Shown here one piece after another: positions 1 through 64,000 of a stretch of 64,000 nt of DNA. The notes under the pieces are model-generated. The model was not told the DNA's origin. It did not search any database and saw only the letters and a program-made list of their open reading frames with translations. The position numbers and the translations under genes are program-made. The stretch spans positions 248,001-312,000 of the forward strand of contig NZ_CP020880.1 in assembly GCF_002157855.1 (NCBI RefSeq), in the 5' to 3' direction. The stretch's first letter is position 1. Each line of letters opens with the position of its first letter. This stretch comes from Sutcliffiella horikoshii. Lineage in GTDB: Bacteria > Bacillota > Bacilli > Bacillales > Bacillaceae_I.

Positions 1-1
1 A

Positions 2-169
2 GTCGTACAAAAAAAAGTAAAACACGGCAGCCTTTTTTATGATATTCAGATAGAAGCCCTTCATCAAAAGCTTACACTTCCTAGTGTGGAAAATTTAGAT
101 CTATCCCAGCACGTTTGGGTAACGGTGAAAAAAGAACAGGATGTAGTGCATCTTAAAAATTCGGTATAA
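2..169 (+). CDS. C-terminal end of an unidentified protein (partial)
   Basis: An open frame enters from the left edge and stops with TAA at 167-169, giving 55 residues of a C-terminus that ends in VVHLKNSV. No motif identifies it. It lies 13 bases before the phosphatidyltransferase gene on the same strand, so the two are probably co-transcribed. In some bacteria (ynj-type loci) such an enzyme follows an ABC-transporter ATPase, and the beta-rich tail would fit the regulatory C-terminal domain of such an ATPase, but that is only a guess from context. Confidence 0.5.
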   Translation, partial: VVQKKVKHGSLFYDIQIEALHQKLTLPSVENLDLSQHVWVTVKKEQDVVHLKNSV

Positions 170-182
170 AAGGAAGGTTCCT

Positions 183-764
183 ATGCTTGATACGCATGCC
201 CGAAAATATGTACAACCATTAATATCAAATACGGCGGAGCAATTGTTGAAGTTCGGATTCACACCGAACCAGGTTACTGTCATTTCTTTTTTCATTGGCG
301 TGTCATCCGGCGTTTTTTTCTATTTTGGCCTGCCCATCATAGCAGTATTGGTGCTCTGGATTTCGGGCTTTCTTGATGCGGTCGATGGCACCATGGCCCG
401 CAAAACGAAGTCCTCTCCGTGGGGAACGGTGATGGATGTCACGTTTGATCGACTGGTGGAGATCAGCGTCATCCTCGGCGTGGCATTTGTCTATCCTGAA
501 ATACAGTGGGCATTGTTATTGTTGAGCGTTTCTATCATTTTTTCTATCACGGTCTTTTTGACTGTGGGGGCAGTTTCTGAAAAGCAGGGAATGAAGTCCT
601 TTTACTATCAAGCCGGACTTGCAGAAAGAACAGAAGGCTTTATCTTACTCACTCTCATGATGCTCCTGCCTGCATTTGTCCTCTGGACCACCTTGATATT
701 CCTCGCAGTCGAAGTAATAACAGGCCTCCAACGTTTCTTCGAAGCAAAAAGAATACTGCAGTAA
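183..764 (+). CDS. CDP-alcohol phosphatidyltransferase family protein
   Basis: Integral membrane enzyme of 193 aa, of the family that transfers a phosphoalcohol from a CDP-linked donor to an acceptor in phospholipid synthesis. The signature lies at about residues 62-86: DAVDG, then AR, a short loop, and the G-x3-D-x3-D end (GTVMDVTFD), which supplies the metal-binding aspartates. Only seven residues separate AR from the next G, one fewer than the usual eight. About five or six hydrophobic segments follow. Start ATG at 183 has an AAGGAAGG site just upstream. The substrate cannot be told: this short YnjF-like branch is separate from PgsA. A structured repeat and a terminator follow the stop. 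Confidence 0.85.
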   Translation: MLDTHARKYVQPLISNTAEQLLKFGFTPNQVTVISFFIGVSSGVFFYFGLPIIAVLVLWISGFLDAVDGTMARKTKSSPWGTVMDVTFDRLVEISVILGVAFVYPEIQWALLLLSVSIIFSITVFLTVGAVSEKQGMKSFYYQAGLAERTEGFILLTLMMLLPAFVLWTTLIFLAVEVITGLQRFFEAKRILQ

Positions 765-777
765 AAGAAATATCTTA

Positions 778-909
778 GCTGGTGATTGGAGCAAAAAGGT
801 GAAGACTCATGCGGGGGAGTAGCGACATTGTTGAGACCCCTGAAGCGTTGTAAGGAGGCTCAAGGTCGCCCCGCGGAAAGCGAAGCCTTTTGCAGAGATC
901 AACAGTGGC
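778..909 (+). repeat. Dispersed structured repeat, copy 1
   Basis: First copy of the intergenic element that recurs through the window. Its ends pair: GCTGGTGAT with ATCAACAGTGGC outside, then GCAAAAAGG with CCTTTTGC inside (one-base bulge). The core contains the shared GAGACCCC and AGGAGGCTCAAG blocks. It lies between the phosphatidyltransferase gene and its terminator. Confidence 0.8.
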
Positions 910-930
910 TTTCATGCAATTTCCCCACAA

Positions 931-980
931 AAAAAGCTGGAAAGTTTCAGTGACAACACTGATTCTTTCCAGCTTTTTTC
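931..980. terminator. Bidirectional rho-independent terminator
   Basis: AAAAAGCTGGAAAG at 931-944 pairs with CTTTCCAGCTTTTT at 965-978, and an inner TCAGTG/CACTGA stem extends the hairpin. T-runs on both strands suit termination of the upstream plus-strand transcript and of the minus-strand gene at 994-1140. Confidence 0.85.
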
Positions 981-993
981 TTTGTTTATATAC

Positions 994-1140
994 CTAAGGC
1001 CTTCTGCGGCCAGCAAATAAGTTAAAGACTAATGCGATTAGTGCTAATACAAGAATAATGTGAATTAGGTTCCCTGCGATATCAAAAGAGAATCCAAGTA
1101 ACCAAAGAATAAGTAATACTGCAAAGATTGTCCATAACAT
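994..1140 (-). CDS. lmo0937-family small membrane protein, copy 1
   Basis: A 48-aa protein beginning MLWTIFAVLLILWLLGF, with two hydrophobic segments around an amphipathic D-I-A-G-N-L-I-H turn and a basic GRRRP tail. This is the pattern of the small lmo0937-type membrane proteins of Firmicutes, often linked to general stress; their function is not known. A strong AGGAGG lies 9-10 bases before the start. The next gene on the same strand (1234-1383) is a close paralogue, so this is a tandem duplication. Confidence in the gene comes from the ribosome site and the paralogue. Confidence 0.8.
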   Translation of the reverse strand: MLWTIFAVLLILWLLGFSFDIAGNLIHIILVLALIALVFNLFAGRRRP

Positions 1141-1233
1141 AGTGATATGCCTCCTAAACATCTGACGTAGTAGCTGTAGTCTTGTTTTTCCCTTCAGCCA
1201 CTCCTATTACTCCTACTAATAATTGCCTGTTAA

Positions 1234-1383
1234 TTACCTGACGCCACGTCTTCTTCCAAATAGGTTAAATACGATAGCTAACACTGCAAGAACTAAAAGA
1301 ATGTGAATAAGTCCTCCGCCGATTTCCATTGCGAAACCAAGTAACCAAAGAACTAATAGTACTACAAAGATTGTCCATAACAT
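1234..1383 (-). CDS. lmo0937-family small membrane protein, copy 2
   Basis: A 49-aa paralogue of the downstream protein: MLWTIFVVLLVLWLLGF, then an M-E-I-G-G-G-L-I-H turn and a basic GRRRGVR tail. An AGGAGG site sits a few bases upstream. About 70 percent of positions match copy 1 by eye; most changes are conservative hydrophobic swaps. The two genes are about 90 bases apart with no terminator between them, so they probably share one transcript that ends at the 931-980 hairpin. Function unknown; a role in envelope stress is only an inference from the family and from the stress genes next door. Confidence 0.8.
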   Translation of the reverse strand: MLWTIFVVLLVLWLLGFAMEIGGGLIHILLVLAVLAIVFNLFGRRRGVR

Positions 1384-1541
1384 GTGATTTTCCTCCTAAT
1401 ATAGTTTTGGTATTTTTTTTCAACGTCTACACAGAAGGTAATTCCCTAGCGTGTAAAATGTTAAACCAATATTTTTTTTAATTGTTTCAAGGGGAGTAGA
1501 TTAGGACAAAAGTTGGAAAAAGAGTTTGTCCCAATAATTAG

Positions 1542-1567
1542 GTTTTAAATTATGTAGAAAAGGAATG
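1542..1567 (+). promoter_or_regulatory. Candidate SigB promoter for csbD-like gene
   Basis: GTTTTA, 14 bases, then GGAATG resembles the SigB pattern GTTTAA-N13-15-GGGTAT, about 60 bases before the CsbD-family gene. B. subtilis csbD is SigB-controlled. The match is imperfect. Confidence 0.3.
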
Positions 1568-1625
1568 GAGTAACTAGTGACGAGCTATCAGAAGTCACAA
1601 ATTGAAGTGGGAGGTGAAGTTGATT

Positions 1626-1814
1626 ATGAATCAGACAACCATGAAAGGTAAGTGGAACCAGATGAAAGGTGACGCCAAGAAGAAATGGGGAAATCTCACG
1701 GATGATGATCTTCAACAAATTGAGGGAGATCGTGATAAGCTGGTAGGCAAAATTCAGGAACGCCACGGGAAGTCAAAAGAAGAGGCAGAACGTGAAGTAG
1801 ACGGTTGGATGTAG
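1626..1814 (+). CDS. CsbD family general stress protein
   Basis: A 62-aa hydrophilic protein, MNQTTMKGKWNQMKGDAKKK, then W-G-N-L-T-D-D-D and a G-K-I-Q-E-R-H-G-K-S stretch. This is the CsbD-like pattern: a small four-helix stress protein of unknown biochemical role. The frame is open further upstream, but GGGAGGTG at 1608-1615 is correctly placed for ATG 1626 and family members begin here. It heads a short run of stress-type genes (KGG protein, SDR). A possible SigB promoter lies upstream, and the sigB operon is elsewhere in the window. Confidence 0.85.
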   Translation: MNQTTMKGKWNQMKGDAKKKWGNLTDDDLQQIEGDRDKLVGKIQERHGKSKEEAEREVDGWM

Positions 1815-1864
1815 GTCAGTACTTAAGCTTCTTTTTAAAAATTACTTAAAGGAGAGGATTTAAG

Positions 1865-2164
1865 ATGGCTAGCAACAATAACAATATTAATAACAGCAAC
1901 AATAACAATAGTAATAACAACAACAATAACTCTAACAGCAACAATAACTCTAATAACTCTAACAACAGCAGCTCTAATAGCTCCACCATGACGTACGAGG
2001 AGCGCGGACGCAAGGGCGGAGAGAAGACAAAGCAGGAGCATGGTCAAGAGCATTTCGAGGAAATCGGCCAAAAGGGCGGTAACAAGACGCTGAACGAGCA
2101 TGGCAAAGAGCACTTCGAAGAAATCGGACAAAAAGGTGGAGGCAATAACTCCAACTCCAATTAA
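1865..2164 (+). CDS. KGG-motif stress protein with poly-Asn N-terminus
   Basis: A 99-aa protein in two parts. Residues 4-40 are almost only Asn and Ser. Residues 41-93 carry three KGG units: RGRKGGEKTKQEHGQEHFEE, then IGQKGGNKTLNEHGKEHFEE, then IGQKGGG. KGG repeats occur in hydrophilic stress-induced proteins such as B. subtilis GsiB. The AAC/AAT-rich N-terminal part is a low-complexity run likely to vary in length between strains. GGAGAGG lies about 10 bases before the ATG. Role: probably a desiccation or general stress protectant, inferred from the family. Confidence 0.85.
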   Translation: MASNNNNINNSNNNNSNNNNNNSNSNNNSNNSNNSSSNSSTMTYEERGRKGGEKTKQEHGQEHFEEIGQKGGNKTLNEHGKEHFEEIGQKGGGNNSNSN

Positions 2165-2193
2165 CAAGTGCCACAACCATAGATAAGAATCAT

Positions 2194-2226
2194 AGGGCAG
2201 CCGGAAAAACAAAGGCTGCTCTTTAT
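2194..2226 (+). terminator. Weak terminator after KGG gene
   Basis: GGGCAGCC at 2195-2202 pairs with GGCTGCTC at 2214-2221, followed by CTTTATC. The short T-tract makes this only a moderate terminator. Confidence 0.5.
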
Positions 2227-2281
2227 CATTTGGGAAAGTAACAGCGTTGTTAACAACATACCAAAGATAGGAGTGGAGAAA

Positions 2282-3160
2282 ATGAGTGAAGAACGATTTT
2301 ATTCCGTACAAACAGATGGCCAACCGACACAAGAACAAGGCAAACAACCTGGTGACGAAAATGAAATGATACCAGAACCAATCTGCGATAACCCTGATTA
2401 TAAGGGAAGCGGCAAACTAAAAGGAAAAAATGCCATCATCACTGGCGGGGACAGCGGGATTGGTCGGGCAGTAGCAATTGCCTATGCAAAAGAAGGAGCA
2501 AATGTCAGCATTGTCTACCTTGATGAGCATGAAGATGCAAAAGAAACAAAACAAATAGTGGAACAATACGGCGCAAAATGTCTGTTGTACTCAGGTGACA
2601 TCGGCCAAAAGGATTTTTGCACAGATGTTGTTAAGCAGACAGCGGAAGAACTGGGAGGGTTACATATTCTCGTAAACAATGCCGCTGAACAGCATGTGCA
2701 AGAGAAAATCGAGGACATTTCTGAAGAACAGCTATTACGTACGTTCCAGACTAATATCTTCTCCTACTTTTATTTTATCCAGGCCGCAATGCCATATCTG
2801 GATAAAGGAAGTTCCATCATCAACACCGCTTCTGTGGTGGCCTATAAAGGAATGCCTGTATTAATGGACTATTCCGCAACCAAAGGAGCGATTGTAGCGT
2901 TGACGCGTTCCTTGTCAGAGAACATTGTGGGCAGTGGAATCAGAGTGAACGGTGTAGCACCTGGACCAATTTGGACGCCGCTTATTCCGGCATCCTTTGA
3001 TGGAGAACAGGTAGAGGAGTTCGGTACCAATTCTCCAATGGGGCGTCCGGGCCAACCTGCTGAACTAGCTCCGGCCTATGTTTACCTAGCTTCAGAGGAT
3101 TCCTCCTATGTGTCCGGACAAATGATTCACATTAACGGTGGGACGGTAGTGAACGGTTAA
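2282..3160 (+). CDS. SDR family NAD(P)-dependent oxidoreductase (general-stress type)
   Basis: A classical short-chain dehydrogenase of 292 aa with the long N-terminal tail of the B. subtilis YhdF/YhxC group. The cofactor motif TGGDSGIG is at about residues 54-61, NNAAEQ follows beta-4, and the active-site pair is YSATK with Tyr197 and Lys201. It is expected to oxidise or reduce an alcohol or carbonyl with NAD(P); the substrate is unknown. ATG 2282 is preferred over the in-frame GTG at 2273 because that GTG overlaps the AGGAG ribosome site. A strong terminator follows, so the gene ends its own transcript. Confidence 0.88.
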   Translation: MSEERFYSVQTDGQPTQEQGKQPGDENEMIPEPICDNPDYKGSGKLKGKNAIITGGDSGIGRAVAIAYAKEGANVSIVYLDEHEDAKETKQIVEQYGAKCLLYSGDIGQKDFCTDVVKQTAEELGGLHILVNNAAEQHVQEKIEDISEEQLLRTFQTNIFSYFYFIQAAMPYLDKGSSIINTASVVAYKGMPVLMDYSATKGAIVALTRSLSENIVGSGIRVNGVAPGPIWTPLIPASFDGEQVEEFGTNSPMGRPGQPAELAPAYVYLASEDSSYVSGQMIHINGGTVVNG

Positions 3161-3176
3161 GAATATTTATTTTTGG

Positions 3177-3202
3177 GGGACAGCTCATGCTGTCTCTTTT
3201 TT
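3177..3202 (+). terminator. Rho-independent terminator after SDR gene
   Basis: GACAGC at 3179-3184 pairs with GCTGTC at 3189-3194 across a TCAT loop, followed by TCTTTTTT. Confidence 0.85.
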
Positions 3203-3222
3203 ATAGGGAAAATGTAATACAA

Positions 3223-3345
3223 GTTGATTTCCGTTCCAGGCGCTTCGCTTGCCTGCGGGCGGTCTTTGAGCCTCATCACTCCGTTGCGGGGTCTCACCTG
3301 TCCCTTCCTCCCGCGGGCGTCTGCGCGCCTTCCACTACAATCAAC
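3223..3345 (-). repeat. Dispersed structured repeat, copy 2
   Basis: GTTGATT at the left pairs with AATCAAC at the right, then an 8x8 internal loop, then AGGCGC with GCGCCT. The orientation is opposite to copy 1. The core has the GTGAG/CTCAC-type inner stem, weakened here by TTTGAG opposite CTCACC. Confidence 0.85.
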
Positions 3346-3460
3346 AAGGTTATTTCATTGACTTAAGGTTTAAAACAGCTATCTTAATGAGTTTCATTTG
3401 AAAAAAGGATTTCCTCAGAATTTGTAGAAATTTAAGGAAAGGAAAGGAGTGGGGAAATCC

Positions 3461-3790
3461 ATGAGCCTGCAAACTTATATCTATTTACTAAGGTTGCCTG
3501 AAAGATTATATGATCCTGAGCAGTGGACGGAAGAGGAAAAAACAATAGTATCCCGACATTTCAGCTACTTAAAAAAGAATGTGGACAATGGAGTGGTGAT
3601 ACTTGCGGGAAGAACGGAACAGACGGATGAAACCGGGTTTGGTATCGTCATATTTTTAGCAAGAAATGAAACCGAAGCAGAAAGGTTTATGAACAACGAC
3701 CCTGCCGTATCAAGCGAAATTATGACAGCAGAATTGTCACCTTACCGCCTTGCGTTAATGAATGAAAAGTTCTCTATAGGTGTTAAATAA
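3461..3790 (+). CDS. YciI-like family protein
   Basis: A 109-aa protein beginning MSLQTYIYLLRLPERLYDPE. The pattern is a small ferredoxin-like fold of the YCII-related type: a beta strand, a helix with W-T-E-E-E, a HFSYLKK segment, a G-V-V-I-L-A-G-R strand, and an acidic E-x-E-A-E-R-F-M-x-x-D-P block. No catalytic activity is established for this branch. AAGGAG at 3444-3449 favours ATG 3461 over the GTG at 3449 inside that site. It converges with bioB; an inverted repeat lies between them. Confidence 0.7.
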   Translation: MSLQTYIYLLRLPERLYDPEQWTEEEKTIVSRHFSYLKKNVDNGVVILAGRTEQTDETGFGIVIFLARNETEAERFMNNDPAVSSEIMTAELSPYRLALMNEKFSIGVK

Positions 3791-3795
3791 AAACA

Positions 3796-3824
3796 GGACA
3801 GTGGCACGGGCTGTTCCACTGTCC
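3796..3824. terminator. Inverted repeat between convergent genes
   Basis: GGACAGTGG at 3796-3804 is matched by CCACTGTCC at 3816-3824. It lies between the YciI-like stop and the bioB stop. Neither flank has a good T-run, so efficiency is uncertain. Confidence 0.55.
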
Positions 3825-3835
3825 ATGAATGCTGC

Positions 3836-4846
3836 TTACACGCCGGCAAACTGCTGGCTTTCTGTTTCAAATGCATTTTCCTCAATCTCAAAACCAAGGT
3901 CTTTGATCATTTGGTGATCTTGGTTGGATGCTTGGCCGCTAGTGGTCAAATAGTCACCGACAAAGATAGAATTCGCCATGTAAAGCCCCATACTTTGAAG
4001 TGTACGAAGATTGTATTCGCGGCCTCCTGAGATCCTAATCTCTTTTGTAGGATTCACAAAGCGGAACATCGCAAGGATCTTCAAGCATTTTAGTGGAGTC
4101 AGATCATCCATGCCGGCAAGCTTTGTCCCCTCTATTGGATGCAGGAAATTGACTGGGATAGAGTCGGCATCTAATTCTTTTAGCGAAAATGCCATTTCTA
4201 CTATGTCTTCGAGCGTTTCACCCATCCCGCAAATCACACCAGAACAAGGCGAGATCCCTGCACTTTTTAATGTTTCAAGTGTGCGGATGCGATCCTCATA
4301 ATCATGTGTTGTGGTAATTTCACTGTGATGGCCTTTACTTGTATTGATATTATGGTTGAAACGGTCCACCCCGGCTTCCTTCAAGAGTTTTGCTTGTGCA
4401 TCATTTACCAGCCCCAGACAGGCGCAGATTTTCATAGTATCTACATCTTTCTTAATATCTTGAACGGCTTGCACCACTGTGTCCACGTCTCTATTTGTCG
4501 GCTTACGTCCACTCATGACGATGCAGTAGGTGCCGATTTTATTTTTCTTGGCTTCTTTTGCTCCGTCGACGATGATTTTTTTGCTGACTAGCGGGTAGCT
4601 GTCAATTTCGGTGTCGGCTTTCATGGATTGGGAGCAGTAGCCGCAATCTTCTGGGCATAAGCCGCTCTTTGCGTTGATGATCAGGTTCAGTTTTACTTTT
4701 TTTCCGTAATAGTGTTTGCGGATATGAAAGGCTGATTGAATGAGTTCTAATACGTTGTCGTCGTCTTCGTTTAAAATTCGCAAGGCTTCGTCCGGTGTTA
4801 TGTTATAGCCTTCTACTACTTTTTCTGCTAGCTGTTTCCAAGTCAA
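3836..4846 (-). CDS. bioB: Biotin synthase
   Basis: A radical SAM enzyme of 336 aa that inserts sulfur into dethiobiotin to make biotin. The 4Fe-4S ligands are in CPEDCGYC (Cys64, 68, 71). Other family blocks are CACLGLV, RFNHNINTS, CSGVICGMGE and the Arg-containing R-I-S-G-G-R-E near the 2Fe-2S cluster. The start is TTG at 4846-4844: AGGAGT lies 7 bases upstream and the length fits the family. The frame stays open into a repeat copy, but those residues come from the repeat and are not BioB. No other bio gene is in the window. A BirA-type operator lies at 5012-5048. Confidence 0.95.
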   Translation of the reverse strand: MTWKQLAEKVVEGYNITPDEALRILNEDDDNVLELIQSAFHIRKHYYGKKVKLNLIINAKSGLCPEDCGYCSQSMKADTEIDSYPLVSKKIIVDGAKEAKKNKIGTYCIVMSGRKPTNRDVDTVVQAVQDIKKDVDTMKICACLGLVNDAQAKLLKEAGVDRFNHNINTSKGHHSEITTTHDYEDRIRTLETLKSAGISPCSGVICGMGETLEDIVEMAFSLKELDADSIPVNFLHPIEGTKLAGMDDLTPLKCLKILAMFRFVNPTKEIRISGGREYNLRTLQSMGLYMANSIFVGDYLTTSGQASNQDHQMIKDLGFEIEENAFETESQQFAGV

Positions 4847-4879
4847 AGTAATCACTCCTATTGAGTTTTTGCAAAAACA

Positions 4880-4994
4880 GTTGATTTCCGTTCCAAGCGC
4901 TTCGCTTTCCACGGGCGGTCCGGGAGCTTTTCATCGTACGAAGAAAATGCGTTAGCCTTTTCGAGGAGTCTGCGCGCCTTCCATTACAATCAAC
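4880..4994 (-). repeat. Dispersed structured repeat, copy 3 (variant core)
   Basis: Ends GTTGATT and AATCAAC match the family, with a slightly mismatched inner stem AAGCGC/GCGCCT. The core differs: it carries a GAAAATGCGTTAGC-type module also seen in copy 6 at 15.2 kb. It lies in the bioB leader, between the operator and the gene. Confidence 0.8.
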
Positions 4995-5011
4995 AATGTT
5001 GCTGTATAATT

Positions 5012-5048
5012 TATATGTAAACTTACTAACAATAAAAGTTTACATATA
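5012..5048. promoter_or_regulatory. BirA-type biotin operator
   Basis: Arms TATATGTAAAC (5012-5022) and GTTTACATATA (5038-5048) are perfect 11-base inverted repeats with a 15-base spacer. This matches the known BirA site TGTAAAC-N15-GTTTACA. It precedes bioB, so biotin repression of bioB is expected. Confidence 0.85.
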
Positions 5049-5091
5049 AAAGTGGTAGCTGACAAGGGGAAGTAGTAAATCTGATGGAAAA

Positions 5092-5120
5092 TTGCAAATT
5101 GTTTTGTAAGCGGTTATAAT
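5092..5120 (+). promoter_or_regulatory. SigA promoter for helD
   Basis: TTGCAA (5092-5097), 17 bases, TATAAT (5115-5120). Transcription would begin near 5127, leaving a leader of about 130 bases before helD. Confidence 0.75.
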
Positions 5121-5186
5121 TATTTTTCCGGCAAAAGAGAACAGAAAACCGTTGCGTACTTTGAAAAGGTTCCTTAAGGGATAGTT

Positions 5187-5223
5187 ACCATGAATGGAGA
5201 AAAACTCTAGTTCATGGTTTTTT
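5187..5223 (+). terminator. Leader terminator (attenuator) before helD
   Basis: ACCATGAA (5187-5194) pairs with TTCATGGT (5211-5218), with an inner GGAG/CTCT pairing, and six T residues follow. It lies between the helD promoter and the coding start, so it should terminate transcription before helD unless relieved. Confidence 0.75.
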
Positions 5224-5257
5224 GCGTCTCTACAAAAACCTCGGGAGTGTGAAGAGT

Positions 5258-7573
5258 TTGGCAGAAATGAAGAAAAAGCATCCTGATTTTGATCAGGAAG
5301 CAGAACGGCTTAGCTTTACCAAAAAGTATATGGACATTGTCATCAAAGCAACAGAGTTGGATGAGGAATCGTTTAAATCCAGTTTTAAAGAAGCGTTGGA
5401 TGGAACTGACTTTTCAGACAGTAGTTTAAGTTATTTGAACATGCTCACCAATGCGAACATGCTCCAGCGGACGACAGAAGAGATTCGGAGCCTCAAGAAA
5501 ATCTACCATAAGCCCTACTTTGCAAGAATTGACTACAAGCGGGCCGGCAAAGAAGAAGAGGAGGTCCTTTATTTTGGGAAAGCCTCTTTATTTGACCGAG
5601 AAACCCAAGACCCAATCATTGTCGATTGGCGTTCCCCGATAGCCAACCTATACTATGACGGCAGGCTCGGTGAAGTGGAGTACGAAGCGGAAGGGGAAAC
5701 GTATGACGGCTACCTTTCCTTGAAACGTCAATATATTATGGAAGACGGCGAACTTCAAGACATAAGGGATGTTGATTTAACGACGACGGACGAGCTTTTA
5801 CAAGAATCGCTTTCCGGAAGTTCCAGCAACCGTCTGACTGATATCGTCTCCACGATTCAAGAAGAACAGAACCGTATTATTCGTGCCGACTTAAATAAAC
5901 CGATTATTGTCCAAGGAGCGGCAGGGAGCGGAAAGACGACCATAGCGTTACACAGAATCTCTTATTTTATCTACACCTACCAGGATCAATTCCGACCGGA
6001 ACAACTGATGATCCTCGCACCGAACAATCTATTCATCGATTACATCTCTGAAGTCCTCCCAGAGCTTGGGGTGGACCGGATCTTACAGACAACCTTTATT
6101 GATTTTGTCTTAAGCTGCATCGGCAAAAAGGTGAAATTGCGACCTCCGTCCGAGAAATTGATGGGCTTTATTAACCACGAGTATGAAGATCCTGAAATGG
6201 TCCAATGGTTAGCAAGCTTCAAAGGCTCGCTCGAATTCAAAGACATCATCGACCGCTATCTATCTGACATCTTAGAAACACTCATTCCAACAGAAGATTT
6301 CTACCTGACTTCTAAGTTCAAACTCTACACTGCTGAAAAAATGGAAAACCTGATTCGCAACGAATATACCTACCTCCCGTATTATCGTCGAGTGGAAAAG
6401 GTGAAAAGCGTTCTGCAAAACTATGTGCGGACGGAGAAAAAAGTACTCTTGCATAAAGTGGAGAGATTCTACGACAACAAACTCGACAAAGCTCTGTTTA
6501 ACATGAACCTTGATCCTGCTAAACGAAAAAGCTATGTGACAAAAGCAATGGACAAAAAGGATGCGATGATAGAGGAGATCAAACGGGAATCCAGAACCGC
6601 CGTTAACGCTTTTATCCGCAAGCTTCCTAAGCACACACTTTTTCATTATTTTAAAGAGTTGGTAACAGACCGGGCCACTTTTTCGAAGTATGCAAGTGAT
6701 TATTTGGATGACTATCAGATCAAGTACTTTGTCGACCATCAAGTGAAATTACATAGACAAAAGCAGTATGAGCTAGAAGACTTGGCAGGGTTACTTTATT
6801 TGCAGCACCATTTGTATGGGATAGATAAAGAGTTGCGTGCTCGAAATGTGGTCATTGATGAAGCGCAGGATTATAGTTATTTTCAGCTTGCGGCTTTAAA
6901 AAGTGCGTTGGAAACAGATATGTTCACTATCGTAGGGGACTTGGCACAAGGGATCCATTCTTATCGCGGCATTCAGGATTGGAACAAGGTGAAGGAGGCA
7001 ATTTTCCCAAGGGCTGCCTACACGACGTTGCAAAAAAGTTATCGTACAACAGTGGAAATCATGGAATCGGCTAATGATATTTTAAAGCTATTGCCTTTTG
7101 AACTTCCAAAAGTGGAGCCTGTGGTGAGGCATGGTGCGAAACCGACCTTTCATAAATGGTCTACCTCTGGTGGGGCGGCTGAAATGGCGGGCATGCTAGA
7201 GGCGGAAATAGAGAAGTTGTATAAAGACGGTCGAAAAACAATCGCAGTGATTGGCAAAACCGAGAAGGAATGTAAGAAGATTGAGGGGATGCTTGGCAAG
7301 GTTACAGACTTAAAGGTGCAACTGCTCTTGGAAAATGAGGAAATCAACCAAGAGGATGTCGTCATCGTCCATGCGCAGTTGGCGAAGGGACTGGAGTTTG
7401 ATGCTGTGTTGTTGTGCACGTTGGATGAGGTGTTCACCGAAACCGAAATTGACGTAAAGCTGTTATATGTGGCGATGACAAGGCCGCTGCATCATTTAAG
7501 CTTTTATGGAAATGACAAGGGAGACTTTTTGCTTGAACATGTTTCGGATGGGAAGATTTTAATAGAAGAATAA
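5258..7573 (+). CDS. helD: RNA polymerase recycling motor HelD (UvrD-like ATPase)
   Basis: A superfamily-1 helicase-like ATPase of about 771 aa. HelD enters stalled RNA polymerase and releases nucleic acid. The N-terminal part (to about 200) is a charged coiled-coil arm; Walker A GAAGSGKTT is at about 220-228; Walker B is VVIDEAQDYS; motif III/IV blocks include GDLAQGIHSYRG and QKSYRTT; motif V/VI blocks are VHAQLAKGLEFD and LLYVAMTRPLHHL. A TTG at 5222 is also in frame but lies in the T-run of the leader terminator. TTG 5258 has GGGAG 10 bases upstream; ATG 5267 is the alternative. Confidence 0.9.
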   Translation: MAEMKKKHPDFDQEAERLSFTKKYMDIVIKATELDEESFKSSFKEALDGTDFSDSSLSYLNMLTNANMLQRTTEEIRSLKKIYHKPYFARIDYKRAGKEEEEVLYFGKASLFDRETQDPIIVDWRSPIANLYYDGRLGEVEYEAEGETYDGYLSLKRQYIMEDGELQDIRDVDLTTTDELLQESLSGSSSNRLTDIVSTIQEEQNRIIRADLNKPIIVQGAAGSGKTTIALHRISYFIYTYQDQFRPEQLMILAPNNLFIDYISEVLPELGVDRILQTTFIDFVLSCIGKKVKLRPPSEKLMGFINHEYEDPEMVQWLASFKGSLEFKDIIDRYLSDILETLIPTEDFYLTSKFKLYTAEKMENLIRNEYTYLPYYRRVEKVKSVLQNYVRTEKKVLLHKVERFYDNKLDKALFNMNLDPAKRKSYVTKAMDKKDAMIEEIKRESRTAVNAFIRKLPKHTLFHYFKELVTDRATFSKYASDYLDDYQIKYFVDHQVKLHRQKQYELEDLAGLLYLQHHLYGIDKELRARNVVIDEAQDYSYFQLAALKSALETDMFTIVGDLAQGIHSYRGIQDWNKVKEAIFPRAAYTTLQKSYRTTVEIMESANDILKLLPFELPKVEPVVRHGAKPTFHKWSTSGGAAEMAGMLEAEIEKLYKDGRKTIAVIGKTEKECKKIEGMLGKVTDLKVQLLLENEEINQEDVVIVHAQLAKGLEFDAVLLCTLDEVFTETEIDVKLLYVAMTRPLHHLSFYGNDKGDFLLEHVSDGKILIEE

Positions 7574-7581
7574 ACAAAATG

Positions 7582-7622
7582 AGACAGAGCCTTTTTATTT
7601 TTAATAGGGGCTCTGTTTTTTT
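7582..7622 (+). terminator. Terminator after helD
   Basis: CAGAGCC at 7585-7591 pairs with GGCTCTG at 7609-7615, with a T-rich loop, followed by T7. Confidence 0.85.
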
Positions 7623-7641
7623 AAGAAAGCAAGTAAATTCC

Positions 7642-7768
7642 GTTGATTTGCGTTCCAGGCGCTTCGCTTGCCTGCGGGCGGTCCGTGAGCCTCCTCGGCT
7701 TGCAGCCTGTGGGGTCTCACCTGTCCCTTCCTCCCGCGGGCGTCTGCGCGCCTTCCACTCCAATCAAC
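7642..7768 (-). repeat. Dispersed structured repeat, copy 4
   Basis: Ends GTTGATT/AATCAAC, inner stem AGGCGC/GCGCCT, and an innermost GTGAG/CTCAC stem. It faces copy 5 across 83 bases in inverted orientation. Confidence 0.88.
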
Positions 7769-7851
7769 TGGGTGGCTTCATTAAACTTAGGTTTAAAAAA
7801 CCTTCTAATTGAGTTATCTGAAAAGCATTAACATATATTGACGTAATTTCT

Positions 7852-7983
7852 AGCTGTGGATTGGAGCAAATGGTGGAGACTCCAGCGGGGGAGTAACGGT
7901 AGGTTGAGACCCCGCAACGAAGTGAGGAGGCTCAAGCACCGTCCCGCGGAAAGCGAAACCATTTGCGGAAAGGAACAGCGGCA
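7852..7983 (+). repeat. Dispersed structured repeat, copy 5
   Basis: Outer GCTGT/ACAGC, 8x8 loop, then GCAAATGGT/ACCATTTGC, a nine-pair stem unlike the AGGCGC stem of copy 4. Core stem TTGAG/CTCAA. Inverted relative to copy 4. Confidence 0.88.
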
Positions 7984-8033
7984 ATTAAACAATCAGGTGA
8001 AATTTCCAAATTTAATTGCATTGTCTTTTCCTG

Positions 8034-8585
8034 CTACTTCTTCAAACGGCCGCGCAGGACCAATACAATAAATCCAACCGCAACTAAAGCCAAGATTACT
8101 TTTCCTGCCGTATTCCATTGCAGTACCTGATACACAGAAAAAGCTTCTAACATCAAGGCTGGAATCTTTCCAACCGTACTCGCGACGGCAAACCCGACCA
8201 AGCTGATCCGGCTAGTTGCCCCCGCCAATGTAACAAGACCGGATGGCGCAAATGGGAATAATCGTAAAGCGAGAACTAATAAAAATGCTTCCCTGCCATC
8301 AGTCTCCTGCAATCTTATCAGCCATTTATTTTTCATCAACGCATCCGGTGCGAACTTCTTTATGCCTTTACGATACAACCAAAAGCTTACGACTGCCCCA
8401 ATCGATTCCCCTAAAAAAGAAATCAACGTCCCCCACCAAAATCCAAAGAATGCCAGATTGGCAGCGGTAAGGAACACACTAGGCATAAAAGCGAGTATGC
8501 TTATGATGGTATTGAAAAGAATACTAAGTAGGATAGCAAACGGTCCTACTGCTGAAAACCATTCTAGTACTTGATCTTTCCACAT
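8034..8585 (-). CDS. VTT-domain (TVP38/TMEM64-type) membrane protein
   Basis: A 183-aa integral membrane protein. The family mark is the central stretch F-W-W-G-T-L-I-S-F-L-G-E-S-I-G-A and the later R-L-F-P-F-A-P-S-G-L-V motif, both typical of VTT/DedA-like proteins thought to move lipids or small anions. About five hydrophobic segments are visible, with a short basic tail (RGRLKK). AGAGG lies 10 bases before the ATG. It is divergent from csoR and shares the 8586-8687 spacer, so copper control is possible but not shown. Confidence 0.8.
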   Translation of the reverse strand: MWKDQVLEWFSAVGPFAILLSILFNTIISILAFMPSVFLTAANLAFFGFWWGTLISFLGESIGAVVSFWLYRKGIKKFAPDALMKNKWLIRLQETDGREAFLLVLALRLFPFAPSGLVTLAGATSRISLVGFAVASTVGKIPALMLEAFSVYQVLQWNTAGKVILALVAVGFIVLVLRGRLKK

Positions 8586-8637
8586 GGTAAAGTACCTCTT
8601 CTGAAGTTATTTTAAAATTATAAATTCAATTTCTTTA

Positions 8638-8655
8638 CATACCGTATAGGGGTAT
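8638..8655. promoter_or_regulatory. CsoR operator upstream of csoR
   Basis: ATACCGTATAGGGGTAT (8639-8655) is the pseudo-palindromic TACC...GGTA type site bound by CsoR. A near-reverse copy lies before copA at 9304. It sits 33 bases before csoR, consistent with autorepression relieved by Cu(I). Confidence 0.75.
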
Positions 8656-8687
8656 GTTACGTTATACGAGATAGGAGGTCAAGAACG

Positions 8688-9023
8688 ATGGAAAACCTTC
8701 CAGTTGAAACTTTAAATGAAGAGTGTTGCCATACAGACAAAGGTGAGCGTAAAAGTCACCATTCTGAAGAGCAGAAGAAGGCGTTGATCTCACGCTTGAA
8801 CCGTATTGAAGGTCAGGTGCGAGGGGTTAAACGTTTGATTGAAGAGGACACCTATTGTGATGATGTGCTCACTCAAATCTCTGCAGTACAGTCTGCGCTA
8901 AATGGACTTGGGAAAATGCTTTTAGAGGGACATATGAAATCCTGTATCGTGGAAAGAATTCAAGATGGCGATACAGAAGTGATAGATGAACTATTAGTAA
9001 CAGTTAAAAGACTGATGAAATAA
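8688..9023 (+). CDS. csoR: Copper-sensing repressor CsoR
   Basis: A 111-aa all-helical repressor of the CsoR/RcnR family that releases DNA on binding Cu(I). The helix-1 block SRLNRIEGQVRGVKRLIEED is clear. The copper ligands fit the C-H-C pattern: Cys in DTYCDDV, His in LLEGHMK and Cys in KSCIVER. An extra N-terminal segment (EECCHTDKGERKSHH) carries further Cys and His residues. AGGAGG lies 9 bases before ATG. It heads csoR-copZ-copA, and operator copies lie before csoR and before copA. Confidence 0.93.
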   Translation: MENLPVETLNEECCHTDKGERKSHHSEEQKKALISRLNRIEGQVRGVKRLIEEDTYCDDVLTQISAVQSALNGLGKMLLEGHMKSCIVERIQDGDTEVIDELLVTVKRLMK

Positions 9024-9035
9024 GGGGAGATAAAA

Positions 9036-9242
9036 ATGGAACAAGTAACATTAAAAGTAAATGGTATGAGTTGCGGTCATTGTGTTAAAGCGGTGGAAGG
9101 AAGCGTTGGGGAACTTGAAGGCGTGAATTCCGTTAAGGTGGATCTTGCATCCGGAACGGTAGCAGTAGAATACAAAAGCGAGCAAGTAACAGTAGATAAA
9201 ATTAAGGAAACAATCGACGAAGAAGGTTATGAAGTAGCATAA
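9036..9242 (+). CDS. copZ: Copper chaperone CopZ
   Basis: A 68-aa heavy-metal-associated domain, [20 protein letters not shown], with Cu(I) bound by the two Cys of MSCGHC near residues 13-16. It is expected to carry Cu(I) in the cytoplasm to CopA. AAGGGGAG precedes the ATG, 12 bases after csoR, so csoR and copZ are one transcript; a hairpin terminator follows at 9259-9290. Confidence 0.94.
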
Positions 9243-9258
9243 TCAACCTAAGTCAGAT

Positions 9259-9290
9259 ACGTGCTTTTCTTACGAGAACAGCACGTTTTA
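9259..9290 (+). terminator. Terminator between copZ and copA
   Basis: ACGTGC (9259-9264) pairs with GCACGT (9281-9286), inner TTCT/AGAA, then TTTTATTT. It separates csoR-copZ from copA, which has its own operator. Confidence 0.7.
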
Positions 9291-9303
9291 TTTGCAAAAT
9301 AAT

Positions 9304-9320
9304 ATACCCCCTATAGGTAT
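9304..9320. promoter_or_regulatory. CsoR operator upstream of copA
   Basis: ATACCCCCTATAGGTAT is close to the reverse complement of the csoR operator. TTGCAA at 9292 and TATAAA at 9318 flank it with a long 20-base spacing, so the repressor would cover the promoter. Confidence 0.75.
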
Positions 9321-9336
9321 AAAGGAGGTCAGCATG

Positions 9337-11757
9337 ATGAGCGATCAGAAGAAAATAGAAACCAGATTACAGATAACGGGAATGACTTGTGCGGCTTGTT
9401 CCACAAGGGTTGAAAGAGGATTGAACAAACTGGCTGGAGTGGATACGGCCAATGTGAACCTTGCCCTTGAAAACGCATCTGTCACCTATGACCCGGAACA
9501 GGTATCTGAAAAAGAAATAGAGAAAATGATTCAGGACCTTGGCTATGATGTCGTGAAAGAAAAAGCAGAATTCCTTATCACCGGAATGACGTGTGCGGCA
9601 TGTTCGAGCCGAATCGAAAAGGTGCTCGGAAAAATGGAAGGCGTTAATTCTGCCAATATAAATCTTGCTTTAGAAAGCGGAACCGTGGAATATAATCCTT
9701 CCAAACTAAAGCCATCTGACATCATTGCCCGCATTGAAAAAGCGGGTTACGGTGCTACGGAAAAAGTAGAAAAAAGCGAAAGCGCCGAGAACTTCCGTCA
9801 AAAGGAATTAGAAAAGCAACAAGGCAAGTTTGTTTTCTCGTTAATCCTAACAATCCCGTTGCTTTGGGCAATGGTGAGTCACTTCTCCATTACTTCTTTT
9901 ATTTATCTGCCTGATATGCTGATGAACCCATGGGTGCAGCTCGCACTTGCAACCCCTGTTCAATTTTTCATTGGCTGGCAATTCTACACAGGTGCATACA
10001 AAGCGCTGAAAAATAAAAGCGCGAATATGGACGTATTGGTGGCACTCGGAACAACTGCAGCGTATGTGTACAGCTTGTATTTATCGATTGAATCAATCGG
10101 TTCAGGTGCGCATATGGTCGAGCTGTATTTTGAAACAAGTGCAGTCATTATCACCCTAATTATTTTAGGAAAGCTTTTTGAAGTGAGAGCGAAGGGGCGC
10201 TCTTCCGAAGCAATCAAGAAATTGATGGGCCTACAGGCAAAAACGGCCCTTGTTTTACGAGATGGAAAAGAAATAGAAATCCCATTGGATGAGGTCCTGG
10301 TAGGAGATATCGTTTCTGTTAAGCCGGGGGAGAAAGTTCCTGTTGATGGCGAAATTGTCGAAGGGCAATCAGCGGTGGATGAGTCCATGCTGACTGGAGA
10401 AAGCATTCCTGTCGATAAAAAATCAGGAGATTCTGTCTATGGTTCTACTATAAATAAGAACGGCTTTTTGAAAATGAAAGCAACAAAAGTCGGAAAAGAA
10501 ACAGCCCTTGCTCAAATCATCCGGATTGTAGAGCAGGCACAAGGCTCCAAAGCACCGATTCAGCGCCTGGCAGATAAAATTTCCGGCATCTTCGTTCCAA
10601 TCGTTGTCGGAATCGCGGTCCTTACTTTCTTAGTTTGGTATTTTATCGTCGATCCAGGAAACTTCGCGCAAGCATTGGTGAACTTGATTGCGGTTCTGGT
10701 TATTGCTTGCCCGTGTGCACTTGGACTTGCAACGCCAACATCTATCATGGCGGGATCCGGCCGGGCAGCCGAACTCGGTATCCTTTTTAAAGGCGGCGAG
10801 CACCTAGAGCAGACGCACCGCATTACAACTGTTGTGCTGGACAAAACAGGTACGGTAACAAATGGAGCACCTGTGCTAACCGATGTAAAGCTTGAAGCTG
10901 GTGAGGATGAAGCGGCAATCCTTGCAATGGTAGGAGCAGCGGAGAAACAATCCGAACATCCATTGGCGCAAGCGATTGTGGAAGGAATCCAAGCAAAAGG
11001 GATCGAGTTTGGCTCTGTGGGGTCATTTGAAGCAATACCCGGCTATGGTATCGAAGCGGTCGTAGGAGAAGACACAGTGGTGGTTGGTACGCGTAAATTA
11101 ATGAACAAGCACCATGTCGCTGCCGAGCACGCAGAAGAAGTGGTCCGTGAGCTTGAAACGAATGGAAAAACGGCTATGCTCATTGCGGTGAATGGAGAAT
11201 ACAAAGGCATCATCGCGGTTGCAGACACCATAAAGGATACTTCTAAACAAGCAGTAAAACGGTTAAAGGATATGGGGCTGGAAGTTGTCATGATGACAGG
11301 CGATAACGAACGGACAGCAAAAGCCATTGCTCACCATGCCGGAATCGATCAAGTCATTGCCGAAGTACTTCCGGAACAAAAAGCGGAAGAAGTAGCAAAG
11401 CTTCAAAAGCAAGGCAAGAAAGTGGCAATGGTCGGCGACGGCATCAATGACGCCCCAGCCTTGGTAACAGCGGATATCGGGATGGCAATCGGAACCGGCA
11501 CAGATGTCGCGATGGAAGCAGCAGACATCACGTTAATGCGCGGTGACCTAAACAGCATAGCCGATGCCATCATCATGAGTAAAAAGACCATTACTAACAT
11601 CAAACAAAATCTATTCTGGGCATTTGCCTATAACTCCATGGGGATTCCAATTGCGGCTTTAGGCTTCTTGGCGCCGTGGGTGGCAGGAGCAGCAATGGCA
11701 TTCAGCTCGGTGTCCGTTGTATTGAATGCACTCAGATTGCAAAAAGTGAAACTTTAA
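9337..11757 (+). CDS. copA: Copper-exporting P1B-type ATPase CopA
   Basis: A Cu(I) efflux pump of 806 aa. Two N-terminal metal-binding domains each carry GMTCAAC (Cys18/21 and Cys86/89). Then come TGES (353-356) of the actuator domain, the transmembrane Cu site CPC (458-460), the phosphorylated DKTGT (502-506), SEHP of the nucleotide domain, and GDGINDAP (700-707). Eight membrane segments are expected. AAGGAGG at 9322-9328 favours ATG 9337; the adjacent ATG 9334 is possible, and an upstream in-frame ATG at 9292 lies before the operator and is not used. Confidence 0.95.
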
Positions 11758-11781
11758 TAAGGTCGATAAGGTGGGAACACG

Positions 11782-12648
11782 ATGAAAAAATGGATTGGAT
11801 CTGCGCTTGTTTATCTGTTGTTAGTGGTCGGAGGCTATACGGCGTATTCTTTTTATGCAAGTGAAGATGTATCGCAAGGCGAGGAAGGCAGTCATGACGA
11901 ACATCAGGATGAAGAGGCCCTTGGCGAAGAAGAACATGGTGAACATGAAGAGGAAGGGAATGACGGTGGGCACGACGATCATGGCGAACATGAAGGGGAG
12001 TCCGCTAGTGAAGTTCAAGCAGATGTAAAGCTAGAAGGGGAAGAAATGATCATCACGCTGACAGACCTTGAAGGCAACCCGATGGATAGCCTTGAAGTAA
12101 ATCACGAAAAACTGATGCATCTAATTGTAATCAGTGAGGACTTGGAGGTTTTCAAGCATTTACATCCAGAAAAGGTTTCTGCAGGTGTTTTCACTGCGAA
12201 GGCAGATTTGGAGGATGGAATGTACCAAGCGTTTGTCGATATCAAACCGAGTGATTTGCAGTATGTAAATGAAGCCCACCCAGTGATGGTTGGGGATCAT
12301 GACAGTCATGAGGATGCTCATGTCCATTTAGAACCTGAAACACAATGGACGAAGGAACAAGAGGGCTATTCCGTAACACTTGATGTGAACAATTTTTCGG
12401 TAAAAGAAAACGTTGTGTTTTCTTTTGACATAGAAGGGGCATCGCCAGAGGATTATCTTGGTGCGCTCGGACATGTGGTCGTTGTGGATGAAGGATTAGA
12501 GGAATTTATCCATGTACACCCTCGTGAAGGAGAGGAACCAGTGTTTGAAGCGCACTTCAGCAAGCCTGGCATGTATAAACTTTGGGCCGAATTTAAACTG
12601 GACGGGAAAGTGTACGCCTTCCCTTATGTGTTGGAAATCACAGAATAA
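11782..12648 (+). CDS. His-rich membrane-anchored protein of the copper locus
   Basis: A 288-aa protein of no named family that I recognise. Residues 1-27 form a signal anchor without a lipobox Cys. Residues 31-75 are dense in His, Asp and Glu (seven His between 38 and 70), a typical metal sponge. The rest is two homologous domains with the same motif: His113, His126, His128-Pro and His231, His244, His246-Pro, each H-x12-H-x-H-P. It begins 24 bases after copA with AAGGTGGG before the ATG. The context suggests an extracytoplasmic copper-binding partner of CopA; this is inference. Confidence 0.7.
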   Translation: MKKWIGSALVYLLLVVGGYTAYSFYASEDVSQGEEGSHDEHQDEEALGEEEHGEHEEEGNDGGHDDHGEHEGESASEVQADVKLEGEEMIITLTDLEGNPMDSLEVNHEKLMHLIVISEDLEVFKHLHPEKVSAGVFTAKADLEDGMYQAFVDIKPSDLQYVNEAHPVMVGDHDSHEDAHVHLEPETQWTKEQEGYSVTLDVNNFSVKENVVFSFDIEGASPEDYLGALGHVVVVDEGLEEFIHVHPREGEEPVFEAHFSKPGMYKLWAEFKLDGKVYAFPYVLEITE

Positions 12649-12663
12649 AGGGGATTTGTTGGT

Positions 12664-12852
12664 ATGGGAGAAAAACTAGTCAAGCTCGCGGTCAACGGAG
12701 GAATAGATTTTGGGGCTAAGTTGAATGGCAAACAGCTATCGATGCTTGCACGATATATGGGAGAAGAACAGAAGTTAGAAGTCACCACCTTTCAACAATT
12801 GTATGTGGACGTTCCGCGGCTTGATGAGCTGAAGGAGCAGGTAATGGCATAG
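12664..12852 (+). CDS. Small uncharacterised protein of the copper locus
   Basis: A 62-aa soluble protein, MGEKLVKLAVNGGIDFGAKL, with no Cys or His and no family that I recognise. The pattern suggests strand-helix-strand, and it ends with V-D-V-P-R-L-D-E-L-K-E-Q-V. It begins 15 bases after the His-rich gene with a GGGGA site upstream and is followed by a strong terminator, so it looks like the last gene of the copA transcript. The lack of metal ligands argues against direct copper binding. Confidence 0.65.
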   Translation: MGEKLVKLAVNGGIDFGAKLNGKQLSMLARYMGEEQKLEVTTFQQLYVDVPRLDELKEQVMA

Positions 12853-12880
12853 GAAGTCGAGTAGTAGTGTTGCTCAGGGA

Positions 12881-12916
12881 GCCAGCGGATGATTTTGATT
12901 GTCCGCTGGCTTTTTT
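12881..12916 (+). terminator. Terminator of the copper operon
   Basis: GCCAGCGGA (12881-12889) pairs perfectly with TCCGCTGGC (12902-12910), followed by T6. Confidence 0.92.
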
Positions 12917-12990
12917 GTGTTTTTATTTCCACCCTCCAATGTAACCTTTTTACATCCCCCTCGTCTAACCGTATAAAAGGGGGCAATTAC

Positions 12991-15186
12991 ATGAAAAAAA
13001 AGGTAATTATCTTTTCTTCTATTATAGTAAGCCTGGCCATCATCTTCGCGTTCATCTATCAATCGAGAGAACCTTTCGCGGTTAATGGCACTGGCAATCC
13101 CTATTCTGAAAAAGACACGCAAACCGTACTCTCAGATAAAAAATGGTTACTTACTTTTACCAAAGAGTTCAAACAAGAAAGCATCAAAGAAAATGAGTCT
13201 ATCTATGTGACGGACAAGGACGGCAACAAGGTAGAAGCAAATCTGGAAGTTTCAAAAGACTTTGTCACAGTTTCTCCTCCAGAAGGCGGCTATGACCCAA
13301 ACAAAGGACCATATGAGCTTCACATCAGCGGAGAAATTGAATCGGTGGACGGCAAAACGCTCGGAAAACAAAAGAAAATCAAATTCACGGCTATGAAACA
13401 ATTGCCGACGGTTGCTTCCAATAAAGAACTAAATTCATTGTTCACAGCCCGACTGGAACAAATGAAACAAGAGCGGGAAGAAAGTAAACAGTTCTTTAAC
13501 TTTGGTAGGAGTGGCGATGAATCAACATCAAGCTCTGAGGACAGTGACGGCGCTGCAAATGCCGATATGGCAACCGAAAGCGAATCCAGCAGCAGTGGCA
13601 GTCCAGACGGCCATTCCGAAACAAACGTTCAGGTTCAAGGAGTGGATGAAGCGGACATCGTAAAAACAGATGGCGACTTCATCTATCAAGCAACCGATCA
13701 AAAGTTAAAGATTACAAAGGCAGACCCTGTCGAAGAAATGACCGTCCTGACAGAGCTACGTTATAAGGACTTTAATCCGTATCAACTGTTTTTGGATGGC
13801 AATCAGCTAGTGGTCATCGGTCATTATTGGGATGAGAAGATGATGTACGGCGAAAGTAAAAGTAGTGAAGGCGATATGATCATGCCGATGCATGAAGCAA
13901 CGAAGGCCGTTATTTATGATATTACAGACCGAGCCAATCCAACTGTCCAAAAAACAGTCACCCTAGAAGGCGGTTATGTCTCAAGCAGGAAGATAGATAA
14001 CCACGTTTACTTAATCACGAACAAGTACGCTAATTTTTGGATGCTAGAAGAGCACCCTGAGGCAGACTTAAGACCGCGAGTATCCGATACACAGGGAGAG
14101 GAAGAAGGAGAAATGGAAGGTGTTCCTTATGAGGATATCCGTTATTTCCCTGATTCCACAGAAGATAATTTTATGACGATAGTTACCATCGATTTGAATC
14201 AACCACAAGAGGATGCGTCCATTACAACTTATGTCGGCAGCGGAAATCAGATCTATATGTCAAAAGAAAACCTATATGTCGCGGTGCCGAACTATGGGTA
14301 TGGCCCGAACTGGGCAAATAATGAAAGTACGGAAGTCTATAAATTTTCCGTTGATGGCATGACTGTGGAATTTCGGGCCAATGGAGCCATTCCAGGTCAT
14401 CTTTTAAACCAATTTTCCATGGATGAGTATAAAGGGCATTTCCGAGTGGCCGCAACTAAAGGGCAGGCATGGGATGAAAATTCTCCGTCAAGCAACCACC
14501 TCTTTATTTTAGATGGTGGAATGAATGTCGTCAGCAGTGTGGAAGACTTGGCAAGGGGAGAGCGCATCTATTCTGTCCGCTTCATGCAGGATAAGGCGTA
14601 TGTGGTGACGTTCAAGGAAGTGGATCCACTATTTGTCTTTGACCTGAGCAACCCGGCTGAGCCAAAAGTGCTTGGGGAATTAAAGATTCCCGGCTTCAGT
14701 AATTACTTGCACCCGTATGATGAAAATCATTTGATTGGTTTTGGATATGATACGAAGTTGGAAAAAGATCAATGGGGGACACGGGTGTTGACGAACGGGG
14801 TGAAGATCTCCTTGTTTGATGTGAGTGACCCGACAAATCCGCTTGAAAAACATACGGAGATTATCGGCGGGCAATCTACCCATTCGCCGTTAAATTATGA
14901 TCATAAAGCACTTCTTTTCAACAAGGATAAAGATATTTTCGCCTTTCCAATCACCAAGTATAACGAAAATCAAAAAGATGGAAGCTACCGACTCGACTTT
15001 GAAGGGGCAATGGTATATGGAATCGACCCGAAAAAAGGATTTACCCTGCATACCAAAATAACGCATCAGCAGGAAAACACGTTATATGAAGACTGGGAGA
15101 ACATGGTCCAACGTATTCTGTATATCGATGACCACCTCTACACCGTTACACCAAAAGAAGTAAAAGCGACAAAAATCACATGGTAG
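12991..15186 (+). CDS. Secreted or anchored beta-propeller domain protein
   Basis: A 731-aa extracytoplasmic protein. Residues 1-22 are a signal or anchor segment. Residues 45-130 resemble an Ig-like SbsA-type domain (WLLTFTKEFKQESI...). A Ser/Glu/Asp-rich linker (about 170-210) follows. From about 215 on is the beta-propeller family block, beginning with V-Q-V-Q-G-V-D-E-A-D-I-V-K-T-D-G, with several blade-like repeats such as LFDVSDPTNPLEK and VFDLSNPAEPKVL. The biochemical role is unknown; it may bind partners at the cell surface. AAAGGGGG lies 7 bases before ATG. It stands alone, and copy 6 of the repeat follows. Confidence 0.85.
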   Translation: MKKKVIIFSSIIVSLAIIFAFIYQSREPFAVNGTGNPYSEKDTQTVLSDKKWLLTFTKEFKQESIKENESIYVTDKDGNKVEANLEVSKDFVTVSPPEGGYDPNKGPYELHISGEIESVDGKTLGKQKKIKFTAMKQLPTVASNKELNSLFTARLEQMKQEREESKQFFNFGRSGDESTSSSEDSDGAANADMATESESSSSGSPDGHSETNVQVQGVDEADIVKTDGDFIYQATDQKLKITKADPVEEMTVLTELRYKDFNPYQLFLDGNQLVVIGHYWDEKMMYGESKSSEGDMIMPMHEATKAVIYDITDRANPTVQKTVTLEGGYVSSRKIDNHVYLITNKYANFWMLEEHPEADLRPRVSDTQGEEEGEMEGVPYEDIRYFPDSTEDNFMTIVTIDLNQPQEDASITTYVGSGNQIYMSKENLYVAVPNYGYGPNWANNESTEVYKFSVDGMTVEFRANGAIPGHLLNQFSMDEYKGHFRVAATKGQAWDENSPSSNHLFILDGGMNVVSSVEDLARGERIYSVRFMQDKAYVVTFKEVDPLFVFDLSNPAEPKVLGELKIPGFSNYLHPYDENHLIGFGYDTKLEKDQWGTRVLTNGVKISLFDVSDPTNPLEKHTEIIGGQSTHSPLNYDHKALLFNKDKDIFAFPITKYNENQKDGSYRLDFEGAMVYGIDPKKGFTLHTKITHQQENTLYEDWENMVQRILYIDDHLYTVTPKEVKATKITW

Positions 15187-15222
15187 TTAGTTAAAAAGAA
15201 TGTTAAATTATTCAAAAACCAG

Positions 15223-15391
15223 GTTGATTGGAGTGGAAGGCGCGCAGACTCCTCGAAAATGCTAACGCATTTTCTTCGTGCGATGAACTGCTGTCGAAGC
15301 CTTCTTTGTCCTATGGGAGGAAGGGACAGGGAAGACCCCGCAGGAGCTTTCGGACCCCATGGAAAACGAAGCGCCTGGAACGGAGATCAAC
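15223..15391 (+). repeat. Dispersed structured repeat, copy 6 (long variant)
   Basis: Outer GTTGAT/ATCAAC, inner AGGCGC/GCGCCT, innermost GGAAG/CTTTC. At about 169 bases it is longer than the others: an extra module with AAAATGCTAACGCATTTT lies in the left half, related to the module in copy 3. Confidence 0.85.
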
Positions 15392-15413
15392 CCTCATGTA
15401 ACTATAAAAATTT

Positions 15414-15445
15414 GAGAGAGCGGATCGCCCCCGCTCTCTTTTTTC
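15414..15445 (+). terminator. Terminator after copy 6
   Basis: GAGAGCGG (15416-15423) pairs with CCGCTCTC (15431-15438), then T6. It probably ends the beta-propeller transcript, reading through the repeat. Confidence 0.88.
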
Positions 15446-15572
15446 ACGAAAAAGCAGGAAATAATGACAACAATCGCCGGCATTTTATTTCCTAGGAAAA
15501 GAAACTTGTCGAAAATAATCTAGGCTTTTAGGTTTGCACTCTACACCTCAGTGGAATGACATTCATATATTA

Positions 15573-15593
15573 AGGAAAAGATTTTATCTTTTC
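15573..15593. promoter_or_regulatory. Palindrome upstream of the ddl promoter
   Basis: GGAAAAGAtttTATCTTTTCC is a near-perfect 21-base dyad about 50 bases before the ddl -10. It has no adjacent T-run, so an operator is more likely than a terminator. Confidence 0.4.
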
Positions 15594-15638
15594 CACCTAC
15601 TTAAATGGACGAAGCAGTTTCGAATTCTTGTATGTAGG

Positions 15639-15647
15639 TGCTATAAT
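15639..15647 (+). promoter_or_regulatory. Extended -10 promoter for ddl
   Basis: TGC directly before TATAAT makes an extended -10 element. No good -35 is seen. The ddl ATG is 70 bases downstream. Confidence 0.5.
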
Positions 15648-15716
15648 GAAATAATTGAAGTAAGGACATAAAGGTGAAAAATATAAAATAGATCATCTCT
15701 TTGAGGGGGAAGCAAT

Positions 15717-16811
15717 ATGAAAACAAAATTGCATTTATTATATGGCGGGAAATCAGCGGAACACCAAGTTTCCTTGCAAACAGCATTAGCTGTAACAAAG
15801 GCTTTAGATACAGATAAATTTGAAGTATATCCGTTATACATAACGGAAACAGGAGAATGGAAGCGCGGTGGCTTGTTGAATGGACCGGCAGAGAGCGTAC
15901 ACCAACTGAAGCTGGAAGAGGGCGGCACAACCATCGCACCTCTTGCATTGACGAACGAAGAAGAAACGGAAGAGACTCAAACAGTCGTGTTCCCACTATT
16001 ACATGGCCCGAACGGGGAAGACGGAACAGTTCAAGGAATGTTGGAACTTTTAAACCTTCCTTATGTAGGAAACGGTGTGTTGGCATCATCTGCTGGAATG
16101 GATAAAGTTATCATGAAAAACCTTTTCGACCAAGCAGGATTGCCACAAGTTGGCTATGCACACTTCCTTCGTTCTGAATGGGAAAAGGCTGCAGATACAA
16201 CATATGAAAAAGTAGAATCAGAGCTTGGGTATCCATGCTTTGTTAAGCCTGCAAACTTAGGGTCCAGTGTTGGGATCAGTAAAGCGAAAAACCGCAAAGA
16301 ATTGGAAGCGGCTTTCCGTGAAGCGTTCGACTATGATCGCAAAATCATCGTGGAACAAGGTTTGGAAGGTGCCCGTGAAATCGAGATTGGCGTACTTGGT
16401 AACGACGAGCCGGAATGCTCGGTGATTGGAGAAATCGCTCCTAAGACAGAGTTTTACGACTACAAAGCAAAGTATGAAGATGGCGATACGGCCATGATCA
16501 TCCCTGCGGAGATCAGTGAAGACATCTATGAGCAAGTAAAAGAAATGGCCATCACTGCTTTTAAAGCAATTGATGGAGCAGGCCTTGTGCGCGCAGATTT
16601 CTTTTTAACAAAAGAGGGTAAACTGTACATCAACGAAGTAAACACAATGCCAGGTTTCACGCCATTCAGCATGTTCCCATTATTATGGCAGCATACTGAT
16701 GTGTCCTACCCACAACTAATCGAAAAACTAGTAGGATACGCACAACAACGCCACGAAGAAAAACAAAAAATCAAGCATACATTTAAAAAAAAGATTTCTC
16801 CTGTAGATTGA
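15717..16811 (+). CDS. ddl: D-alanine--D-alanine ligase
   Basis: An ATP-grasp enzyme of 364 aa that joins two D-Ala for the peptidoglycan stem peptide. Visible blocks are [14 protein letters not shown] at the N-terminus, [15 protein letters not shown], the ATP-binding [15 protein letters not shown], and the Mg-binding [18 protein letters not shown]. The last few residues and the TGA stop are supplied by repeat copy 7, which begins about 12 bases before the stop, so the native C-terminus has been replaced. GAGGGGGA precedes the ATG. murF follows and alr is at 26.4 kb. Confidence 0.95.
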
Positions 16812-16934
16812 AGTGCAAGGTGTGAGACTCCAGCGGGGGAGTAACGGTAGGTTGAGACCCCACAGGCGTAGCCGAGGAGGCTCCAGCAGCGCCCCTAGGA
16901 AAGCGGAGCCATTTGCGGAAATCAACAGCGGTGT
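16800..16934 (+). repeat. Dispersed structured repeat, copy 7
   Basis: Starts CTGTAGATT inside the 3' end of ddl and ends ATCAACAG. The inner stem GCAAGG versus CCATTTGC is imperfect. The core has TTGAGACCCC and GGAGGCTCC. Confidence 0.82.
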
Positions 16935-16965
16935 CTAAACAACATATTAAATCAGTTACATTTTC

Positions 16966-17040
16966 AGTGGCCCCGGCGAAGCCGAGGAGGCTCAAGCACC
17001 GTCCTCTGGATAAGCGAACACCTGGAACAGAAATCTACAG
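16966..17040 (+). repeat. Partial repeat copy 7b
   Basis: Only the right half of the family is present: GCCGAGGAGGCTCAAGCACC, then AAGCGAACACCTGGAACAGAAATCTACAG. The left half is missing, so it is a truncated copy about 30 bases after copy 7. Confidence 0.7.
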
Positions 17041-17150
17041 GGAATTAAACAATACAGATAAACAGGCAGGGGGTGGGTCATCACGAGAAGAGTATAAACG
17101 CGTGATGTCAGCTCCTTCTCTGTGTATAGAGAATAGGAGGGACACCCAAA

Positions 17151-18512
17151 ATGATTAAAAGAACACTAAAACAAATACAAGAAATGGCGCAAGGCCAGCC
17201 AATCTCTTCCGAATACAGCGCCATCGTGGTAGAGGGCGTATCAAAAGATACACGCGAAGACATGAGCGGGAAATTGTACATACCGATTATCGGGGAGAAT
17301 TTTAACGGCCATGCATTTGTCCGTGATGCCATCGAGAAAAAAGGCGCAGTTGCCTCCTTCTGGCAAAAAGACCAACCAGAGCCACCGACAGACCTGAACC
17401 TTATAGTTGTGGACGACACCATCGAAGCGTTGCAACACCTAGCAAGCAGTTATCGAAACCAAATCGGTATGAAGGTTGTGGGAATCACCGGAAGCAACGG
17501 GAAAACCACCACAAAAGATATGGTCACTTCTGTGTTAGAGACAACATTCCGCGTGCACAAGACGGCCGGAAACTACAACAATCATATCGGCTTGCCGTTA
17601 ACGATTCTTTCCATGAAAGAAGATACGGAAGTTGCGGTGTTGGAAATGGGGATGAGTGGCCGAGGAGAAATCGAGCTGCTTTCCTCCATCGCCAAGCCAG
17701 ACGCTGCCGTTATCACCAATATCGGGGAGTCTCATATGCAGGACCTCGGATCGCGTGAAGGAATCGCAGAAGCTAAACTTGAAATTGCTGCCGGCCTTAA
17801 GCAAGATGGCAAGCTCATCATCAATGGTGATGAACCGTTATTGACAGACAGAGTGGGAGGCAAGACCAACGTCATTCCGTTTGGCTTGAAGGCTAACAAT
17901 GACTACCAGGCAAAGGACATTACGTTAAAAGGGAGAGGCACTCATTTTATAATAGAAGAAACAGAGTATTTCATCCCGGTACTTGGTGCCCACAATGTGA
18001 CCAATGCCCTTGCTGCCATCATCGTTGGAGAGCTTTTCGGTGTGTCTGAGGTGAAGCGAAAAAAAGGCTTGGAGCAACTTGTCATCACTGGTATGAGGAA
18101 TGAAGTGGTGGAGACATCCGGCGGTTGGACGGTCATCAATGATGCCTACAACGCAAGTCCTACTTCCATGAGAGCTGCATTGGATTTGTTGGGCAGCCTT
18201 GACGGATATGGGAAAAAGATTGCCGTTCTTGGCGATATGCTGGAACTTGGTGACATGGAAAAGACGTTTCATCATGAAATTGGGCAATATGTAAAAGAAA
18301 AGAATGTGGATTATGTCTTTACATTCGGTGCCCTCGGCATGGAGATTGCAAAAGGTGCCCAGGAAGTGATGGAACCTTCCCATGTTAAACCGTTCATGAA
18401 CAAGCAAGAATTAACCCGCGAACTGCTGCCGCTTTTAGAAAATGGTGATGTGGTGATGGTAAAAGGCTCACGAGGCATGAAATTAGAAGAGGTTATTGAA
18501 GGAATCAAGTAA
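17151..18512 (+). CDS. murF: UDP-MurNAc-tripeptide--D-alanyl-D-alanine ligase
   Basis: A Mur ligase of 453 aa that adds the D-Ala-D-Ala made by Ddl to the peptidoglycan precursor. The P-loop GITGSNGKTTTKD lies near residues 107-119. Other Mur blocks are AGNYNNHIGLPLT, TNIGESHMQDLGSREG and DAYNASPTSMRAA, with GDMLELG near the C-terminal domain. An AGGAGG-like site precedes the ATG. It follows ddl by 340 bases that hold one and a half repeat copies, so co-transcription would have to read through them. Confidence 0.95.
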   Translation: MIKRTLKQIQEMAQGQPISSEYSAIVVEGVSKDTREDMSGKLYIPIIGENFNGHAFVRDAIEKKGAVASFWQKDQPEPPTDLNLIVVDDTIEALQHLASSYRNQIGMKVVGITGSNGKTTTKDMVTSVLETTFRVHKTAGNYNNHIGLPLTILSMKEDTEVAVLEMGMSGRGEIELLSSIAKPDAAVITNIGESHMQDLGSREGIAEAKLEIAAGLKQDGKLIINGDEPLLTDRVGGKTNVIPFGLKANNDYQAKDITLKGRGTHFIIEETEYFIPVLGAHNVTNALAAIIVGELFGVSEVKRKKGLEQLVITGMRNEVVETSGGWTVINDAYNASPTSMRAALDLLGSLDGYGKKIAVLGDMLELGDMEKTFHHEIGQYVKEKNVDYVFTFGALGMEIAKGAQEVMEPSHVKPFMNKQELTRELLPLLENGDVVMVKGSRGMKLEEVIEGIK

Positions 18513-18674
18513 TTCCTTATTTTCAAGGAATACAAACTTCTTTTAAAGAGAAAATTAATAGTAAGCATGCTGCATTTGCTCAAAGTTGTGCGGAAAGAAA
18601 AATATTTTGCCGATTTATTCGGCAGAGGGGCGCGATTGAAAGCGTAACCTCCTATAAGTTGGCATTAACCTTTA

Positions 18675-18703
18675 TTGCTATTTAGTAACCAAAGTGTTAT
18701 GAT
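18675..18703 (+). promoter_or_regulatory. SigA promoter for cshA
   Basis: TTGCTA (18675-18680), 17 bases, TATGAT (18698-18703). Transcription near 18710 leaves a 94-base leader. Confidence 0.6.
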
Positions 18704-18738
18704 AACAGGTAATGTGTTTAATATGTCTACTTATAAAG

Positions 18739-18768
18739 ATTAGGCAAGCGCTCTGACCCGTGCCTAAT
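18739..18768 (+). promoter_or_regulatory. Hairpin in the cshA leader
   Basis: ATTAGGCA (18739-18746) pairs with TGCCTAAT (18761-18768). No T-run follows, so it is more likely a translational or stability element than a terminator. Confidence 0.45.
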
Positions 18769-18803
18769 TTATTAATTTGTATAGATAAAGGAGTAGGAAT
18801 AAT

Positions 18804-20318
18804 TTGGCGTTATTTAAAGAATTAGGTTTATCAGAAGATATCATGAAGTCGATCGACAGAATGGGGTTTGAAGAAGCTACCCCTATCCAATCGGAAACGA
18901 TTCCTGTTGCATTAACTGGTAAAGATGTTATCGGTCAAGCTCAAACAGGTACAGGTAAAACGATTGCATTTGGTCTTCCATTGCTTGAAAATGTAGATGT
19001 GACAAACGAATCCATTCAAGGTATCGTTATCGCACCAACTCGTGAATTAGCTATCCAGGTTGCTGAAGAAATTTATAAAGCTTCTTACCATAAACGTGCT
19101 CGTGTTCTTTCCGTATTCGGAGGCCAGGACATCAGCAGACAGATTCGTTCATTGAAAAAGAACCCGCACATCGTAGTTGGTACTCCAGGTCGTTTACTTG
19201 ACCATATCAACCGTAAGACTCTTCGTCTTCAAAATGTGAACACGGTTGTTCTTGATGAGGCAGATGAAATGCTGAACATGGGATTCATCGAGGATATCGA
19301 AAAAATCCTTGCTGAAACACCAGAAAAGAAACAAACATTACTTTTCTCTGCTACAATGCCTGCACCAATCCGTGCAATCGCTGAGCGTTTCATGAGCGAG
19401 CCTGTAAATGTAAAGGTACAAGCGAAAGAACTAACAATATCCAACATCCAACAATTCTACGTGGAAGTTCCGGAAAAGAAGAAGTTCGACACATTGACTC
19501 GTCTTCTTGACATCCAATCTCCAGAACTTGCTATCATCTTCGGTCGTACAAAGCGTCGTGTAGATGAGCTATCTGACGCATTGAACGTGCGCGGATACTC
19601 TGCAGAAGGAATCCACGGTGACCTTTCTCAAGCGAAGCGTATGAGCGTACTTCGCAAGTTTAAAGAAGGATCCATCGATGTACTTGTTGCAACAGACGTA
19701 GCAGCTCGTGGCCTTGACATCTCTGGTGTTACACACGTTTACAACTTCGACATCCCACAAGATCCTGAAAGCTATGTTCACCGTATTGGACGTACAGGTC
19801 GTGCTGGTAAGAGCGGATTGGCGATCACATTCGTTAGCCCTCGTGAAGTTAGCTACTTGCACCATGTAGAACGTGTAACAAAACGTAAAATGGACAAATT
19901 GAAGGCACCAACTCTAGACGAAGCACTAGAAGGCCAACAAAAAATGTCCATGGAGAAATTAACGCAAGCTGTTGAAGCGAAAAACCTTGGTTTCTACCGC
20001 AATGCAGCGGAACAATTATTAGAAGAGCACGATGCAGTAACGCTTGTATCTGCAGCTCTGAAATTGTTCACAAAAGAGCCGGACGAAACTCCAATCCGTC
20101 TTACTGAAGAAGCTCCAATGCACTCAAGAAGAGGTGGTGGTGGCCGTGGCGGCGACCGTAACCGTGGTGGCGGAAAGAGCTCTAGCGGCGGTGGAAAAGG
20201 CGGCTGGAACAAACGCTCCGACAGCCGTGGCGGCAAGCCAGGCGGCGGTTCTGGTTCAAGGGACGCAAGCGCAAAGCGCCAAGGCTACAAACGTTCTTCT
20301 CGTAAAGAGCGCGTATAA
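18804..20318 (+). CDS. cshA: DEAD-box ATP-dependent RNA helicase CshA
   Basis: A 504-aa DEAD-box helicase that remodels RNA in mRNA decay and ribosome assembly. Motifs in order: Q motif ([10 protein letters not shown]), motif I AQTGTGKT, Ia [13 protein letters not shown] (VLDEADEML), [29 protein letters not shown] and [14 protein letters not shown] Gly/Arg/Ser-rich tail from about residue 436 is the RNA-binding extension. The start is TTG 18804 behind AAAGGAGTAGG. It has its own promoter and leader hairpin upstream and ends with a strong terminator. Confidence 0.95.
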
Positions 20319-20331
20319 TTAACATTTGAGA

Positions 20332-20382
20332 AAGCTCGAAAACTGACTGGATTTAACCCGGTTGGTTTTCGGGCTTTTTTTT
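20332..20382 (+). terminator. Terminator after cshA
   Basis: AAGCTCGAAAAC (20332-20343) pairs with GTTTTCGGGCTT (20365-20376), followed by T8. Confidence 0.9.
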
Positions 20383-20421
20383 GTTGTTGGTGGGGGGGAG
20401 GGTTTCCGCTAGTGAGGTTAA

Positions 20422-20698
20422 TTGTAAATAAAAGGGTTCTATACGCCCAAACGATCAAGAAATTGGAGTGAAAGGTCAAATAGAAGGTCTCTATACGCCC
20501 GAACGACCAAGAAATCGGGGTAAATGGTCAAATAGAACGGTTCTATACGCCCGAACGATCAAGAAATCGAAGTGAAAGGTCAAATAGAAGGGCTCTATAC
20601 GCCCGAACGACCAAGAAATCGGAGTGAAAGGTCAGATAGAACGCCTCTATATGCCCGAACCCTCACACAATCAACGCGAAACGTCTAATAGAACCCAT
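20422..20698 (+). repeat. Array A: 52-bp tandem repeats
   Basis: Five units of exactly 52 bp begin at 20422, 20474, 20526, 20578 and 20630 (the first and last diverged). Each has GGTCAAATAGA, five variable bases, TCTATACGCCCGAAC, GAYC, then AAGAAATCGGAGTGAAA. TAGA-N5-TCTA is a dyad; in one unit it extends to TAGAAC-G-GTTCTA. No open frame is conserved, since 52 is not a multiple of three. The 130 bases after it are C-rich and hold no gene that I can see. Confidence 0.9.
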
Positions 20699-20838
20699 AT
20701 AAATTCCAGTTCCCCTAATTTTCACTCCCCCTTCATCTCCAAGAGAACCCAACCCACCTCCCAAAAAGAACAAATCCCCCCTCACTTGGGCATACTACCT
20801 CTAAACAATTCCTAACCAAAAGGAGGTCCCTCATCACT

Positions 20839-21810
20839 ATGACCATCGTAAAACTCGGCTATGTCGCCATGAGCGTGCATCTCACCAACGCTTCCCCGTC
20901 CAAAACAATGACCTTTGCCCAGTTCAGCAAAATCAAGGACCGGGACGCGGCAATCGAAAAGCTAGAACGCATCTCAGTCGAAAACCTAGAAAACTGCCTG
21001 CGCCTACTCAAGCACAATGTCGCAAACGATATTCAATTTTTCCGGTTCAGCTCCAAACTGATTCCGCTCGCAAACCATGAAGAGGTAAAAGACTGGAAAT
21101 TCATGCGGCCGCTAAAAGGAATCCTATCCCAAATAGGCGACTATATCGAAGAAAACCCGATGCGTGTAGACTTTCATCCGGATCATTTTGTACTGCTCAA
21201 TTCTAAGAAAAAGGAAATCATCAATCAGACCATCAAGACGCTCAGTATGCACCGCTCTCTTTTAAAAGGAATGAGGGTTCCCACACAGCACCGTTGTGTT
21301 CTCCATATTGGTGGAGGATATGATGACAGGGAGTTGGCGCTGGAACAATTTATTCATAACTTTGCGCTTGTTCCGCAGCCTATTCAGGAAATGCTGATTC
21401 TTGAAAATGATGATACGACATTTCACTTACGTGATGCTTTATATGTTTGTGAAAAGCTGAATGTACCGCTTGTTTTTGATTACCATCATCACCTTGCACA
21501 CTTTGAAGAGGAAGCAGAGGGATGGGAGCAGGATTGGGGGCGGGTGGTACAAACATGGGAACATTCGCCGCTGCCTGTGAAGATGCATATTTCAAGCCCG
21601 AGGGACGAAAAGAATTTCCGTGCCCATGCCGATTATGTGGATCCTAAAATGTTTATGGATTTCCTCCAAGGCATCAAAGGAAGCGTGCCCGAAATCCATT
21701 GTATGATTGAGGCCAAGAAAAAGGATGAAGCACTATTTCAACTGATGAAAGAGCTGAAAAGTTATCCTGAAATAGAGATTATCGACGGGGCTTCCTTCAA
21801 AATTAAATAG
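20839..21810 (+). CDS. uvsE: UV DNA damage repair endonuclease
   Basis: A UV damage endonuclease of 323 aa: a TIM-barrel metalloenzyme that nicks DNA 5' of photoproducts. Family blocks are L-G-Y-V-A-M-S near the start, RFSSKLIPLANH, RVDFHPDHFVLLN, the metal-ligand H-I-G-G-G-Y-D-D segment, LILENDD, and VFDYHHHLAH with its histidines. The later K-M-H-I-S-S-P and HCMIEAK blocks also fit. AGGAGG lies 11-12 bases before ATG. No LexA-type box is evident. It lies downstream of array A on the same strand. Confidence 0.93.
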   Translation: MTIVKLGYVAMSVHLTNASPSKTMTFAQFSKIKDRDAAIEKLERISVENLENCLRLLKHNVANDIQFFRFSSKLIPLANHEEVKDWKFMRPLKGILSQIGDYIEENPMRVDFHPDHFVLLNSKKKEIINQTIKTLSMHRSLLKGMRVPTQHRCVLHIGGGYDDRELALEQFIHNFALVPQPIQEMLILENDDTTFHLRDALYVCEKLNVPLVFDYHHHLAHFEEEAEGWEQDWGRVVQTWEHSPLPVKMHISSPRDEKNFRAHADYVDPKMFMDFLQGIKGSVPEIHCMIEAKKKDEALFQLMKELKSYPEIEIIDGASFKIK

Positions 21811-21884
21811 AATTTTCCAACAGAGGGCCATCCATAGTATACTAGGAAAAGCGACAGCTAGAATGTGATTTGGAGGGAGAGCAA

Positions 21885-22364
21885 ATGAGGCCGGAGCCTA
21901 AACAGATGATAGATAGAAAAGCTTTGTCGGTATGGAGGATCTCCGCCGCACTGAATTCTATATTTTACGTCCTGCTTATTGTGGGATTTTGGTTTATACA
22001 ACGTTCATTTGAATTCCCTTGGTGGACACTGCTAATTGCGGGGGTTCTGTTTGTACTGATCTTCTTATTAACCGTCGTTATTTTCCCATCTATGCAGTGG
22101 AAACGCTGGCGGTTTGAAGTACATGAACATGAAATTGACTTGCAGCATGGCATTTTTATCAAAAAAAGAACCTTGGTGCCGATGGTCCGGGTGCAGCATG
22201 TTGATACACGGCAGGGGCCGATTTTGAAAAAGTTCCATCTCTCCACGGTGCTGATTTCAACTGCGGCAACCATTCATGAGATACCGGCTCTTGATGAAGA
22301 ACAGGCAGACCAAGTCAGGGATTACATATCAAGGCTTGCGAGGGTGACAGAAGATGATGTCTGA
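21885..22364 (+). CDS. ydbS: PH-domain membrane protein YdbS
   Basis: A 159-aa membrane protein with two N-terminal hydrophobic segments (about 18-72) and a bacterial PH-like (bPH2) domain after them, with the block L-Q-H-G-I-F-I-K-K-R-T-L-V-P-M-V-R-V-Q-H-V. In B. subtilis YdbS acts with YdbT; the pair has been linked to resistance to antimicrobials made by other Bacillus. GGAGGGAG directly upstream selects ATG 21885 over the TTG at 21870. The end overlaps ydbT by 11 bases, which implies translational coupling. Confidence 0.85.
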   Translation: MRPEPKQMIDRKALSVWRISAALNSIFYVLLIVGFWFIQRSFEFPWWTLLIAGVLFVLIFLLTVVIFPSMQWKRWRFEVHEHEIDLQHGIFIKKRTLVPMVRVQHVDTRQGPILKKFHLSTVLISTAATIHEIPALDEEQADQVRDYISRLARVTEDDV

Positions 22365-23829
22365 AAAAAAGAGGATGCATCCGGCTGCCATCGTTGTAGC
22401 TTTTTTCAAACAACTGCGTGAACTTTTGTTTCCGATTATTATTTTCGTATTCTTTGGGAGTAGTTCTGGAGAAGGTTTTTTCAGCATCATTTACATAGCT
22501 GTAATGGTTTTATGGTTCGCGGGTTTAATTGCAATTGGTGTGGTCTCTTGGTATCGATTTTACTATTGGATAGAAGATGGGGAGCTGCGTATGGAATACG
22601 GTGTTTTTGTGAAAAAACGCCGGTTCATCCCGCAAGAACGGATCCAGACTTTAGATACTTCGGAAGGAATTATCCAGCGTATCTTCGGTTTAGTAAAAGT
22701 ACAAATAGAAACAGCAGGTGGCGGAACGGAAGCGGAAGCAAGTTTGACGGCAGTAACAAAGGACGAGGCAAACAAGCTGAGGGAAGCTTTATTGTATTAT
22801 AAAAATAAAGACGAAGTATATGGTCCAAAGCTGCCTGTTCAGCAGGAACCGAGCGCGGAGCCTGTAGAAAAGCCAACATATAAAGCATCCTGGAAAACAC
22901 TCTTTATTGTGGGAACAACTTCAGGGGGGATCGGTGTTGTGCTTTCGGCAGTCATCGCGTTCACTTCCCAATTTGATCAATTTGTCCCATATGAGGATAT
23001 CATCGACCGTTTCGGGATGGTCTTGCAGACAAGTGTGTATTTTATTGCTTCGATCGTTTTTGTTGTTTTGTTTGTGTCGTGGCTCATTTCTATTGTGATG
23101 ACGATGTTTAAGTACGGGAATTTCACTGTCACCAAACAAGATGATGAACTGCAAATATCCAGAGGTATAATTGAAAAGCGGCAATTGACGATTTCCCTGA
23201 AAAAAATACAAGCGATAAGGATCTCACAAAACCTGTTGCGACAGCCTTTCGGATATGCGACCGTTTATGTGGAGAGTGCAGGAAGTTCAGGAGGAAAAGA
23301 ATCTGACTTTTCCACGATTCTGTTTCCATTGTTGAAGGTTTCTGAAGTGGAAGCCCATTTGAAGCAGTTCGTCCCGTCGTACCTTCTTGTACAAGAGGTT
23401 CACGGTCTGCCCAAGAGGTCGGTGATTCGGTATCTTATCCGTTTAATGGTCCCGGCAGCACTGCTATCCACTCCAATCGCTTACTTCTTTCAACCGTATG
23501 GGTATCTTGCCTTTTTGTCGGTGGTGGTTGCCGGATTGCTAGGCTACAGCCAATATAAGGCTGCAGGTTGGGCAATGGAAAGTGAGCAGCTTCAACTTTC
23601 TTATCGACATTTAAGTAAGAACACTGTGCTTGTGCGTAAAAAAAGAATTCAATCCTTTGAATTGCGGGAGTCATTTTTTCAAGGGAAAAGAAAACTGTTT
23701 ACAATTAAAGCTGCCATCAAAACCGGTCTTGGAGGCAAAGATTTTCAAGTGGTGGATGTGGAGCAACATGACGGCGAACAAATTTACGAGTGGTATTCTT
23801 ATGAAAAAAAGCAAGGGGATGTCATGTGA
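22354..23829 (+). CDS. ydbT: PH-domain membrane protein YdbT
   Basis: A 491-aa partner of YdbS with three bPH2-type domains, each marked by a short R-x-G-x-x-x-K-K/R motif (MEYGVFVKKRRFIPQERIQT, ISRGIIEKRQLTISLKKIQA, and a later Y-R-H-L-S-K-N). Membrane segments lie between the domains, at about 17-65, 180-250 and 360-400. Two ATG codons are adjacent (22354 and 22357); either could start. It overlaps the end of ydbS and is convergent with the rhomboid gene. Confidence 0.85.
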   Translation: MMSEKKRMHPAAIVVAFFKQLRELLFPIIIFVFFGSSSGEGFFSIIYIAVMVLWFAGLIAIGVVSWYRFYYWIEDGELRMEYGVFVKKRRFIPQERIQTLDTSEGIIQRIFGLVKVQIETAGGGTEAEASLTAVTKDEANKLREALLYYKNKDEVYGPKLPVQQEPSAEPVEKPTYKASWKTLFIVGTTSGGIGVVLSAVIAFTSQFDQFVPYEDIIDRFGMVLQTSVYFIASIVFVVLFVSWLISIVMTMFKYGNFTVTKQDDELQISRGIIEKRQLTISLKKIQAIRISQNLLRQPFGYATVYVESAGSSGGKESDFSTILFPLLKVSEVEAHLKQFVPSYLLVQEVHGLPKRSVIRYLIRLMVPAALLSTPIAYFFQPYGYLAFLSVVVAGLLGYSQYKAAGWAMESEQLQLSYRHLSKNTVLVRKKRIQSFELRESFFQGKRKLFTIKAAIKTGLGGKDFQVVDVEQHDGEQIYEWYSYEKKQGDVM

Positions 23830-23865
23830 GGTGACAACCCTTGCTTTTGTTTTTGAAGATAGAAT

Positions 23866-24579
23866 TTACATAAACCTTGAAAGAATTCCAAACAACACCA
23901 ATGCGCCTAAGACGATCCAAAAAATATTTTGTTTTCCGCCTCGTGGTGCGCTCGGTCTGCCGATATTAGGGAATATGGCGCGCAATGATCTAGGGGATGT
24001 GGCTGGTCCTCTTCCCAGGAAAAATGGTGCTAACACGGTACCGGCAAAGAATCCGAATAAGTGGGCAATCCAATTGATGTTAGAATTCAGGAAGGTCATC
24101 ACAAGCCCGACTCCCAAAATGGTCAAAATAACTTGGGAATTTGCTCTGTCCAATAGGTCCGGTCGTAAGAATACCATGTAAAAATATAGGCCGAATATCG
24201 CAAATATGGCACCGGAAGCTCCGAGATGACTGTAAATGTCAGGTTTTAATAGTAGGGTGGCAACGTTTGCTAGAATACCACCTAACAAATAGAAGGTAAT
24301 AAATTTCCCTTTTCCTAACATCCGCTCTACGGCCGGTCCGAACAGGACAAGCGACAGAGAGTTAAATAGAAAGTGAGTCAAGCTGGCATGCAGGAAAATG
24401 GGGGTAACTAGCCGCCACCATTCTCCTTGCCAAATAAACAGGTTGAATCCAACGGTAAGGTTTAAGAAAGTCGGAGAAAATTGTACAACCAGCCAAAGTA
24501 TAAGGTGGATGGCAACAATTGTGGTAATAATAGGATATAATCTTCTAAAAGTACGAAAGTTTTCCGTTCGGACGAACAT
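23866..24579 (-). CDS. Rhomboid family intramembrane serine protease
   Basis: A 237-aa rhomboid protease, which cleaves transmembrane substrates. The catalytic Ser is in G-A-S-G-A-I-F-A and the His in N-W-I-A-H-L-F-G-F, with the helix-2 H-A-S-L-T-H-F-L-F-N-S block. Six membrane segments, with an N-terminal cytoplasmic stretch. It corresponds in place to B. subtilis ydcA, between ydbT and acpS. ATG 24579 has AAGGGG eight bases upstream; the GTG at 24588 lies in that site. Confidence 0.9.
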   Translation of the reverse strand: MFVRTENFRTFRRLYPIITTIVAIHLILWLVVQFSPTFLNLTVGFNLFIWQGEWWRLVTPIFLHASLTHFLFNSLSLVLFGPAVERMLGKGKFITFYLLGGILANVATLLLKPDIYSHLGASGAIFAIFGLYFYMVFLRPDLLDRANSQVILTILGVGLVMTFLNSNINWIAHLFGFFAGTVLAPFFLGRGPATSPRSLRAIFPNIGRPSAPRGGKQNIFWIVLGALVLFGILSRFM

Positions 24580-24697
24580 CCGCTTCACCCCTTGTTCTTT
24601 AATATAGCTCTTTTCAGATTATCATGTTAGCTCCTAAAAGTCTTTTTAGGAGAATCAGAAAATATATCATTACTATATGAAAGAGGTTGGTCAAAGT

Positions 24698-25063
24698 ATG
24701 ATTATTGGAACTGGAATCGACATTGTGGAGCTTGCCCGCATCGAAAAATTGATGAACCGCCAGCCTAACTTTGTGGATCGTATCCTAACACCGCTGGAAA
24801 AAGAGAGGTTCAACACGCTAAGTGAAAAAAGAAAAGTGGAATTCCTCGCAGGTCGTTTTGCTGCAAAGGAGGCCTTTTCCAAGGCGAAAGGAACAGGCAT
24901 CGGGAAAGAACTCAGTTTTCAAGACATGACTATAGGGTCCACGGAGAAAGGGAAGCCGTATTTTTCTGAGCCTGAAATAACAGGTGGTAATGTCCACTTG
25001 TCCATTTCTCATAGTGATCAATATGCCATCGCCCAAGTAATTATCGAAAGCTTGTCAAGCTAG
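24698..25063 (+). CDS. acpS: Holo-[acyl-carrier-protein] synthase
   Basis: A 121-aa phosphopantetheinyl transferase that activates ACP for fatty-acid synthesis by moving 4'-phosphopantetheine from CoA. The family blocks are [12 protein letters not shown] near the start (Mg-binding Asp), [12 protein letters not shown] near 55, and the C-terminal H-L-S-I-S-H-S. AGAGGT 10 bases upstream supports ATG 24698 over ATG 24677. It is divergent from the rhomboid gene and followed by ydcC. Confidence 0.94.
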
Positions 25064-25225
25064 TCTGCATATTCCCCGAAACTGGTTCATATACATAATT
25101 CAGAAAGGAGACAAGGTGTACAAGTAGAGGTTCAGCCTACCTGTGTCTGGAGGAGGGCCTGGTATCTCTGCACTCTCACTTTTCTCTAAGATAATCATGT
25201 AATGAAGGCAAAGGGGATGAATAAT

Positions 25226-26248
25226 TTGAGAAAAGCATGGCTATTGGTAGTGGTTGGCCTTGTGAGTATCCTTGTTCTCGCAGGGTGCGGTACGAAATCG
25301 CAGGAAGATGTAACAGCTTCACTTGGTGCGAAAGTAGAAGAGATGAAGGGGTATGAATCAAATGCGAAGATGACCCTTCAAACTGGAGCGGAGCCACAAG
25401 TGTATGAGGTGCAAATCGGTCATAACAAACCGAACTATTACAAGGTGAATTTGAAAAATGCGGAAAAGGATCAAAGCCAGATCATCATCCGCAATGACGA
25501 AGGTGTATTTGTCTTAACGCCGGCGCTTAACAAGAGCTTCCGCTTCCACAGCGAATGGCCGCAAAACAGCAGCCAGGCCTATCTGTTCGAGTCGCTTGTG
25601 AATGACATCAAAAATGATCCGGAAGCGAAGTTCACCGCAACAGAAGAACATTATGTATTTGAAACGAAAACAAACTATCAAAATAATAAGCTTCTTCCGA
25701 CTCAGGAGATTACACTGAGCAAAAAAGACTTGTCGCCTGTTTCTGTAAAGGTGATGGACCCAGATAAGAAGCCGTTGGTTCTAGTGGAATTCTCTGATTT
25801 CAAATTTGATGCAAGCTTTGATGCCGATGCATTTGATGTGAAAAAGAACATGACAGGTGCCCGTGCAAGCCTAGAGTTGCCTGCATCTGGACCTGTTACC
25901 GAAGAGTCGGATGAATTTTCGGCGATGACACCGTTAGATACGCCTGCAGGTACAGATCTTAAAGAAGAAACGGTTGTAGAAACAGCGAATGGAAAACGTG
26001 TTGTCATGACGTATGAAGGCACAAAGACCTTTACGTTGATTCAAGAGAAGGCGCGCAACTCGGAAGTGCCGACATCCCAGCTTGTCAACGGTAACCCGGC
26101 GGACCTAGGTTTCACGGTGGGCGCTATGACAGAAAACAGTCTAACATGGACCTACCAAGGCGTAGACTTCACCCTAGCATCCAAAGACCTCTCCCAAGAA
26201 GAAATGCTCATGGTCGCCCGCTCCGTCCAAGGCGCAGCCATCAAATAG
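25226..26248 (+). CDS. ydcC: LolA-like lipoprotein YdcC
   Basis: A 340-aa lipoprotein of the LolA/LppX-like fold, as in B. subtilis YdcC. The lipobox is L-V-L-A-G-C, so the mature protein begins with a lipid-modified Cys near residue 21. The body is beta-rich, with no catalytic motif. A role in envelope or sporulation maintenance is known for relatives only by location. TTG 25226 has AAGGGG 9 bases before it, and the signal peptide then starts MRKAW; ATG 25202 or 25217 are alternatives. A terminator follows. Confidence 0.82.
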   Translation: MRKAWLLVVVGLVSILVLAGCGTKSQEDVTASLGAKVEEMKGYESNAKMTLQTGAEPQVYEVQIGHNKPNYYKVNLKNAEKDQSQIIIRNDEGVFVLTPALNKSFRFHSEWPQNSSQAYLFESLVNDIKNDPEAKFTATEEHYVFETKTNYQNNKLLPTQEITLSKKDLSPVSVKVMDPDKKPLVLVEFSDFKFDASFDADAFDVKKNMTGARASLELPASGPVTEESDEFSAMTPLDTPAGTDLKEETVVETANGKRVVMTYEGTKTFTLIQEKARNSEVPTSQLVNGNPADLGFTVGAMTENSLTWTYQGVDFTLASKDLSQEEMLMVARSVQGAAIK

Positions 26249-26263
26249 TTCAACACCAACTAG

Positions 26264-26299
26264 CAGGCCCGTTGCAGACGGGTCTGTATTTTTTTTTTC
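26264..26299 (+). terminator. Terminator after ydcC
   Basis: CAGGCCCGT (26264-26272) pairs with ACGGGTCTG (26278-26286), then T9 near 26289-26298. Confidence 0.9.
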
Positions 26300-26438
26300 G
26301 AAAAGGGGTCAGACCCTCACAGGAATTTCGCTCTCCCTGTCGAAGGGGCTTTCTTCACATGACTTTGGGGCGTTTTTTGGTTATGATAGGTACATATTAA
26401 TTTGAGGTTGTAGATAGGTAAAGGAAGTGCTAAGGAAG

Positions 26439-27608
26439 ATGTCGAGCTTTCATCGGGATACTTGGGTTGAGGTAGATTTGGATTGTATTTATGAAAATGT
26501 GCAGGCGATACAGGAGCATGTGACAAAGGGTGTCACGGTGATTGCGGTCGTGAAGGCGAATGCATATGGGCATGGAGATGTGCAAGTGGCAAACGTGGCG
26601 TTGGAAGCAGGTGCGAAGTATCTTGCTGTTTCTTTTTTAGATGAGGCGATGTCTTTAAGGCAACAAGGAATAACGGCACCAATCCTTGTACTCGGTGCTT
26701 CAAGGGTTTCAGACCTGCCGCTTGCTGCGAAAGAGGATATCACGCTTACGGTTTTCCAAAAAGAATGGGTAGAAGAAGCAACTTCCGCATATCAAGGTAC
26801 AGAAGTGGTTAAACTGCACCTGAAGCTAGATACGGGGATGGGAAGAATCGGGGCGAGAACACAAGAAGAAGTCGCCCAAATACTAGAGTTGATTGACAAA
26901 GCCCCAAACCTGCAAATTGAGGGGATTTATACGCATTTTGCTACCGCGGATGAGTTGCAATCAAGTTATGTGGAACAACAGTTTGAAAGGTTTCACTCTT
27001 TGTTAAATCAAGTCACAAACCAATTCAGCATCCCGATGATCCACTGCGGAAACAGTGCCACTACGCTAAGATTTCCTACAAGGATCTTCAATGCGGTACG
27101 TGTTGGGATAGCGATGTATGGGCTAACGCCATCACCGGAAATGGAACCAGAACTGCCTTTTCCGCTAAAAGAGGCATTCTCCCTTCATACCAAACTTGTA
27201 CATGTAAAAAAATTATCCATTGGCGAGAGCGTCAGTTATGGGGCCACCTACACGACAAAAGAAGAAGAATGGATTGGAACGGTGCCGGTTGGTTATGCGG
27301 ATGGATGGATTAGAAAATTACAAGGAATGAACATTCTAGTAGACGGAAAGTTCGCTCCAATTGTTGGAAGAATCTGCATGGACCAGTTTATGGTTAAATT
27401 GCCACATGAACTTCCAATTGGGACCAAGGTGACGCTTATAGGAAAACAGGACGGCAAGAAGATCAGCTCAAACGATGTTGCTGCCAAGCTTGACACCATC
27501 AACTACGAGGTGCCGTGTATGATCAGCTACCGTGTGCCCCGCATGTTTTTGCGGAATGGGAGTATAATGGAAGTGAGAAACTATTTGCAAGACAAACCAT
27601 TAGAATAG
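26439..27608 (+). CDS. alr: Alanine racemase
   Basis: A PLP enzyme of 389 aa that converts L- and D-Ala, providing D-Ala for Ddl. The PLP Lys is Lys39 in V-V-K-A-N-A-Y-G-H-G; other blocks are K-L-D-T-G-M-G-R-I-G, H-C-G-N-S-A-T and the second catalytic region with V-S-Y-G-A-T-Y and C-M-D-Q. ATG 26439 matches family starts (MSSFHRDTWVEVDL); the GTG at 26427 is too close to AAAGGAA. It stands just before ndoAI-ndoA, as in B. subtilis. Confidence 0.95.
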   Translation: MSSFHRDTWVEVDLDCIYENVQAIQEHVTKGVTVIAVVKANAYGHGDVQVANVALEAGAKYLAVSFLDEAMSLRQQGITAPILVLGASRVSDLPLAAKEDITLTVFQKEWVEEATSAYQGTEVVKLHLKLDTGMGRIGARTQEEVAQILELIDKAPNLQIEGIYTHFATADELQSSYVEQQFERFHSLLNQVTNQFSIPMIHCGNSATTLRFPTRIFNAVRVGIAMYGLTPSPEMEPELPFPLKEAFSLHTKLVHVKKLSIGESVSYGATYTTKEEEWIGTVPVGYADGWIRKLQGMNILVDGKFAPIVGRICMDQFMVKLPHELPIGTKVTLIGKQDGKKISSNDVAAKLDTINYEVPCMISYRVPRMFLRNGSIMEVRNYLQDKPLE

Positions 27609-27677
27609 TAAATGGTAATTTTCTGCATAAAAAAGGGTTTATATAGTGATAATAGAGAAGAATTCGCTAAATGGACT

Positions 27678-27705
27678 TTGCAATTATCGGCAATGATGGT
27701 ATTAT
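27678..27705 (+). promoter_or_regulatory. Candidate promoter for ndoAI
   Basis: TTGCAA (27678-27683), 16 bases, TATTAT (27700-27705), about 50 bases before ndoAI. Confidence 0.5.
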
Positions 27706-27753
27706 GGAATATGGAATAGTATTATGTGTCTGTAGTTCTTGGAGGTGTATGCT

Positions 27754-28035
27754 GTGTCTGAATCCAGCGCAACAACTGAAATCTTGATTCGATTACCTCA
27801 AAACTTAGTGTCGGAATTAGATGGTTTGGTAAAACAAGAAAACGGCAATCGAAACGAATTAATCTTTCAAGCAACAAAGATGTATCTTCGCGAGCGCAAA
27901 AAGCGTCAAATTCGCGAGTCCATGAGACGTGGCTACATGGAAATGTCTAAAATCAATCTAAACATTGCATCTGAAGCTTTCTTGGCTGAATATGAGGCGG
28001 AGCATACGGTTGAACGCTTAGTTAGCGGGGGGTAA
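27754..28035 (+). CDS. ndoAI: Antitoxin of the EndoA/MazF toxin (EndoAI)
   Basis: A 93-aa ribbon-helix-helix antitoxin. Residues 1-50 give the DNA-binding part (L-I-R-L-P-Q-N-L and N-R-N-E-L-I-F-Q-A). The C-terminal stretch [14 protein letters not shown] and the tail E-R-L-V-S-G-G match B. subtilis EndoAI, which binds and blocks the EndoA RNase. Start is GTG 27754 behind GGAGGTG; the upstream ATG at 27739 overlaps that site. It is 4 bases before ndoA, so the pair is co-translated. Confidence 0.93.
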
Positions 28036-28039
28036 TCAT

Positions 28040-28390
28040 TTGATTGTCAAACGCGGTGACGTTTATTTTGCTGATTTATCCCCGGTTGTTGGGTCTGAGC
28101 AAGGAGGCGTTCGACCAGTACTTGTCATCCAAAATGATATCGGAAATCGATTTAGCCCGACCGTTATAGTAGCTGCCATTACTGCTCAAATCCAAAAAGC
28201 CAAACTCCCAACACATGTAGAGATCGATGCGAAGCGTTATGGTTTTGAACGTGACTCTGTTATCCTGCTCGAACAAATTCGAACAATTGATAAACAAAGA
28301 TTAACGGACAAAATTACTCATCTTGACGAAGAGATGATGGACAAAGTGGATGAGGCGCTTCAAATAAGCTTAGGACTTATTGACTTTTAA
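28040..28390 (+). CDS. ndoA: mRNA interferase EndoA (MazF family)
   Basis: A 116-aa ribosome-independent RNase that cleaves mRNA, B. subtilis type recognising UACAU in the known enzyme. Family blocks are [10 protein letters not shown], the catalytic Arg in [10 protein letters not shown], the Thr in V-A-A-I-T-A-Q, and the [11 protein letters not shown] block. Start is TTG 28040 with a GGGGGG site upstream. It follows its antitoxin and is ended by a terminator; the sigB operon follows, as in B. subtilis. Confidence 0.94.
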
Positions 28391-28415
28391 TATTTGAATC
28401 CGTTTTTTCGATAAG

Positions 28416-28447
28416 AAGCTATTCACAAGCGCGTGAGTAGCTTTTTT
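28416..28447 (+). terminator. Terminator after ndoA
   Basis: AAGCTATTCAC (28416-28426) pairs with GTGAGTAGCTT (28433-28443) with one wobble, followed by T6. Confidence 0.88.
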
Positions 28448-28470
28448 ATTTTGTATCGACACAATACCCC

Positions 28471-28498
28471 TAGCTGTATGCGGAAATCAACAGCGGTG
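28471..28498 (+). repeat. Remnant of the dispersed repeat
   Basis: TAGCTGT joined directly to ATGCGGAAATCAACAGCGG: the left tip and right tip of the family with the core missing. It looks like an internal deletion that left only the ends. Confidence 0.6.
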
Positions 28499-28586
28499 TT
28501 GTACCAAATCACACTCATTTCTAAGAAGATACCACCATAATTAGGTAAATAAACCACATTTATGGATGAACTGGGATTAAACATAT

Positions 28587-28616
28587 TTGACTTTTAAAAC
28601 AATAAAAATTTATAGT
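28587..28616 (+). promoter_or_regulatory. SigA promoter for the rsbR operon
   Basis: TTGACT (28587-28592), 18 bases, TATAGT (28611-28616). It would drive rsbR to rsbX constitutively. Confidence 0.55.
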
Positions 28617-28687
28617 TGTATTAGTATAGCTAAAATTATTTGTCGAATTTATAAATATATCTATTACCGAAAAAAGGAGCCGGGATA

Positions 28688-29518
28688 ATGAATCAAAACA
28701 TAATCACGTATATTGATGAAAACCGAGAGACTATTTTTAACCAATGGATTGAAGGCATGGATGAAATCGGTGAAAAGAAAGAATTGAAAGCCATTTCTGA
28801 TAAGGTGTACCTGAGCACAAGCAGAGAATACATCAATTTATTATTGAACAACATTAGTAAAGATTTGGACAACCTTTCTGTGATATTAACCGATTTTGCC
28901 GAGAAAATTGTTCGATTCGGTTGGCCTCTCATTTATGTGACAGAAGGTCTTTCATTATTCGGGAAGATTGTATTTGAGGGAATGACGAAAGAGGAAACGG
29001 ACGATAGCCAAAAAGTTGCCCTGATGTATGATTTTGATCAATGGCTCCGACCGGTCTATAACGAGATTGTAAAAACGTATACAGGGTCTTGGGAACATAC
29101 AGTGTCTATGCAGAAAATCGCATTACAAGAATTGGCTGCACCCCTTATCCCGGTATTTGACAAGATTTCTGTCATGCCGCTTGTGGGTACAATCGATACA
29201 GAACGCGCAAGACAAATCATGGAAAACCTTCTTCAAGGTGTTGTAAAGCACCGTGCTGAAGTGGTCTTAATAGATATTACAGGTGTACCGGTTGTCGATA
29301 CGATGGTAGCGCACCATATTATTCAGGCAGCGGAAGCGGTAAGACTTGTAGGTGCAAAATGCTTATTGGTTGGAATTCGTCCTGAAATCGCCCAGACTAT
29401 AGTTAATTTGGGCATTAACCTGGATCAAATTATTACGAAAAACTCCCTGAAAAAAGGGATTGAAACAGCGCTTGAAATGACAAACAGAAAAATTGTGACT
29501 GCGGGGGATCAAAAGTGA
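28688..29518 (+). CDS. rsbRA: Stressosome protein RsbR (RsbRA type)
   Basis: A 276-aa co-antagonist that forms the stressosome core with RsbS. The N-terminal 130 residues are a non-heme globin-like sensor; the C-terminal STAS domain carries the two RsbT phosphorylation sites as Thr171 (T-I-D-T-E-R-A) and Thr205 (V-V-D-T-M-V-A), at the same numbers as in B. subtilis. AAAGGAG precedes the ATG. The last four bases overlap rsbS, so the two are translationally coupled. Confidence 0.95.
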
Positions 29519-29871
29519 GAATACCTATATTAAAACTTCACAATTGCCTATTAATCTCTATTCAATGGGAACTAGATGATCAAACAGCGTTGCAATTTCA
29601 AGAGGATCTTCTAAATAGAATACATGAAACAGGAGCAAATGGAGTTGTCATTGATTTGACCTCTGTTGATATGATTGATTCATTTATTGCAAAAGTGCTT
29701 GGAGATGTAATCAGCATGTCGAAACTTATGGGAGCGCAAGTCGTTCTGACAGGGATTCAACCTGCTGTAGCCATCACTTTAGTGGAACTCGGAATCCAAT
29801 TGGATGAAGTGTTCACGGCACTAGATTTAGAAAAGGGTCTAGAGAAATTACAACAGGAACTGGGGGAGTAA
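29515..29871 (+). CDS. rsbS: Stressosome scaffold RsbS
   Basis: A 118-aa single STAS domain that traps RsbT in the stressosome until phosphorylated. The target Ser is Ser56 in D-M-I-D-S-F-I-A-K. It begins with a GTG that overlaps the rsbR stop (GTGA) and ends 3 bases before rsbT. Length and neighbours match B. subtilis rsbS. Confidence 0.95.
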
Positions 29872-29874
29872 ACG

Positions 29875-30276
29875 ATGACTGTCCAATCCTGTGTAAAAAT
29901 AAGAAACGAATGGGACATAGTAGCTGCCCGACAAATGGGTAGAAATGTTGCCAAAGATCTCGGTTTCGGCACAGTAGACCAAGCGAGGATAACTACAGCA
30001 ATTTCTGAGTTGGCTCGGAATATTTATTTGTATGCAGGTACAGGTCAAATTTGTATTGAAGAAATGGATGAGTATGGAAAAAGAGGACTGAAAGTGGTTG
30101 CCACAGATGATGGTCCTGGAATTCCTGACATTCGACAGGTGATGGAAGATGGCTTTTCCACATCAGGAGGCCTTGGAGCCGGATTGCCTGGAGTAAAGAG
30201 GTTAATGGATTCGTTTCAGATAGATTCTTCTTCTGGGGAAGGAACGACAATCCATGCCGTAAAGTGGGTTCGCTAG
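29875..30276 (+). CDS. rsbT: Switch kinase RsbT
   Basis: A 133-aa GHKL-type Ser/Thr kinase that phosphorylates RsbR and RsbS under stress and then activates RsbU. The ATP site is seen as the N-box A-I-S-E-L-A-R-N, D-D-G-P-G-I-P (G1) and G-L-G-A-G-L-P-G-V-K-R-L (G2). GGGGGAG precedes the ATG, in the end of rsbS. Confidence 0.95.
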   Translation: MTVQSCVKIRNEWDIVAARQMGRNVAKDLGFGTVDQARITTAISELARNIYLYAGTGQICIEEMDEYGKRGLKVVATDDGPGIPDIRQVMEDGFSTSGGLGAGLPGVKRLMDSFQIDSSSGEGTTIHAVKWVR

Positions 30277-30291
30277 AAGGGGGGATAACCC

Positions 30292-31299
30292 GTGAATTAT
30301 GATAAATTAGAATCAGAATATAAAGAAATACTTTCTGCCTACCTGAACCGCCAGTCAGAGGAAGCCCTCTATAAAGGGCAGGAATTCAGTCGCAGAATAC
30401 TTGGGGAGAAAGTTTCTCCCGAAGAAATTATCAGTGTGCATAAAGCGATGCTGCAAGATCTTTCTCCAGAGATACCGGATAATATCCTGCATTCTTTGGA
30501 TTTCCTACTTGAAGTGATGATCGGTTATGGGATTGCTTACAGGGAGCATCAAAGCCTTCGCCACAGGCAACAAGAGATTCAAACGGAGATTGAAATTGCA
30601 GCTAATGTCCAGCAGACACTACTTGAGACGAAAATTCCTGAGACGAATTCAGTGGAGATAGGCGCGATAAGTGTTCCTGCCAAACATATGAGCGGGGATT
30701 ATTATCATTTTGTCCATAACGAAAAGGATTCGTTTAGTGTCGCTATTGCGGATGTTATCGGAAAAGGAATTCCGGCTGCGATGTGTATGAGTATGATCAA
30801 GTATGCGATGGACAGTTTACCAGATACTAGAGTTGCGCCAAGCTATGTTCTTGGCAATTTAAATAGAGTAGTGGAGCAGAATGTCGATGCGAGCATGTTC
30901 ATCACGATGTTCTACGGTATGTATGACCTTCACAAACACCTCTTCTCATTCTCTTCTGCGGGGCACGAACCACCGTTGTATTTTGATGCGAAGAAAAATG
31001 AATTCTATGAACTCGATGCGAGAGGGCTTGTCCTTGGTATCGATAGACTTGCAACCTATCAACAGTATGAAAAAAGCATCGAAGTCAATGATATGGTAAT
31101 CCTTTTCTCTGATGGAGTGACAGAGTGCCGTACAGAGGAAGGATTTATCGAGGTTGATAAAATAATAGATTTAATCAGGTCATATATCCACTTACCGCCT
31201 CAAGCCATTGTCGAGCTTGTATACAGAGACCTTGAGAAAATCCAGGACTTTCAGCTCAGAGATGACTTTACTTTAATTATTTTAAAAAGAAAGGTTTAA
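30292..31299 (+). CDS. rsbU: PP2C-type phosphatase RsbU
   Basis: A 335-aa phosphatase that dephosphorylates RsbV when RsbT is free. The N-terminal 85 residues form the RsbT-binding helical domain; the PPM domain follows with metal-binding Asp residues in G-D-Y-Y-H, A-I-A-D-V-I-G-K-G, L-F-S-D-G-V-T-E and R-D-D-F-T. GTG start with AAGGGGGGA upstream. Its stop codon overlaps the -35 of the SigB promoter for rsbV. Confidence 0.95.
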   Translation: MNYDKLESEYKEILSAYLNRQSEEALYKGQEFSRRILGEKVSPEEIISVHKAMLQDLSPEIPDNILHSLDFLLEVMIGYGIAYREHQSLRHRQQEIQTEIEIAANVQQTLLETKIPETNSVEIGAISVPAKHMSGDYYHFVHNEKDSFSVAIADVIGKGIPAAMCMSMIKYAMDSLPDTRVAPSYVLGNLNRVVEQNVDASMFITMFYGMYDLHKHLFSFSSAGHEPPLYFDAKKNEFYELDARGLVLGIDRLATYQQYEKSIEVNDMVILFSDGVTECRTEEGFIEVDKIIDLIRSYIHLPPQAIVELVYRDLEKIQDFQLRDDFTLIILKRKV

Positions 31300-31318
31300 A
31301 TGTTTGAGAAGCGGGTAT
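31294..31318 (+). promoter_or_regulatory. SigB autoregulatory promoter before rsbV
   Basis: GTTTAA (31294-31299), 13 bases, GGGTAT (31313-31318): a perfect match to the SigB pattern. It makes rsbV-rsbW-sigB-rsbX self-amplifying. The -35 includes the rsbU stop. Confidence 0.93.
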
Positions 31319-31375
31319 TTAGTATTGGGATGACCTAAAAATGGAATTCTAATTCATGTTTGAGGTGACGAAAGA

Positions 31376-31684
31376 ATGAATATGGACATTCAGATAAAAG
31401 AAGATTTAAATCAGACGCTTGTCGTCCTAGAAGGGGAAATAGATGCCTATACTGCACCAAAGGTAAAGGAAAAGGTAGCCCCTTTATTAGAAGATTTTTC
31501 AGGAGAACTAGTATTTGATTTATCAAGTGTTAATTATATGGACAGCACAGGCTTAGGGATGTTTGTAGGTTTCTTTAAAACCGTAAAGGCAAACAACGGT
31601 GTCTTTCGTCTGGTAGGGTTATCGGATCGTTTAAAGAGATTGTTTGATATTACAGGTTTAGCAGGAATCATGGAGATAAAATAG
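31376..31684 (+). CDS. rsbV: Anti-anti-sigma factor RsbV
   Basis: A 102-aa STAS protein that, when dephosphorylated by RsbU, binds RsbW and frees SigB. The phosphorylated Ser is Ser57 in Y-M-D-S-T-G-L-G. GAGGTG precedes the ATG. It is the first gene after the internal SigB promoter and has a 48-base spacer before rsbW. Confidence 0.95.
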   Translation: MNMDIQIKEDLNQTLVVLEGEIDAYTAPKVKEKVAPLLEDFSGELVFDLSSVNYMDSTGLGMFVGFFKTVKANNGVFRLVGLSDRLKRLFDITGLAGIMEIK

Positions 31685-31732
31685 GCTGCATGTAGCAGTC
31701 GATAAATAAGTTCACTTAAAGGTGGGGGAACA

Positions 31733-32209
31733 ATGAACCGGGCTTATGATTATATAGAAATGTCGTTTCCAGCGAAGGCTGAGTACGTCGGAGTCATCCG
31801 ACTTACCTTGTCTGGAATTGCGAATCGTATGGGCTTTTCATACGATGAAATTGAAGATATCAAAATTGCCTTAAGTGAAGCTTGTACCAATGCGGTCGAG
31901 CACGCTTATAAGCAGGACGAAAAAGGTAATATTCGAATCGGATTCGGTATTTACAAAGACCGACTCGAGTTAGTGGTAGCTGACAATGGACAAAGCTTTG
32001 ATTTCGACAAAGTAAGGGAAGAATTAGGTCCATACACCGAGTCGCAACCAGTAGAAACTTTGCCAGAAGGAGGGTTAGGATTATTCTTAATCCAAACGCT
32101 GATGGATGATGTGAAGGTGCACAGCAATCAGGGCGTTACAGTCTTCATGACAAAGTATGTACAAGGAGAGCAGGTGGAAAGGGATGCGGAATCAATCTCC
32201 GTCCAGTAA
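31733..32209 (+). CDS. rsbW: Anti-sigma B factor RsbW (Ser kinase)
   Basis: A 158-aa GHKL kinase that binds SigB and also phosphorylates RsbV. The N-box is A-L-S-E-A-C-T-N-A-V-E-H-A, then V-V-A-D-N-G-Q-S-F-D, then E-G-G-L-G-L-F-L-I-Q. AAAGGTGGGGG is a strong ribosome site. The end overlaps sigB by 26 bases. Confidence 0.95.
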   Translation: MNRAYDYIEMSFPAKAEYVGVIRLTLSGIANRMGFSYDEIEDIKIALSEACTNAVEHAYKQDEKGNIRIGFGIYKDRLELVVADNGQSFDFDKVREELGPYTESQPVETLPEGGLGLFLIQTLMDDVKVHSNQGVTVFMTKYVQGEQVERDAESISVQ

Positions 32210-32969
32210 GCTGGATGTTAATATGCTATTAGAGCGGTACCAACAAGACGGTTGTGAAGTATCGCAGTTGCAATTAGTAGAGCATTATACTGCACTTGTT
32301 GAATCCATCGCTCGAAAATATTCAAGAGGCAAAGCCTTTCATGAAGACCTCTCTCAAGTAGGGATGATTGGATTGCTCGGTGCCATGAAGCGTTTCGATG
32401 CAAGTTTTGGCCGAAGTTTTGAAGCATTTGCTGTTCCAACGATTATCGGAGAAATTAAACGTTTCCTTCGAGATAAAACTTGGAGTGTCCATGTTCCGCG
32501 CAGGATCAAGGAAATTGGACCGAAGATAAAGTCTGCTGTGGAAGAATTGACAAATGAACTTCAACGTTCACCGAAAGTATTTGAAATCGCTGATTACTTG
32601 GAAGTTACCGAAGAAGAAGTGTTGGAAGCGATGGAGATGAGCCAGAATTATCAAGCTCTTTCTGTCGATAATGCCATCGAGGCTGATTCTGATGGAAGCA
32701 CGGTAACCATTCTCGACATCGTAGGAAACCAAGATGCCGGGTTTGATCAAGTGGATCAGCAGCTTCTATTACAAAAGATTTTCCATGTGCTTTCAGAAAG
32801 AGAAAAACAGATTATCGAATGCACATTTTTCAAGAATATGAGTCAAAAAGAAACAGGGGAAAAGTTGGGTATTTCGCAGATGCATGTATCAAGACTGCAA
32901 CGCAAAGCGCTAACCAAGCTGAAACAAGCATTCATGGAAGATAATGCAAACACGGAGATTTTTTCATGA
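32184..32969 (+). CDS. sigB: RNA polymerase sigma factor SigB
   Basis: A 261-aa general-stress sigma factor. Region 2 has F-H-E-D-L-S-Q-V-G-M-I-G-L-L, A-F-A-V-P-T-I-I-G-E-I-K-R-F-L-R-D; region 3 W-S-V-H-V-P-R-R-I-K-E; region 4.2 S-Q-K-E-T-G-E-K-L-G-I-S-Q-M-H-V-S-R-L-Q-R. ATG 32184 is inside rsbW, preceded by GGTGGAAAGGG; coupled translation keeps SigB and its antagonist in balance. Its stop overlaps rsbX. Confidence 0.96.
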   Translation: MRNQSPSSKLDVNMLLERYQQDGCEVSQLQLVEHYTALVESIARKYSRGKAFHEDLSQVGMIGLLGAMKRFDASFGRSFEAFAVPTIIGEIKRFLRDKTWSVHVPRRIKEIGPKIKSAVEELTNELQRSPKVFEIADYLEVTEEEVLEAMEMSQNYQALSVDNAIEADSDGSTVTILDIVGNQDAGFDQVDQQLLLQKIFHVLSEREKQIIECTFFKNMSQKETGEKLGISQMHVSRLQRKALTKLKQAFMEDNANTEIFS

Positions 32970-33565
32970 TTGAACAATTCAAACATGAAAAAGCGAACGT
33001 GAATGCCTACCAGAATGCGAAAAACGGAATGTATTTTTGTGGGGACAGCTACTACGTAAATACAACGGATGACTACTTTTTATGTGTAGTTGCAGATGGT
33101 TTAGGTAGCGGAGAATATGCACACGATGCTTCACAAGCAGTTATTTCCGCTGCCAAAGACCATGAAACTGAGGACGTTTCCGTTATCATGAAAGCTTGTA
33201 ACGAAGCGATGAGGAATAAGCGCGGTGCAGCGGTTTCTGTGCTGAAAGTCAACTATGACCAGCAAGAGGTTGTGTACAGCTGTGTTGGGAATATTCGATT
33301 TTTCCTATATCCTCCGACAGAAAAGCTTATCTACCCACTGCCGGTCAAAGGCTACCTATCTGGAAAACCCCAAACACTTAAAACTCATCGTTTTCCCTAC
33401 AGTTCCAAAATGAAGTTTTTCATCTACTCAGATGGTTTGAATATCCCATCCGTAAAAAAATACATCAAAGACATCCCATCCGCCACCTCATTGCTTGAAA
33501 TAGCCGCAATGTTCACAGGCAACGGCATGGACGATGTAACCATCATCTCAGGTGAAATTCACTAG
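32966..33565 (+). CDS. rsbX: Phosphatase RsbX
   Basis: A 199-aa PP2C-like phosphatase that resets the stressosome by dephosphorylating RsbR and RsbS. Blocks: A-D-G-L-G-S-G (metal-binding Asp), G-A-A-V-S-V-L and Y-S-D-G-L. The ATG overlaps the sigB TGA by four bases. It is the last gene of the operon; repeat copy 9 and a terminator follow. Confidence 0.93.
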   Translation: MIEQFKHEKANVNAYQNAKNGMYFCGDSYYVNTTDDYFLCVVADGLGSGEYAHDASQAVISAAKDHETEDVSVIMKACNEAMRNKRGAAVSVLKVNYDQQEVVYSCVGNIRFFLYPPTEKLIYPLPVKGYLSGKPQTLKTHRFPYSSKMKFFIYSDGLNIPSVKKYIKDIPSATSLLEIAAMFTGNGMDDVTIISGEIH

Positions 33566-33609
33566 GGAGATCGTATTCTAGCTTTTTGCAAATGATTGTG
33601 GAAACTTCC

Positions 33610-33736
33610 GTTGATCGCAGTGGAAGGCACGAAGACTCCTGCGGGAGGAAGGGACAGGGAAGACCCCACAGGGCGAATGCCCAAGGAGGCTTCCGGACCG
33701 CCCGCGAAAAGCGAAGTGCCTGGAACGGAGATCAAC
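33610..33736 (+). repeat. Dispersed structured repeat, copy 9
   Basis: GTTGATC pairs with GATCAAC, 8x8 internal loop, then AGGCAC with GTGCCT, innermost GGAAG with CTTCC. The inner stem differs from the usual AGGCGC/GCGCCT in both strands. Confidence 0.88.
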
Positions 33737-33779
33737 AGTTAGAGGATATTTTAAAAATATTAGGGTTTTCAATTAAGCC

Positions 33780-33810
33780 AAGGCTGACATTTCCATGTTA
33801 GTCTTTTTTC
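33780..33810 (+). terminator. Terminator of the sigB operon
   Basis: AAGGCTGACAT (33780-33790) pairs with ATGTTAGTCTT (33795-33805) through G-T wobbles, followed by TTTTC. Confidence 0.75.
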
Positions 33811-33868
33811 TTTGTCCGAATAATTTGCTAAAATAGAAGATGGGTTAATATGTTGGGAGGCTACAAAA

Positions 33869-36055
33869 TTGGAATGGAACGATAAAAATGAGCAATTGGT
33901 CAACCTATTAGTGAAAGACGTAGAAGTGACAAAAGGACAAGCCAAGAAAGTAATAGCACTTTTAGAAGAAGGCAACACCGTTCCTTTTATCGCCAGATAC
34001 CGAAAAGAACAAACAGGCTCTCTAGACGAAGTACAAATCAGAGCTATCATGGAAAAATGGCAATACATACAAAACCTTGAAAATAGAAAAGAAGAAGTTA
34101 CCCGCCTCATCGAGGAACAAGGGAAACTCACACCAGAACTGAAAGCAAGCATTCTAAAATCAACCAAACTACAACAGGTGGAAGACCTCTACCGTCCATA
34201 CAAACAAAAACGACGCACAAAAGCGACCGTTGCCAAAGAGAAGGGATTGGAACCATATGCCGAGTGGCTGCTTACGTTCCCGTCCTCCCCTTCCCTTGAA
34301 GAAAAAGCGGCAGAATTTTTCTCAAAGGAAAAAGAAGTTGCAACCGTTGAAGAGGTATTAGAAGGAGCAAAGGATATTCTTGCGGAAACCTTTTCTGATG
34401 AACCAACTTATCGACAATATATCCGCGACGTTACCTATAAACAAGGCAAGGTCGTATCAGCCGTTAAGAAAGCGGAGAAAGACGAAAAAGAAGTTTTTGC
34501 GATGTATTACGAGTATGAAGAAGCGATCTCACGAATCCTACCGCATCGAATCTTAGCAGTGAACCGCGGAGAAAAGGAAGAAGTTTTGCGAATTTCCATA
34601 GCTGCTCCAGCAGAAAGAATCGTGGAATACCTTAATCGCCAAGTGATTAAACGAGAAACTTCCATTGCTACACCTCTCATAAAGGAAGCAATTGCGGATG
34701 GATATAAGAGATTGATTGAGCCCGCGATAGAGCGTGAAATCAGAAAAGAGCTGACAGAGAAAGCGGAAGAGCAAGCCATCCATATTTTCTCGGAGAACTT
34801 AAGAAACCTCCTTCTTCAACCACCTCTTAAAGGACGAGTGGTTTTAGGGGTGGACCCTGCTTATCGAACAGGTTGCAAACTTGCGGTAGTCGATGAAACA
34901 GGCAAAGTTCTTCATATAAGTGTCATCTACCCGCATACATCTGGGGAGAAGAAACGAGAAGAGTCCATTAATAAGCTATTAGACGTACTATCCACGTTCA
35001 AAATTGAAGTAGTGGCAATAGGAAATGGGACGGCATCAAGGGAGACGGAGCAATTACTAGCAGATGTCATCCAACAAAGCGGAAAGAGCATCTCTTACTT
35101 GATCGTTAATGAAGCGGGTGCGAGTGTATATTCCGCATCTGACTTGGCGAGAGAAGAATTCCCGGATCTTCAAGTGGAAGAAAGAAGTGCTGTCTCTATT
35201 GCCCGCAGACTGCAAGACCCGTTGGCGGAGCTTGTGAAAATAGACCCGAAATCGGTTGGAGTCGGTCAGTACCAACATGACGTGGCACAAAAGCGTTTAG
35301 CGGAATCCTTGAATTTCGTTGTAGAAACCGTTGTAAACCAAGTGGGCGTGAATGTGAACACCGCATCTTCTTCTTTGTTGCAATATGTAGCAGGATTATC
35401 AAAGACCGTTGCTACTAATATCGTGAAAAAGCGGGAAGAAGAAGGGAAGTTCGCTAGCAGGTCAGACCTAAAAGGTATTCCGAGACTAGGGGCGAAAACC
35501 TATGAGCAATGTATCGGCTTCTTAAGAATTATAGACGGAAAACAACCGCTGGACAGAACGGGCATCCACCCGGAAACGTATAGCGATGTTAAGAAGTTAT
35601 TGAAGCAATTAGGAACGTCTGAAAAAGAAATCGGAACGGAAAAGCTGCAGCAGGCGCTGAAAGATGTAGATGTGGCAAAGCTTGCCGAGGACTTAAACAT
35701 CGGTCCTATTACTCTTCAGGACATCATCGATTCTCTCATCAGACCGGAAAGAGATCCTCGTGATGATATGCCTACCCCGCTTCTTAAACAGGATGTATTG
35801 AAAATGGAAGATCTGCAAAAAGGAATGGAACTAGAAGGAACAGTCAGAAATGTCGTGGACTTCGGCGCATTTGTTGATATCGGTGTAAAGCAAGACGGCC
35901 TTGTCCATATCTCAAAACTGAGCGATCGCTTTGTAAAACATCCGCTTGACGTTGTCTCTGTCGGTGATATTGTCACTGTCTGGGTCGATGGAGTGGAAGT
36001 AAACAAAGGACGGGTATCCTTGACCATGCTGCAACCGGAAAAGCAAGAAGTCTAA
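33869..36055 (+). CDS. tex: Tex family RNA-binding transcription accessory protein
   Basis: A 728-aa Tex protein (YdcI). Order: N-terminal helical part, YqgF-like RNase H fold with V-L-G-V-D-P-A-Y-R-T-G-C-K-L, HhH motifs around Y-V-A-G-L-S-K and L-K-G-I-P-R-L-G-A-K-T-Y-E-Q, and a C-terminal S1 domain from about 640 (G-M-E-L-E-G-T-V-R-N-V-V-D-F-G-A-F-V-D). Relatives bind nucleic acid and affect transcription or translation fidelity. The start is TTG 33869, behind TGGGAGG. A strong terminator follows. Confidence 0.93.
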   Translation: MEWNDKNEQLVNLLVKDVEVTKGQAKKVIALLEEGNTVPFIARYRKEQTGSLDEVQIRAIMEKWQYIQNLENRKEEVTRLIEEQGKLTPELKASILKSTKLQQVEDLYRPYKQKRRTKATVAKEKGLEPYAEWLLTFPSSPSLEEKAAEFFSKEKEVATVEEVLEGAKDILAETFSDEPTYRQYIRDVTYKQGKVVSAVKKAEKDEKEVFAMYYEYEEAISRILPHRILAVNRGEKEEVLRISIAAPAERIVEYLNRQVIKRETSIATPLIKEAIADGYKRLIEPAIEREIRKELTEKAEEQAIHIFSENLRNLLLQPPLKGRVVLGVDPAYRTGCKLAVVDETGKVLHISVIYPHTSGEKKREESINKLLDVLSTFKIEVVAIGNGTASRETEQLLADVIQQSGKSISYLIVNEAGASVYSASDLAREEFPDLQVEERSAVSIARRLQDPLAELVKIDPKSVGVGQYQHDVAQKRLAESLNFVVETVVNQVGVNVNTASSSLLQYVAGLSKTVATNIVKKREEEGKFASRSDLKGIPRLGAKTYEQCIGFLRIIDGKQPLDRTGIHPETYSDVKKLLKQLGTSEKEIGTEKLQQALKDVDVAKLAEDLNIGPITLQDIIDSLIRPERDPRDDMPTPLLKQDVLKMEDLQKGMELEGTVRNVVDFGAFVDIGVKQDGLVHISKLSDRFVKHPLDVVSVGDIVTVWVDGVEVNKGRVSLTMLQPEKQEV

Positions 36056-36067
36056 GAAGATAAAATA

Positions 36068-36107
36068 GCCCCCGAACAACCATGCAAACAGGTTGTCGGG
36101 GGTTTTC
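36068..36107 (+). terminator. Terminator after tex
   Basis: CCCCCGAACAACC pairs with GGTTGTCGGGGG, then TTTT. Long GC-rich stem. Confidence 0.92.
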
Positions 36108-36133
36108 TTAAAATATATGAACACATAAATACT

Positions 36134-36259
36134 GTTGATTTCCGTTCCAGGCGCTTCGCTTGCCTGCGGGCGGTCCGTGAGCCTCCTCGGCTTGCGCCTG
36201 TGGGGTCTCACCTGTCCCTTCCTCCCGCGGGCGTCTACGCGCCTTCCACTTCAATCAAC
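36134..36259 (-). repeat. Dispersed structured repeat, copy 10
   Basis: GTTGATT/AATCAAC ends, AGGCGC/GCGCCT inner stem, GTGAG/CTCAC innermost. Lies between the tex terminator and cmpA. Confidence 0.88.
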
Positions 36260-36274
36260 TAGGTTATTTCATTT

Positions 36275-36385
36275 TCAACTATTCTTCTTATGATAGAAAA
36301 ACCAGCACTGATTCAACATTTTTATCTGATATCGATCTTTCTCCAGGTATGCGCGTTGCATCTGCTTCCTAAACCAAGTCGGCAT
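36275..36385 (-). CDS. cmpA: Cortex morphogenetic protein CmpA
   Basis: A 36-aa protein: MPTWFRKQMQRAYLEKDRYQ, then I-K-M-L-N-Q-C-W-F-F-Y-H-K-K. This matches B. subtilis CmpA, a small sporulation protein that restrains cortex assembly until the coat is properly attached, acting with SpoIVA. AGGAGG lies about 8-10 bases before ATG. It is on the minus strand between tex and ydcK, the same place as in B. subtilis. The gene supports a spore-forming host. Confidence 0.88.
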   Translation of the reverse strand: MPTWFRKQMQRAYLEKDRYQIKMLNQCWFFYHKKNS

Positions 36386-36474
36386 CTTTTCACTACCTCC
36401 TTCAATCTTTTACTTGAAGGCTCATAATGCGGGGCTGTTTAGGTAAAGATTGTTGCAAGTTAGTGAGTGTATGA

Positions 36475-36595
36475 GTGGATTGAGCGGAAGGCACTCGACT
36501 CCGGCGGGAGGTAGCGGTAGACTTGAGACCCCACAGTGCAGCGAGGAGGCTCAAGCACCGCCCCGCGGAAAGCGAGTGCCTGCAGCGGAAAGGAG
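36475..36595 (+). repeat. Dispersed structured repeat, copy 11
   Basis: Inner stem AGGCACTCG/CGAGTGCCT is nine pairs, a different sequence from other copies. Core stems GCGGG/CCCGC, GCGGT/ACCGC and CTTGAG/CTCAAG. The outermost stem is eroded (right end GGAAAGGAGG). Confidence 0.85.
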
Positions 36596-36711
36596 GCAAA
36601 ATTTCAAAAGGAAAACAACAATCCTATAGAAAACAGCCTAACATTAATGACTTATTTTTTTCTATACTATGCAGTATAATGGGGAGGGTTCGAATGAAAG
36701 GTGGAAGACAC

Positions 36712-37185
36712 ATGGAAGACAAAGAACTACAGAAGTTAATAGAAGAAATCTCCCTAAAGCATTTCAACAGACCTTTCCTTCACAAAGCTTCCTTTAATCA
36801 TCGCCTGAAAACAACCGGCGGAAGATACCTCACTTCCACAAGTAACATTGAAATCAATAAAAAGTATTACGATGTACTAGGGATGGACGAGCTAGTAGGC
36901 ATCATCAAACACGAACTATGCCACTACCACCTGCACATTCAAGGTAAAGGCTATAAACACCGAGATGCTGATTTCCGATTCTTACTTAAAAAAGTCGGGG
37001 CACCAAGATTCTGTACGCCCATTCATACAACTACATCCAAGCCGAAAACTTTTCGTATATATGAATGTGTGGATTGCCACCTGCAATACAAAAGAGTAAG
37101 AAGAGTGAATACAAACAAGTATAGATGTGGAAAATGTAGAGGGAAGTTAAGAGAAATAGAAAAGCTTGTTGACACACAACTATAA
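36712..37185 (+). CDS. ydcK: SprT-like zinc metalloprotein YdcK
   Basis: A 157-aa SprT-like protein. The zinc site HELCH (H-E-x-x-H) lies in [11 protein letters not shown], and the C-terminal half has a C-x2-C...C-x2-C zinc ribbon (Y-E-C-V-D-C-H-L and Y-R-C-G-K-C). ATG 36712 is preceded by AAAGGTGG; the open frame continues upstream only through repeat copy 11, which is not part of the protein. Located before the tRNA cluster as in B. subtilis. Substrate unknown. Confidence 0.87.
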
Positions 37186-37269
37186 AATATGATAATTTAT
37201 TCTAGTCGCTGTTTTAAAAAACGGCTGGATGACAATTATGATAATATATCATTTTTGTTCCGAAAAAAC

Positions 37270-37298
37270 TTGACTTTTAAGTACAAGCTTATTAAAAT
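37270..37298 (+). promoter_or_regulatory. Promoter of the tRNA cluster
   Basis: TTGACT (37270-37275), 17 bases, TAAAAT (37293-37298), about 40 bases before tRNA-Asn. Confidence 0.65.
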
Positions 37299-37345
37299 AA
37301 AAGCAGTCGGTTGCGACGAAAGAACTTAATTATTACCGTTTTTAT

Positions 37346-37420
37346 TCCACCATAGCTCAGCGGTAGAGCATTCGGCTGTTAACCGAAGGGTCGTAGGTTC
37401 GAATCCTACTGGTGGAGCCA
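37346..37420 (+). tRNA. tRNA-Asn (GTT)
   Basis: Acceptor TCCACCA/TGGTGGA, anticodon loop CTGTTAA, CCA encoded. Confidence 0.95.
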
Positions 37421-37423
37421 AAT

Positions 37424-37514
37424 GGAGAAGTACTCAAGTGGCTGAAGAGGCGCCCCTGCTAAGGGTGTAGGTCGTGTAAGCGGCGCGAGGGTTCAAATCC
37501 CTCCTTCTCCGCCA
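37424..37514 (+). tRNA. tRNA-Ser (GCT)
   Basis: Acceptor GGAGAAG/CTTCTCC, anticodon loop CTGCTAA, long variable arm (GTCGTGTAAGCGGC), CCA encoded. Confidence 0.95.
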
Positions 37515-37522
37515 TCTATTAA

Positions 37523-37594
37523 GGCCCGTTGGTCAAGCGGTTAAGACACCGCCCTTTCACGGCGGTAACACGGGTTCGAATCCCGTACGGGTCA
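37523..37594 (+). tRNA. tRNA-Glu (TTC)
   Basis: Acceptor GGCCCGT/ACGGGTC, anticodon loop CTTTCAC. The next bases are CTA, so CCA is not encoded. Confidence 0.94.
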
Positions 37595-37643
37595 CTACAA
37601 AGTGGGATGCAAAACATTCTTGTTTTGTTTCCCATTTCTATCT

Positions 37644-37719
37644 GGAGGATTAGCTCAGCTGGGAGAGCACCTGCCTTACAAGCAGGGGGTCGGCGGTTCG
37701 ATCCCGTCATCCTCCACCA
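37644..37719 (+). tRNA. tRNA-Val (TAC)
   Basis: Acceptor GGAGGAT/ATCCTCC, anticodon loop CTTACAA, CCA encoded. Confidence 0.95.
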
Positions 37720-37871
37720 GAGGGACTTTGTTTCCTTTATACTTTGAGAGTGAAGTGGATTTTAGTGTCGATATTATTCCGCCTATTTCCTTCAGAAATA
37801 GACAAAATAATATCTGCGGTGTAAGCTCATGTAGCTTACTCTAAGAAGTTAAATTCACGGAGCATATTCAT

Positions 37872-37946
37872 TGGGCTATAGCCAAGCGGTAAGGCATCGC
37901 ACTTTGACTGCGACATGCGTTGGTTCGAATCCAGCTAGCCCAGCCA
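37872..37946 (+). tRNA. tRNA-Gln (TTG)
   Basis: Acceptor TGGGCTA/TAGCCCA, anticodon loop CTTTGAC, CCA encoded. The 150-base gap before it (37720-37871) holds no gene that I can see. Confidence 0.95.
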
Positions 37947-37962
37947 ACTTTATAACATGTAT

Positions 37963-38046
37963 GCGGGTGTGGCGGAATTGGCAGACGCGCTAGACTTAGG
38001 ATCTAGTGTCTTTGACGTGGGGGTTCGAGTCCCTTCACCCGCACCA
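37963..38046 (+). tRNA. tRNA-Leu (TAG)
   Basis: Acceptor GCGGGTG/CACCCGC, anticodon loop CTTAGGA, long variable arm, CCA encoded. Confidence 0.94.
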
Positions 38047-38072
38047 TACATTTATACTAGCCATTCATTTTC

Positions 38073-38158
<86 letters not shown>

Positions 38159-38189
38159 AAAACACCGAAAAAATAATTCCGAAAAAGTG

Positions 38190-38218
38190 TTGACACGAAA
38201 TGCTGGATTTGATATTAT
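38190..38218 (+). promoter_or_regulatory. Strong internal promoter before tRNA-Arg and the rRNA genes
   Basis: TTGACA (38190-38195), 17 bases, TATTAT (38213-38218). Consensus -35, positioned between the Leu pair and Arg; it probably drives Arg-Pro-Gly and the rRNA operon. Confidence 0.85.
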
Positions 38219-38265
38219 AGTTAAGTCGCCTCTGAGAGGGACATCAAATAAACAACTTATATGAA

Positions 38266-38342
38266 GCGCCCGTAGCTCAATTGGATAGAGCGTTTGACTA
38301 CGGATCAAAAGGTTAGGGGTTCGAGTCCTCTCGGGCGCGCCA
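38266..38342 (+). tRNA. tRNA-Arg (ACG)
   Basis: Acceptor GCGCCCG/CGGGCGC, anticodon loop CTACGGA, CCA encoded. Confidence 0.95.
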
Positions 38343-38358
38343 TTACTTTTAAAGTAAA

Positions 38359-38432
38359 CGGGGAGTAGCTCAGCTTGGTAGAGCACTTGGTTTGGGACCA
38401 AGGGGTCGCAGGTTCAAATCCTGTCTTCCCGA
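38359..38432 (+). tRNA. tRNA-Pro (TGG)
   Basis: Acceptor CGGGGAG/CTTCCCG, anticodon loop TTTGGGA. The next bases are TAT, so CCA is not encoded. Confidence 0.94.
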
Positions 38433-38443
38433 TATTGAATATT

Positions 38444-38517
38444 GCGGGTGTAGTTTAATGGTAAAACCTCAGCCTTCCAAGCTGATGTCGTGGGTTCGAT
38501 TCCCATCACCCGCTCCA
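38444..38517 (+). tRNA. tRNA-Gly (TCC)
   Basis: Acceptor GCGGGTG/CACCCGC, anticodon loop CTTCCAA, CCA encoded. Confidence 0.95.
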
Positions 38518-38639
38518 TAATATTGAATGATCTTTGAAAACTAAACAAAACAACAGCGTCATAACGTCGGTTCTTCGGAACACGACAAAATGATTTTAAG
38601 TAACACAAGCTAGCAAATTTTGAGCAAAAGCTCAGACTC

Positions 38640-40198
<1,559 letters not shown>

Positions 40199-40419
40199 AA
40201 TGTACGCTTGTTGTTTTGTTTAGTTTTGAGAGAGCATTCTCTCAATGTAGATAAATCTTCGGATTTATCCTTAGACAATTCTTACGAATTGTCCCAGTTG
40301 TTCCTTGAAAACTAGATAATGTAACTAATATCAAGATATTCACAGAATATCGTTCATCTTAGTAATTTTCTTTATAGATATCATCGCTGATATCGACACA
40401 TGACCATATTGGTCAACGG

Positions 40420-43347
<2,928 letters not shown>

Positions 43348-43473
43348 CAATAAGTATCGAAATAAGTGAACGATATGAATACCTTGATATGAACACATTA
43401 TCTAGTTTTGAAGGAACAAGAAAGTTGAAAAACTTCTTGATTTTTCCTACAAGTTATATTATAATAGTAATTG

Positions 43474-43590
43474 TCTGGTAATGATGGCGAAGAGGTCACA
43501 CCCGTTCCCATACCGAACACGGAAGTTAAGCTCTTCAGCGCCGATGGTAGTTGGGGGATCTCCCCCTGTGAGAGTAGGACGTTGCCAGGC
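43474..43590 (+). rRNA. 5S ribosomal RNA
   Basis: The closing stem CTGGTAATG / CGTTGCCAG encloses the 5S blocks AAGAGGTCACACCCGTTCCC and GAACACGGAAGTTAAGCTC. About 117 bases; ends approximate. Confidence 0.95.
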
Positions 43591-43624
43591 AAGTGCTTTT
43601 GTAAAATAGCATATATATTATTAT

Positions 43625-43701
<77 letters not shown>

Positions 43702-43706
43702 AATAA

Positions 43707-43782
43707 GGTCCCGTGGTGTAGCGGTTAACATGCCTGCCTGTCACGCAGGAGATCGCCGGTTCGATCCCGGTCGGGACCGCCA
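43707..43782 (+). tRNA. tRNA-Asp (GTC)
   Basis: Acceptor GGTCCCG/CGGGACC, anticodon loop CTGTCAC, CCA encoded. Last gene of the rRNA transcript. Confidence 0.95.
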
Positions 43783-43794
43783 TTTCTTTAAAAT

Positions 43795-43822
43795 GCGAAA
43801 CTAGGTTTCGTTATTTTTTTTG
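43795..43822 (+). terminator. Terminator of the rRNA-tRNA operon
   Basis: GCGAAAC (43795-43801) pairs with GTTTCGT (43805-43811), followed by TATTTTTTTT. Confidence 0.85.
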
Positions 43823-43837
43823 TCTTTTTTTAGAAAA

Positions 43838-43870
43838 CAAAAAAGAATGAAGCCCCGTTTTGAGGCCCCA
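43838..43870 (-). terminator. Terminator of the DUF2268-like gene
   Basis: Read on the minus strand, GCCTC pairs with GGGGC (one wobble) around AAAAC, followed by TTCATTCTTTTTT. Confidence 0.55.
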
Positions 43871-43893
43871 TCCCATCTACATACAACCTACAA

Positions 43894-44817
43894 TCAATTA
43901 TAATTCGCTTTATGTGCTTCCAAGATCTCTTCAGAAGTAGCAGCAGTCCAGTCTTCAATAGATGCACCTTCATTTGCGTTCACGAAGGATTGCAGCATTT
44001 TATAGCTTTCGCTGTAGCCATATTGATTCGGTAACCCGTTTCTTCCGCCTTTGAAGATTTCTTGCGTCTTTTTATCGTCTTCTTTTTCAAGTTCCCCTTC
44101 AATTCTTGTCCAGAGGTCTTTGTTGTATTCTTCATCTACTGGTGCTACATCAATTTTAGGATAAACAAGTTTTTGGAACATGGTTCCTTTTCCTTCAATG
44201 ACAAGGTTATCTAAAACGGTAAATGTTTCGCCGTTATAATGGTTATCAACCCAGTAGCTGTGGTGATATTTGTTTGCGACTCCTGCTTTTAGCAAGTTGT
44301 CTGTTGTATTACGATCAAAGAATACGACGATTTTGCCAACACCTGCAGTGACGAAAGTAGCCGGTGCATTGTTATCGGTTGGGAACACACATACAGTTGT
44401 TTTGCTTCCTTCAAGTGGCAGTTCGTTAGAAGACTTGGTTAATGCGTCTTTAACAGCAGCATTGATCTTTTTAGTATCCATTCTTTTCAGGTTATCTTGA
44501 ACGGCAATTCTGTTCTTTGGTGGAGCAAGAGCATAGTCTGTATTTGTTTCGAACTCGCCGCCTTTGTAGCATCTATCTGCAACCTCATCAAGGATGCTTG
44601 AAGTGTACAGTGCAGTTGCTTCTTCGCCTTTTAGGCCTTCCTCATAGAATGCCTCGTACAACTGGTACACGTGGATTATCTCAAATTCTTGTCCATTTTC
44701 TTCGAAGGCGTATTCTAAGCCGATTGACTCTTCGGCATCTGCTTCCGTTCCTCCGTTGTTACAACCTGTTAATGCTACAGCCATGATGAGAAAAAAGAAA
44801 AAACTAGTAAAGCGCAT
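43894..44817 (-). CDS. DUF2268-like (YjaZ-type) lipoprotein, possible inactive Zn-protease
   Basis: A 307-aa lipoprotein; lipobox A-L-T-G-C gives a mature N-terminus at about residue 19. The C-terminal part resembles DUF2268 predicted Zn-proteases: a V-F-P strand region, then ANKYHHSYWVDN where relatives have H-E-Y-H-H, then L-D-N-L-V-I-E-G-K-G-T-M-F and Y-P. Here Asn and Lys replace the first His and the catalytic Glu, so peptidase activity is doubtful. A GGAGG site precedes the ATG. It stands alone after the rRNA operon, on the opposite strand. Family assignment is moderate. Confidence 0.65.
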   Translation of the reverse strand: MRFTSFFFFLIMAVALTGCNNGGTEADAEESIGLEYAFEENGQEFEIIHVYQLYEAFYEEGLKGEEATALYTSSILDEVADRCYKGGEFETNTDYALAPPKNRIAVQDNLKRMDTKKINAAVKDALTKSSNELPLEGSKTTVCVFPTDNNAPATFVTAGVGKIVVFFDRNTTDNLLKAGVANKYHHSYWVDNHYNGETFTVLDNLVIEGKGTMFQKLVYPKIDVAPVDEEYNKDLWTRIEGELEKEDDKKTQEIFKGGRNGLPNQYGYSESYKMLQSFVNANEGASIEDWTAATSEEILEAHKANYN

Positions 44818-44945
44818 TGTATTCCCTCCTGTAATAGTATTTGCCCCCTATATAGTATATATCGGCAACCAAGTTTAAATATTCTATAAATTATGACAAA
44901 TTCCTTCTTTTTTATTATTTTTTTATGGAGGAAATTTTACCCATA

Positions 44946-44972
44946 CAAAAAACCACCCCAATGAGGTGGCTG
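44946..44972 (-). terminator. Terminator of the DUF3243 gene
   Basis: On the minus strand CCACC pairs with GGTGG around TCATTGG, followed by T6. Clear short terminator. Confidence 0.85.
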
Positions 44973-45019
44973 GTTTAAACTTGTCATCTAAACAAACAAG
45001 TATATTTAGACTAGTACTA

Positions 45020-45337
45020 TTAATCCACTAGTTTAACAAGCATATGTGCGAGTTTGTGGCGTTCGTCTTTGTCGCCGACTTTCCATAATTCCTGAAGAAG
45101 TTTTTCTTCACTGTTTCTAGGATCTTCATGCTTTGCCAAGTAATCTGCAACTTTTTCTGCGGCCATAGCAAGCTGTTCTTCCCCAAGACCCACTTTCTTT
45201 CCTTTAGAGACTTTGTCACTTAAATAGCTCTTGAAGGTATCGAAGTCGGCCAGGATCTGTTCTTTTTTGCCAGGGTCCATATTTTCAACTTTACGTTCTA
45301 CTCTGTCTTGAGTAGCTTCACGGTCTGTGTATGCCAT
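45020..45337 (-). CDS. DUF3243 family protein (YmfJ-like)
   Basis: A 105-aa soluble helical protein. The DUF3243 blocks are F-D-T-F-K-S-Y-L-S-D-K-V, V-A-D-Y-L-A-K-H-E-D-P-R-N-S-E-E-K-L-L, E-L-W-K-V-G-D-K-D-E-R-H and a final L-V-K-L-V-D. Function unknown. A GAGGAGG site precedes the ATG. It is divergent from thiL, with 159 bases between. Confidence 0.82.
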   Translation of the reverse strand: MAYTDREATQDRVERKVENMDPGKKEQILADFDTFKSYLSDKVSKGKKVGLGEEQLAMAAEKVADYLAKHEDPRNSEEKLLQELWKVGDKDERHKLAHMLVKLVD

Positions 45338-45496
45338 TTCTTATATTCCTCCTCTAAAATTTAAGCGTTCTCTTGTCCATATCCTTTTTATGGGAAGGTT
45401 AAACCTTATCATGCTTTTCTTGGCAGAATTATTTTCTTTATGAAGGTGCTTTCGCTATAATAGTTGGTAGCAGTCGGAAGCAGAGGAGTGAAGAGC

Positions 45497-46477
45497 GTGT
45501 CCATTTCAGATGAATTTGCTTTTATTAAGGATATTCAACCAGATCGACTTTTTCATGCGGAGAAGGTTGTAGGGATCGGAGACGACGCAGCCATTATCGG
45601 AGTGGAAGAAGGCTTCGAGAAAATTGTATGTGTCGATACGATGGTGGAGGGTGTTCATTTTACACGTGAAACGATGAAGCCGTTTGATATCGGCTACAAG
45701 GCGTTGGCGGCTAATATCAGTGATGTGGCAGCAATGGGTGGATATCCTTTGTATTACCTTGTATCCATCACGATCCCAAAGAGCTGGACGCAGGAAGAAC
45801 TGAAGTCTATCTATGATGGCATGAAGTCGCTTGGGGAGCAATATGAAATGGATCTAATTGGCGGTGACACGACTTCCGGCAAAACAATGGTACTGAGTGT
45901 ATTTGTGATTGGGAAAGTGGAAAATAGCAAAAGGCTGCTTCGATCCAATGCGAGAGTTGGAGATGTCATGTTTGTCTCTGGAACCGTTGGGGATGCGGCA
46001 GGTGGTTTGGATATTCTTTTACATAATAAGAATGCCGATAAGTTTGAGACATTAGTGGAGAGCCACCAGCGGCCAAAACCCCAAGTTACATTGGGCAGAA
46101 TTTTAAGCAAGTTTGAACGTGTTTCTCTAAACGATGTGAGTGACGGCTTGGCAAGTGAGCTTTTGGAGATTGCAGAGGCGAGCCAGGTAGATATTTTCAT
46201 AAATAAGGAAACAATACCTATTAGTGAGGATTTACAGCGTTATGATGCGGATAATGCACTTAAGTGGGCTTTGACTGGTGGAGAGGACTTTGAATTGGTC
46301 GGTTCCATTCCTGAGACGGACTGGGCCAAGCTTGAGAAAGAGTGCCTGATAGCCGGAATGAAGATCACGAAAATAGGGACGGTCGCTAGTGGCGAAGGAA
46401 AAGCGTTCATAAAGTCATACAACGGCGCCGTGCAGGAATTGAAAAAAGAAGGATATAATCATTTTAATAGAGGTTAG
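45497..46477 (+). CDS. thiL: Thiamine-monophosphate kinase
   Basis: A 326-aa kinase that makes thiamine pyrophosphate from thiamine phosphate. Blocks: G-I-G-D-D-A-A near the N-terminus (ATP/Mg), D-T-M-V-E-G-V-H-F, A-A-N-I-S-D-V-A-A-M-G-G, L-I-G-G-D-T-T-S-G and A-L-T-G-G-E-D-F-E-L. The GTG at 45497 has GAGGAG 8 bases upstream and gives MSISDEFAF; the open frame before it is not used. First gene of the operon with tsaE-tsaB-rimI-tsaD. No TPP riboswitch is visible. Confidence 0.94.
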   Translation: MSISDEFAFIKDIQPDRLFHAEKVVGIGDDAAIIGVEEGFEKIVCVDTMVEGVHFTRETMKPFDIGYKALAANISDVAAMGGYPLYYLVSITIPKSWTQEELKSIYDGMKSLGEQYEMDLIGGDTTSGKTMVLSVFVIGKVENSKRLLRSNARVGDVMFVSGTVGDAAGGLDILLHNKNADKFETLVESHQRPKPQVTLGRILSKFERVSLNDVSDGLASELLEIAEASQVDIFINKETIPISEDLQRYDADNALKWALTGGEDFELVGSIPETDWAKLEKECLIAGMKITKIGTVASGEGKAFIKSYNGAVQELKKEGYNHFNRG

Positions 46478-46489
46478 GAGTAGGATGAT

Positions 46490-46945
46490 ATGTTGCAAGT
46501 GGAGCTTATGACACATTCGGCCGAGGAGACCATGGCAAAGTCCGAGGCGCTTGGCAAGTTGATGGAAGGCGGAGAGGTTCTGTTGTTAGAAGGGGATCTT
46601 GGTGCCGGGAAGACGACGTTTACGAAAGGTTTGGCAAAAGGACTTGAGGTTAAGAGGAACGTGAACAGTCCGACCTTTACCATCATCAAGGAGTATCAAG
46701 GCCGCCTTCCGCTTTATCACATGGATGTGTACCGCTTGGCTGACAGTGAAGAGGACCTGGGATTTGATGATTACTTTGAAGGTGAAGGTGTCACCGTTGT
46801 GGAGTGGGCCCATCTGATTGAAGAATTTTTACCAAGTGAACGGTTGGAAATCTATATCTATCACCATGGCGACAATGAACGTAAGATTGTTCTTACACCC
46901 AAAGGGGAAAGATATGAAGCTATATGTAAGGAGTTAATGGAATGA
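46490..46945 (+). CDS. tsaE: tRNA t6A biosynthesis ATPase TsaE
   Basis: A 151-aa ATPase that resets the TsaBD complex in t6A37 tRNA modification. The P-loop GDLGAGKTTF is at about 35-44, followed by V-N-S-P-T-F-T-I-I-K-E-Y and H-M-D-V-Y-R-L. ATG preceded by TAGGAG. It overlaps tsaB by four bases (ATGA). Confidence 0.95.
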   Translation: MLQVELMTHSAEETMAKSEALGKLMEGGEVLLLEGDLGAGKTTFTKGLAKGLEVKRNVNSPTFTIIKEYQGRLPLYHMDVYRLADSEEDLGFDDYFEGEGVTVVEWAHLIEEFLPSERLEIYIYHHGDNERKIVLTPKGERYEAICKELME

Positions 46946-47637
46946 CCAAAGTGTTAGCGATTGATACGTCCACCTATGTGTTGGGCGTTGCTTTAGTAGA
47001 TGAGGATAAAGTGATCGGGGAACTGGTCACAAATGTGAAAAAGAACCATTCGTTGCGGGCAATGCCGGCAGTGGAGAAACTGATGCAGGATTGCGATGTT
47101 GCACCAACGGATCTAACGCGAATCGTGGTTGGAAAAGGCCCGGGTTCCTATACGGGAGTTAGAATCGGTGTAACGGTTGCGAAGACACTGGCGTGGTCAT
47201 TGAACATTCCGCTTGTTGGCGTTTCAAGTTTGGAGCTTGTCGCAGCGAACGGCCGTTATTTTGACGGAAGTATTTGTGCTTTGCAGGATGCGCGACGTGG
47301 TCAGGTGTATACGGGGCTATATCGATTTAAAGAGGACGAGCTGGTGACAGAGATTGAGGACGTCAACATCTTAATGACAGACTGGCTGCAGGCGTTAAAA
47401 GACAGGCAGGAACCGGTTTTGTTCATCGGAAATGATGTGCACCTCCATAAGGAAACCATCATAGAGTACCTTGGGGAACTGGCGCATTTTGCACAGGTCA
47501 GCGAAAACAACCCAAGACCTAGCGAGCTTGCTTTTCTTGGCTTAAAAAGAGAGGCCGAGGATGCTCATTCCTTCGTGCCGAATTATACGAGGCTTGCGGA
47601 AGCAGAGGCGAAATGGCTGGAAAGTAAAGAAAAATAG
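46942..47637 (+). CDS. tsaB: tRNA t6A biosynthesis protein TsaB
   Basis: A 231-aa ASKHA-fold partner of TsaD. Blocks: L-A-I-D-T-S-T-Y-V-L-G-V at the start, V-G-K-G-P-G-S-Y-T-G-V-R-I-G near 65 and A-L-Q-D-A-R-R-G-Q-V-Y. It lacks the TsaD metal-ligand His pair, as expected. The ATG overlaps the tsaE stop; rimI follows directly. Confidence 0.94.
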   Translation: MTKVLAIDTSTYVLGVALVDEDKVIGELVTNVKKNHSLRAMPAVEKLMQDCDVAPTDLTRIVVGKGPGSYTGVRIGVTVAKTLAWSLNIPLVGVSSLELVAANGRYFDGSICALQDARRGQVYTGLYRFKEDELVTEIEDVNILMTDWLQALKDRQEPVLFIGNDVHLHKETIIEYLGELAHFAQVSENNPRPSELAFLGLKREAEDAHSFVPNYTRLAEAEAKWLESKEK

Positions 47638-47646
47638 GTGAGCGGA

Positions 47647-48096
47647 ATGAATACATTGATTGATATAACAAAAATGACGGTTTACGATATTGAAGGAGTG
47701 CACCGGGTGGAGTTAAAGTCATTTGCTACACCTTGGACACAGGACGCCTTCTATTATGAACTGACCAACAATCCTTATGCTCATTACCTGGTAATGAAAG
47801 AGGAGAACCGAGTAATCGGTTATTGCGGGATTTGGATTGTGATGGGGGAAGCGCAGATTACAAACATTGCGGTTGATCCAGCTTGTCGCGGCCGAAAGCT
47901 TGGCGATCTTCTACTAGGAAAAGCAATGGAATATTGTAAAATGGTCGGAGCGACGGTGGTGTCGCTTGAGGTAAGGGTATCGAATGTAGTGGCACAGGGG
48001 CTCTATCGAAAATACGGATTCCAAAACGGAGGAATCCGGAAAAAATACTATGTGGATAATAATGAAGATGCACTAGTGATGTGGGTGAATATATGA
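47647..48096 (+). CDS. rimI: Ribosomal protein S18-alanine N-acetyltransferase
   Basis: A 149-aa GNAT acetyltransferase. The acetyl-CoA block is [15 protein letters not shown], preceded by A-Q-I-T-N-I-A-V, with Y-R-K-Y-G-F-Q near the C-terminus. In this operon place it is annotated RimI, which acetylates the N-terminus of S18. ATG 47647 is behind AGGTGA; the GTG at 47638 is inside the site. It overlaps tsaD by four bases. Confidence 0.9.
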
Positions 48097-49127
48097 AACC
48101 AAATGAAGCAAAAGACGAACTAATATTAGGAATTGAAACGAGCTGTGATGAGACGGCAGTGGCAATCATTAAAAATGGAAAAGAGATTGTGGCGAATATC
48201 GTTTCCTCCCAGATTGAAAGTCACCAGCGTTTTGGCGGGGTGGTCCCAGAAATTGCTTCACGTCATCATGTCGAGCAAATGACGGTGGTGCTCGAGGAAG
48301 CGCTAGAGCAGGGCGGCGTGACCATGGCGGACATCGATGCCATTGCTGTGACAGAAGGGCCGGGACTTGTTGGTGCACTGTTGATCGGTGTCAACTCCGC
48401 TAAGGCGCTTGCATTCGCTCATCAAAAACCACTCGTCGGCGTTCATCATATTGCCGGTCATATCTATGCCAACCAACTGGTGGCAGACCTGGACTTCCCG
48501 TTGCTTGCGCTCGTGGTATCAGGTGGGCACACAGAGCTTGTGTACATGAAAGAGCACGGTTCTTTTGAAGTAATCGGGGAAACGCGCGATGACGCGGTAG
48601 GAGAAGCCTACGACAAGGTGGCACGAACTCTTCAGTTACCTTACCCAGGTGGACCGCACATCGATCGTATGGCTGCTGAAGGGAATCCTTCTATCAAGCT
48701 GCCAAGAGCGTGGCTTGAGGAAGATTCCTATGATTTTAGCTTTTCAGGCTTGAAATCAGCAGTGATCAACACCTTGCACAACGCCAAGCAAAAAGGGGAA
48801 GAGATTGTGGCGGAGGACCTTGCTGCAAGCTTCCAGGAGAGCGTAATTGAAGTGCTTGTTGGAAAAACGATCCGCGCGATGAAGGAATATGGCGTGAATC
48901 AAGTGTTGCTTGCAGGCGGTGTAGCCGCAAACAGAGGATTGCGCGCGGCATTGCAGGAAGCTGTGGATAAGGAAGGGAAGAACCTAGTGATCCCACCGTT
49001 ATCCTTATGCACGGACAATGCGGCGATGATCGCGACTGTGGGTAGTGTGATGTATCGATTAGGAAAGCGATCTGGAATGGATTTGAATGCGAATCCAGGA
49101 TTGGATATTGAAAAGCCTTTTAACTGA
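48093..49127 (+). CDS. tsaD: tRNA t6A transferase TsaD
   Basis: A 344-aa catalytic subunit of t6A37 synthesis that transfers threonylcarbamoyl to adenosine 37. Metal ligands are the two His of V-H-H-I-A-G-H; ATP blocks are [18 protein letters not shown] and [12 protein letters not shown] 48093 overlaps the rimI stop. The terminator stem begins before the stop codon. Older name gcp. A DnaA-box cluster and two tandem arrays follow. Confidence 0.96.
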
Positions 49128-49155
49128 CTTTGTTCAGTTAGGAGGCTTTTTCTTT
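49113..49155 (+). terminator. Terminator overlapping the end of tsaD
   Basis: AAGCCTTTTAACTGA (from 49113) pairs with TCAGTTAGGAGGCTT (to 49148) with small interior mismatches, then TTTTTCTTTT. The left arm includes the last codons and the stop of tsaD. Confidence 0.85.
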
Positions 49156-49204
49156 TGGATACGCTTGCTTTGTTGAGGGGAGGGGCTTGGGGGTGTATTC
49201 AGAG

Positions 49205-49378
49205 TTATCCACACACCTGTGGATTAAATGTGGATAGATACCCAAATATCCACTAAAATAAACCTCGGAAATGTGAATAATAAATGTGGATAACTTTGTG
49301 TATTTTTGTGGATAGTGTGGATATTTATCTTGATAACTTATAAAACAAGGGTGGATATGTGTATAAGACTGTGGGTAA
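49205..49378. other. DnaA-box cluster
   Basis: Perfect boxes TTATCCACA at 49205-49213 and, on the other strand, TGTGGATAA at 49285-49293. Near matches: TGTGGATTA 49218, TGTGGATAG 49229, ATATCCACT 49246, TGTGGATAG 49307, TGTGGATAT 49316, GGTGGATAT 49350 and TGTGGGTAA 49370. Most lie on one strand and nine sites fall in about 175 bases. A known type of DnaA-titrating site in B. subtilis; one such site lies near gcp/tsaD there, as I recall. Confidence 0.8.
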
Positions 49379-49498
49379 GTGGTTCTAGTCGACAAGCTTC
49401 AGCAGGATACCTTTTTTGTTCGACAAAATGTGCGTTTGAGGGTGGGGAGGGGGTATGTTGGTAACTTTGGGTTTGGGTGGTGGGGTTGGTGTGGAGAA

Positions 49499-49815
49499 GT
49501 CTATTGGACTGGAGGAAGGCATTGGGGGTGGCTTCGGTCGTATAGGGGGCTTCTATAAGACGGAAGGGAAGCTTTGTGAGTGGCTTCGGTCGTATAGGGG
49601 GCTTCTATAAGACGGAAGGGAAGCTTTGTGAGTGGCTTCGGTCGTATAGAGGGGTTCTATTGGACGGAAGGGAAGCTTGATGAGTGGCTTCGGTCGTATA
49701 GGGGGGGTCTATTAGACTAAAGGGAAGCTTTGTGAGTGGCTTCGGTCGTATAGACCGCTTCTATAAGATTTTTTTAGTTCTAAGCTCTTTGCTTCGGGCA
49801 AATAGAATTCTTCAA
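49499..49815 (-). repeat. Array B: 52-bp tandem repeats
   Basis: Five full units begin at 49529, 49581, 49633, 49685 and 49737, exactly 52 bp apart, with degenerate half units on both sides. Unit: TGGCTTCGGTCGTATAG, seven variable bases, CTATAAGACGGAAGGGAAG, CTTTGTGAG. Read in reverse it matches array A (ATAGAAG...CTATACG-x-CCGAA). The first two units are almost identical, suggesting a recent duplication. Confidence 0.9.
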
Positions 49816-49887
49816 AGTTACCTGACTTTTAATTGGGTGGCTGGTTTAACATTATCAACGCCCGAAACAAAAGTATTGATCTAAAAG

Positions 49888-50511
49888 GGTAACAGAGAAG
49901 CAGTCTCAGTGCCCGAAGTTGGATCGCTGAACAAAGAGTGGTAACAGAGAGGCGGTCTCAGTGCCCAAAGATGCTCCGCTGCGCCAAGAACGGTAACAGA
50001 GAAGCAGTCTCAGTGCCCGAAGTTGGATCGCTGAACAAAGAGTGGTAACAGAGAGGCGGTCTCAGTGCCCAAAGATGCTCCGCTGCTCCAAGAACGGTAA
50101 CAGAGAGGCTGTCTCAGTGCCCGAAGTTGCATCGCTGCTCCAAGGACGGTAACAGAGAAGCGGTCTCGGTGCCCAAAGATGCACTGCTGAACCAAGAACG
50201 GTAACAGAGAAGCTGTCTCAGTGCCCGAAGTTGCATCGCTGCTCCAAGAAAGGTAACAGAGAAGCGGTCTCGGTGCCCAAAGATGCACTGCTGAACCAAG
50301 AACGGTAACAGAGAGGCCGTCTCAGAGCCCGAAGCAGCTCCTCAGAACCAAGAACGGTAACAGAGAGGCTGTCTCAGTGCCCGAAGATGTGCCGCTGCTC
50401 CAAGAAAGGTAACAGAGAAGCTGTCTCAGTGCCCGAAGATTTGCCGCAGAACCCAAAAAGGTAACAGAGATGCCAGCTCCCCACAGCCCCCCTAAATAAA
50501 ATTTGTAAAAA
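49888..50511 (+). repeat. Array C: twelve 52-bp tandem repeats
   Basis: Units start with GGTAACAGAG at 49888 and every 52 bases to 50460 (the last degenerates). Plan: GGTAACAGAGA, five bases (AGCAG, GGCGG, GGCTG and others), TCTCAGTGCCCGAAG, then a variable half. Two unit types alternate over the first eight units, giving a 104-bp higher-order repeat. GAGA-N5-TCTC is a dyad. The upstream 49816-49887 stretch holds a degenerate unit (GCCCGAAAC at 49860). Confidence 0.92.
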
Positions 50512-50526
50512 TTGTTAATAACCCCA

Positions 50527-50570
50527 TTGACTTCTCCTCTCTTAACTTATATAGTTAGTTACATAACTAA
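50527..50570 (+). promoter_or_regulatory. Promoter and operator of the GntR-ABC operon
   Basis: TTGACT (50527-50532), 17 bases, TATAGT (50550-50555). TTAGTTA-CA-TAACTAA (50555-50570) is a perfect 7+7 dyad that overlaps the end of the -10, where the GntR protein would block transcription. Confidence 0.82.
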
Positions 50571-50629
50571 TGAACCAAATAACATAACAATAAATACACC
50601 AGTCAACCCAAAGTAGGTGAATTAAAATC

Positions 50630-50998
50630 ATGGAAATCAATCTTAAGAGTGACATCCCCATTTTCCAGCAGGTGGCCGAACTAATCGAGAGCGGCATCTT
50701 AGAGGGCAGCATGCAGGAGGGAGAGCGGGTGCCGTCTACAAACGAATTTGCGAAGTATTATCAGATCAACCCAGCAACTGCAGCCAAGGGGATCAATCAG
50801 TTGGTTGATCAGGAAATTCTATTTAAGAAAAGGGGAGTAGGAATGTTTGTGGCAGAAGGGGCAAAGCAGATCATCCTGACAAAAAGAAAAGCGGCATTTT
50901 TTAAAGATTATATTGTTCCGTTAAAAAAGGAAGCTAGCAAGCTTGGAATCACAGAAGAGGAATTAGCGACATTGATCGGCAAGGGGGAAGAGCAATGA
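50630..50998 (+). CDS. GntR family regulator, YtrA type
   Basis: A 122-aa repressor with only a winged helix (about 10-78) and a short dimer tail, the YtrA/YhcF pattern. The DNA-binding block is E-G-E-R-V-P-S-T-N-E-F-A-K-Y-Y-Q-I-N-P-A-T-A. It precedes its ABC transporter with a four-base overlap (ATGA), and a dyad operator lies on the promoter, so autorepression is likely. Such regulators respond to envelope-active compounds; the signal here is unknown. Confidence 0.88.
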   Translation: MEINLKSDIPIFQQVAELIESGILEGSMQEGERVPSTNEFAKYYQINPATAAKGINQLVDQEILFKKRGVGMFVAEGAKQIILTKRKAAFFKDYIVPLKKEASKLGITEEELATLIGKGEEQ

Positions 50999-51876
50999 AG
51001 ATAGAAGTAAAGAATGTATCCAAAATCTACGGAAACAAAAAAGCGGTGGATAACATGTCAATAACGCTTGAGGAAAACAAAATCTACGGTTTGCTTGGAC
51101 GGAACGGTGCGGGTAAAACCACATTGATGCAGTTGCTTGCAGGTCACGCACTTCCTTCATCAGGAGAAATCCTCATTAACGGTCAGAACCCATTTAACAA
51201 TAGGAACATCACCAAAGATATCTGCCTTGTAAATGAGAGCAACAACTTCATCAAACGCCTTAAAATCAAGGATATCTTAAAAGTGGCATCGCTTTTTTAC
51301 CCGAACTGGTCATGGAACACAGCAAATGCATTACTTACCACTTTCAATCTAAATCCGACCCTCAAAACGAAAGGCTTGTCAAAAGGGATGGAATCTTCCC
51401 TAGGCATCATTATTGGCCTGGCGAGCAGAGCGAAAATCATGATCCTTGATGAACCGTATATCGGACTCGACGCAGCGGCCAGGTTTAAATTTTATGAAGT
51501 GCTCTTGGAAGAATACGAAGAGTTTCCGAGAACGATTATCTTATCCACACATCTGATTGATGAAGTGAGTAACCTGTTTGAAGAAGTGGTCCTAATGAGA
51601 AGTGGGGAACTGGTTTTCCACAAATCCTCAGAGGAGTTACTTGACTCAAGCATCACGGTGTCAGGGAAAAAAGAAGCGGTAGATCAGTTTGCACAAGGCA
51701 AGCGTGTGTTACATGAGTCCGTTTTGGCTGGTAGAAAAACAGCGACTTTGTACGGTGAAGGGCTTACGGTGGAAGCGGCGACCCAGCACAACTTGGATGC
51801 AGAACGGAGCTCCATTCAGCAACTGATGGTGTATATGACAGAAGAAGAGTTACAGGGAGGGAAGCAATATGCTTAA
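50995..51876 (+). CDS. ABC transporter ATP-binding protein
   Basis: A 293-aa ATPase of the BcrA/YtrB type. Walker A is G-R-N-G-A-G-K-T-T (about 36-44), Walker B is I-M-I-L-D-E-P-Y-I-G-L-D, and the H-loop is S-T-H-L. The signature motif is degenerate (L-S-K-G-M-E-S where LSGGQ is usual), common in this group. After about residue 215 is a small regulatory tail. Overlaps the regulator and the permease genes by a few bases, so the three are one operon. Confidence 0.9.
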   Translation: MKIEVKNVSKIYGNKKAVDNMSITLEENKIYGLLGRNGAGKTTLMQLLAGHALPSSGEILINGQNPFNNRNITKDICLVNESNNFIKRLKIKDILKVASLFYPNWSWNTANALLTTFNLNPTLKTKGLSKGMESSLGIIIGLASRAKIMILDEPYIGLDAAARFKFYEVLLEEYEEFPRTIILSTHLIDEVSNLFEEVVLMRSGELVFHKSSEELLDSSITVSGKKEAVDQFAQGKRVLHESVLAGRKTATLYGEGLTVEAATQHNLDAERSSIQQLMVYMTEEELQGGKQYA

Positions 51877-52570
51877 GGATATAAAAGCAGTTCTATATTA
51901 CTTGGCTGTGGATATGCGGTTTTCATTTATGGTATTTTGGTCCATTCTCTTGCTCAGTTTGACCGCCATGTTTCTAATTGTCTTCTCTTTTGACACGACG
52001 ATGGTTGTTTCCACAAGCATGGCCATCTATATATTCTGTGGGATTACGGGCTTTTTGACCACAAGGGAGACCTTCCCTTATTGCATTAAGTTTGGTGCGA
52101 CAAGAAATCAATATTTGCTCAGTGTGCTAATCTATTGCAGCGTCGTGGCAGTGGTGTTTTCCACCATTCATGTAATCATTAAGAGCGTATTCGATGGGCT
52201 TGTAGGGATGGCAGCAAGCGGGAGTTTCCTCACTTACCATACGGTGGAAATGACGACATTAGCAAACACGTGGTATAACCAACTGTTTGTAGATCTGGTC
52301 ATCTGTTTTCTTCTATTATCACTAGGCTTTTTACTTGGAACCATCTTTTACCGCCTTGGTTTAATTGGGGGATTTGGAACATTGGCGCTGCTTGCAATTG
52401 CTTTTCTCCTTCCCACTACAAGGGACTTCTTGTTGGATGCTTTGGTAGATATGGACGGGTGGAAGATGGGACTTAACTTCTTTATGCTGGTGGCTATAGC
52501 GCTATTTTCTTTCTTGCCGAATTGGGGAATGCTGAGGAAGGCTTCTACTTTGTCCAGTGCGACGAGATAG
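51869..52570 (+). CDS. ABC transporter permease
   Basis: A 233-aa protein with six hydrophobic segments (about 20-40, 45-65, 85-110, 145-170, 175-190, 205-220), without family-specific catalytic motifs. It overlaps the ATPase gene by eight bases and is followed by a strong terminator. The substrate is unknown; with a YtrA-type regulator the transporter probably serves envelope stress or peptide-antibiotic response. Confidence 0.85.
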   Translation: MLKDIKAVLYYLAVDMRFSFMVFWSILLLSLTAMFLIVFSFDTTMVVSTSMAIYIFCGITGFLTTRETFPYCIKFGATRNQYLLSVLIYCSVVAVVFSTIHVIIKSVFDGLVGMAASGSFLTYHTVEMTTLANTWYNQLFVDLVICFLLLSLGFLLGTIFYRLGLIGGFGTLALLAIAFLLPTTRDFLLDALVDMDGWKMGLNFFMLVAIALFSFLPNWGMLRKASTLSSATR

Positions 52571-52580
52571 GGAATATAAC

Positions 52581-52611
52581 AAAACCGCACAGTCCACTCT
52601 GTGCGGTTTTT
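52581..52611. terminator. Bidirectional terminator
   Basis: AAAACCGCACAG (52581-52592) pairs with CTGTGCGGTTTT (52599-52610). T-runs on both strands serve the permease operon and the opposite small gene. Confidence 0.92.
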
Positions 52612-52612
52612 G

Positions 52613-52795
52613 CTAGTTACGCTGCTTTTTCTTTTGGAAAAATAAATAGTAAATCCCAAGACCCAACCCTGCAAGGTTGATAGCCAGCATGACGAAATAA
52701 TACGCCTCGATCGGGCCGGTAAAGATATAGTAAAAGTATCTGATGGTGTTAATAATAATGACCATTAATAAAACAATCGAGAAAAATCTATTCAT
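52613..52795 (-). CDS. Small two-segment membrane protein
   Basis: A 60-aa protein of no family that I recognise: MNRFFSIVLLMVIIINTIRY, a short Y-I-F-T-G-P-I-E-A link, a second hydrophobic segment (Y-Y-F-V-M-L-A-I-N-L-A-G-L-G-L-G-I-Y-Y-L-F-F) and a basic QKKKQRN tail. GGGGGAT lies 7 bases before ATG 52795. It follows the ABC-F gene on the same strand by 17 bases and ends at the bidirectional terminator, so it is probably the second gene of that transcript. Confidence 0.75.
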   Translation of the reverse strand: MNRFFSIVLLMVIIINTIRYFYYIFTGPIEAYYFVMLAINLAGLGLGIYYLFFQKKKQRN

Positions 52796-52812
52796 CCATA
52801 TCCCCCTACTAT

Positions 52813-54753
52813 TTAAACAAGCTCTTCCCATTCTTCCATCAACGCAAGCAGCTTTTCCTGAAACGCTTCATTCGCTGTGTTCAGCTCCAGCACTTTTTCG
52901 TGATCCTGATAGACTTCAGGCAAGCAAAGCTCGCTTTCGTTATGATCGATTTTCTGCTCAAGCTCTTCCATCTCTTTTTCGATTTCTTCGACGCGGCGTT
53001 TGCGCTGACGTTCAAGGCGCTTTGCCTCTTTTTCCTGTTCGTAACTCATTTTTTCAGGGGCCTCAGTTGAAGCAGATGAAGTCACTTTAGAACCTTTAGT
53101 AGTCGCTGTCTCTGCTTCCAATCGCTCGAGTTCCAATGCCTCTTCCTTTTTCTCCACATAATAGTCGTAGTCGCCAAGGTACTCGGTTGCGCCGACCGTA
53201 CTCAGCTCATACACCTTCGTCGCCAACCGGTTGATAAAATAACGGTCATGGGACACGAAGAGAATCGTGCCGGGATAATCAATCAAGGCATTTTCTAGGA
53301 TTTCCTTGCTGTCCAAGTCCAAGTGGTTGGTAGGCTCATCGAGAATCAGCACGTTTGAGCGCTCCATCATAAGTTTGGAGAGGGCAAGTCGCGCCTTTTC
53401 GCCACCACTCAGCGTGGAAACTGGCTTCAGTACGTCATCCCCTGAAAATAGGAAGTTTCCAAGAACGGTCCGGATTTCTTTCTCCATTTTCTGAGGATAT
53501 TCATCCCAAAGCTCCGCTAGAACGGTTTTGTTGGAGGTAAGATCTGCCTGCTGCTGATCGTAATAGCTGATCGACACATTGGCGCCAAAAGAAAAGGTAC
53601 CTTCAAGCGGCTTTAATTTTCCGACGAGAGTCTTTAATAAGGTAGACTTCCCAATTCCGTTTGGCCCGACAAGTGCAACACTGTCGCCGCGGCTCATGGA
53701 AAAGTCGACATGGCGGAAGACGGGATGCGTATCATAGGAAACGGACAAATCTTTCGCTTTCAGAACGTCGTTGCCACTTTGGCGGTGGATATCGAACATG
53801 ATGGAAGCAGATTTCTCATCGCCTTTAGGACGGTCCATCACGTCCATCTTCTCAAGCTGCCTGCGACGGCTTTGCGCACGCTTGGTCGTTGAAGCGCGGG
53901 CAAGGTTCTTTGCTACAAAATCTTGCAGCTTGGCAATCTCTCCTTGCTGCTTCTCAAACATTTTCATCTCGCGCTCATATTGCTCGGCTTTTTGTTCGAG
54001 ATATTTGCTATAGTTTCCGATGAACTTTGCGGATTGCTTACGCGAAATCTCGTAAACAATGTTAACGACCTTGTCCAAGAAATAGCGGTCATGGGAAACA
54101 ATCAGCAGGGCACCAGGGTAGCCTTGAAGGTAGTTTTCCAGCCAGGAAAGCGTGTCGATGTCCAAGTGGTTGGTCGGCTCATCGAGAATGAGGAGGTCCG
54201 GTTTGGTCAAAAGCAGTTTCGCCAAAGCTAATCTTGTCCTCTGTCCGCCACTTAACGTTTCAATAGGTGTTTGGTAATCGTACTCGGAAAAATGCAGTCC
54301 GTGCAGGACGGAGCGGATATCTGCTTCATATTGAAAGCCGCCTTTTTGCTTAAAGGCTTCTTGCACTTCGTCATATTCTTTGAGAATGCGAGCGTATTGC
54401 GATTCATCTTCAAAATAAGCGGGATCTCCCATCTTCGCTTCAAGGGTGCGCATTTGCGTTTCGAGTTCGCGGAGTCCGGCGAATACGGTCAGCATCTCGT
54501 CCCAGATTGAGCGCTCAGTCTGCAAGCCGGTGTCCTGTGCGAGATAGCCGATCGACACGCCTTTAGGTTTAATCAGGTCTCCTGAATCAAAGGATAGCTG
54601 ATTGGATATGATTTTTAATAGAGTAGATTTCCCTGCCCCGTTGCGTCCTACAAGGGCAATTCTATCTTTGGATTGTACTTCTAGTTTTATATTCGATAAA
54701 ATAAGGTCAGCGCCAAAGTATTTGGTCAACTGATTAACTTGTAAAATAATCAT
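52813..54753 (-). CDS. ydiF: ABC-F family ATPase YdiF
   Basis: A 646-aa soluble ABC-F protein with two ATP-binding domains. Each has Walker A (G-R-N-G-A-G-K-S-T and G-P-N-G-I-G-K-S-T), signature L-S-G-G-Q/E and Walker B L-I-L-D-E-P-T-N-H-L-D. Between them is the linker arm of about 240-320; a charged coiled-coil tail follows from about 535. ABC-F proteins act on the ribosome. GAGGTG places the start at ATG 54753 (54756 also possible). In B. subtilis moaC and rex follow; no moaC is seen here. Confidence 0.92.
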   Translation of the reverse strand: MIILQVNQLTKYFGADLILSNIKLEVQSKDRIALVGRNGAGKSTLLKIISNQLSFDSGDLIKPKGVSIGYLAQDTGLQTERSIWDEMLTVFAGLRELETQMRTLEAKMGDPAYFEDESQYARILKEYDEVQEAFKQKGGFQYEADIRSVLHGLHFSEYDYQTPIETLSGGQRTRLALAKLLLTKPDLLILDEPTNHLDIDTLSWLENYLQGYPGALLIVSHDRYFLDKVVNIVYEISRKQSAKFIGNYSKYLEQKAEQYEREMKMFEKQQGEIAKLQDFVAKNLARASTTKRAQSRRRQLEKMDVMDRPKGDEKSASIMFDIHRQSGNDVLKAKDLSVSYDTHPVFRHVDFSMSRGDSVALVGPNGIGKSTLLKTLVGKLKPLEGTFSFGANVSISYYDQQQADLTSNKTVLAELWDEYPQKMEKEIRTVLGNFLFSGDDVLKPVSTLSGGEKARLALSKLMMERSNVLILDEPTNHLDLDSKEILENALIDYPGTILFVSHDRYFINRLATKVYELSTVGATEYLGDYDYYVEKKEEALELERLEAETATTKGSKVTSSASTEAPEKMSYEQEKEAKRLERQRKRRVEEIEKEMEELEQKIDHNESELCLPEVYQDHEKVLELNTANEAFQEKLLALMEEWEELV

Positions 54754-54850
54754 CATCTTCACCTCGAGTAATTCTAGATTAAGTGTATCTTTCTTTGGAG
54801 TTTACATCAAGATATTGGGTATTTGGTTTTGAGGGAGGGCTCGATTGGAA

Positions 54851-54980
54851 TCGCCTGTAAATCGAGATTATCGCCCGTATTTTTTAATTTTCGCCCGATT
54901 AGTGGCAATTATCGCCCGTAAATCTGTAAAATCGCCCGATTCCACTCGGAAATCGCCCGTAAATCCAGATTTTCGCCCGA
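54851..54980. repeat. Array D: phased TCGCCCG repeats before rex
   Basis: TCGCCTG at 54851, then TCGCCCG at 54871, 54891, 54912, 54932, 54952 and 54973: seven cores spaced 20, 20, 21, 20, 20, 21 bases. They alternate between TCGCCYGTAAATC and TCGCCCGATT forms. The array fills the spacer between divergent ydiF and rex. Confidence 0.85.
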
Positions 54981-55091
54981 TTCCGCGCAGGTGCCCAAAG
55001 GTAGGAAAAATAGTATAGACATAGAAATGTAATCGTTTTCGTTCCGTGGTAAAATAGAGGAGCAAACAGGTTCGACAAATGGGGGAGTACA

Positions 55092-55730
55092 ATGAATAAC
55101 GAACAAATAAAAATTCCACAGGCAACGGCAAAGCGCCTGCCGTTATATTATCGTTTCATCCAGAACTTGCATTCGTCTGGCAAGCAGCGCGTGTCATCTG
55201 CGGAGCTTAGTGAAGCGGTAAAGGTGGACAGCGCCACGATCCGCCGGGACTTCAGTTACTTTGGTGCGTTGGGGAAAAAGGGATATGGATATAATGTTCA
55301 ATATTTGTTAACTTTTTTCAGGAAAACGCTCGACCAAGACGAATTGACATATGTTACTCTAATAGGTGTAGGTAATTTAGGAACCGCCTTCCTACATTAT
55401 AATTTTATGAAAAACAATAATACGAAAATAGTGATGGCCTTTGATGTGGACGAGTCCAAGATCGGCTCGGAAATCGGAGGAGTCCCTGTTTATCATTTAG
55501 ACGATATTGAAGAGCAAATGCCAGAGAATGTTACGGTAGCCATCTTGACGGTTCCGGCTCCGGTAGCACAGCCAATAGCGGATAGACTTGTAGAAAAGGG
55601 CGTAAAGGGCATACTGAACTTTACACCAGCACGTATCAATGTTCCGGAAGAGATACGCATCCATCACATTGATTTGGCGGTGGAACTGCAGTCATTGGTA
55701 TATTTTCTCAAGCACTATCCAAGCGAGTAA
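55092..55730 (+). CDS. rex: Redox-sensing transcriptional repressor Rex
   Basis: A 212-aa repressor that senses NADH/NAD+. The N-terminal winged helix has [14 protein letters not shown]; the Rossmann part has [10 protein letters not shown] near 90, and the C-terminus swaps a helix in the dimer. GGGGGAG precedes the ATG. It is divergent from ydiF across array D and is followed by tatA, as in B. subtilis. Confidence 0.95.
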
Positions 55731-55770
55731 AAAAGTTGTAAAATAAGAATATTTCGAGGAGGTGTCAAAT

Positions 55771-55953
55771 ATGGGTTCATTAGGAATGGGAAGCCTCTTA
55801 CTTATTGTATTTGTAGCACTACTTATTTTCGGTCCAAGCAAGTTGCCTCAACTTGGTAAAGCAGCAGGGAACACGTTGCGCGAATTCAAAAACGCAACGA
55901 AAGGATTGGCCGATGACGACGACGCTAAAGAGAAAAAAGAAGAAACGAAGTAA
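55771..55953 (+). CDS. tatA: Twin-arginine translocase subunit TatA
   Basis: A 60-aa TatA/E protein: one membrane helix (L-L-L-I-V-F-V-A-L-L-I-F-G), the F-G-P-S-K-L-P-Q-L-G-K hinge and an amphipathic helix F-K-N-A-T-K-G. ATG 55771 lies after AGGAGGTG; the GTG at 55762 overlaps that site. It is 17 bases before tatC, forming a minimal TatAyCy-like pair. Confidence 0.93.
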   Translation: MGSLGMGSLLLIVFVALLIFGPSKLPQLGKAAGNTLREFKNATKGLADDDDAKEKKEETK

Positions 55954-55970
55954 TGTAAGGATGAACATAT

Positions 55971-56729
55971 ATGCTAGATAGAGAAATGTCGGTGTATGAC
56001 CATATAGGCGAGCTCCGAAAAAGAATCATCATCACAGCATCCTTCTTTTTCGTTTCGGCAATCGGCGGCTTCTTCTTGGCCGAACCGATCATTGTCTATT
56101 TACAGCAAACAGATGAAGCGAAAGAGCTGACGATGAACGCCTTTCGTATGACAGACCCCATCAAGATCTTTATGCAATTCGCCTTTTTGATTGCATTTAT
56201 CATAACGTTTCCCGTCACGCTCTATCAGCTTTGGGCTTTCATCAGCCCAGGCTTATTAGAAAAAGAACGGAGAGTAACGTTAAGCTATATACCGATTTCC
56301 ATTTTCCTGTTTTTAAGCGGACTAGCTTTCTCTTACTTCATTTTATTCCCGTTCGTCGTGGATTTCATGGGTAGACTTGCAGACCGGTTGGAAATAAACC
56401 AGGTAATCGGAATCAACGAATACTTTCAATTCTTGTTTCAACTGACCCTACCGTTTGGGTTACTGTTTCAAATGCCGGTAATTGTGATGTTCTTAACAAG
56501 ACTAGGCCTCATTACCCCAAACTTTTTGGTGGAAATTCGTAAGTTCGCTTACTTTGCCCTGCTTGTGGTTGGTGGATTGATTACACCGCCAGAACTGATC
56601 TCGCATTTGATGGTAACCGTCCCTCTTTTCATTCTATATGAAATCAGCATTGTGATTTCTCGTGTTTCTTATCGAAAAGCACAGAAAGCGGCAGCGTTGA
56701 TGGAGCAGGAAGAGAAGATGAATAATTAG
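55971..56729 (+). CDS. tatC: Twin-arginine translocase subunit TatC
   Basis: A 252-aa TatC receptor for twin-arginine signal peptides. Block H-I-G-E-L-R-K-R at residues 10-17, and six membrane segments with F-L-F-L-S-G-L-A-F-S-Y-F and P-F-G-L-L-F-Q-M-P. The AAGGAT site precedes the ATG. Partner of tatA upstream; a terminator and repeat copy 12 follow. Confidence 0.95.
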   Translation: MLDREMSVYDHIGELRKRIIITASFFFVSAIGGFFLAEPIIVYLQQTDEAKELTMNAFRMTDPIKIFMQFAFLIAFIITFPVTLYQLWAFISPGLLEKERRVTLSYIPISIFLFLSGLAFSYFILFPFVVDFMGRLADRLEINQVIGINEYFQFLFQLTLPFGLLFQMPVIVMFLTRLGLITPNFLVEIRKFAYFALLVVGGLITPPELISHLMVTVPLFILYEISIVISRVSYRKAQKAAALMEQEEKMNN

Positions 56730-56735
56730 ATGACG

Positions 56736-56776
56736 CAGGCTCGTCCCTTTTTTGAGAAGGGGGCGGGCTTGTTTTT
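56736..56776 (+). terminator. Terminator after tatC
   Basis: CAGGCTCG-TCCCTT pairs with AAGGGGGCGGGCTTG through wobbles and one bulge, then GTTTTTGG. Confidence 0.75.
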
Positions 56777-56795
56777 GGTTTGGTGTTAAAACGCT

Positions 56796-56918
56796 GCTGG
56801 TCTCCGTTCCAGGCGCTTCGCTTGCCTGCGGGCGGTCCGTGAGCCTCCTCACTCCGTTGCGGGGTCTCACCTGTCCCTTCCTCCCGCGGGCGTCTGCGCG
56901 CCTTCCACTCCGACCAAC
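56796..56918 (-). repeat. Dispersed structured repeat, copy 12
   Basis: Ends GCTGGTC and GACCAAC instead of GTTGATT/AATCAAC. Two base pairs changed on both sides (A-T to G-C, T-A to C-G) while one pair became C-A. Inner stem AGGCGC/GCGCCT, innermost GTGAG/CTCAC. Confidence 0.88.
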
Positions 56919-57011
56919 AAGATGACTTCATTTTCTAGGGGGAAAGGTATTTAAAACCATTCCAAGAAAGACCAACCTCCTAATTACCCAAAAGCCCTTC
57001 TAGAAAAATTT

Positions 57012-57044
57012 AAAAAAGACCCGCACCATAAACAGGTACGAGCC
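57012..57044 (-). terminator. Terminator of ydiK
   Basis: On the minus strand GGCTCGTACC pairs with GGTGCGGGTC with wobbles, then T6. Confidence 0.8.
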
Positions 57045-57049
57045 TTCTC

Positions 57050-57256
57050 TCACTTTTTCTTCTGTTGTATCTCTTTAATCTTTTGATGCAGCAAGTAAGA
57101 CCGAATGGCGACGCCGAAATCAAAAGTGGCAATGAGCATCAGCAAAATGGTGTGCCAGTGCCAGATGGTATCCTTCACAGAAACAATCGCCAGGTACAAG
57201 AACAAGCTGCCCATGATCGCATAGAAGAAAACCATTCGTAATGGTGTTATTTTCAT
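57050..57256 (-). CDS. ydiK: DUF4305 membrane protein YdiK
   Basis: A 68-aa membrane protein: MKITPLRMVFFYAIMGSLFL, a V-K-D-T-I-W-H-W-H-T link and a second segment followed by a basic charged helix K-I-K-E-I-Q-Q-K-K-K. It corresponds in place and size to B. subtilis YdiK. GGAGG is 8 bases before ATG 57256. It is 43 bases after ydiL on the same strand, with a small hairpin (CAGCTCT/AGAGCTG) between. Function unknown. Confidence 0.82.
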   Translation of the reverse strand: MKITPLRMVFFYAIMGSLFLYLAIVSVKDTIWHWHTILLMLIATFDFGVAIRSYLLHQKIKEIQQKKK

Positions 57257-57298
57257 GTGCAAATCCTCCAGGTAAGTTCAGCTCTAACGGAGAGCTGT

Positions 57299-58045
57299 TT
57301 AAAAGAACGAAATGAAATTCGGTACGTTCTGTTGCATTTCTTCCATTTGACGCATCATTTCTTCGATATCATCGCGGAACACATATTGTACGATGACAAC
57401 AAACGAGTTCATGGCAACGTGGGCGATGATCGGAACGATAATGCGGTTAGTTTTTACATATAGGAAAGCGAAAATGCCTCCCATGACAAAGTATATGAGC
57501 AGATGCTTGAAATCTTGATGGACCACGGCAAAAAGTAACGAACTCACTGTCAGCGCAATGGCGAAGTTAAACTTCTTATAGATGGAACCGAAAATGATCT
57601 TCCGGAAAATAATCTCCTCTAATATCGGTCCAGCGACAGCGACGGCAAAGATCATGACTGGGAATGCGGAGACAAACCCCATGATTTGCTGGGTGTTCTC
57701 AGATCCGGGCTGAATGCCGAAAAGCTGCATTTGAATCTGTGCTGCCACAGCCTGCCCAATCAGTGCAAGCGGAAAGCCGACAACCGACCATAGTACTGTT
57801 TTTGGGATGGAAGCCGTTTGGCCTCGGAAGTCCCCTTTGGTCCATTCGTTGCGAAGTATCCAAGCAACAATGGCCAATCCAATCGTAAAACTGATGAATG
57901 CCCAGACGCCGATGAGATATGGCTCTCTGGTGGCACGCTCCATGCCTTCCCCGACGCCAAGCCAGATTAACAGCGGGTATCCAAGCAATCCGGACAGTTG
58001 CATCAGGACATATGTAATAATGACTAACCAATAGTTTTTTGTCAT
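57299..58045 (-). CDS. ydiL: CPBP family intramembrane metalloprotease YdiL
   Basis: A 248-aa membrane protein of the CAAX-protease/bacteriocin-processing (CPBP) family. Motif 1 is P-I-L-E-E-I-I-F-R-K near 145 with the Glu pair; motif 2 is F-A-V-V-H-Q-D-F-K-H and motif 3 I-I-A-H-V-A-M-N. About seven membrane segments. AGGAG lies 8-10 bases before the ATG. Neighbour of groES as in B. subtilis. The substrate is unknown. Confidence 0.9.
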   Translation of the reverse strand: MTKNYWLVIITYVLMQLSGLLGYPLLIWLGVGEGMERATREPYLIGVWAFISFTIGLAIVAWILRNEWTKGDFRGQTASIPKTVLWSVVGFPLALIGQAVAAQIQMQLFGIQPGSENTQQIMGFVSAFPVMIFAVAVAGPILEEIIFRKIIFGSIYKKFNFAIALTVSSLLFAVVHQDFKHLLIYFVMGGIFAFLYVKTNRIIVPIIAHVAMNSFVVIVQYVFRDDIEEMMRQMEEMQQNVPNFISFF

Positions 58046-58187
58046 AATAAGCTCCTCTTTTTCAAGGCTATTTTCGTAATAGTTGTTGTTTTATCGTATG
58101 GATAAAGTGCTCGTTATACTAAATACTGTCGTGCTCTTTTCTTCTCAAATCAGAAAAGATTACACAGAAAAATAGAATAGATAAGCG

Positions 58188-58215
58188 GTAAAAAGTCCAA
58201 TTGCCGACTTTTTAC
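58188..58215. other. Perfect inverted repeat in the ydiL-groES spacer
   Basis: GTAAAAAGTC (58188-58197) and GACTTTTTAC (58206-58215) are perfect arms around CAATTGCC. It is in the 490-base gene-free spacer. No clear promoter or T-run beyond the stem; role unknown. Confidence 0.5.
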
Positions 58216-58424
58216 TAGAGTATATCAACTACCTTTGTGAAAAGAGCCTTATGCATTATTCACTTTTCGTATTGTACCATATAATCTATATGTCCTTGTA
58301 ACGATAAGGTTTCCCTGAATGGGCCGATTTTACGAAAACAATCTCAATTCGACACGTTTAAACAGGAAAGCACATGAGGATAATGAAAAGGGTTGCAAGT
58401 CGAAAATTTTTTAGATAAAGATAC

Positions 58425-58453
58425 TTGCAAAACAGAAGCAGATTCATTATTAT
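58425..58453 (+). promoter_or_regulatory. SigA promoter of groESL
   Basis: TTGCAA (58425-58430), 17 bases, TATTAT (58448-58453). Directly before the CIRCE element. Confidence 0.78.
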
Positions 58454-58463
58454 AATAATTGTG

Positions 58464-58490
58464 TTAGCACTCAAGTGTTAAGAGTGCTAA
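58464..58490. promoter_or_regulatory. CIRCE element (HrcA operator)
   Basis: TTAGCACTC-N9-GAGTGCTAA is a perfect CIRCE inverted repeat, 44 bases before groES. HrcA repression with heat induction is expected. Confidence 0.98.
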
Positions 58491-58533
58491 TAAAAAATAA
58501 ACCATTACATATGAAACCAAGGAGGTTGTTTTC

Positions 58534-58821
58534 ATGTTAAAGCCATTAGGCGATCGCATTGTAATTGAACTTGTTCAATCAGAGGAAAAAACGGCAAGTG
58601 GTATCGTATTACCGGACTCTGCGAAAGAAAAACCTCAAGAAGGTAAAGTAGTAGCAGTAGGAACTGGCCGCGTACTAGAAAGCGGAGAGCGTGTAGCACC
58701 TGAAGTAGCAGAAGGCGACAGCGTCATCTTCTCTAAATACGCAGGAACTGAAGTGAAATTCGAAGGAAGAGAACTTCTAATCCTTAAAGAAACAGACGTA
58801 CTTGCAGTAGTAAGCAAATAA
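58534..58821 (+). CDS. groES: Co-chaperonin GroES
   Basis: A 95-aa lid of the GroEL chamber. [20 protein letters not shown] with the mobile loop T-A-S-G-I-V-L-P near 22-29, and the final L-A-V-V. AAGGAGG precedes the ATG. Controlled by CIRCE. The normally short gap to groEL is 230 bases here, because repeat copy 13 lies in it. Confidence 0.97.
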
Positions 58822-58880
58822 TTTGATCAATAAGCGGAGGCTAACCGAACCAGCCCCGCATCTTATAAAATTTTAAACGT

Positions 58881-59003
58881 GTTGATTGTAGCGGAAGGTG
58901 TGAGACTCCGGCGGGAGATAGCGGTAGCTTGAGACCCCACAGCGCAGCGAGGAGGCTCAAGCACACGCCCCGCGGAAAGCGAACACCTGCAGCGAAAATC
59001 AAC
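58881..59003 (+). repeat. Dispersed structured repeat, copy 13 (inside groESL)
   Basis: GTTGATT pairs with AATCAAC, 8x8 loop, then AGGTGT with ACACCT, core GCGGG/CCCGC and TTGAG/CTCAA. It is within the groES-groEL transcript in the sense orientation of the main form. Confidence 0.9.
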
Positions 59004-59036
59004 CGAGCAACAACCAAAATTCATCTAATTTCCTAA

Positions 59037-60683
<1,647 letters not shown>

Positions 60684-60750
60684 TAATACCCCCAAACCCT
60701 TTGAGGCTCTAATGTTTCCGCAACAGAGTCACTTGAAATTTAACATTCGT

Positions 60751-61977
60751 TTAACGGAGGCCCTGCATAAGTTCACTAAACTTATTAGCGGTCTCTTTTT
60801 TCTTGGGTTTGGTAACATGTAGGTAGATGTTTTTAGTTGTATCACATTTTGAATGACCCAAGCGATCCATAATATCGATTAACTCAACTCCCAATTCTGC
60901 TAATAGAGATGTATGAGTGTGACGAAGGGAGTGTGGAGTAAGTTGAAGATTTAGATCAATCATTTTTAAAAGCCGTTCCATTCTGTTTTCAACTTTTTTT
61001 GGGTATGTGGGATAACCGGCATATTCCTTGCTTTCCTCTGCAAACACAAAACCTTTGTCATAATAACTATTTCCGTGACGCAACTTAATTTTATTCTGAA
61101 GTACTTTGTGTTTGCTTAGCACGTCTAAAGTATAATCATCCACTACAATAGTCCGTCTTGCTTTCTTTGTTTTAGGTGGGCCTAATTTATACTTTTTGAT
61201 GTTGTTTGTATCATTCTTATAGGTTTTATTTATTCTTATAGTACCTTTCTGGAAATCAATATCTTTCCATTTTAATGCACATAATTCTCCATTACGGATA
61301 CCAGTATAGCTGAGAGTTACAAAAGCTGTGTGATCAAATCCTATACCCTTCTTTTCGGCAGTTGCTAAGAACAAAGCAAGCTCTTCTTTCTCAAGATATT
61401 TGAAAGTTTCCTTTTCTTTTTCTAATTCCTCTACTGTTTTTTGTATTACAGGTACGTAGGAATCTACAGATGGATCTTTTTTTATAAAGCCATTTTTAAA
61501 TGCCTTTTTAAATATCATACGTCCAGTAACATGAATACTTTTCAAGGTGTTTTCAGCATAACCACGCTCTTTCAAGCCATCTAAAGAGGACTGAAATTGT
61601 TTTTCTGTAATTTTTTTTAATTTAATTTTAGCAAGAAAATCTAAAAGCCTATTGATATCCTTTTCTCTTATTCTTACAGTACCAGGAGATACTTTTCCAG
61701 TGGCTTCATACTCTAAAATAAACTGTTTGGAGTAATCTTCAAAGGTAATATCAGTTTCTATGATATAACTACCCTGGTGAATCTCATTTAAAAATTTTAC
61801 TAATGCATCTTCGGCCTCTTTTTTGGTTTTGAAGGTAAACTTTCCTCTTTGTCTCCTTTTCCCTGTCTTTGGATGATTTCCAATATCGACTAGGTAGCCC
61901 CAATTTCCTTTACACCTGCATTTCTTTTTCTTATCTTTAGGGCATTTGCATTTTGGTTTATAGACTTTTCCTTTCAA
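60751..61977 (-). CDS. int: Tyrosine recombinase integrase
   Basis: A 408-aa tyrosine recombinase. The N-terminus has a C-x-C...C-x-C cluster in K-C-K-C-P-K-D-K-K-K-K-C-R-C, then an arm-type binding domain (G-N-H-P-K-T-G-K-R-R-Q-R-G) and a SAM-like core-binding domain (about 65-165). The catalytic residues are Arg in T-G-I-R-N-G-E-L, H-x-x-R in H-S-L-R-H-T-H, His in L-G-H-S-K-C and the nucleophile Tyr in T-K-N-I-Y-L-H. Its 3' end faces groEL. It should integrate the element at the groEL end. Confidence 0.93.
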   Translation of the reverse strand: MKGKVYKPKCKCPKDKKKKCRCKGNWGYLVDIGNHPKTGKRRQRGKFTFKTKKEAEDALVKFLNEIHQGSYIIETDITFEDYSKQFILEYEATGKVSPGTVRIREKDINRLLDFLAKIKLKKITEKQFQSSLDGLKERGYAENTLKSIHVTGRMIFKKAFKNGFIKKDPSVDSYVPVIQKTVEELEKEKETFKYLEKEELALFLATAEKKGIGFDHTAFVTLSYTGIRNGELCALKWKDIDFQKGTIRINKTYKNDTNNIKKYKLGPPKTKKARRTIVVDDYTLDVLSKHKVLQNKIKLRHGNSYYDKGFVFAEESKEYAGYPTYPKKVENRMERLLKMIDLNLQLTPHSLRHTHTSLLAELGVELIDIMDRLGHSKCDTTKNIYLHVTKPKKKETANKFSELMQGLR

Positions 61978-62448
61978 TTGTTTGCCTCCTGTTTTTATTT
62001 ATTTTCTAATTTTACCTAATTCTTACTATCATTGATTGATTTTAAAACATGCTCAGGTATCGCTCAAATTTTTGACATGGGAATTTTTTTGAGAATTAAA
62101 ATTCAATTTTCACTACCTATTTTTTTTACTATCTTGAGCATTATTGTTTATTATAGAAAAAGTATGTTGGGATGGATATCATAAGCGATAATCCATACTA
62201 GTAATTGAAGTATAATTTAAATGTGTAGCAAAGTAGTCCAAAAGAACATTAATAAGTTACAGGAAAAAAATTTTAACTAAAAGTTTATCCCTTGCAATAG
62301 CCTGGGAGCAATTCATGGTGTAACCTAGTTAATGAGGAAGTAAAAAGGTAAAAGAAGATAAACAGTTTGTAAAGAGGCAAATCATTCATTTTTATGACTT
62401 TCTTTTATTCTTCGATACTTTAGATAACAAGTATTTAAATGCTGCCAG

Positions 62449-62497
62449 AAGCACTGGAGCAGAGGCCTGTAACCAGGTTCTGTTCTGGTGCTTTTTT
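62449..62497 (+). terminator. Strong terminator without an upstream gene
   Basis: GAAGCACTGGAGCAGA... pairs with ...TCTGTTCTGGTGCTT with a CCTG/CAGG inner stem, then T6. Reads on the plus strand, but 61978-62448 holds no plus-strand reading frame that I can support. It may end an untranslated RNA. Confidence 0.75.
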
Positions 62498-62560
62498 AGT
62501 AAGATTTATGTAAGTGAAGAGCATTTAAATAAATTTTGAAAATTATTAGGGGGAGATAAA

Positions 62561-62776
62561 GTGACCAGAGAGGAATTACCAGCTATTTTAACTGCTCAAA
62601 ATATCGCTGACTATCTTAAAATATCTCGTAGAAGAGTATATGAACTTTTTCAGATAAGCGAAGAAGCTGGAGGAATTAAATGTTTTGAAATTGGTCTAAC
62701 GAAGCGAGTAGAAGTAGAGGATTTTTTTGCTTGGTTAGATAGATTGAAAAAGGTGAAACAACAAAAGTATAAATAG
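62561..62776 (+). CDS. Excisionase-like helix-turn-helix protein
   Basis: A 71-aa winged-helix DNA-binding protein of the Xis/MerR-like type: L-T-A-Q-N-I-A-D-Y-L-K-I-S-R-R-R-V-Y-E-L forms the HTH, and the C-terminal R-V-E-V-E-D-F-F-A-W-L-D block fits helix-turn-helix excisionases. GTG start with GGGGGAG 7 bases upstream. Its place between the integrase and a replication-type gene supports a role in excision control; this is inferred. Confidence 0.8.
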   Translation: MTREELPAILTAQNIADYLKISRRRVYELFQISEEAGGIKCFEIGLTKRVEVEDFFAWLDRLKKVKQQKYK

Positions 62777-62792
62777 GAGTAGTCAGAAGCTT

Positions 62793-62861
62793 ATGAATGA
62801 GGGAGAAATTTTTTCTCCTTCAATTAAATCTGCTGTTACTATTGTGAAGGCTATATCATAA
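62793..62861 (+). CDS. Possible 22-aa peptide
   Basis: ATG 62793 is 12 bases after AGGAGTAG and gives MNEGEIFSPSIKSAVTIVKA plus two residues. No family. It overlaps the perfect dyad GGAGAAA-TT-TTTCTCC (about 62802-62818), which may be the real feature. Low confidence. Confidence 0.25.
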   Translation: MNEGEIFSPSIKSAVTIVKAIS

Positions 62862-62898
62862 AATCTGATATTACTAATAAGAAAGGAAGATTGTTTTG

Positions 62899-63822
62899 GT
62901 GAAGATCAACAAAGTTCCTCTTAAAAAAGATTATGTACAAATACCCAACTCTACTGCTCTTGCTGTAGAAAAAAACATTTCACTGCAAGCGTTAGGTTTA
63001 ATTGTTAACTTATGGAGTTATAACGTAGAGAAATGGGACCTACATAAAACCGAAGTATATAAAAGGTTTGAAAAAAACAAAAAAACTAGTGTTTCTAACG
63101 CGTGGGATGAACTGGTTGAAGCAAATTTCATTATCGAATTTAAGTATCGTAAAGGGAGAGTCTGGGAATATGAGTACTATTACCGTATTCAGCCGTTCTC
63201 TGAAGAGGAGAAAAAAGATTTGTTAGAAGAAAGCGCCCGCCACCTCAAAGTGCCTTCGACTTCTGATTTTCAAGAGCTCAAAATGAGTAGTACAAAAGGA
63301 ACAGTTCAAAAACAGCAGATAATAAATAATAGACCTATTGAAGAATTAAATAACGAAAAACAAATTAAAGACAAATTAGACCTTAATCTTAACCCAGAAG
63401 AAAAAGAAGGAAAGGGAAATTTGTTTTCAAATGTTTTGCAAAATCTAAAAATACCGGATGGAGTAAAAAGACTGTTATACGATTACAACATTCAAGGTTA
63501 TGGTGATGATAAAGTTATAGCTAATTATCGTTCATTTGATGTTTTTGAATTGGAAATCTTCTATAATACAAGCTCTTATGTTAAAGAGAACGTGAAATCT
63601 GACGATTTATTTTTTATCAATCAACACGAATTTACTCAAATAGTACAATCTATCCTTAAAAAAGGGCCAGAAAAAATAGATACTACTTTTGGTATTCTTA
63701 GAGACTACACATTAAGGAAACTTAGTTATAAAGAAGAAAACTTTAAATATAATAACGTAGCAGATAATAACTTTTCAGAACCTAACACTGGTCAGCCTCC
63801 GTGGTTTAGTTTATTACCTTGA
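62899..63822 (+). CDS. Replication-initiator-like winged-helix protein of the element
   Basis: A 307-aa protein. Residues 1-95 form a winged-helix domain (V-P-L-K-K-D-Y-V-Q-I-P-N-S-T-A-L, then S-L-Q-A-L-G-L-I-V-N-L-W-S, then W-D-E-L-V-E-A-N-F-I) like that of phage replisome organisers and plasmid initiators. Residues 100-170 are a polar linker (K-E-E-K, Q-K-Q-Q-I-I-N-N-R) and 185-290 a second helical domain. The GTG at 62899 is 9 bases after AAAGGAA (an adjacent TTG is in frame). It is probably the element's replication protein; the exact family is not certain. Confidence 0.65.
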   Translation: MKINKVPLKKDYVQIPNSTALAVEKNISLQALGLIVNLWSYNVEKWDLHKTEVYKRFEKNKKTSVSNAWDELVEANFIIEFKYRKGRVWEYEYYYRIQPFSEEEKKDLLEESARHLKVPSTSDFQELKMSSTKGTVQKQQIINNRPIEELNNEKQIKDKLDLNLNPEEKEGKGNLFSNVLQNLKIPDGVKRLLYDYNIQGYGDDKVIANYRSFDVFELEIFYNTSSYVKENVKSDDLFFINQHEFTQIVQSILKKGPEKIDTTFGILRDYTLRKLSYKEENFKYNNVADNNFSEPNTGQPPWFSLLP

Positions 63823-63977
63823 ACACCATACCCATTAACTCTATAAATTGAATACTAGATGGTATTGTTTGAAGTACTCTTTATACTCCTTTATAGTATG
63901 TAGAGCAAATAATCACAATGATTAACACTATTATTCTATACAGGTAAATGTTACCATTATTAAAGGGGTGTTTAATC

Positions 63978-64000
63978 ATGTCTGGAACTATTAATAGGGT
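63978..64000 (+). CDS. Start of a gene cut by the window edge
   Basis: ATG 63978 behind AAAGGGGTG begins MSGTINR and runs off the right edge. Nothing more can be said. The spacer 63823-63977 before it is AT-rich and shows no other gene. Confidence 0.5.

What the first reader, a model, noticed from the sequence alone, without database searches (positions are those of the whole stretch)
778..59003. A dispersed intergenic element with covarying stems (at least 13 copies)
Seen: copies at 778, 3223, 4880, 7642, 7852, 15223, 16800, 33610, 36134, 36475, 56796 and 58881, plus a half copy at 16966 and a remnant at 28471. Most are 115-135 bp, in both orientations, never inside a gene. They share one fold: terminal stem (GTTGATT/AATCAAC), an 8x8 internal loop, a second stem, then GCGGG/CCCGC and an innermost stem. 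The second stem is AGGCGC/GCGCCT, AGGCAC/GTGCCT, AGGCACTCG/CGAGTGCCT, AGGTGT/ACACCT or GCAAATGGT/ACCATTTGC; the innermost is GTGAG/CTCAC, TTGAG/CTCAA or GGAAG/CTTCC. Pairing is kept while sequence changes. Inference: structure is selected, as in a structured RNA or a hairpin-transposed REP/MITE-like element. I do not recognise a described family.
Basis: partly seen in the sequence, partly recalled or inferred. Interest (0 to 1): 0.85.

Follow-up and report, generated by a model that had tools for sequence, protein, structure and literature searches.

The report
Hairpin repeat of small Bacillales transposons

Summary
The repeat is real: 11 full copies, one enlarged copy, a nested half copy and a deletion scar. 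The shared fold shows strong covariation: 94.1% of cells paired in 47 own-genome rows and 95.1% in 99 cross-genus rows, against 38-51% when partners are slid. The genome has an estimated 477 copies (96 in an 864-kb sample). The covariance model hits 232 of 299 genomes of the order (E<=1e-3), but 3 of 299 drawn across the phylum (E<=1e-6). No Rfam family matches.

In other species, copies sit in ~185-bp MITEs with ends GGCTCTGTTAAA and 8-bp duplications; the same ends bound IS1595-family insertion sequences. A second end family also holds the hairpin. In this genome all five copies of an IS1182-family element lie in hairpins of this family and carry one themselves.

None of 88 own-genome copies keeps recognisable MITE ends, so the window copies' origin is inferred by homology. 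Copies avoid divergent gene pairs. Host function is unresolved. Verdict: an apparently undescribed, order-wide variant of a known kind, the structured MITE/REP-like repeat.

The parts
781..903 (+). full copy, type II-like stem (GCAAAAAGG)
   Evidence: z -2.51
3222..3346 (-). full copy, type I; absent at the same site in G004, G007, G009, G012
4880..4995 (-). full-length copy with altered apical part; folds poorly (z +0.39); site empty in G003
7642..7768 (-). full copy, type I; left half of a divergent composite
7769..7854 (.). composite spacer, related to spacers of 11 other own-genome composites
7855..7976 (+). full copy, type II; right half of the composite
15223..15391 (+). enlarged type I copy (169 bp) with an extra segment, matched in two pieces
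28466..28497 (+). scar of a copy that lost its centre; full orthologs in G001 and G002
33610..33736 (+). full copy, type I; site empty in G002
36134..36259 (-). full copy, type I; core identical in G001, absent in G008
36476..36592 (+). full copy, AGGCACTCG/CGAGTGCCT stem; absent in G004 and G012
56796..56919 (-). full copy, type I, terminal stem changed to GTTGGTC/GACCAGC
58880..59003 (+). full copy, AGGTGT/ACACCT stem; absent in G001

Best explanation
The hairpin is the internal module of small non-autonomous transposons (MITEs) of Bacillales moved by IS1595-family DDE transposases, which act on an end of the form GGCTCTGTTAAA-N6-TGTTGATT; the inner box resembles the hairpin's own terminal stem. 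Insertion into A/T-rich sites, often behind genes, makes an 8-bp duplication. In this genome the outer ends are no longer recognisable and no close IS1595 transposase was found, leaving hundreds of bare hairpins whose centre stays more alike than adjoining spacer, by selection or by exchange between copies, and which can be lost by deletion of the palindrome. An IS1182-family element uses the hairpin loops as landing sites and has acquired a hairpin, so it spreads further copies. Shown: fold and covariation; ends plus duplications in other species; an IS1595 transposase between the same ends; IS1182 insertion in the loops. Inferred: that the window's end-less copies descend from such MITEs, that the IS1595 enzyme moves them, and why the centre is conserved.
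For: Covariation. Of 40 GGCTCTGTTAAA end pairs with a hairpin match, 20 have 8/8 and 29 at least 7/8 duplications; mispaired control 1.6%. Motif-free scan: 23 of 289 copies with TIR plus duplication, 0 of 865 mispaired controls. Autonomous element L299 1474-3109 with the same ends, TTTAAATA on both sides and an IS1595 transposase at 212.2 bits, cut-off 75; 12 of 30 related transposase loci, L299's own element included, show such ends with an 8/8 duplication. IS1182: transposase 358.9 bits, cut-off 270; 5 of 5 own copies in hairpins of this family with 8-9-bp duplications, each carrying a type II hairpin. Sister species lack six of the window's copies at the same site. Scar at 28471.
Against: 0 of 88 own-genome copies have recognisable TIR plus duplication, nor do 266 of all 289 copies scanned; a 2-D scan of 79 own copies found no common boundary. 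No IS1595 relative at E<=1e-30 in the own genome and in only 1 of the 11 genus members sampled. Pairs of own copies with cores 95-98% identical have diverged flanks with no shared ends, which a recent MITE burst would not give. Absence in a sister species may be loss rather than no insertion.
Confidence: 0.62

Rival explanations
1. The core is a functional structured element, probably a 3'-end RNA that acts behind genes; transposons only helped to spread it.
For: Covariation across genera; cores 0.904 and 0.873 identical against 0.662 for spacers in 12 own composites; G-U over A-C excess on one strand; 63 of 65 occupied gaps lie behind at least one gene; weak same-strand excess in tandem gaps, 42 vs 24, p 0.036 on non-independent copies.
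Against: Both orientations occur; copies are gained and lost between sister species and decay to scars; the central fold is lost in 4880. No transcript data. Target preference could explain the position.
Confidence: 0.2
2. Cores are kept alike by ectopic gene conversion, perhaps after breakage of the palindromes, with no function.
For: At one site flanks are 0.89 and 0.88 identical but cores 0.69 and 0.79 (window 780 vs G001 and G007); elsewhere cores are 0.98-1.00 with flanks 0.80-0.92; for window 7642 and 7855 the best paralog (0.97) exceeds every ortholog (0.84-0.93). The window composite's spacer is closer to two own paralogs (0.82-0.83) than to its orthologs (0.68-0.71).
Against: Own-by-own core identity (0.904, 0.873) is hardly above own-by-relative (0.893, 0.845). 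For 33609, 36474 and 4880 the ortholog is closer, and for 36134 two of three orthologs are. Repeated insertion at one site is an alternative.
Confidence: 0.25
3. The bare hairpins move by themselves through an unknown enzyme that recognises the hairpin.
For: Most copies scanned (266 of 289) lack TIR plus duplication; cores 95-98% identical with abruptly different flanks; genera differ in arm sequences.
Against: No common boundary; no linked gene found; the single Y1 transposase gene is not flanked by the hairpin. Conversion or selection explains alike cores equally well.
Confidence: 0.1

Closest known systems
IS1595-family insertion sequences and their MITEs
   Same: Same ends and 8-bp duplication as IS1595 transposase-bearing elements in the order
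   Different: The interior is a long covarying hairpin unrelated to the transposase gene; bare copies without ends dominate in this genome. A paper on IS1595 MITEs of this kind was not found
IS1182-family elements that target hairpins (IS1272/TnSha1 in PMC4923244, ISCbo5 in PMC3098183; passages read)
   Same: Insertion into hairpins, often at gene ends
   Different: Here the target is one dispersed repeat family, an 8-9-bp duplication of loop sequence is made (TnSha1 deletes part of the stem), and the IS carries a copy of the same hairpin
REP/BIME repeats with IS1397 (recalled) and other IS targeting REPs (PMC1525189, abstract and outline read)
   Same: Intergenic palindromes in hundreds of copies, paired composites, targets for IS elements
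   Different: Three times longer or more, no linked Y1/RAYT gene found, and ends of a DDE transposon in other species
Other small repeats: Bhal-1 and bcr1 (tables in PMC2267715, passages); pneumococcal RUP/BOX (PMC3049150, search listing only); NEMIS/Correia (recalled)
   Same: Small, intergenic, structured, multi-copy
   Different: Different sizes where known (Bhal-1 74 bp, Bcr1 167 bp model); their letters were not available, so Bhal-1 being a fragment of this family is not excluded

Membership tests
IS1595-type MITE (family as a whole) | Terminal inverted repeats shared with an autonomous IS1595 element | tested here: met
   GGCTCTGTTAAA ends on hairpin elements and on L299 with an IS1595 transposase, 12 of 30 related loci
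IS1595-type MITE (family as a whole) | 8-bp target duplication | tested here: met
   29 of 40 at least 7/8; control 1.6%
IS1595-type MITE (this genome's copies) | TIR plus duplication on the copies themselves | tested here: not met
   0 of 88 own copies; end pattern 0 hits in G000
IS1595-type MITE | Movement by the transposase | not testable with these tools
   needs a transposition assay
REP/RAYT system | Y1 (RAYT) transposase gene flanked by the repeat | tested here: not met
   one Y1 gene; no hairpin within 6 kb on one side and 10.6 kb on the other
REP/RAYT system | Palindrome of 20-40 bp with a GTAG or CGTC tag | tested here: not met
   core is about 124 bp; size and tag from the abstract in a search listing; the tag itself was not searched for
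Rfam RNA family | Match at or above a gathering score | tested here: not met
   whole window at gathering; 7600-8010 permissive, best E 0.22 below gathering
Functional structured RNA | Covariation | tested here: met
   alignments were fitted to the structure
Functional structured RNA | Transcribed and acting as RNA | not testable with these tools
   no expression data; G-U over A-C is suggestive only
IS1182 family (the nested IS) | Transposase match over cut-off | tested here: met
   NF033551, 358.9 bits, cut-off 270

The most novel reading that the evidence does not exclude
The hairpin core is a selected structural module of Bacillales that several transposon end types (IS1595 type, GGCTGTTTTCG type, IS1182 type) have captured independently. 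It is passenger and landing pad at once: transposons carry it, plant it behind genes, and then use the planted loops as safe targets, a self-reinforcing supply of targets.
Probability: 0.22. Interest if true: 0.85.

Novelty: new variant of a known kind. Interest (0 to 1): 0.6.

Why it matters
A repeat found in 232 of 299 sampled genomes of an order, estimated at several hundred copies in this one, has no Rfam entry and turned up in none of the open papers searched. It makes testable why a MITE interior keeps a covarying hairpin: recognition by the transposase, tolerance behind genes, or an RNA role. It also offers a clear case of an insertion sequence that carries a copy of the structure it targets.

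Tried and rejected
ISL3 transposases as owners of the GGCTCTGTTAAA ends: 30 loci fetched, none with paired ends.

Y1/RAYT mobilisation. A common boundary of own-genome copies from a 2-D duplication scan of 79 copies: none. Phages: no match; plasmids: 7 records. Rfam, permissive search of 7600-8010: two chance-level matches. Text searches for the letters or for a described Bacillaceae repeat and for IS1595 MITEs: nothing on point; only open PubMed Central papers are covered. An attC-like reading of the terminal stem was considered and dropped without a test.

Rows dropped: partial copies and copies near a locus end were left out of the boundary and identity scans. The 78/84 alignment used 88 of the 120 loci. 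One search compared composites without turning them alike; one search replaces it. In one search one locus (L295) is counted with two left ends, and some of the 40 hairpin matches are weak (scores from 17). Two MAGs outside Bacillota appear and were not followed.
Full report
OBSERVATION. An iterated profile search of the window recovers the 12 listed copies and the half copy. Eleven aligned copies are 116-127 bp; the 15223 copy spans 169 bp. Nine of eleven fold clearly better than dinucleotide shuffles (z<=-2.5); 4880 and 16802 do not. The remnant at 28471 is invisible to the models, but full copies at the same site in G001 and G002 show it to be a deletion scar.

STRUCTURE. The covariance model R1, built from 42 own-genome sequences, aligned 48 matches, 47 distinct, from 464 kb: 94.1% of cells paired, 15 of 29 pairs changed on both sides, 108 double-change cells against 4-16 when partners are slid. 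On 88 of 120 loci from named genomes, 99 distinct rows gave 95.1% paired, 23 of 29 pairs double-changed, 320 cells against 33-73. Both alignments were fitted to the model, which leans towards the structure, and related rows are not independent. The 8x8 loop contains a covarying 2-bp helix. G-U cells exceed A-C cells (32 vs 11; 58 vs 27), hinting that one strand is the one that folds.

ABUNDANCE AND SPREAD. In 864 kb of this genome (40 stretches plus the window) there are 96 copies, 80 full: about 477 genome-wide if the sample is fair. R1 hits 232 of 299 genomes of the order at E<=1e-3, 93 of 116 genera. Drawn across the phylum, it hits 3 of 299 at E<=1e-6: the own genome, one of the same order and one of the same class. 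The genus is probably Sutcliffiella: contig C1 of same-genus genome G002 has the length of a Bacillus horikoshii scaffold, 4,249,101.

WHAT MOVES IT. In related species the hairpin lies at about positions 43-166 of a ~185-bp element with ends GGCTCTGTTAAA...TTTAACAGAGCC. Of 40 such end pairs with a hairpin match in the loci held, 20 have a perfect 8-bp duplication and 29 at least 7 of 8, against 1.6% for mispaired flanks. A scan without preset motifs found ends plus duplication in 23 of 289 copies and in 0 of 865 mispaired controls: 16 of the GGCTCTGTTAAA kind (one in shifted register), 4 of the IS1182 kind, one GGCTSTTTTCG, one GTGAGGCGTTTC and one unassigned. An element with the first kind of ends and TTTAAATA on both sides (L299 1474-3109) encodes an IS1595-family transposase. 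12 of 30 related transposase loci, that one included, show such ends with a perfect duplication. A second end family, GGCTGTTTTCGCATACWTTGTTG, occurs in 81 of 150 genomes at up to 3 mismatches. In 3 of 30 fetched loci the hairpin lies between such paired ends, two with a perfect and one without a duplication; other pairs hold unrelated interiors. Its transposase was not identified.

IN THIS GENOME. No own copy among 88 shows ends plus duplication, the long end pattern has no hit, and no IS1595 relative was found at E<=1e-30; of 11 genus members sampled only G014 has one. Six of the window's copies are missing at the same site in at least one sister genome, by gain or by loss. One hairpin-bearing element is clearly mobile here: an IS1182-family IS with five copies identical in protein. 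All five lie in a hairpin of this family, flanked by an 8-9-bp duplication of loop sequence; in one (L059) the left half of the hairpin is partly deleted. An intact G013 copy and a degenerate G015 copy also lie in such a hairpin. In G006 and G010, four related copies sit in other palindromes, as read by eye from the flanks. The IS carries a type II hairpin between its upstream end and the transposase gene; G006 and G010 relatives lack it. Derivatives of about 213 bp with the same ends and a hairpin also have loop-like flanks. Hairpin targeting by IS1182-family elements is published (PMC4923244 and PMC3098183, passages read).

WHY THE CENTRE STAYS ALIKE. Twelve own composites (type I, spacer, type II) have cores 0.904 and 0.873 identical on average but spacers 0.662 (shuffled baseline 0.509); both cores exceed the spacer by 0.15 in 53 of 66 pairs. 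Own-by-relative values are close (0.893, 0.845, 0.675), which favours selection or old exchange over recent homogenisation. Against selection alone, some sites with flanks near 0.89 have cores of 0.69-0.80, and for window 7642 and 7855 a paralog is closer than any ortholog; for 33609, 36474 and 4880 the ortholog is closer. One genome per species cannot separate selection from conversion.

POSITION. Of 65 distinct occupied gaps, 49 are tandem, 14 convergent and 2 divergent, against 323, 105 and 106 of 534 gaps (p 4e-5 for the divergent class). Many duplications are A/T-rich, and the 28471 site follows a terminator T-tract, so target preference may suffice.

VERDICT. A real, order-wide, covarying hairpin repeat. 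For the family, the interior of IS1595-type MITEs in other species; in this genome, landing site and passenger of an IS1182-type element. For the window's copies the MITE origin rests on homology. A host RNA role is possible and untested.

Noticed in passing
window 28466-28497: Internal-deletion scar of a hairpin copy; full copies at the same site in G001 (L040 10173-10295) and G002 (L054 11906); no trace in G008 and G012.
   Followed up: yes
L361, L365, L369, L384, L387, L388 and other loci: A second, very abundant MITE end family, GGCTGTTTTCGCATACWTTGTTG (81 of 150 genomes, 509 sites in G046), mostly with unrelated interiors; its transposase was not identified.
   Followed up: partly
L379 1501-2605: Such ends enclose a 194-aa ORF that looks like a nucleotidyltransferase by eye, with a 7/8 duplication: a possible passenger gene.
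   Followed up: no
window 4880-4995 and 15223-15391: Both copies share another apical module (CTCGAAAA.GCTAACGCATTTTCTTCGT.CGATGAA), also seen next to a type II element in L046 and in L050.
   Followed up: no
L028 5827-6519 (G000:C1, near 4006055): The genome's single Y1 transposase gene (233-aa open frame) beside an AGGGGTCTGACCCCT palindrome unrelated to this repeat.
   Followed up: no
window 20426-20685 and 49500-50525: Two stretches of 52-bp-period repeats.
   Followed up: no
L126 and L179: Core pattern found in two MAGs outside Bacillota (Gemmatimonadales, Spirochaetaceae); misbinning is likely but was not checked.
   Followed up: no
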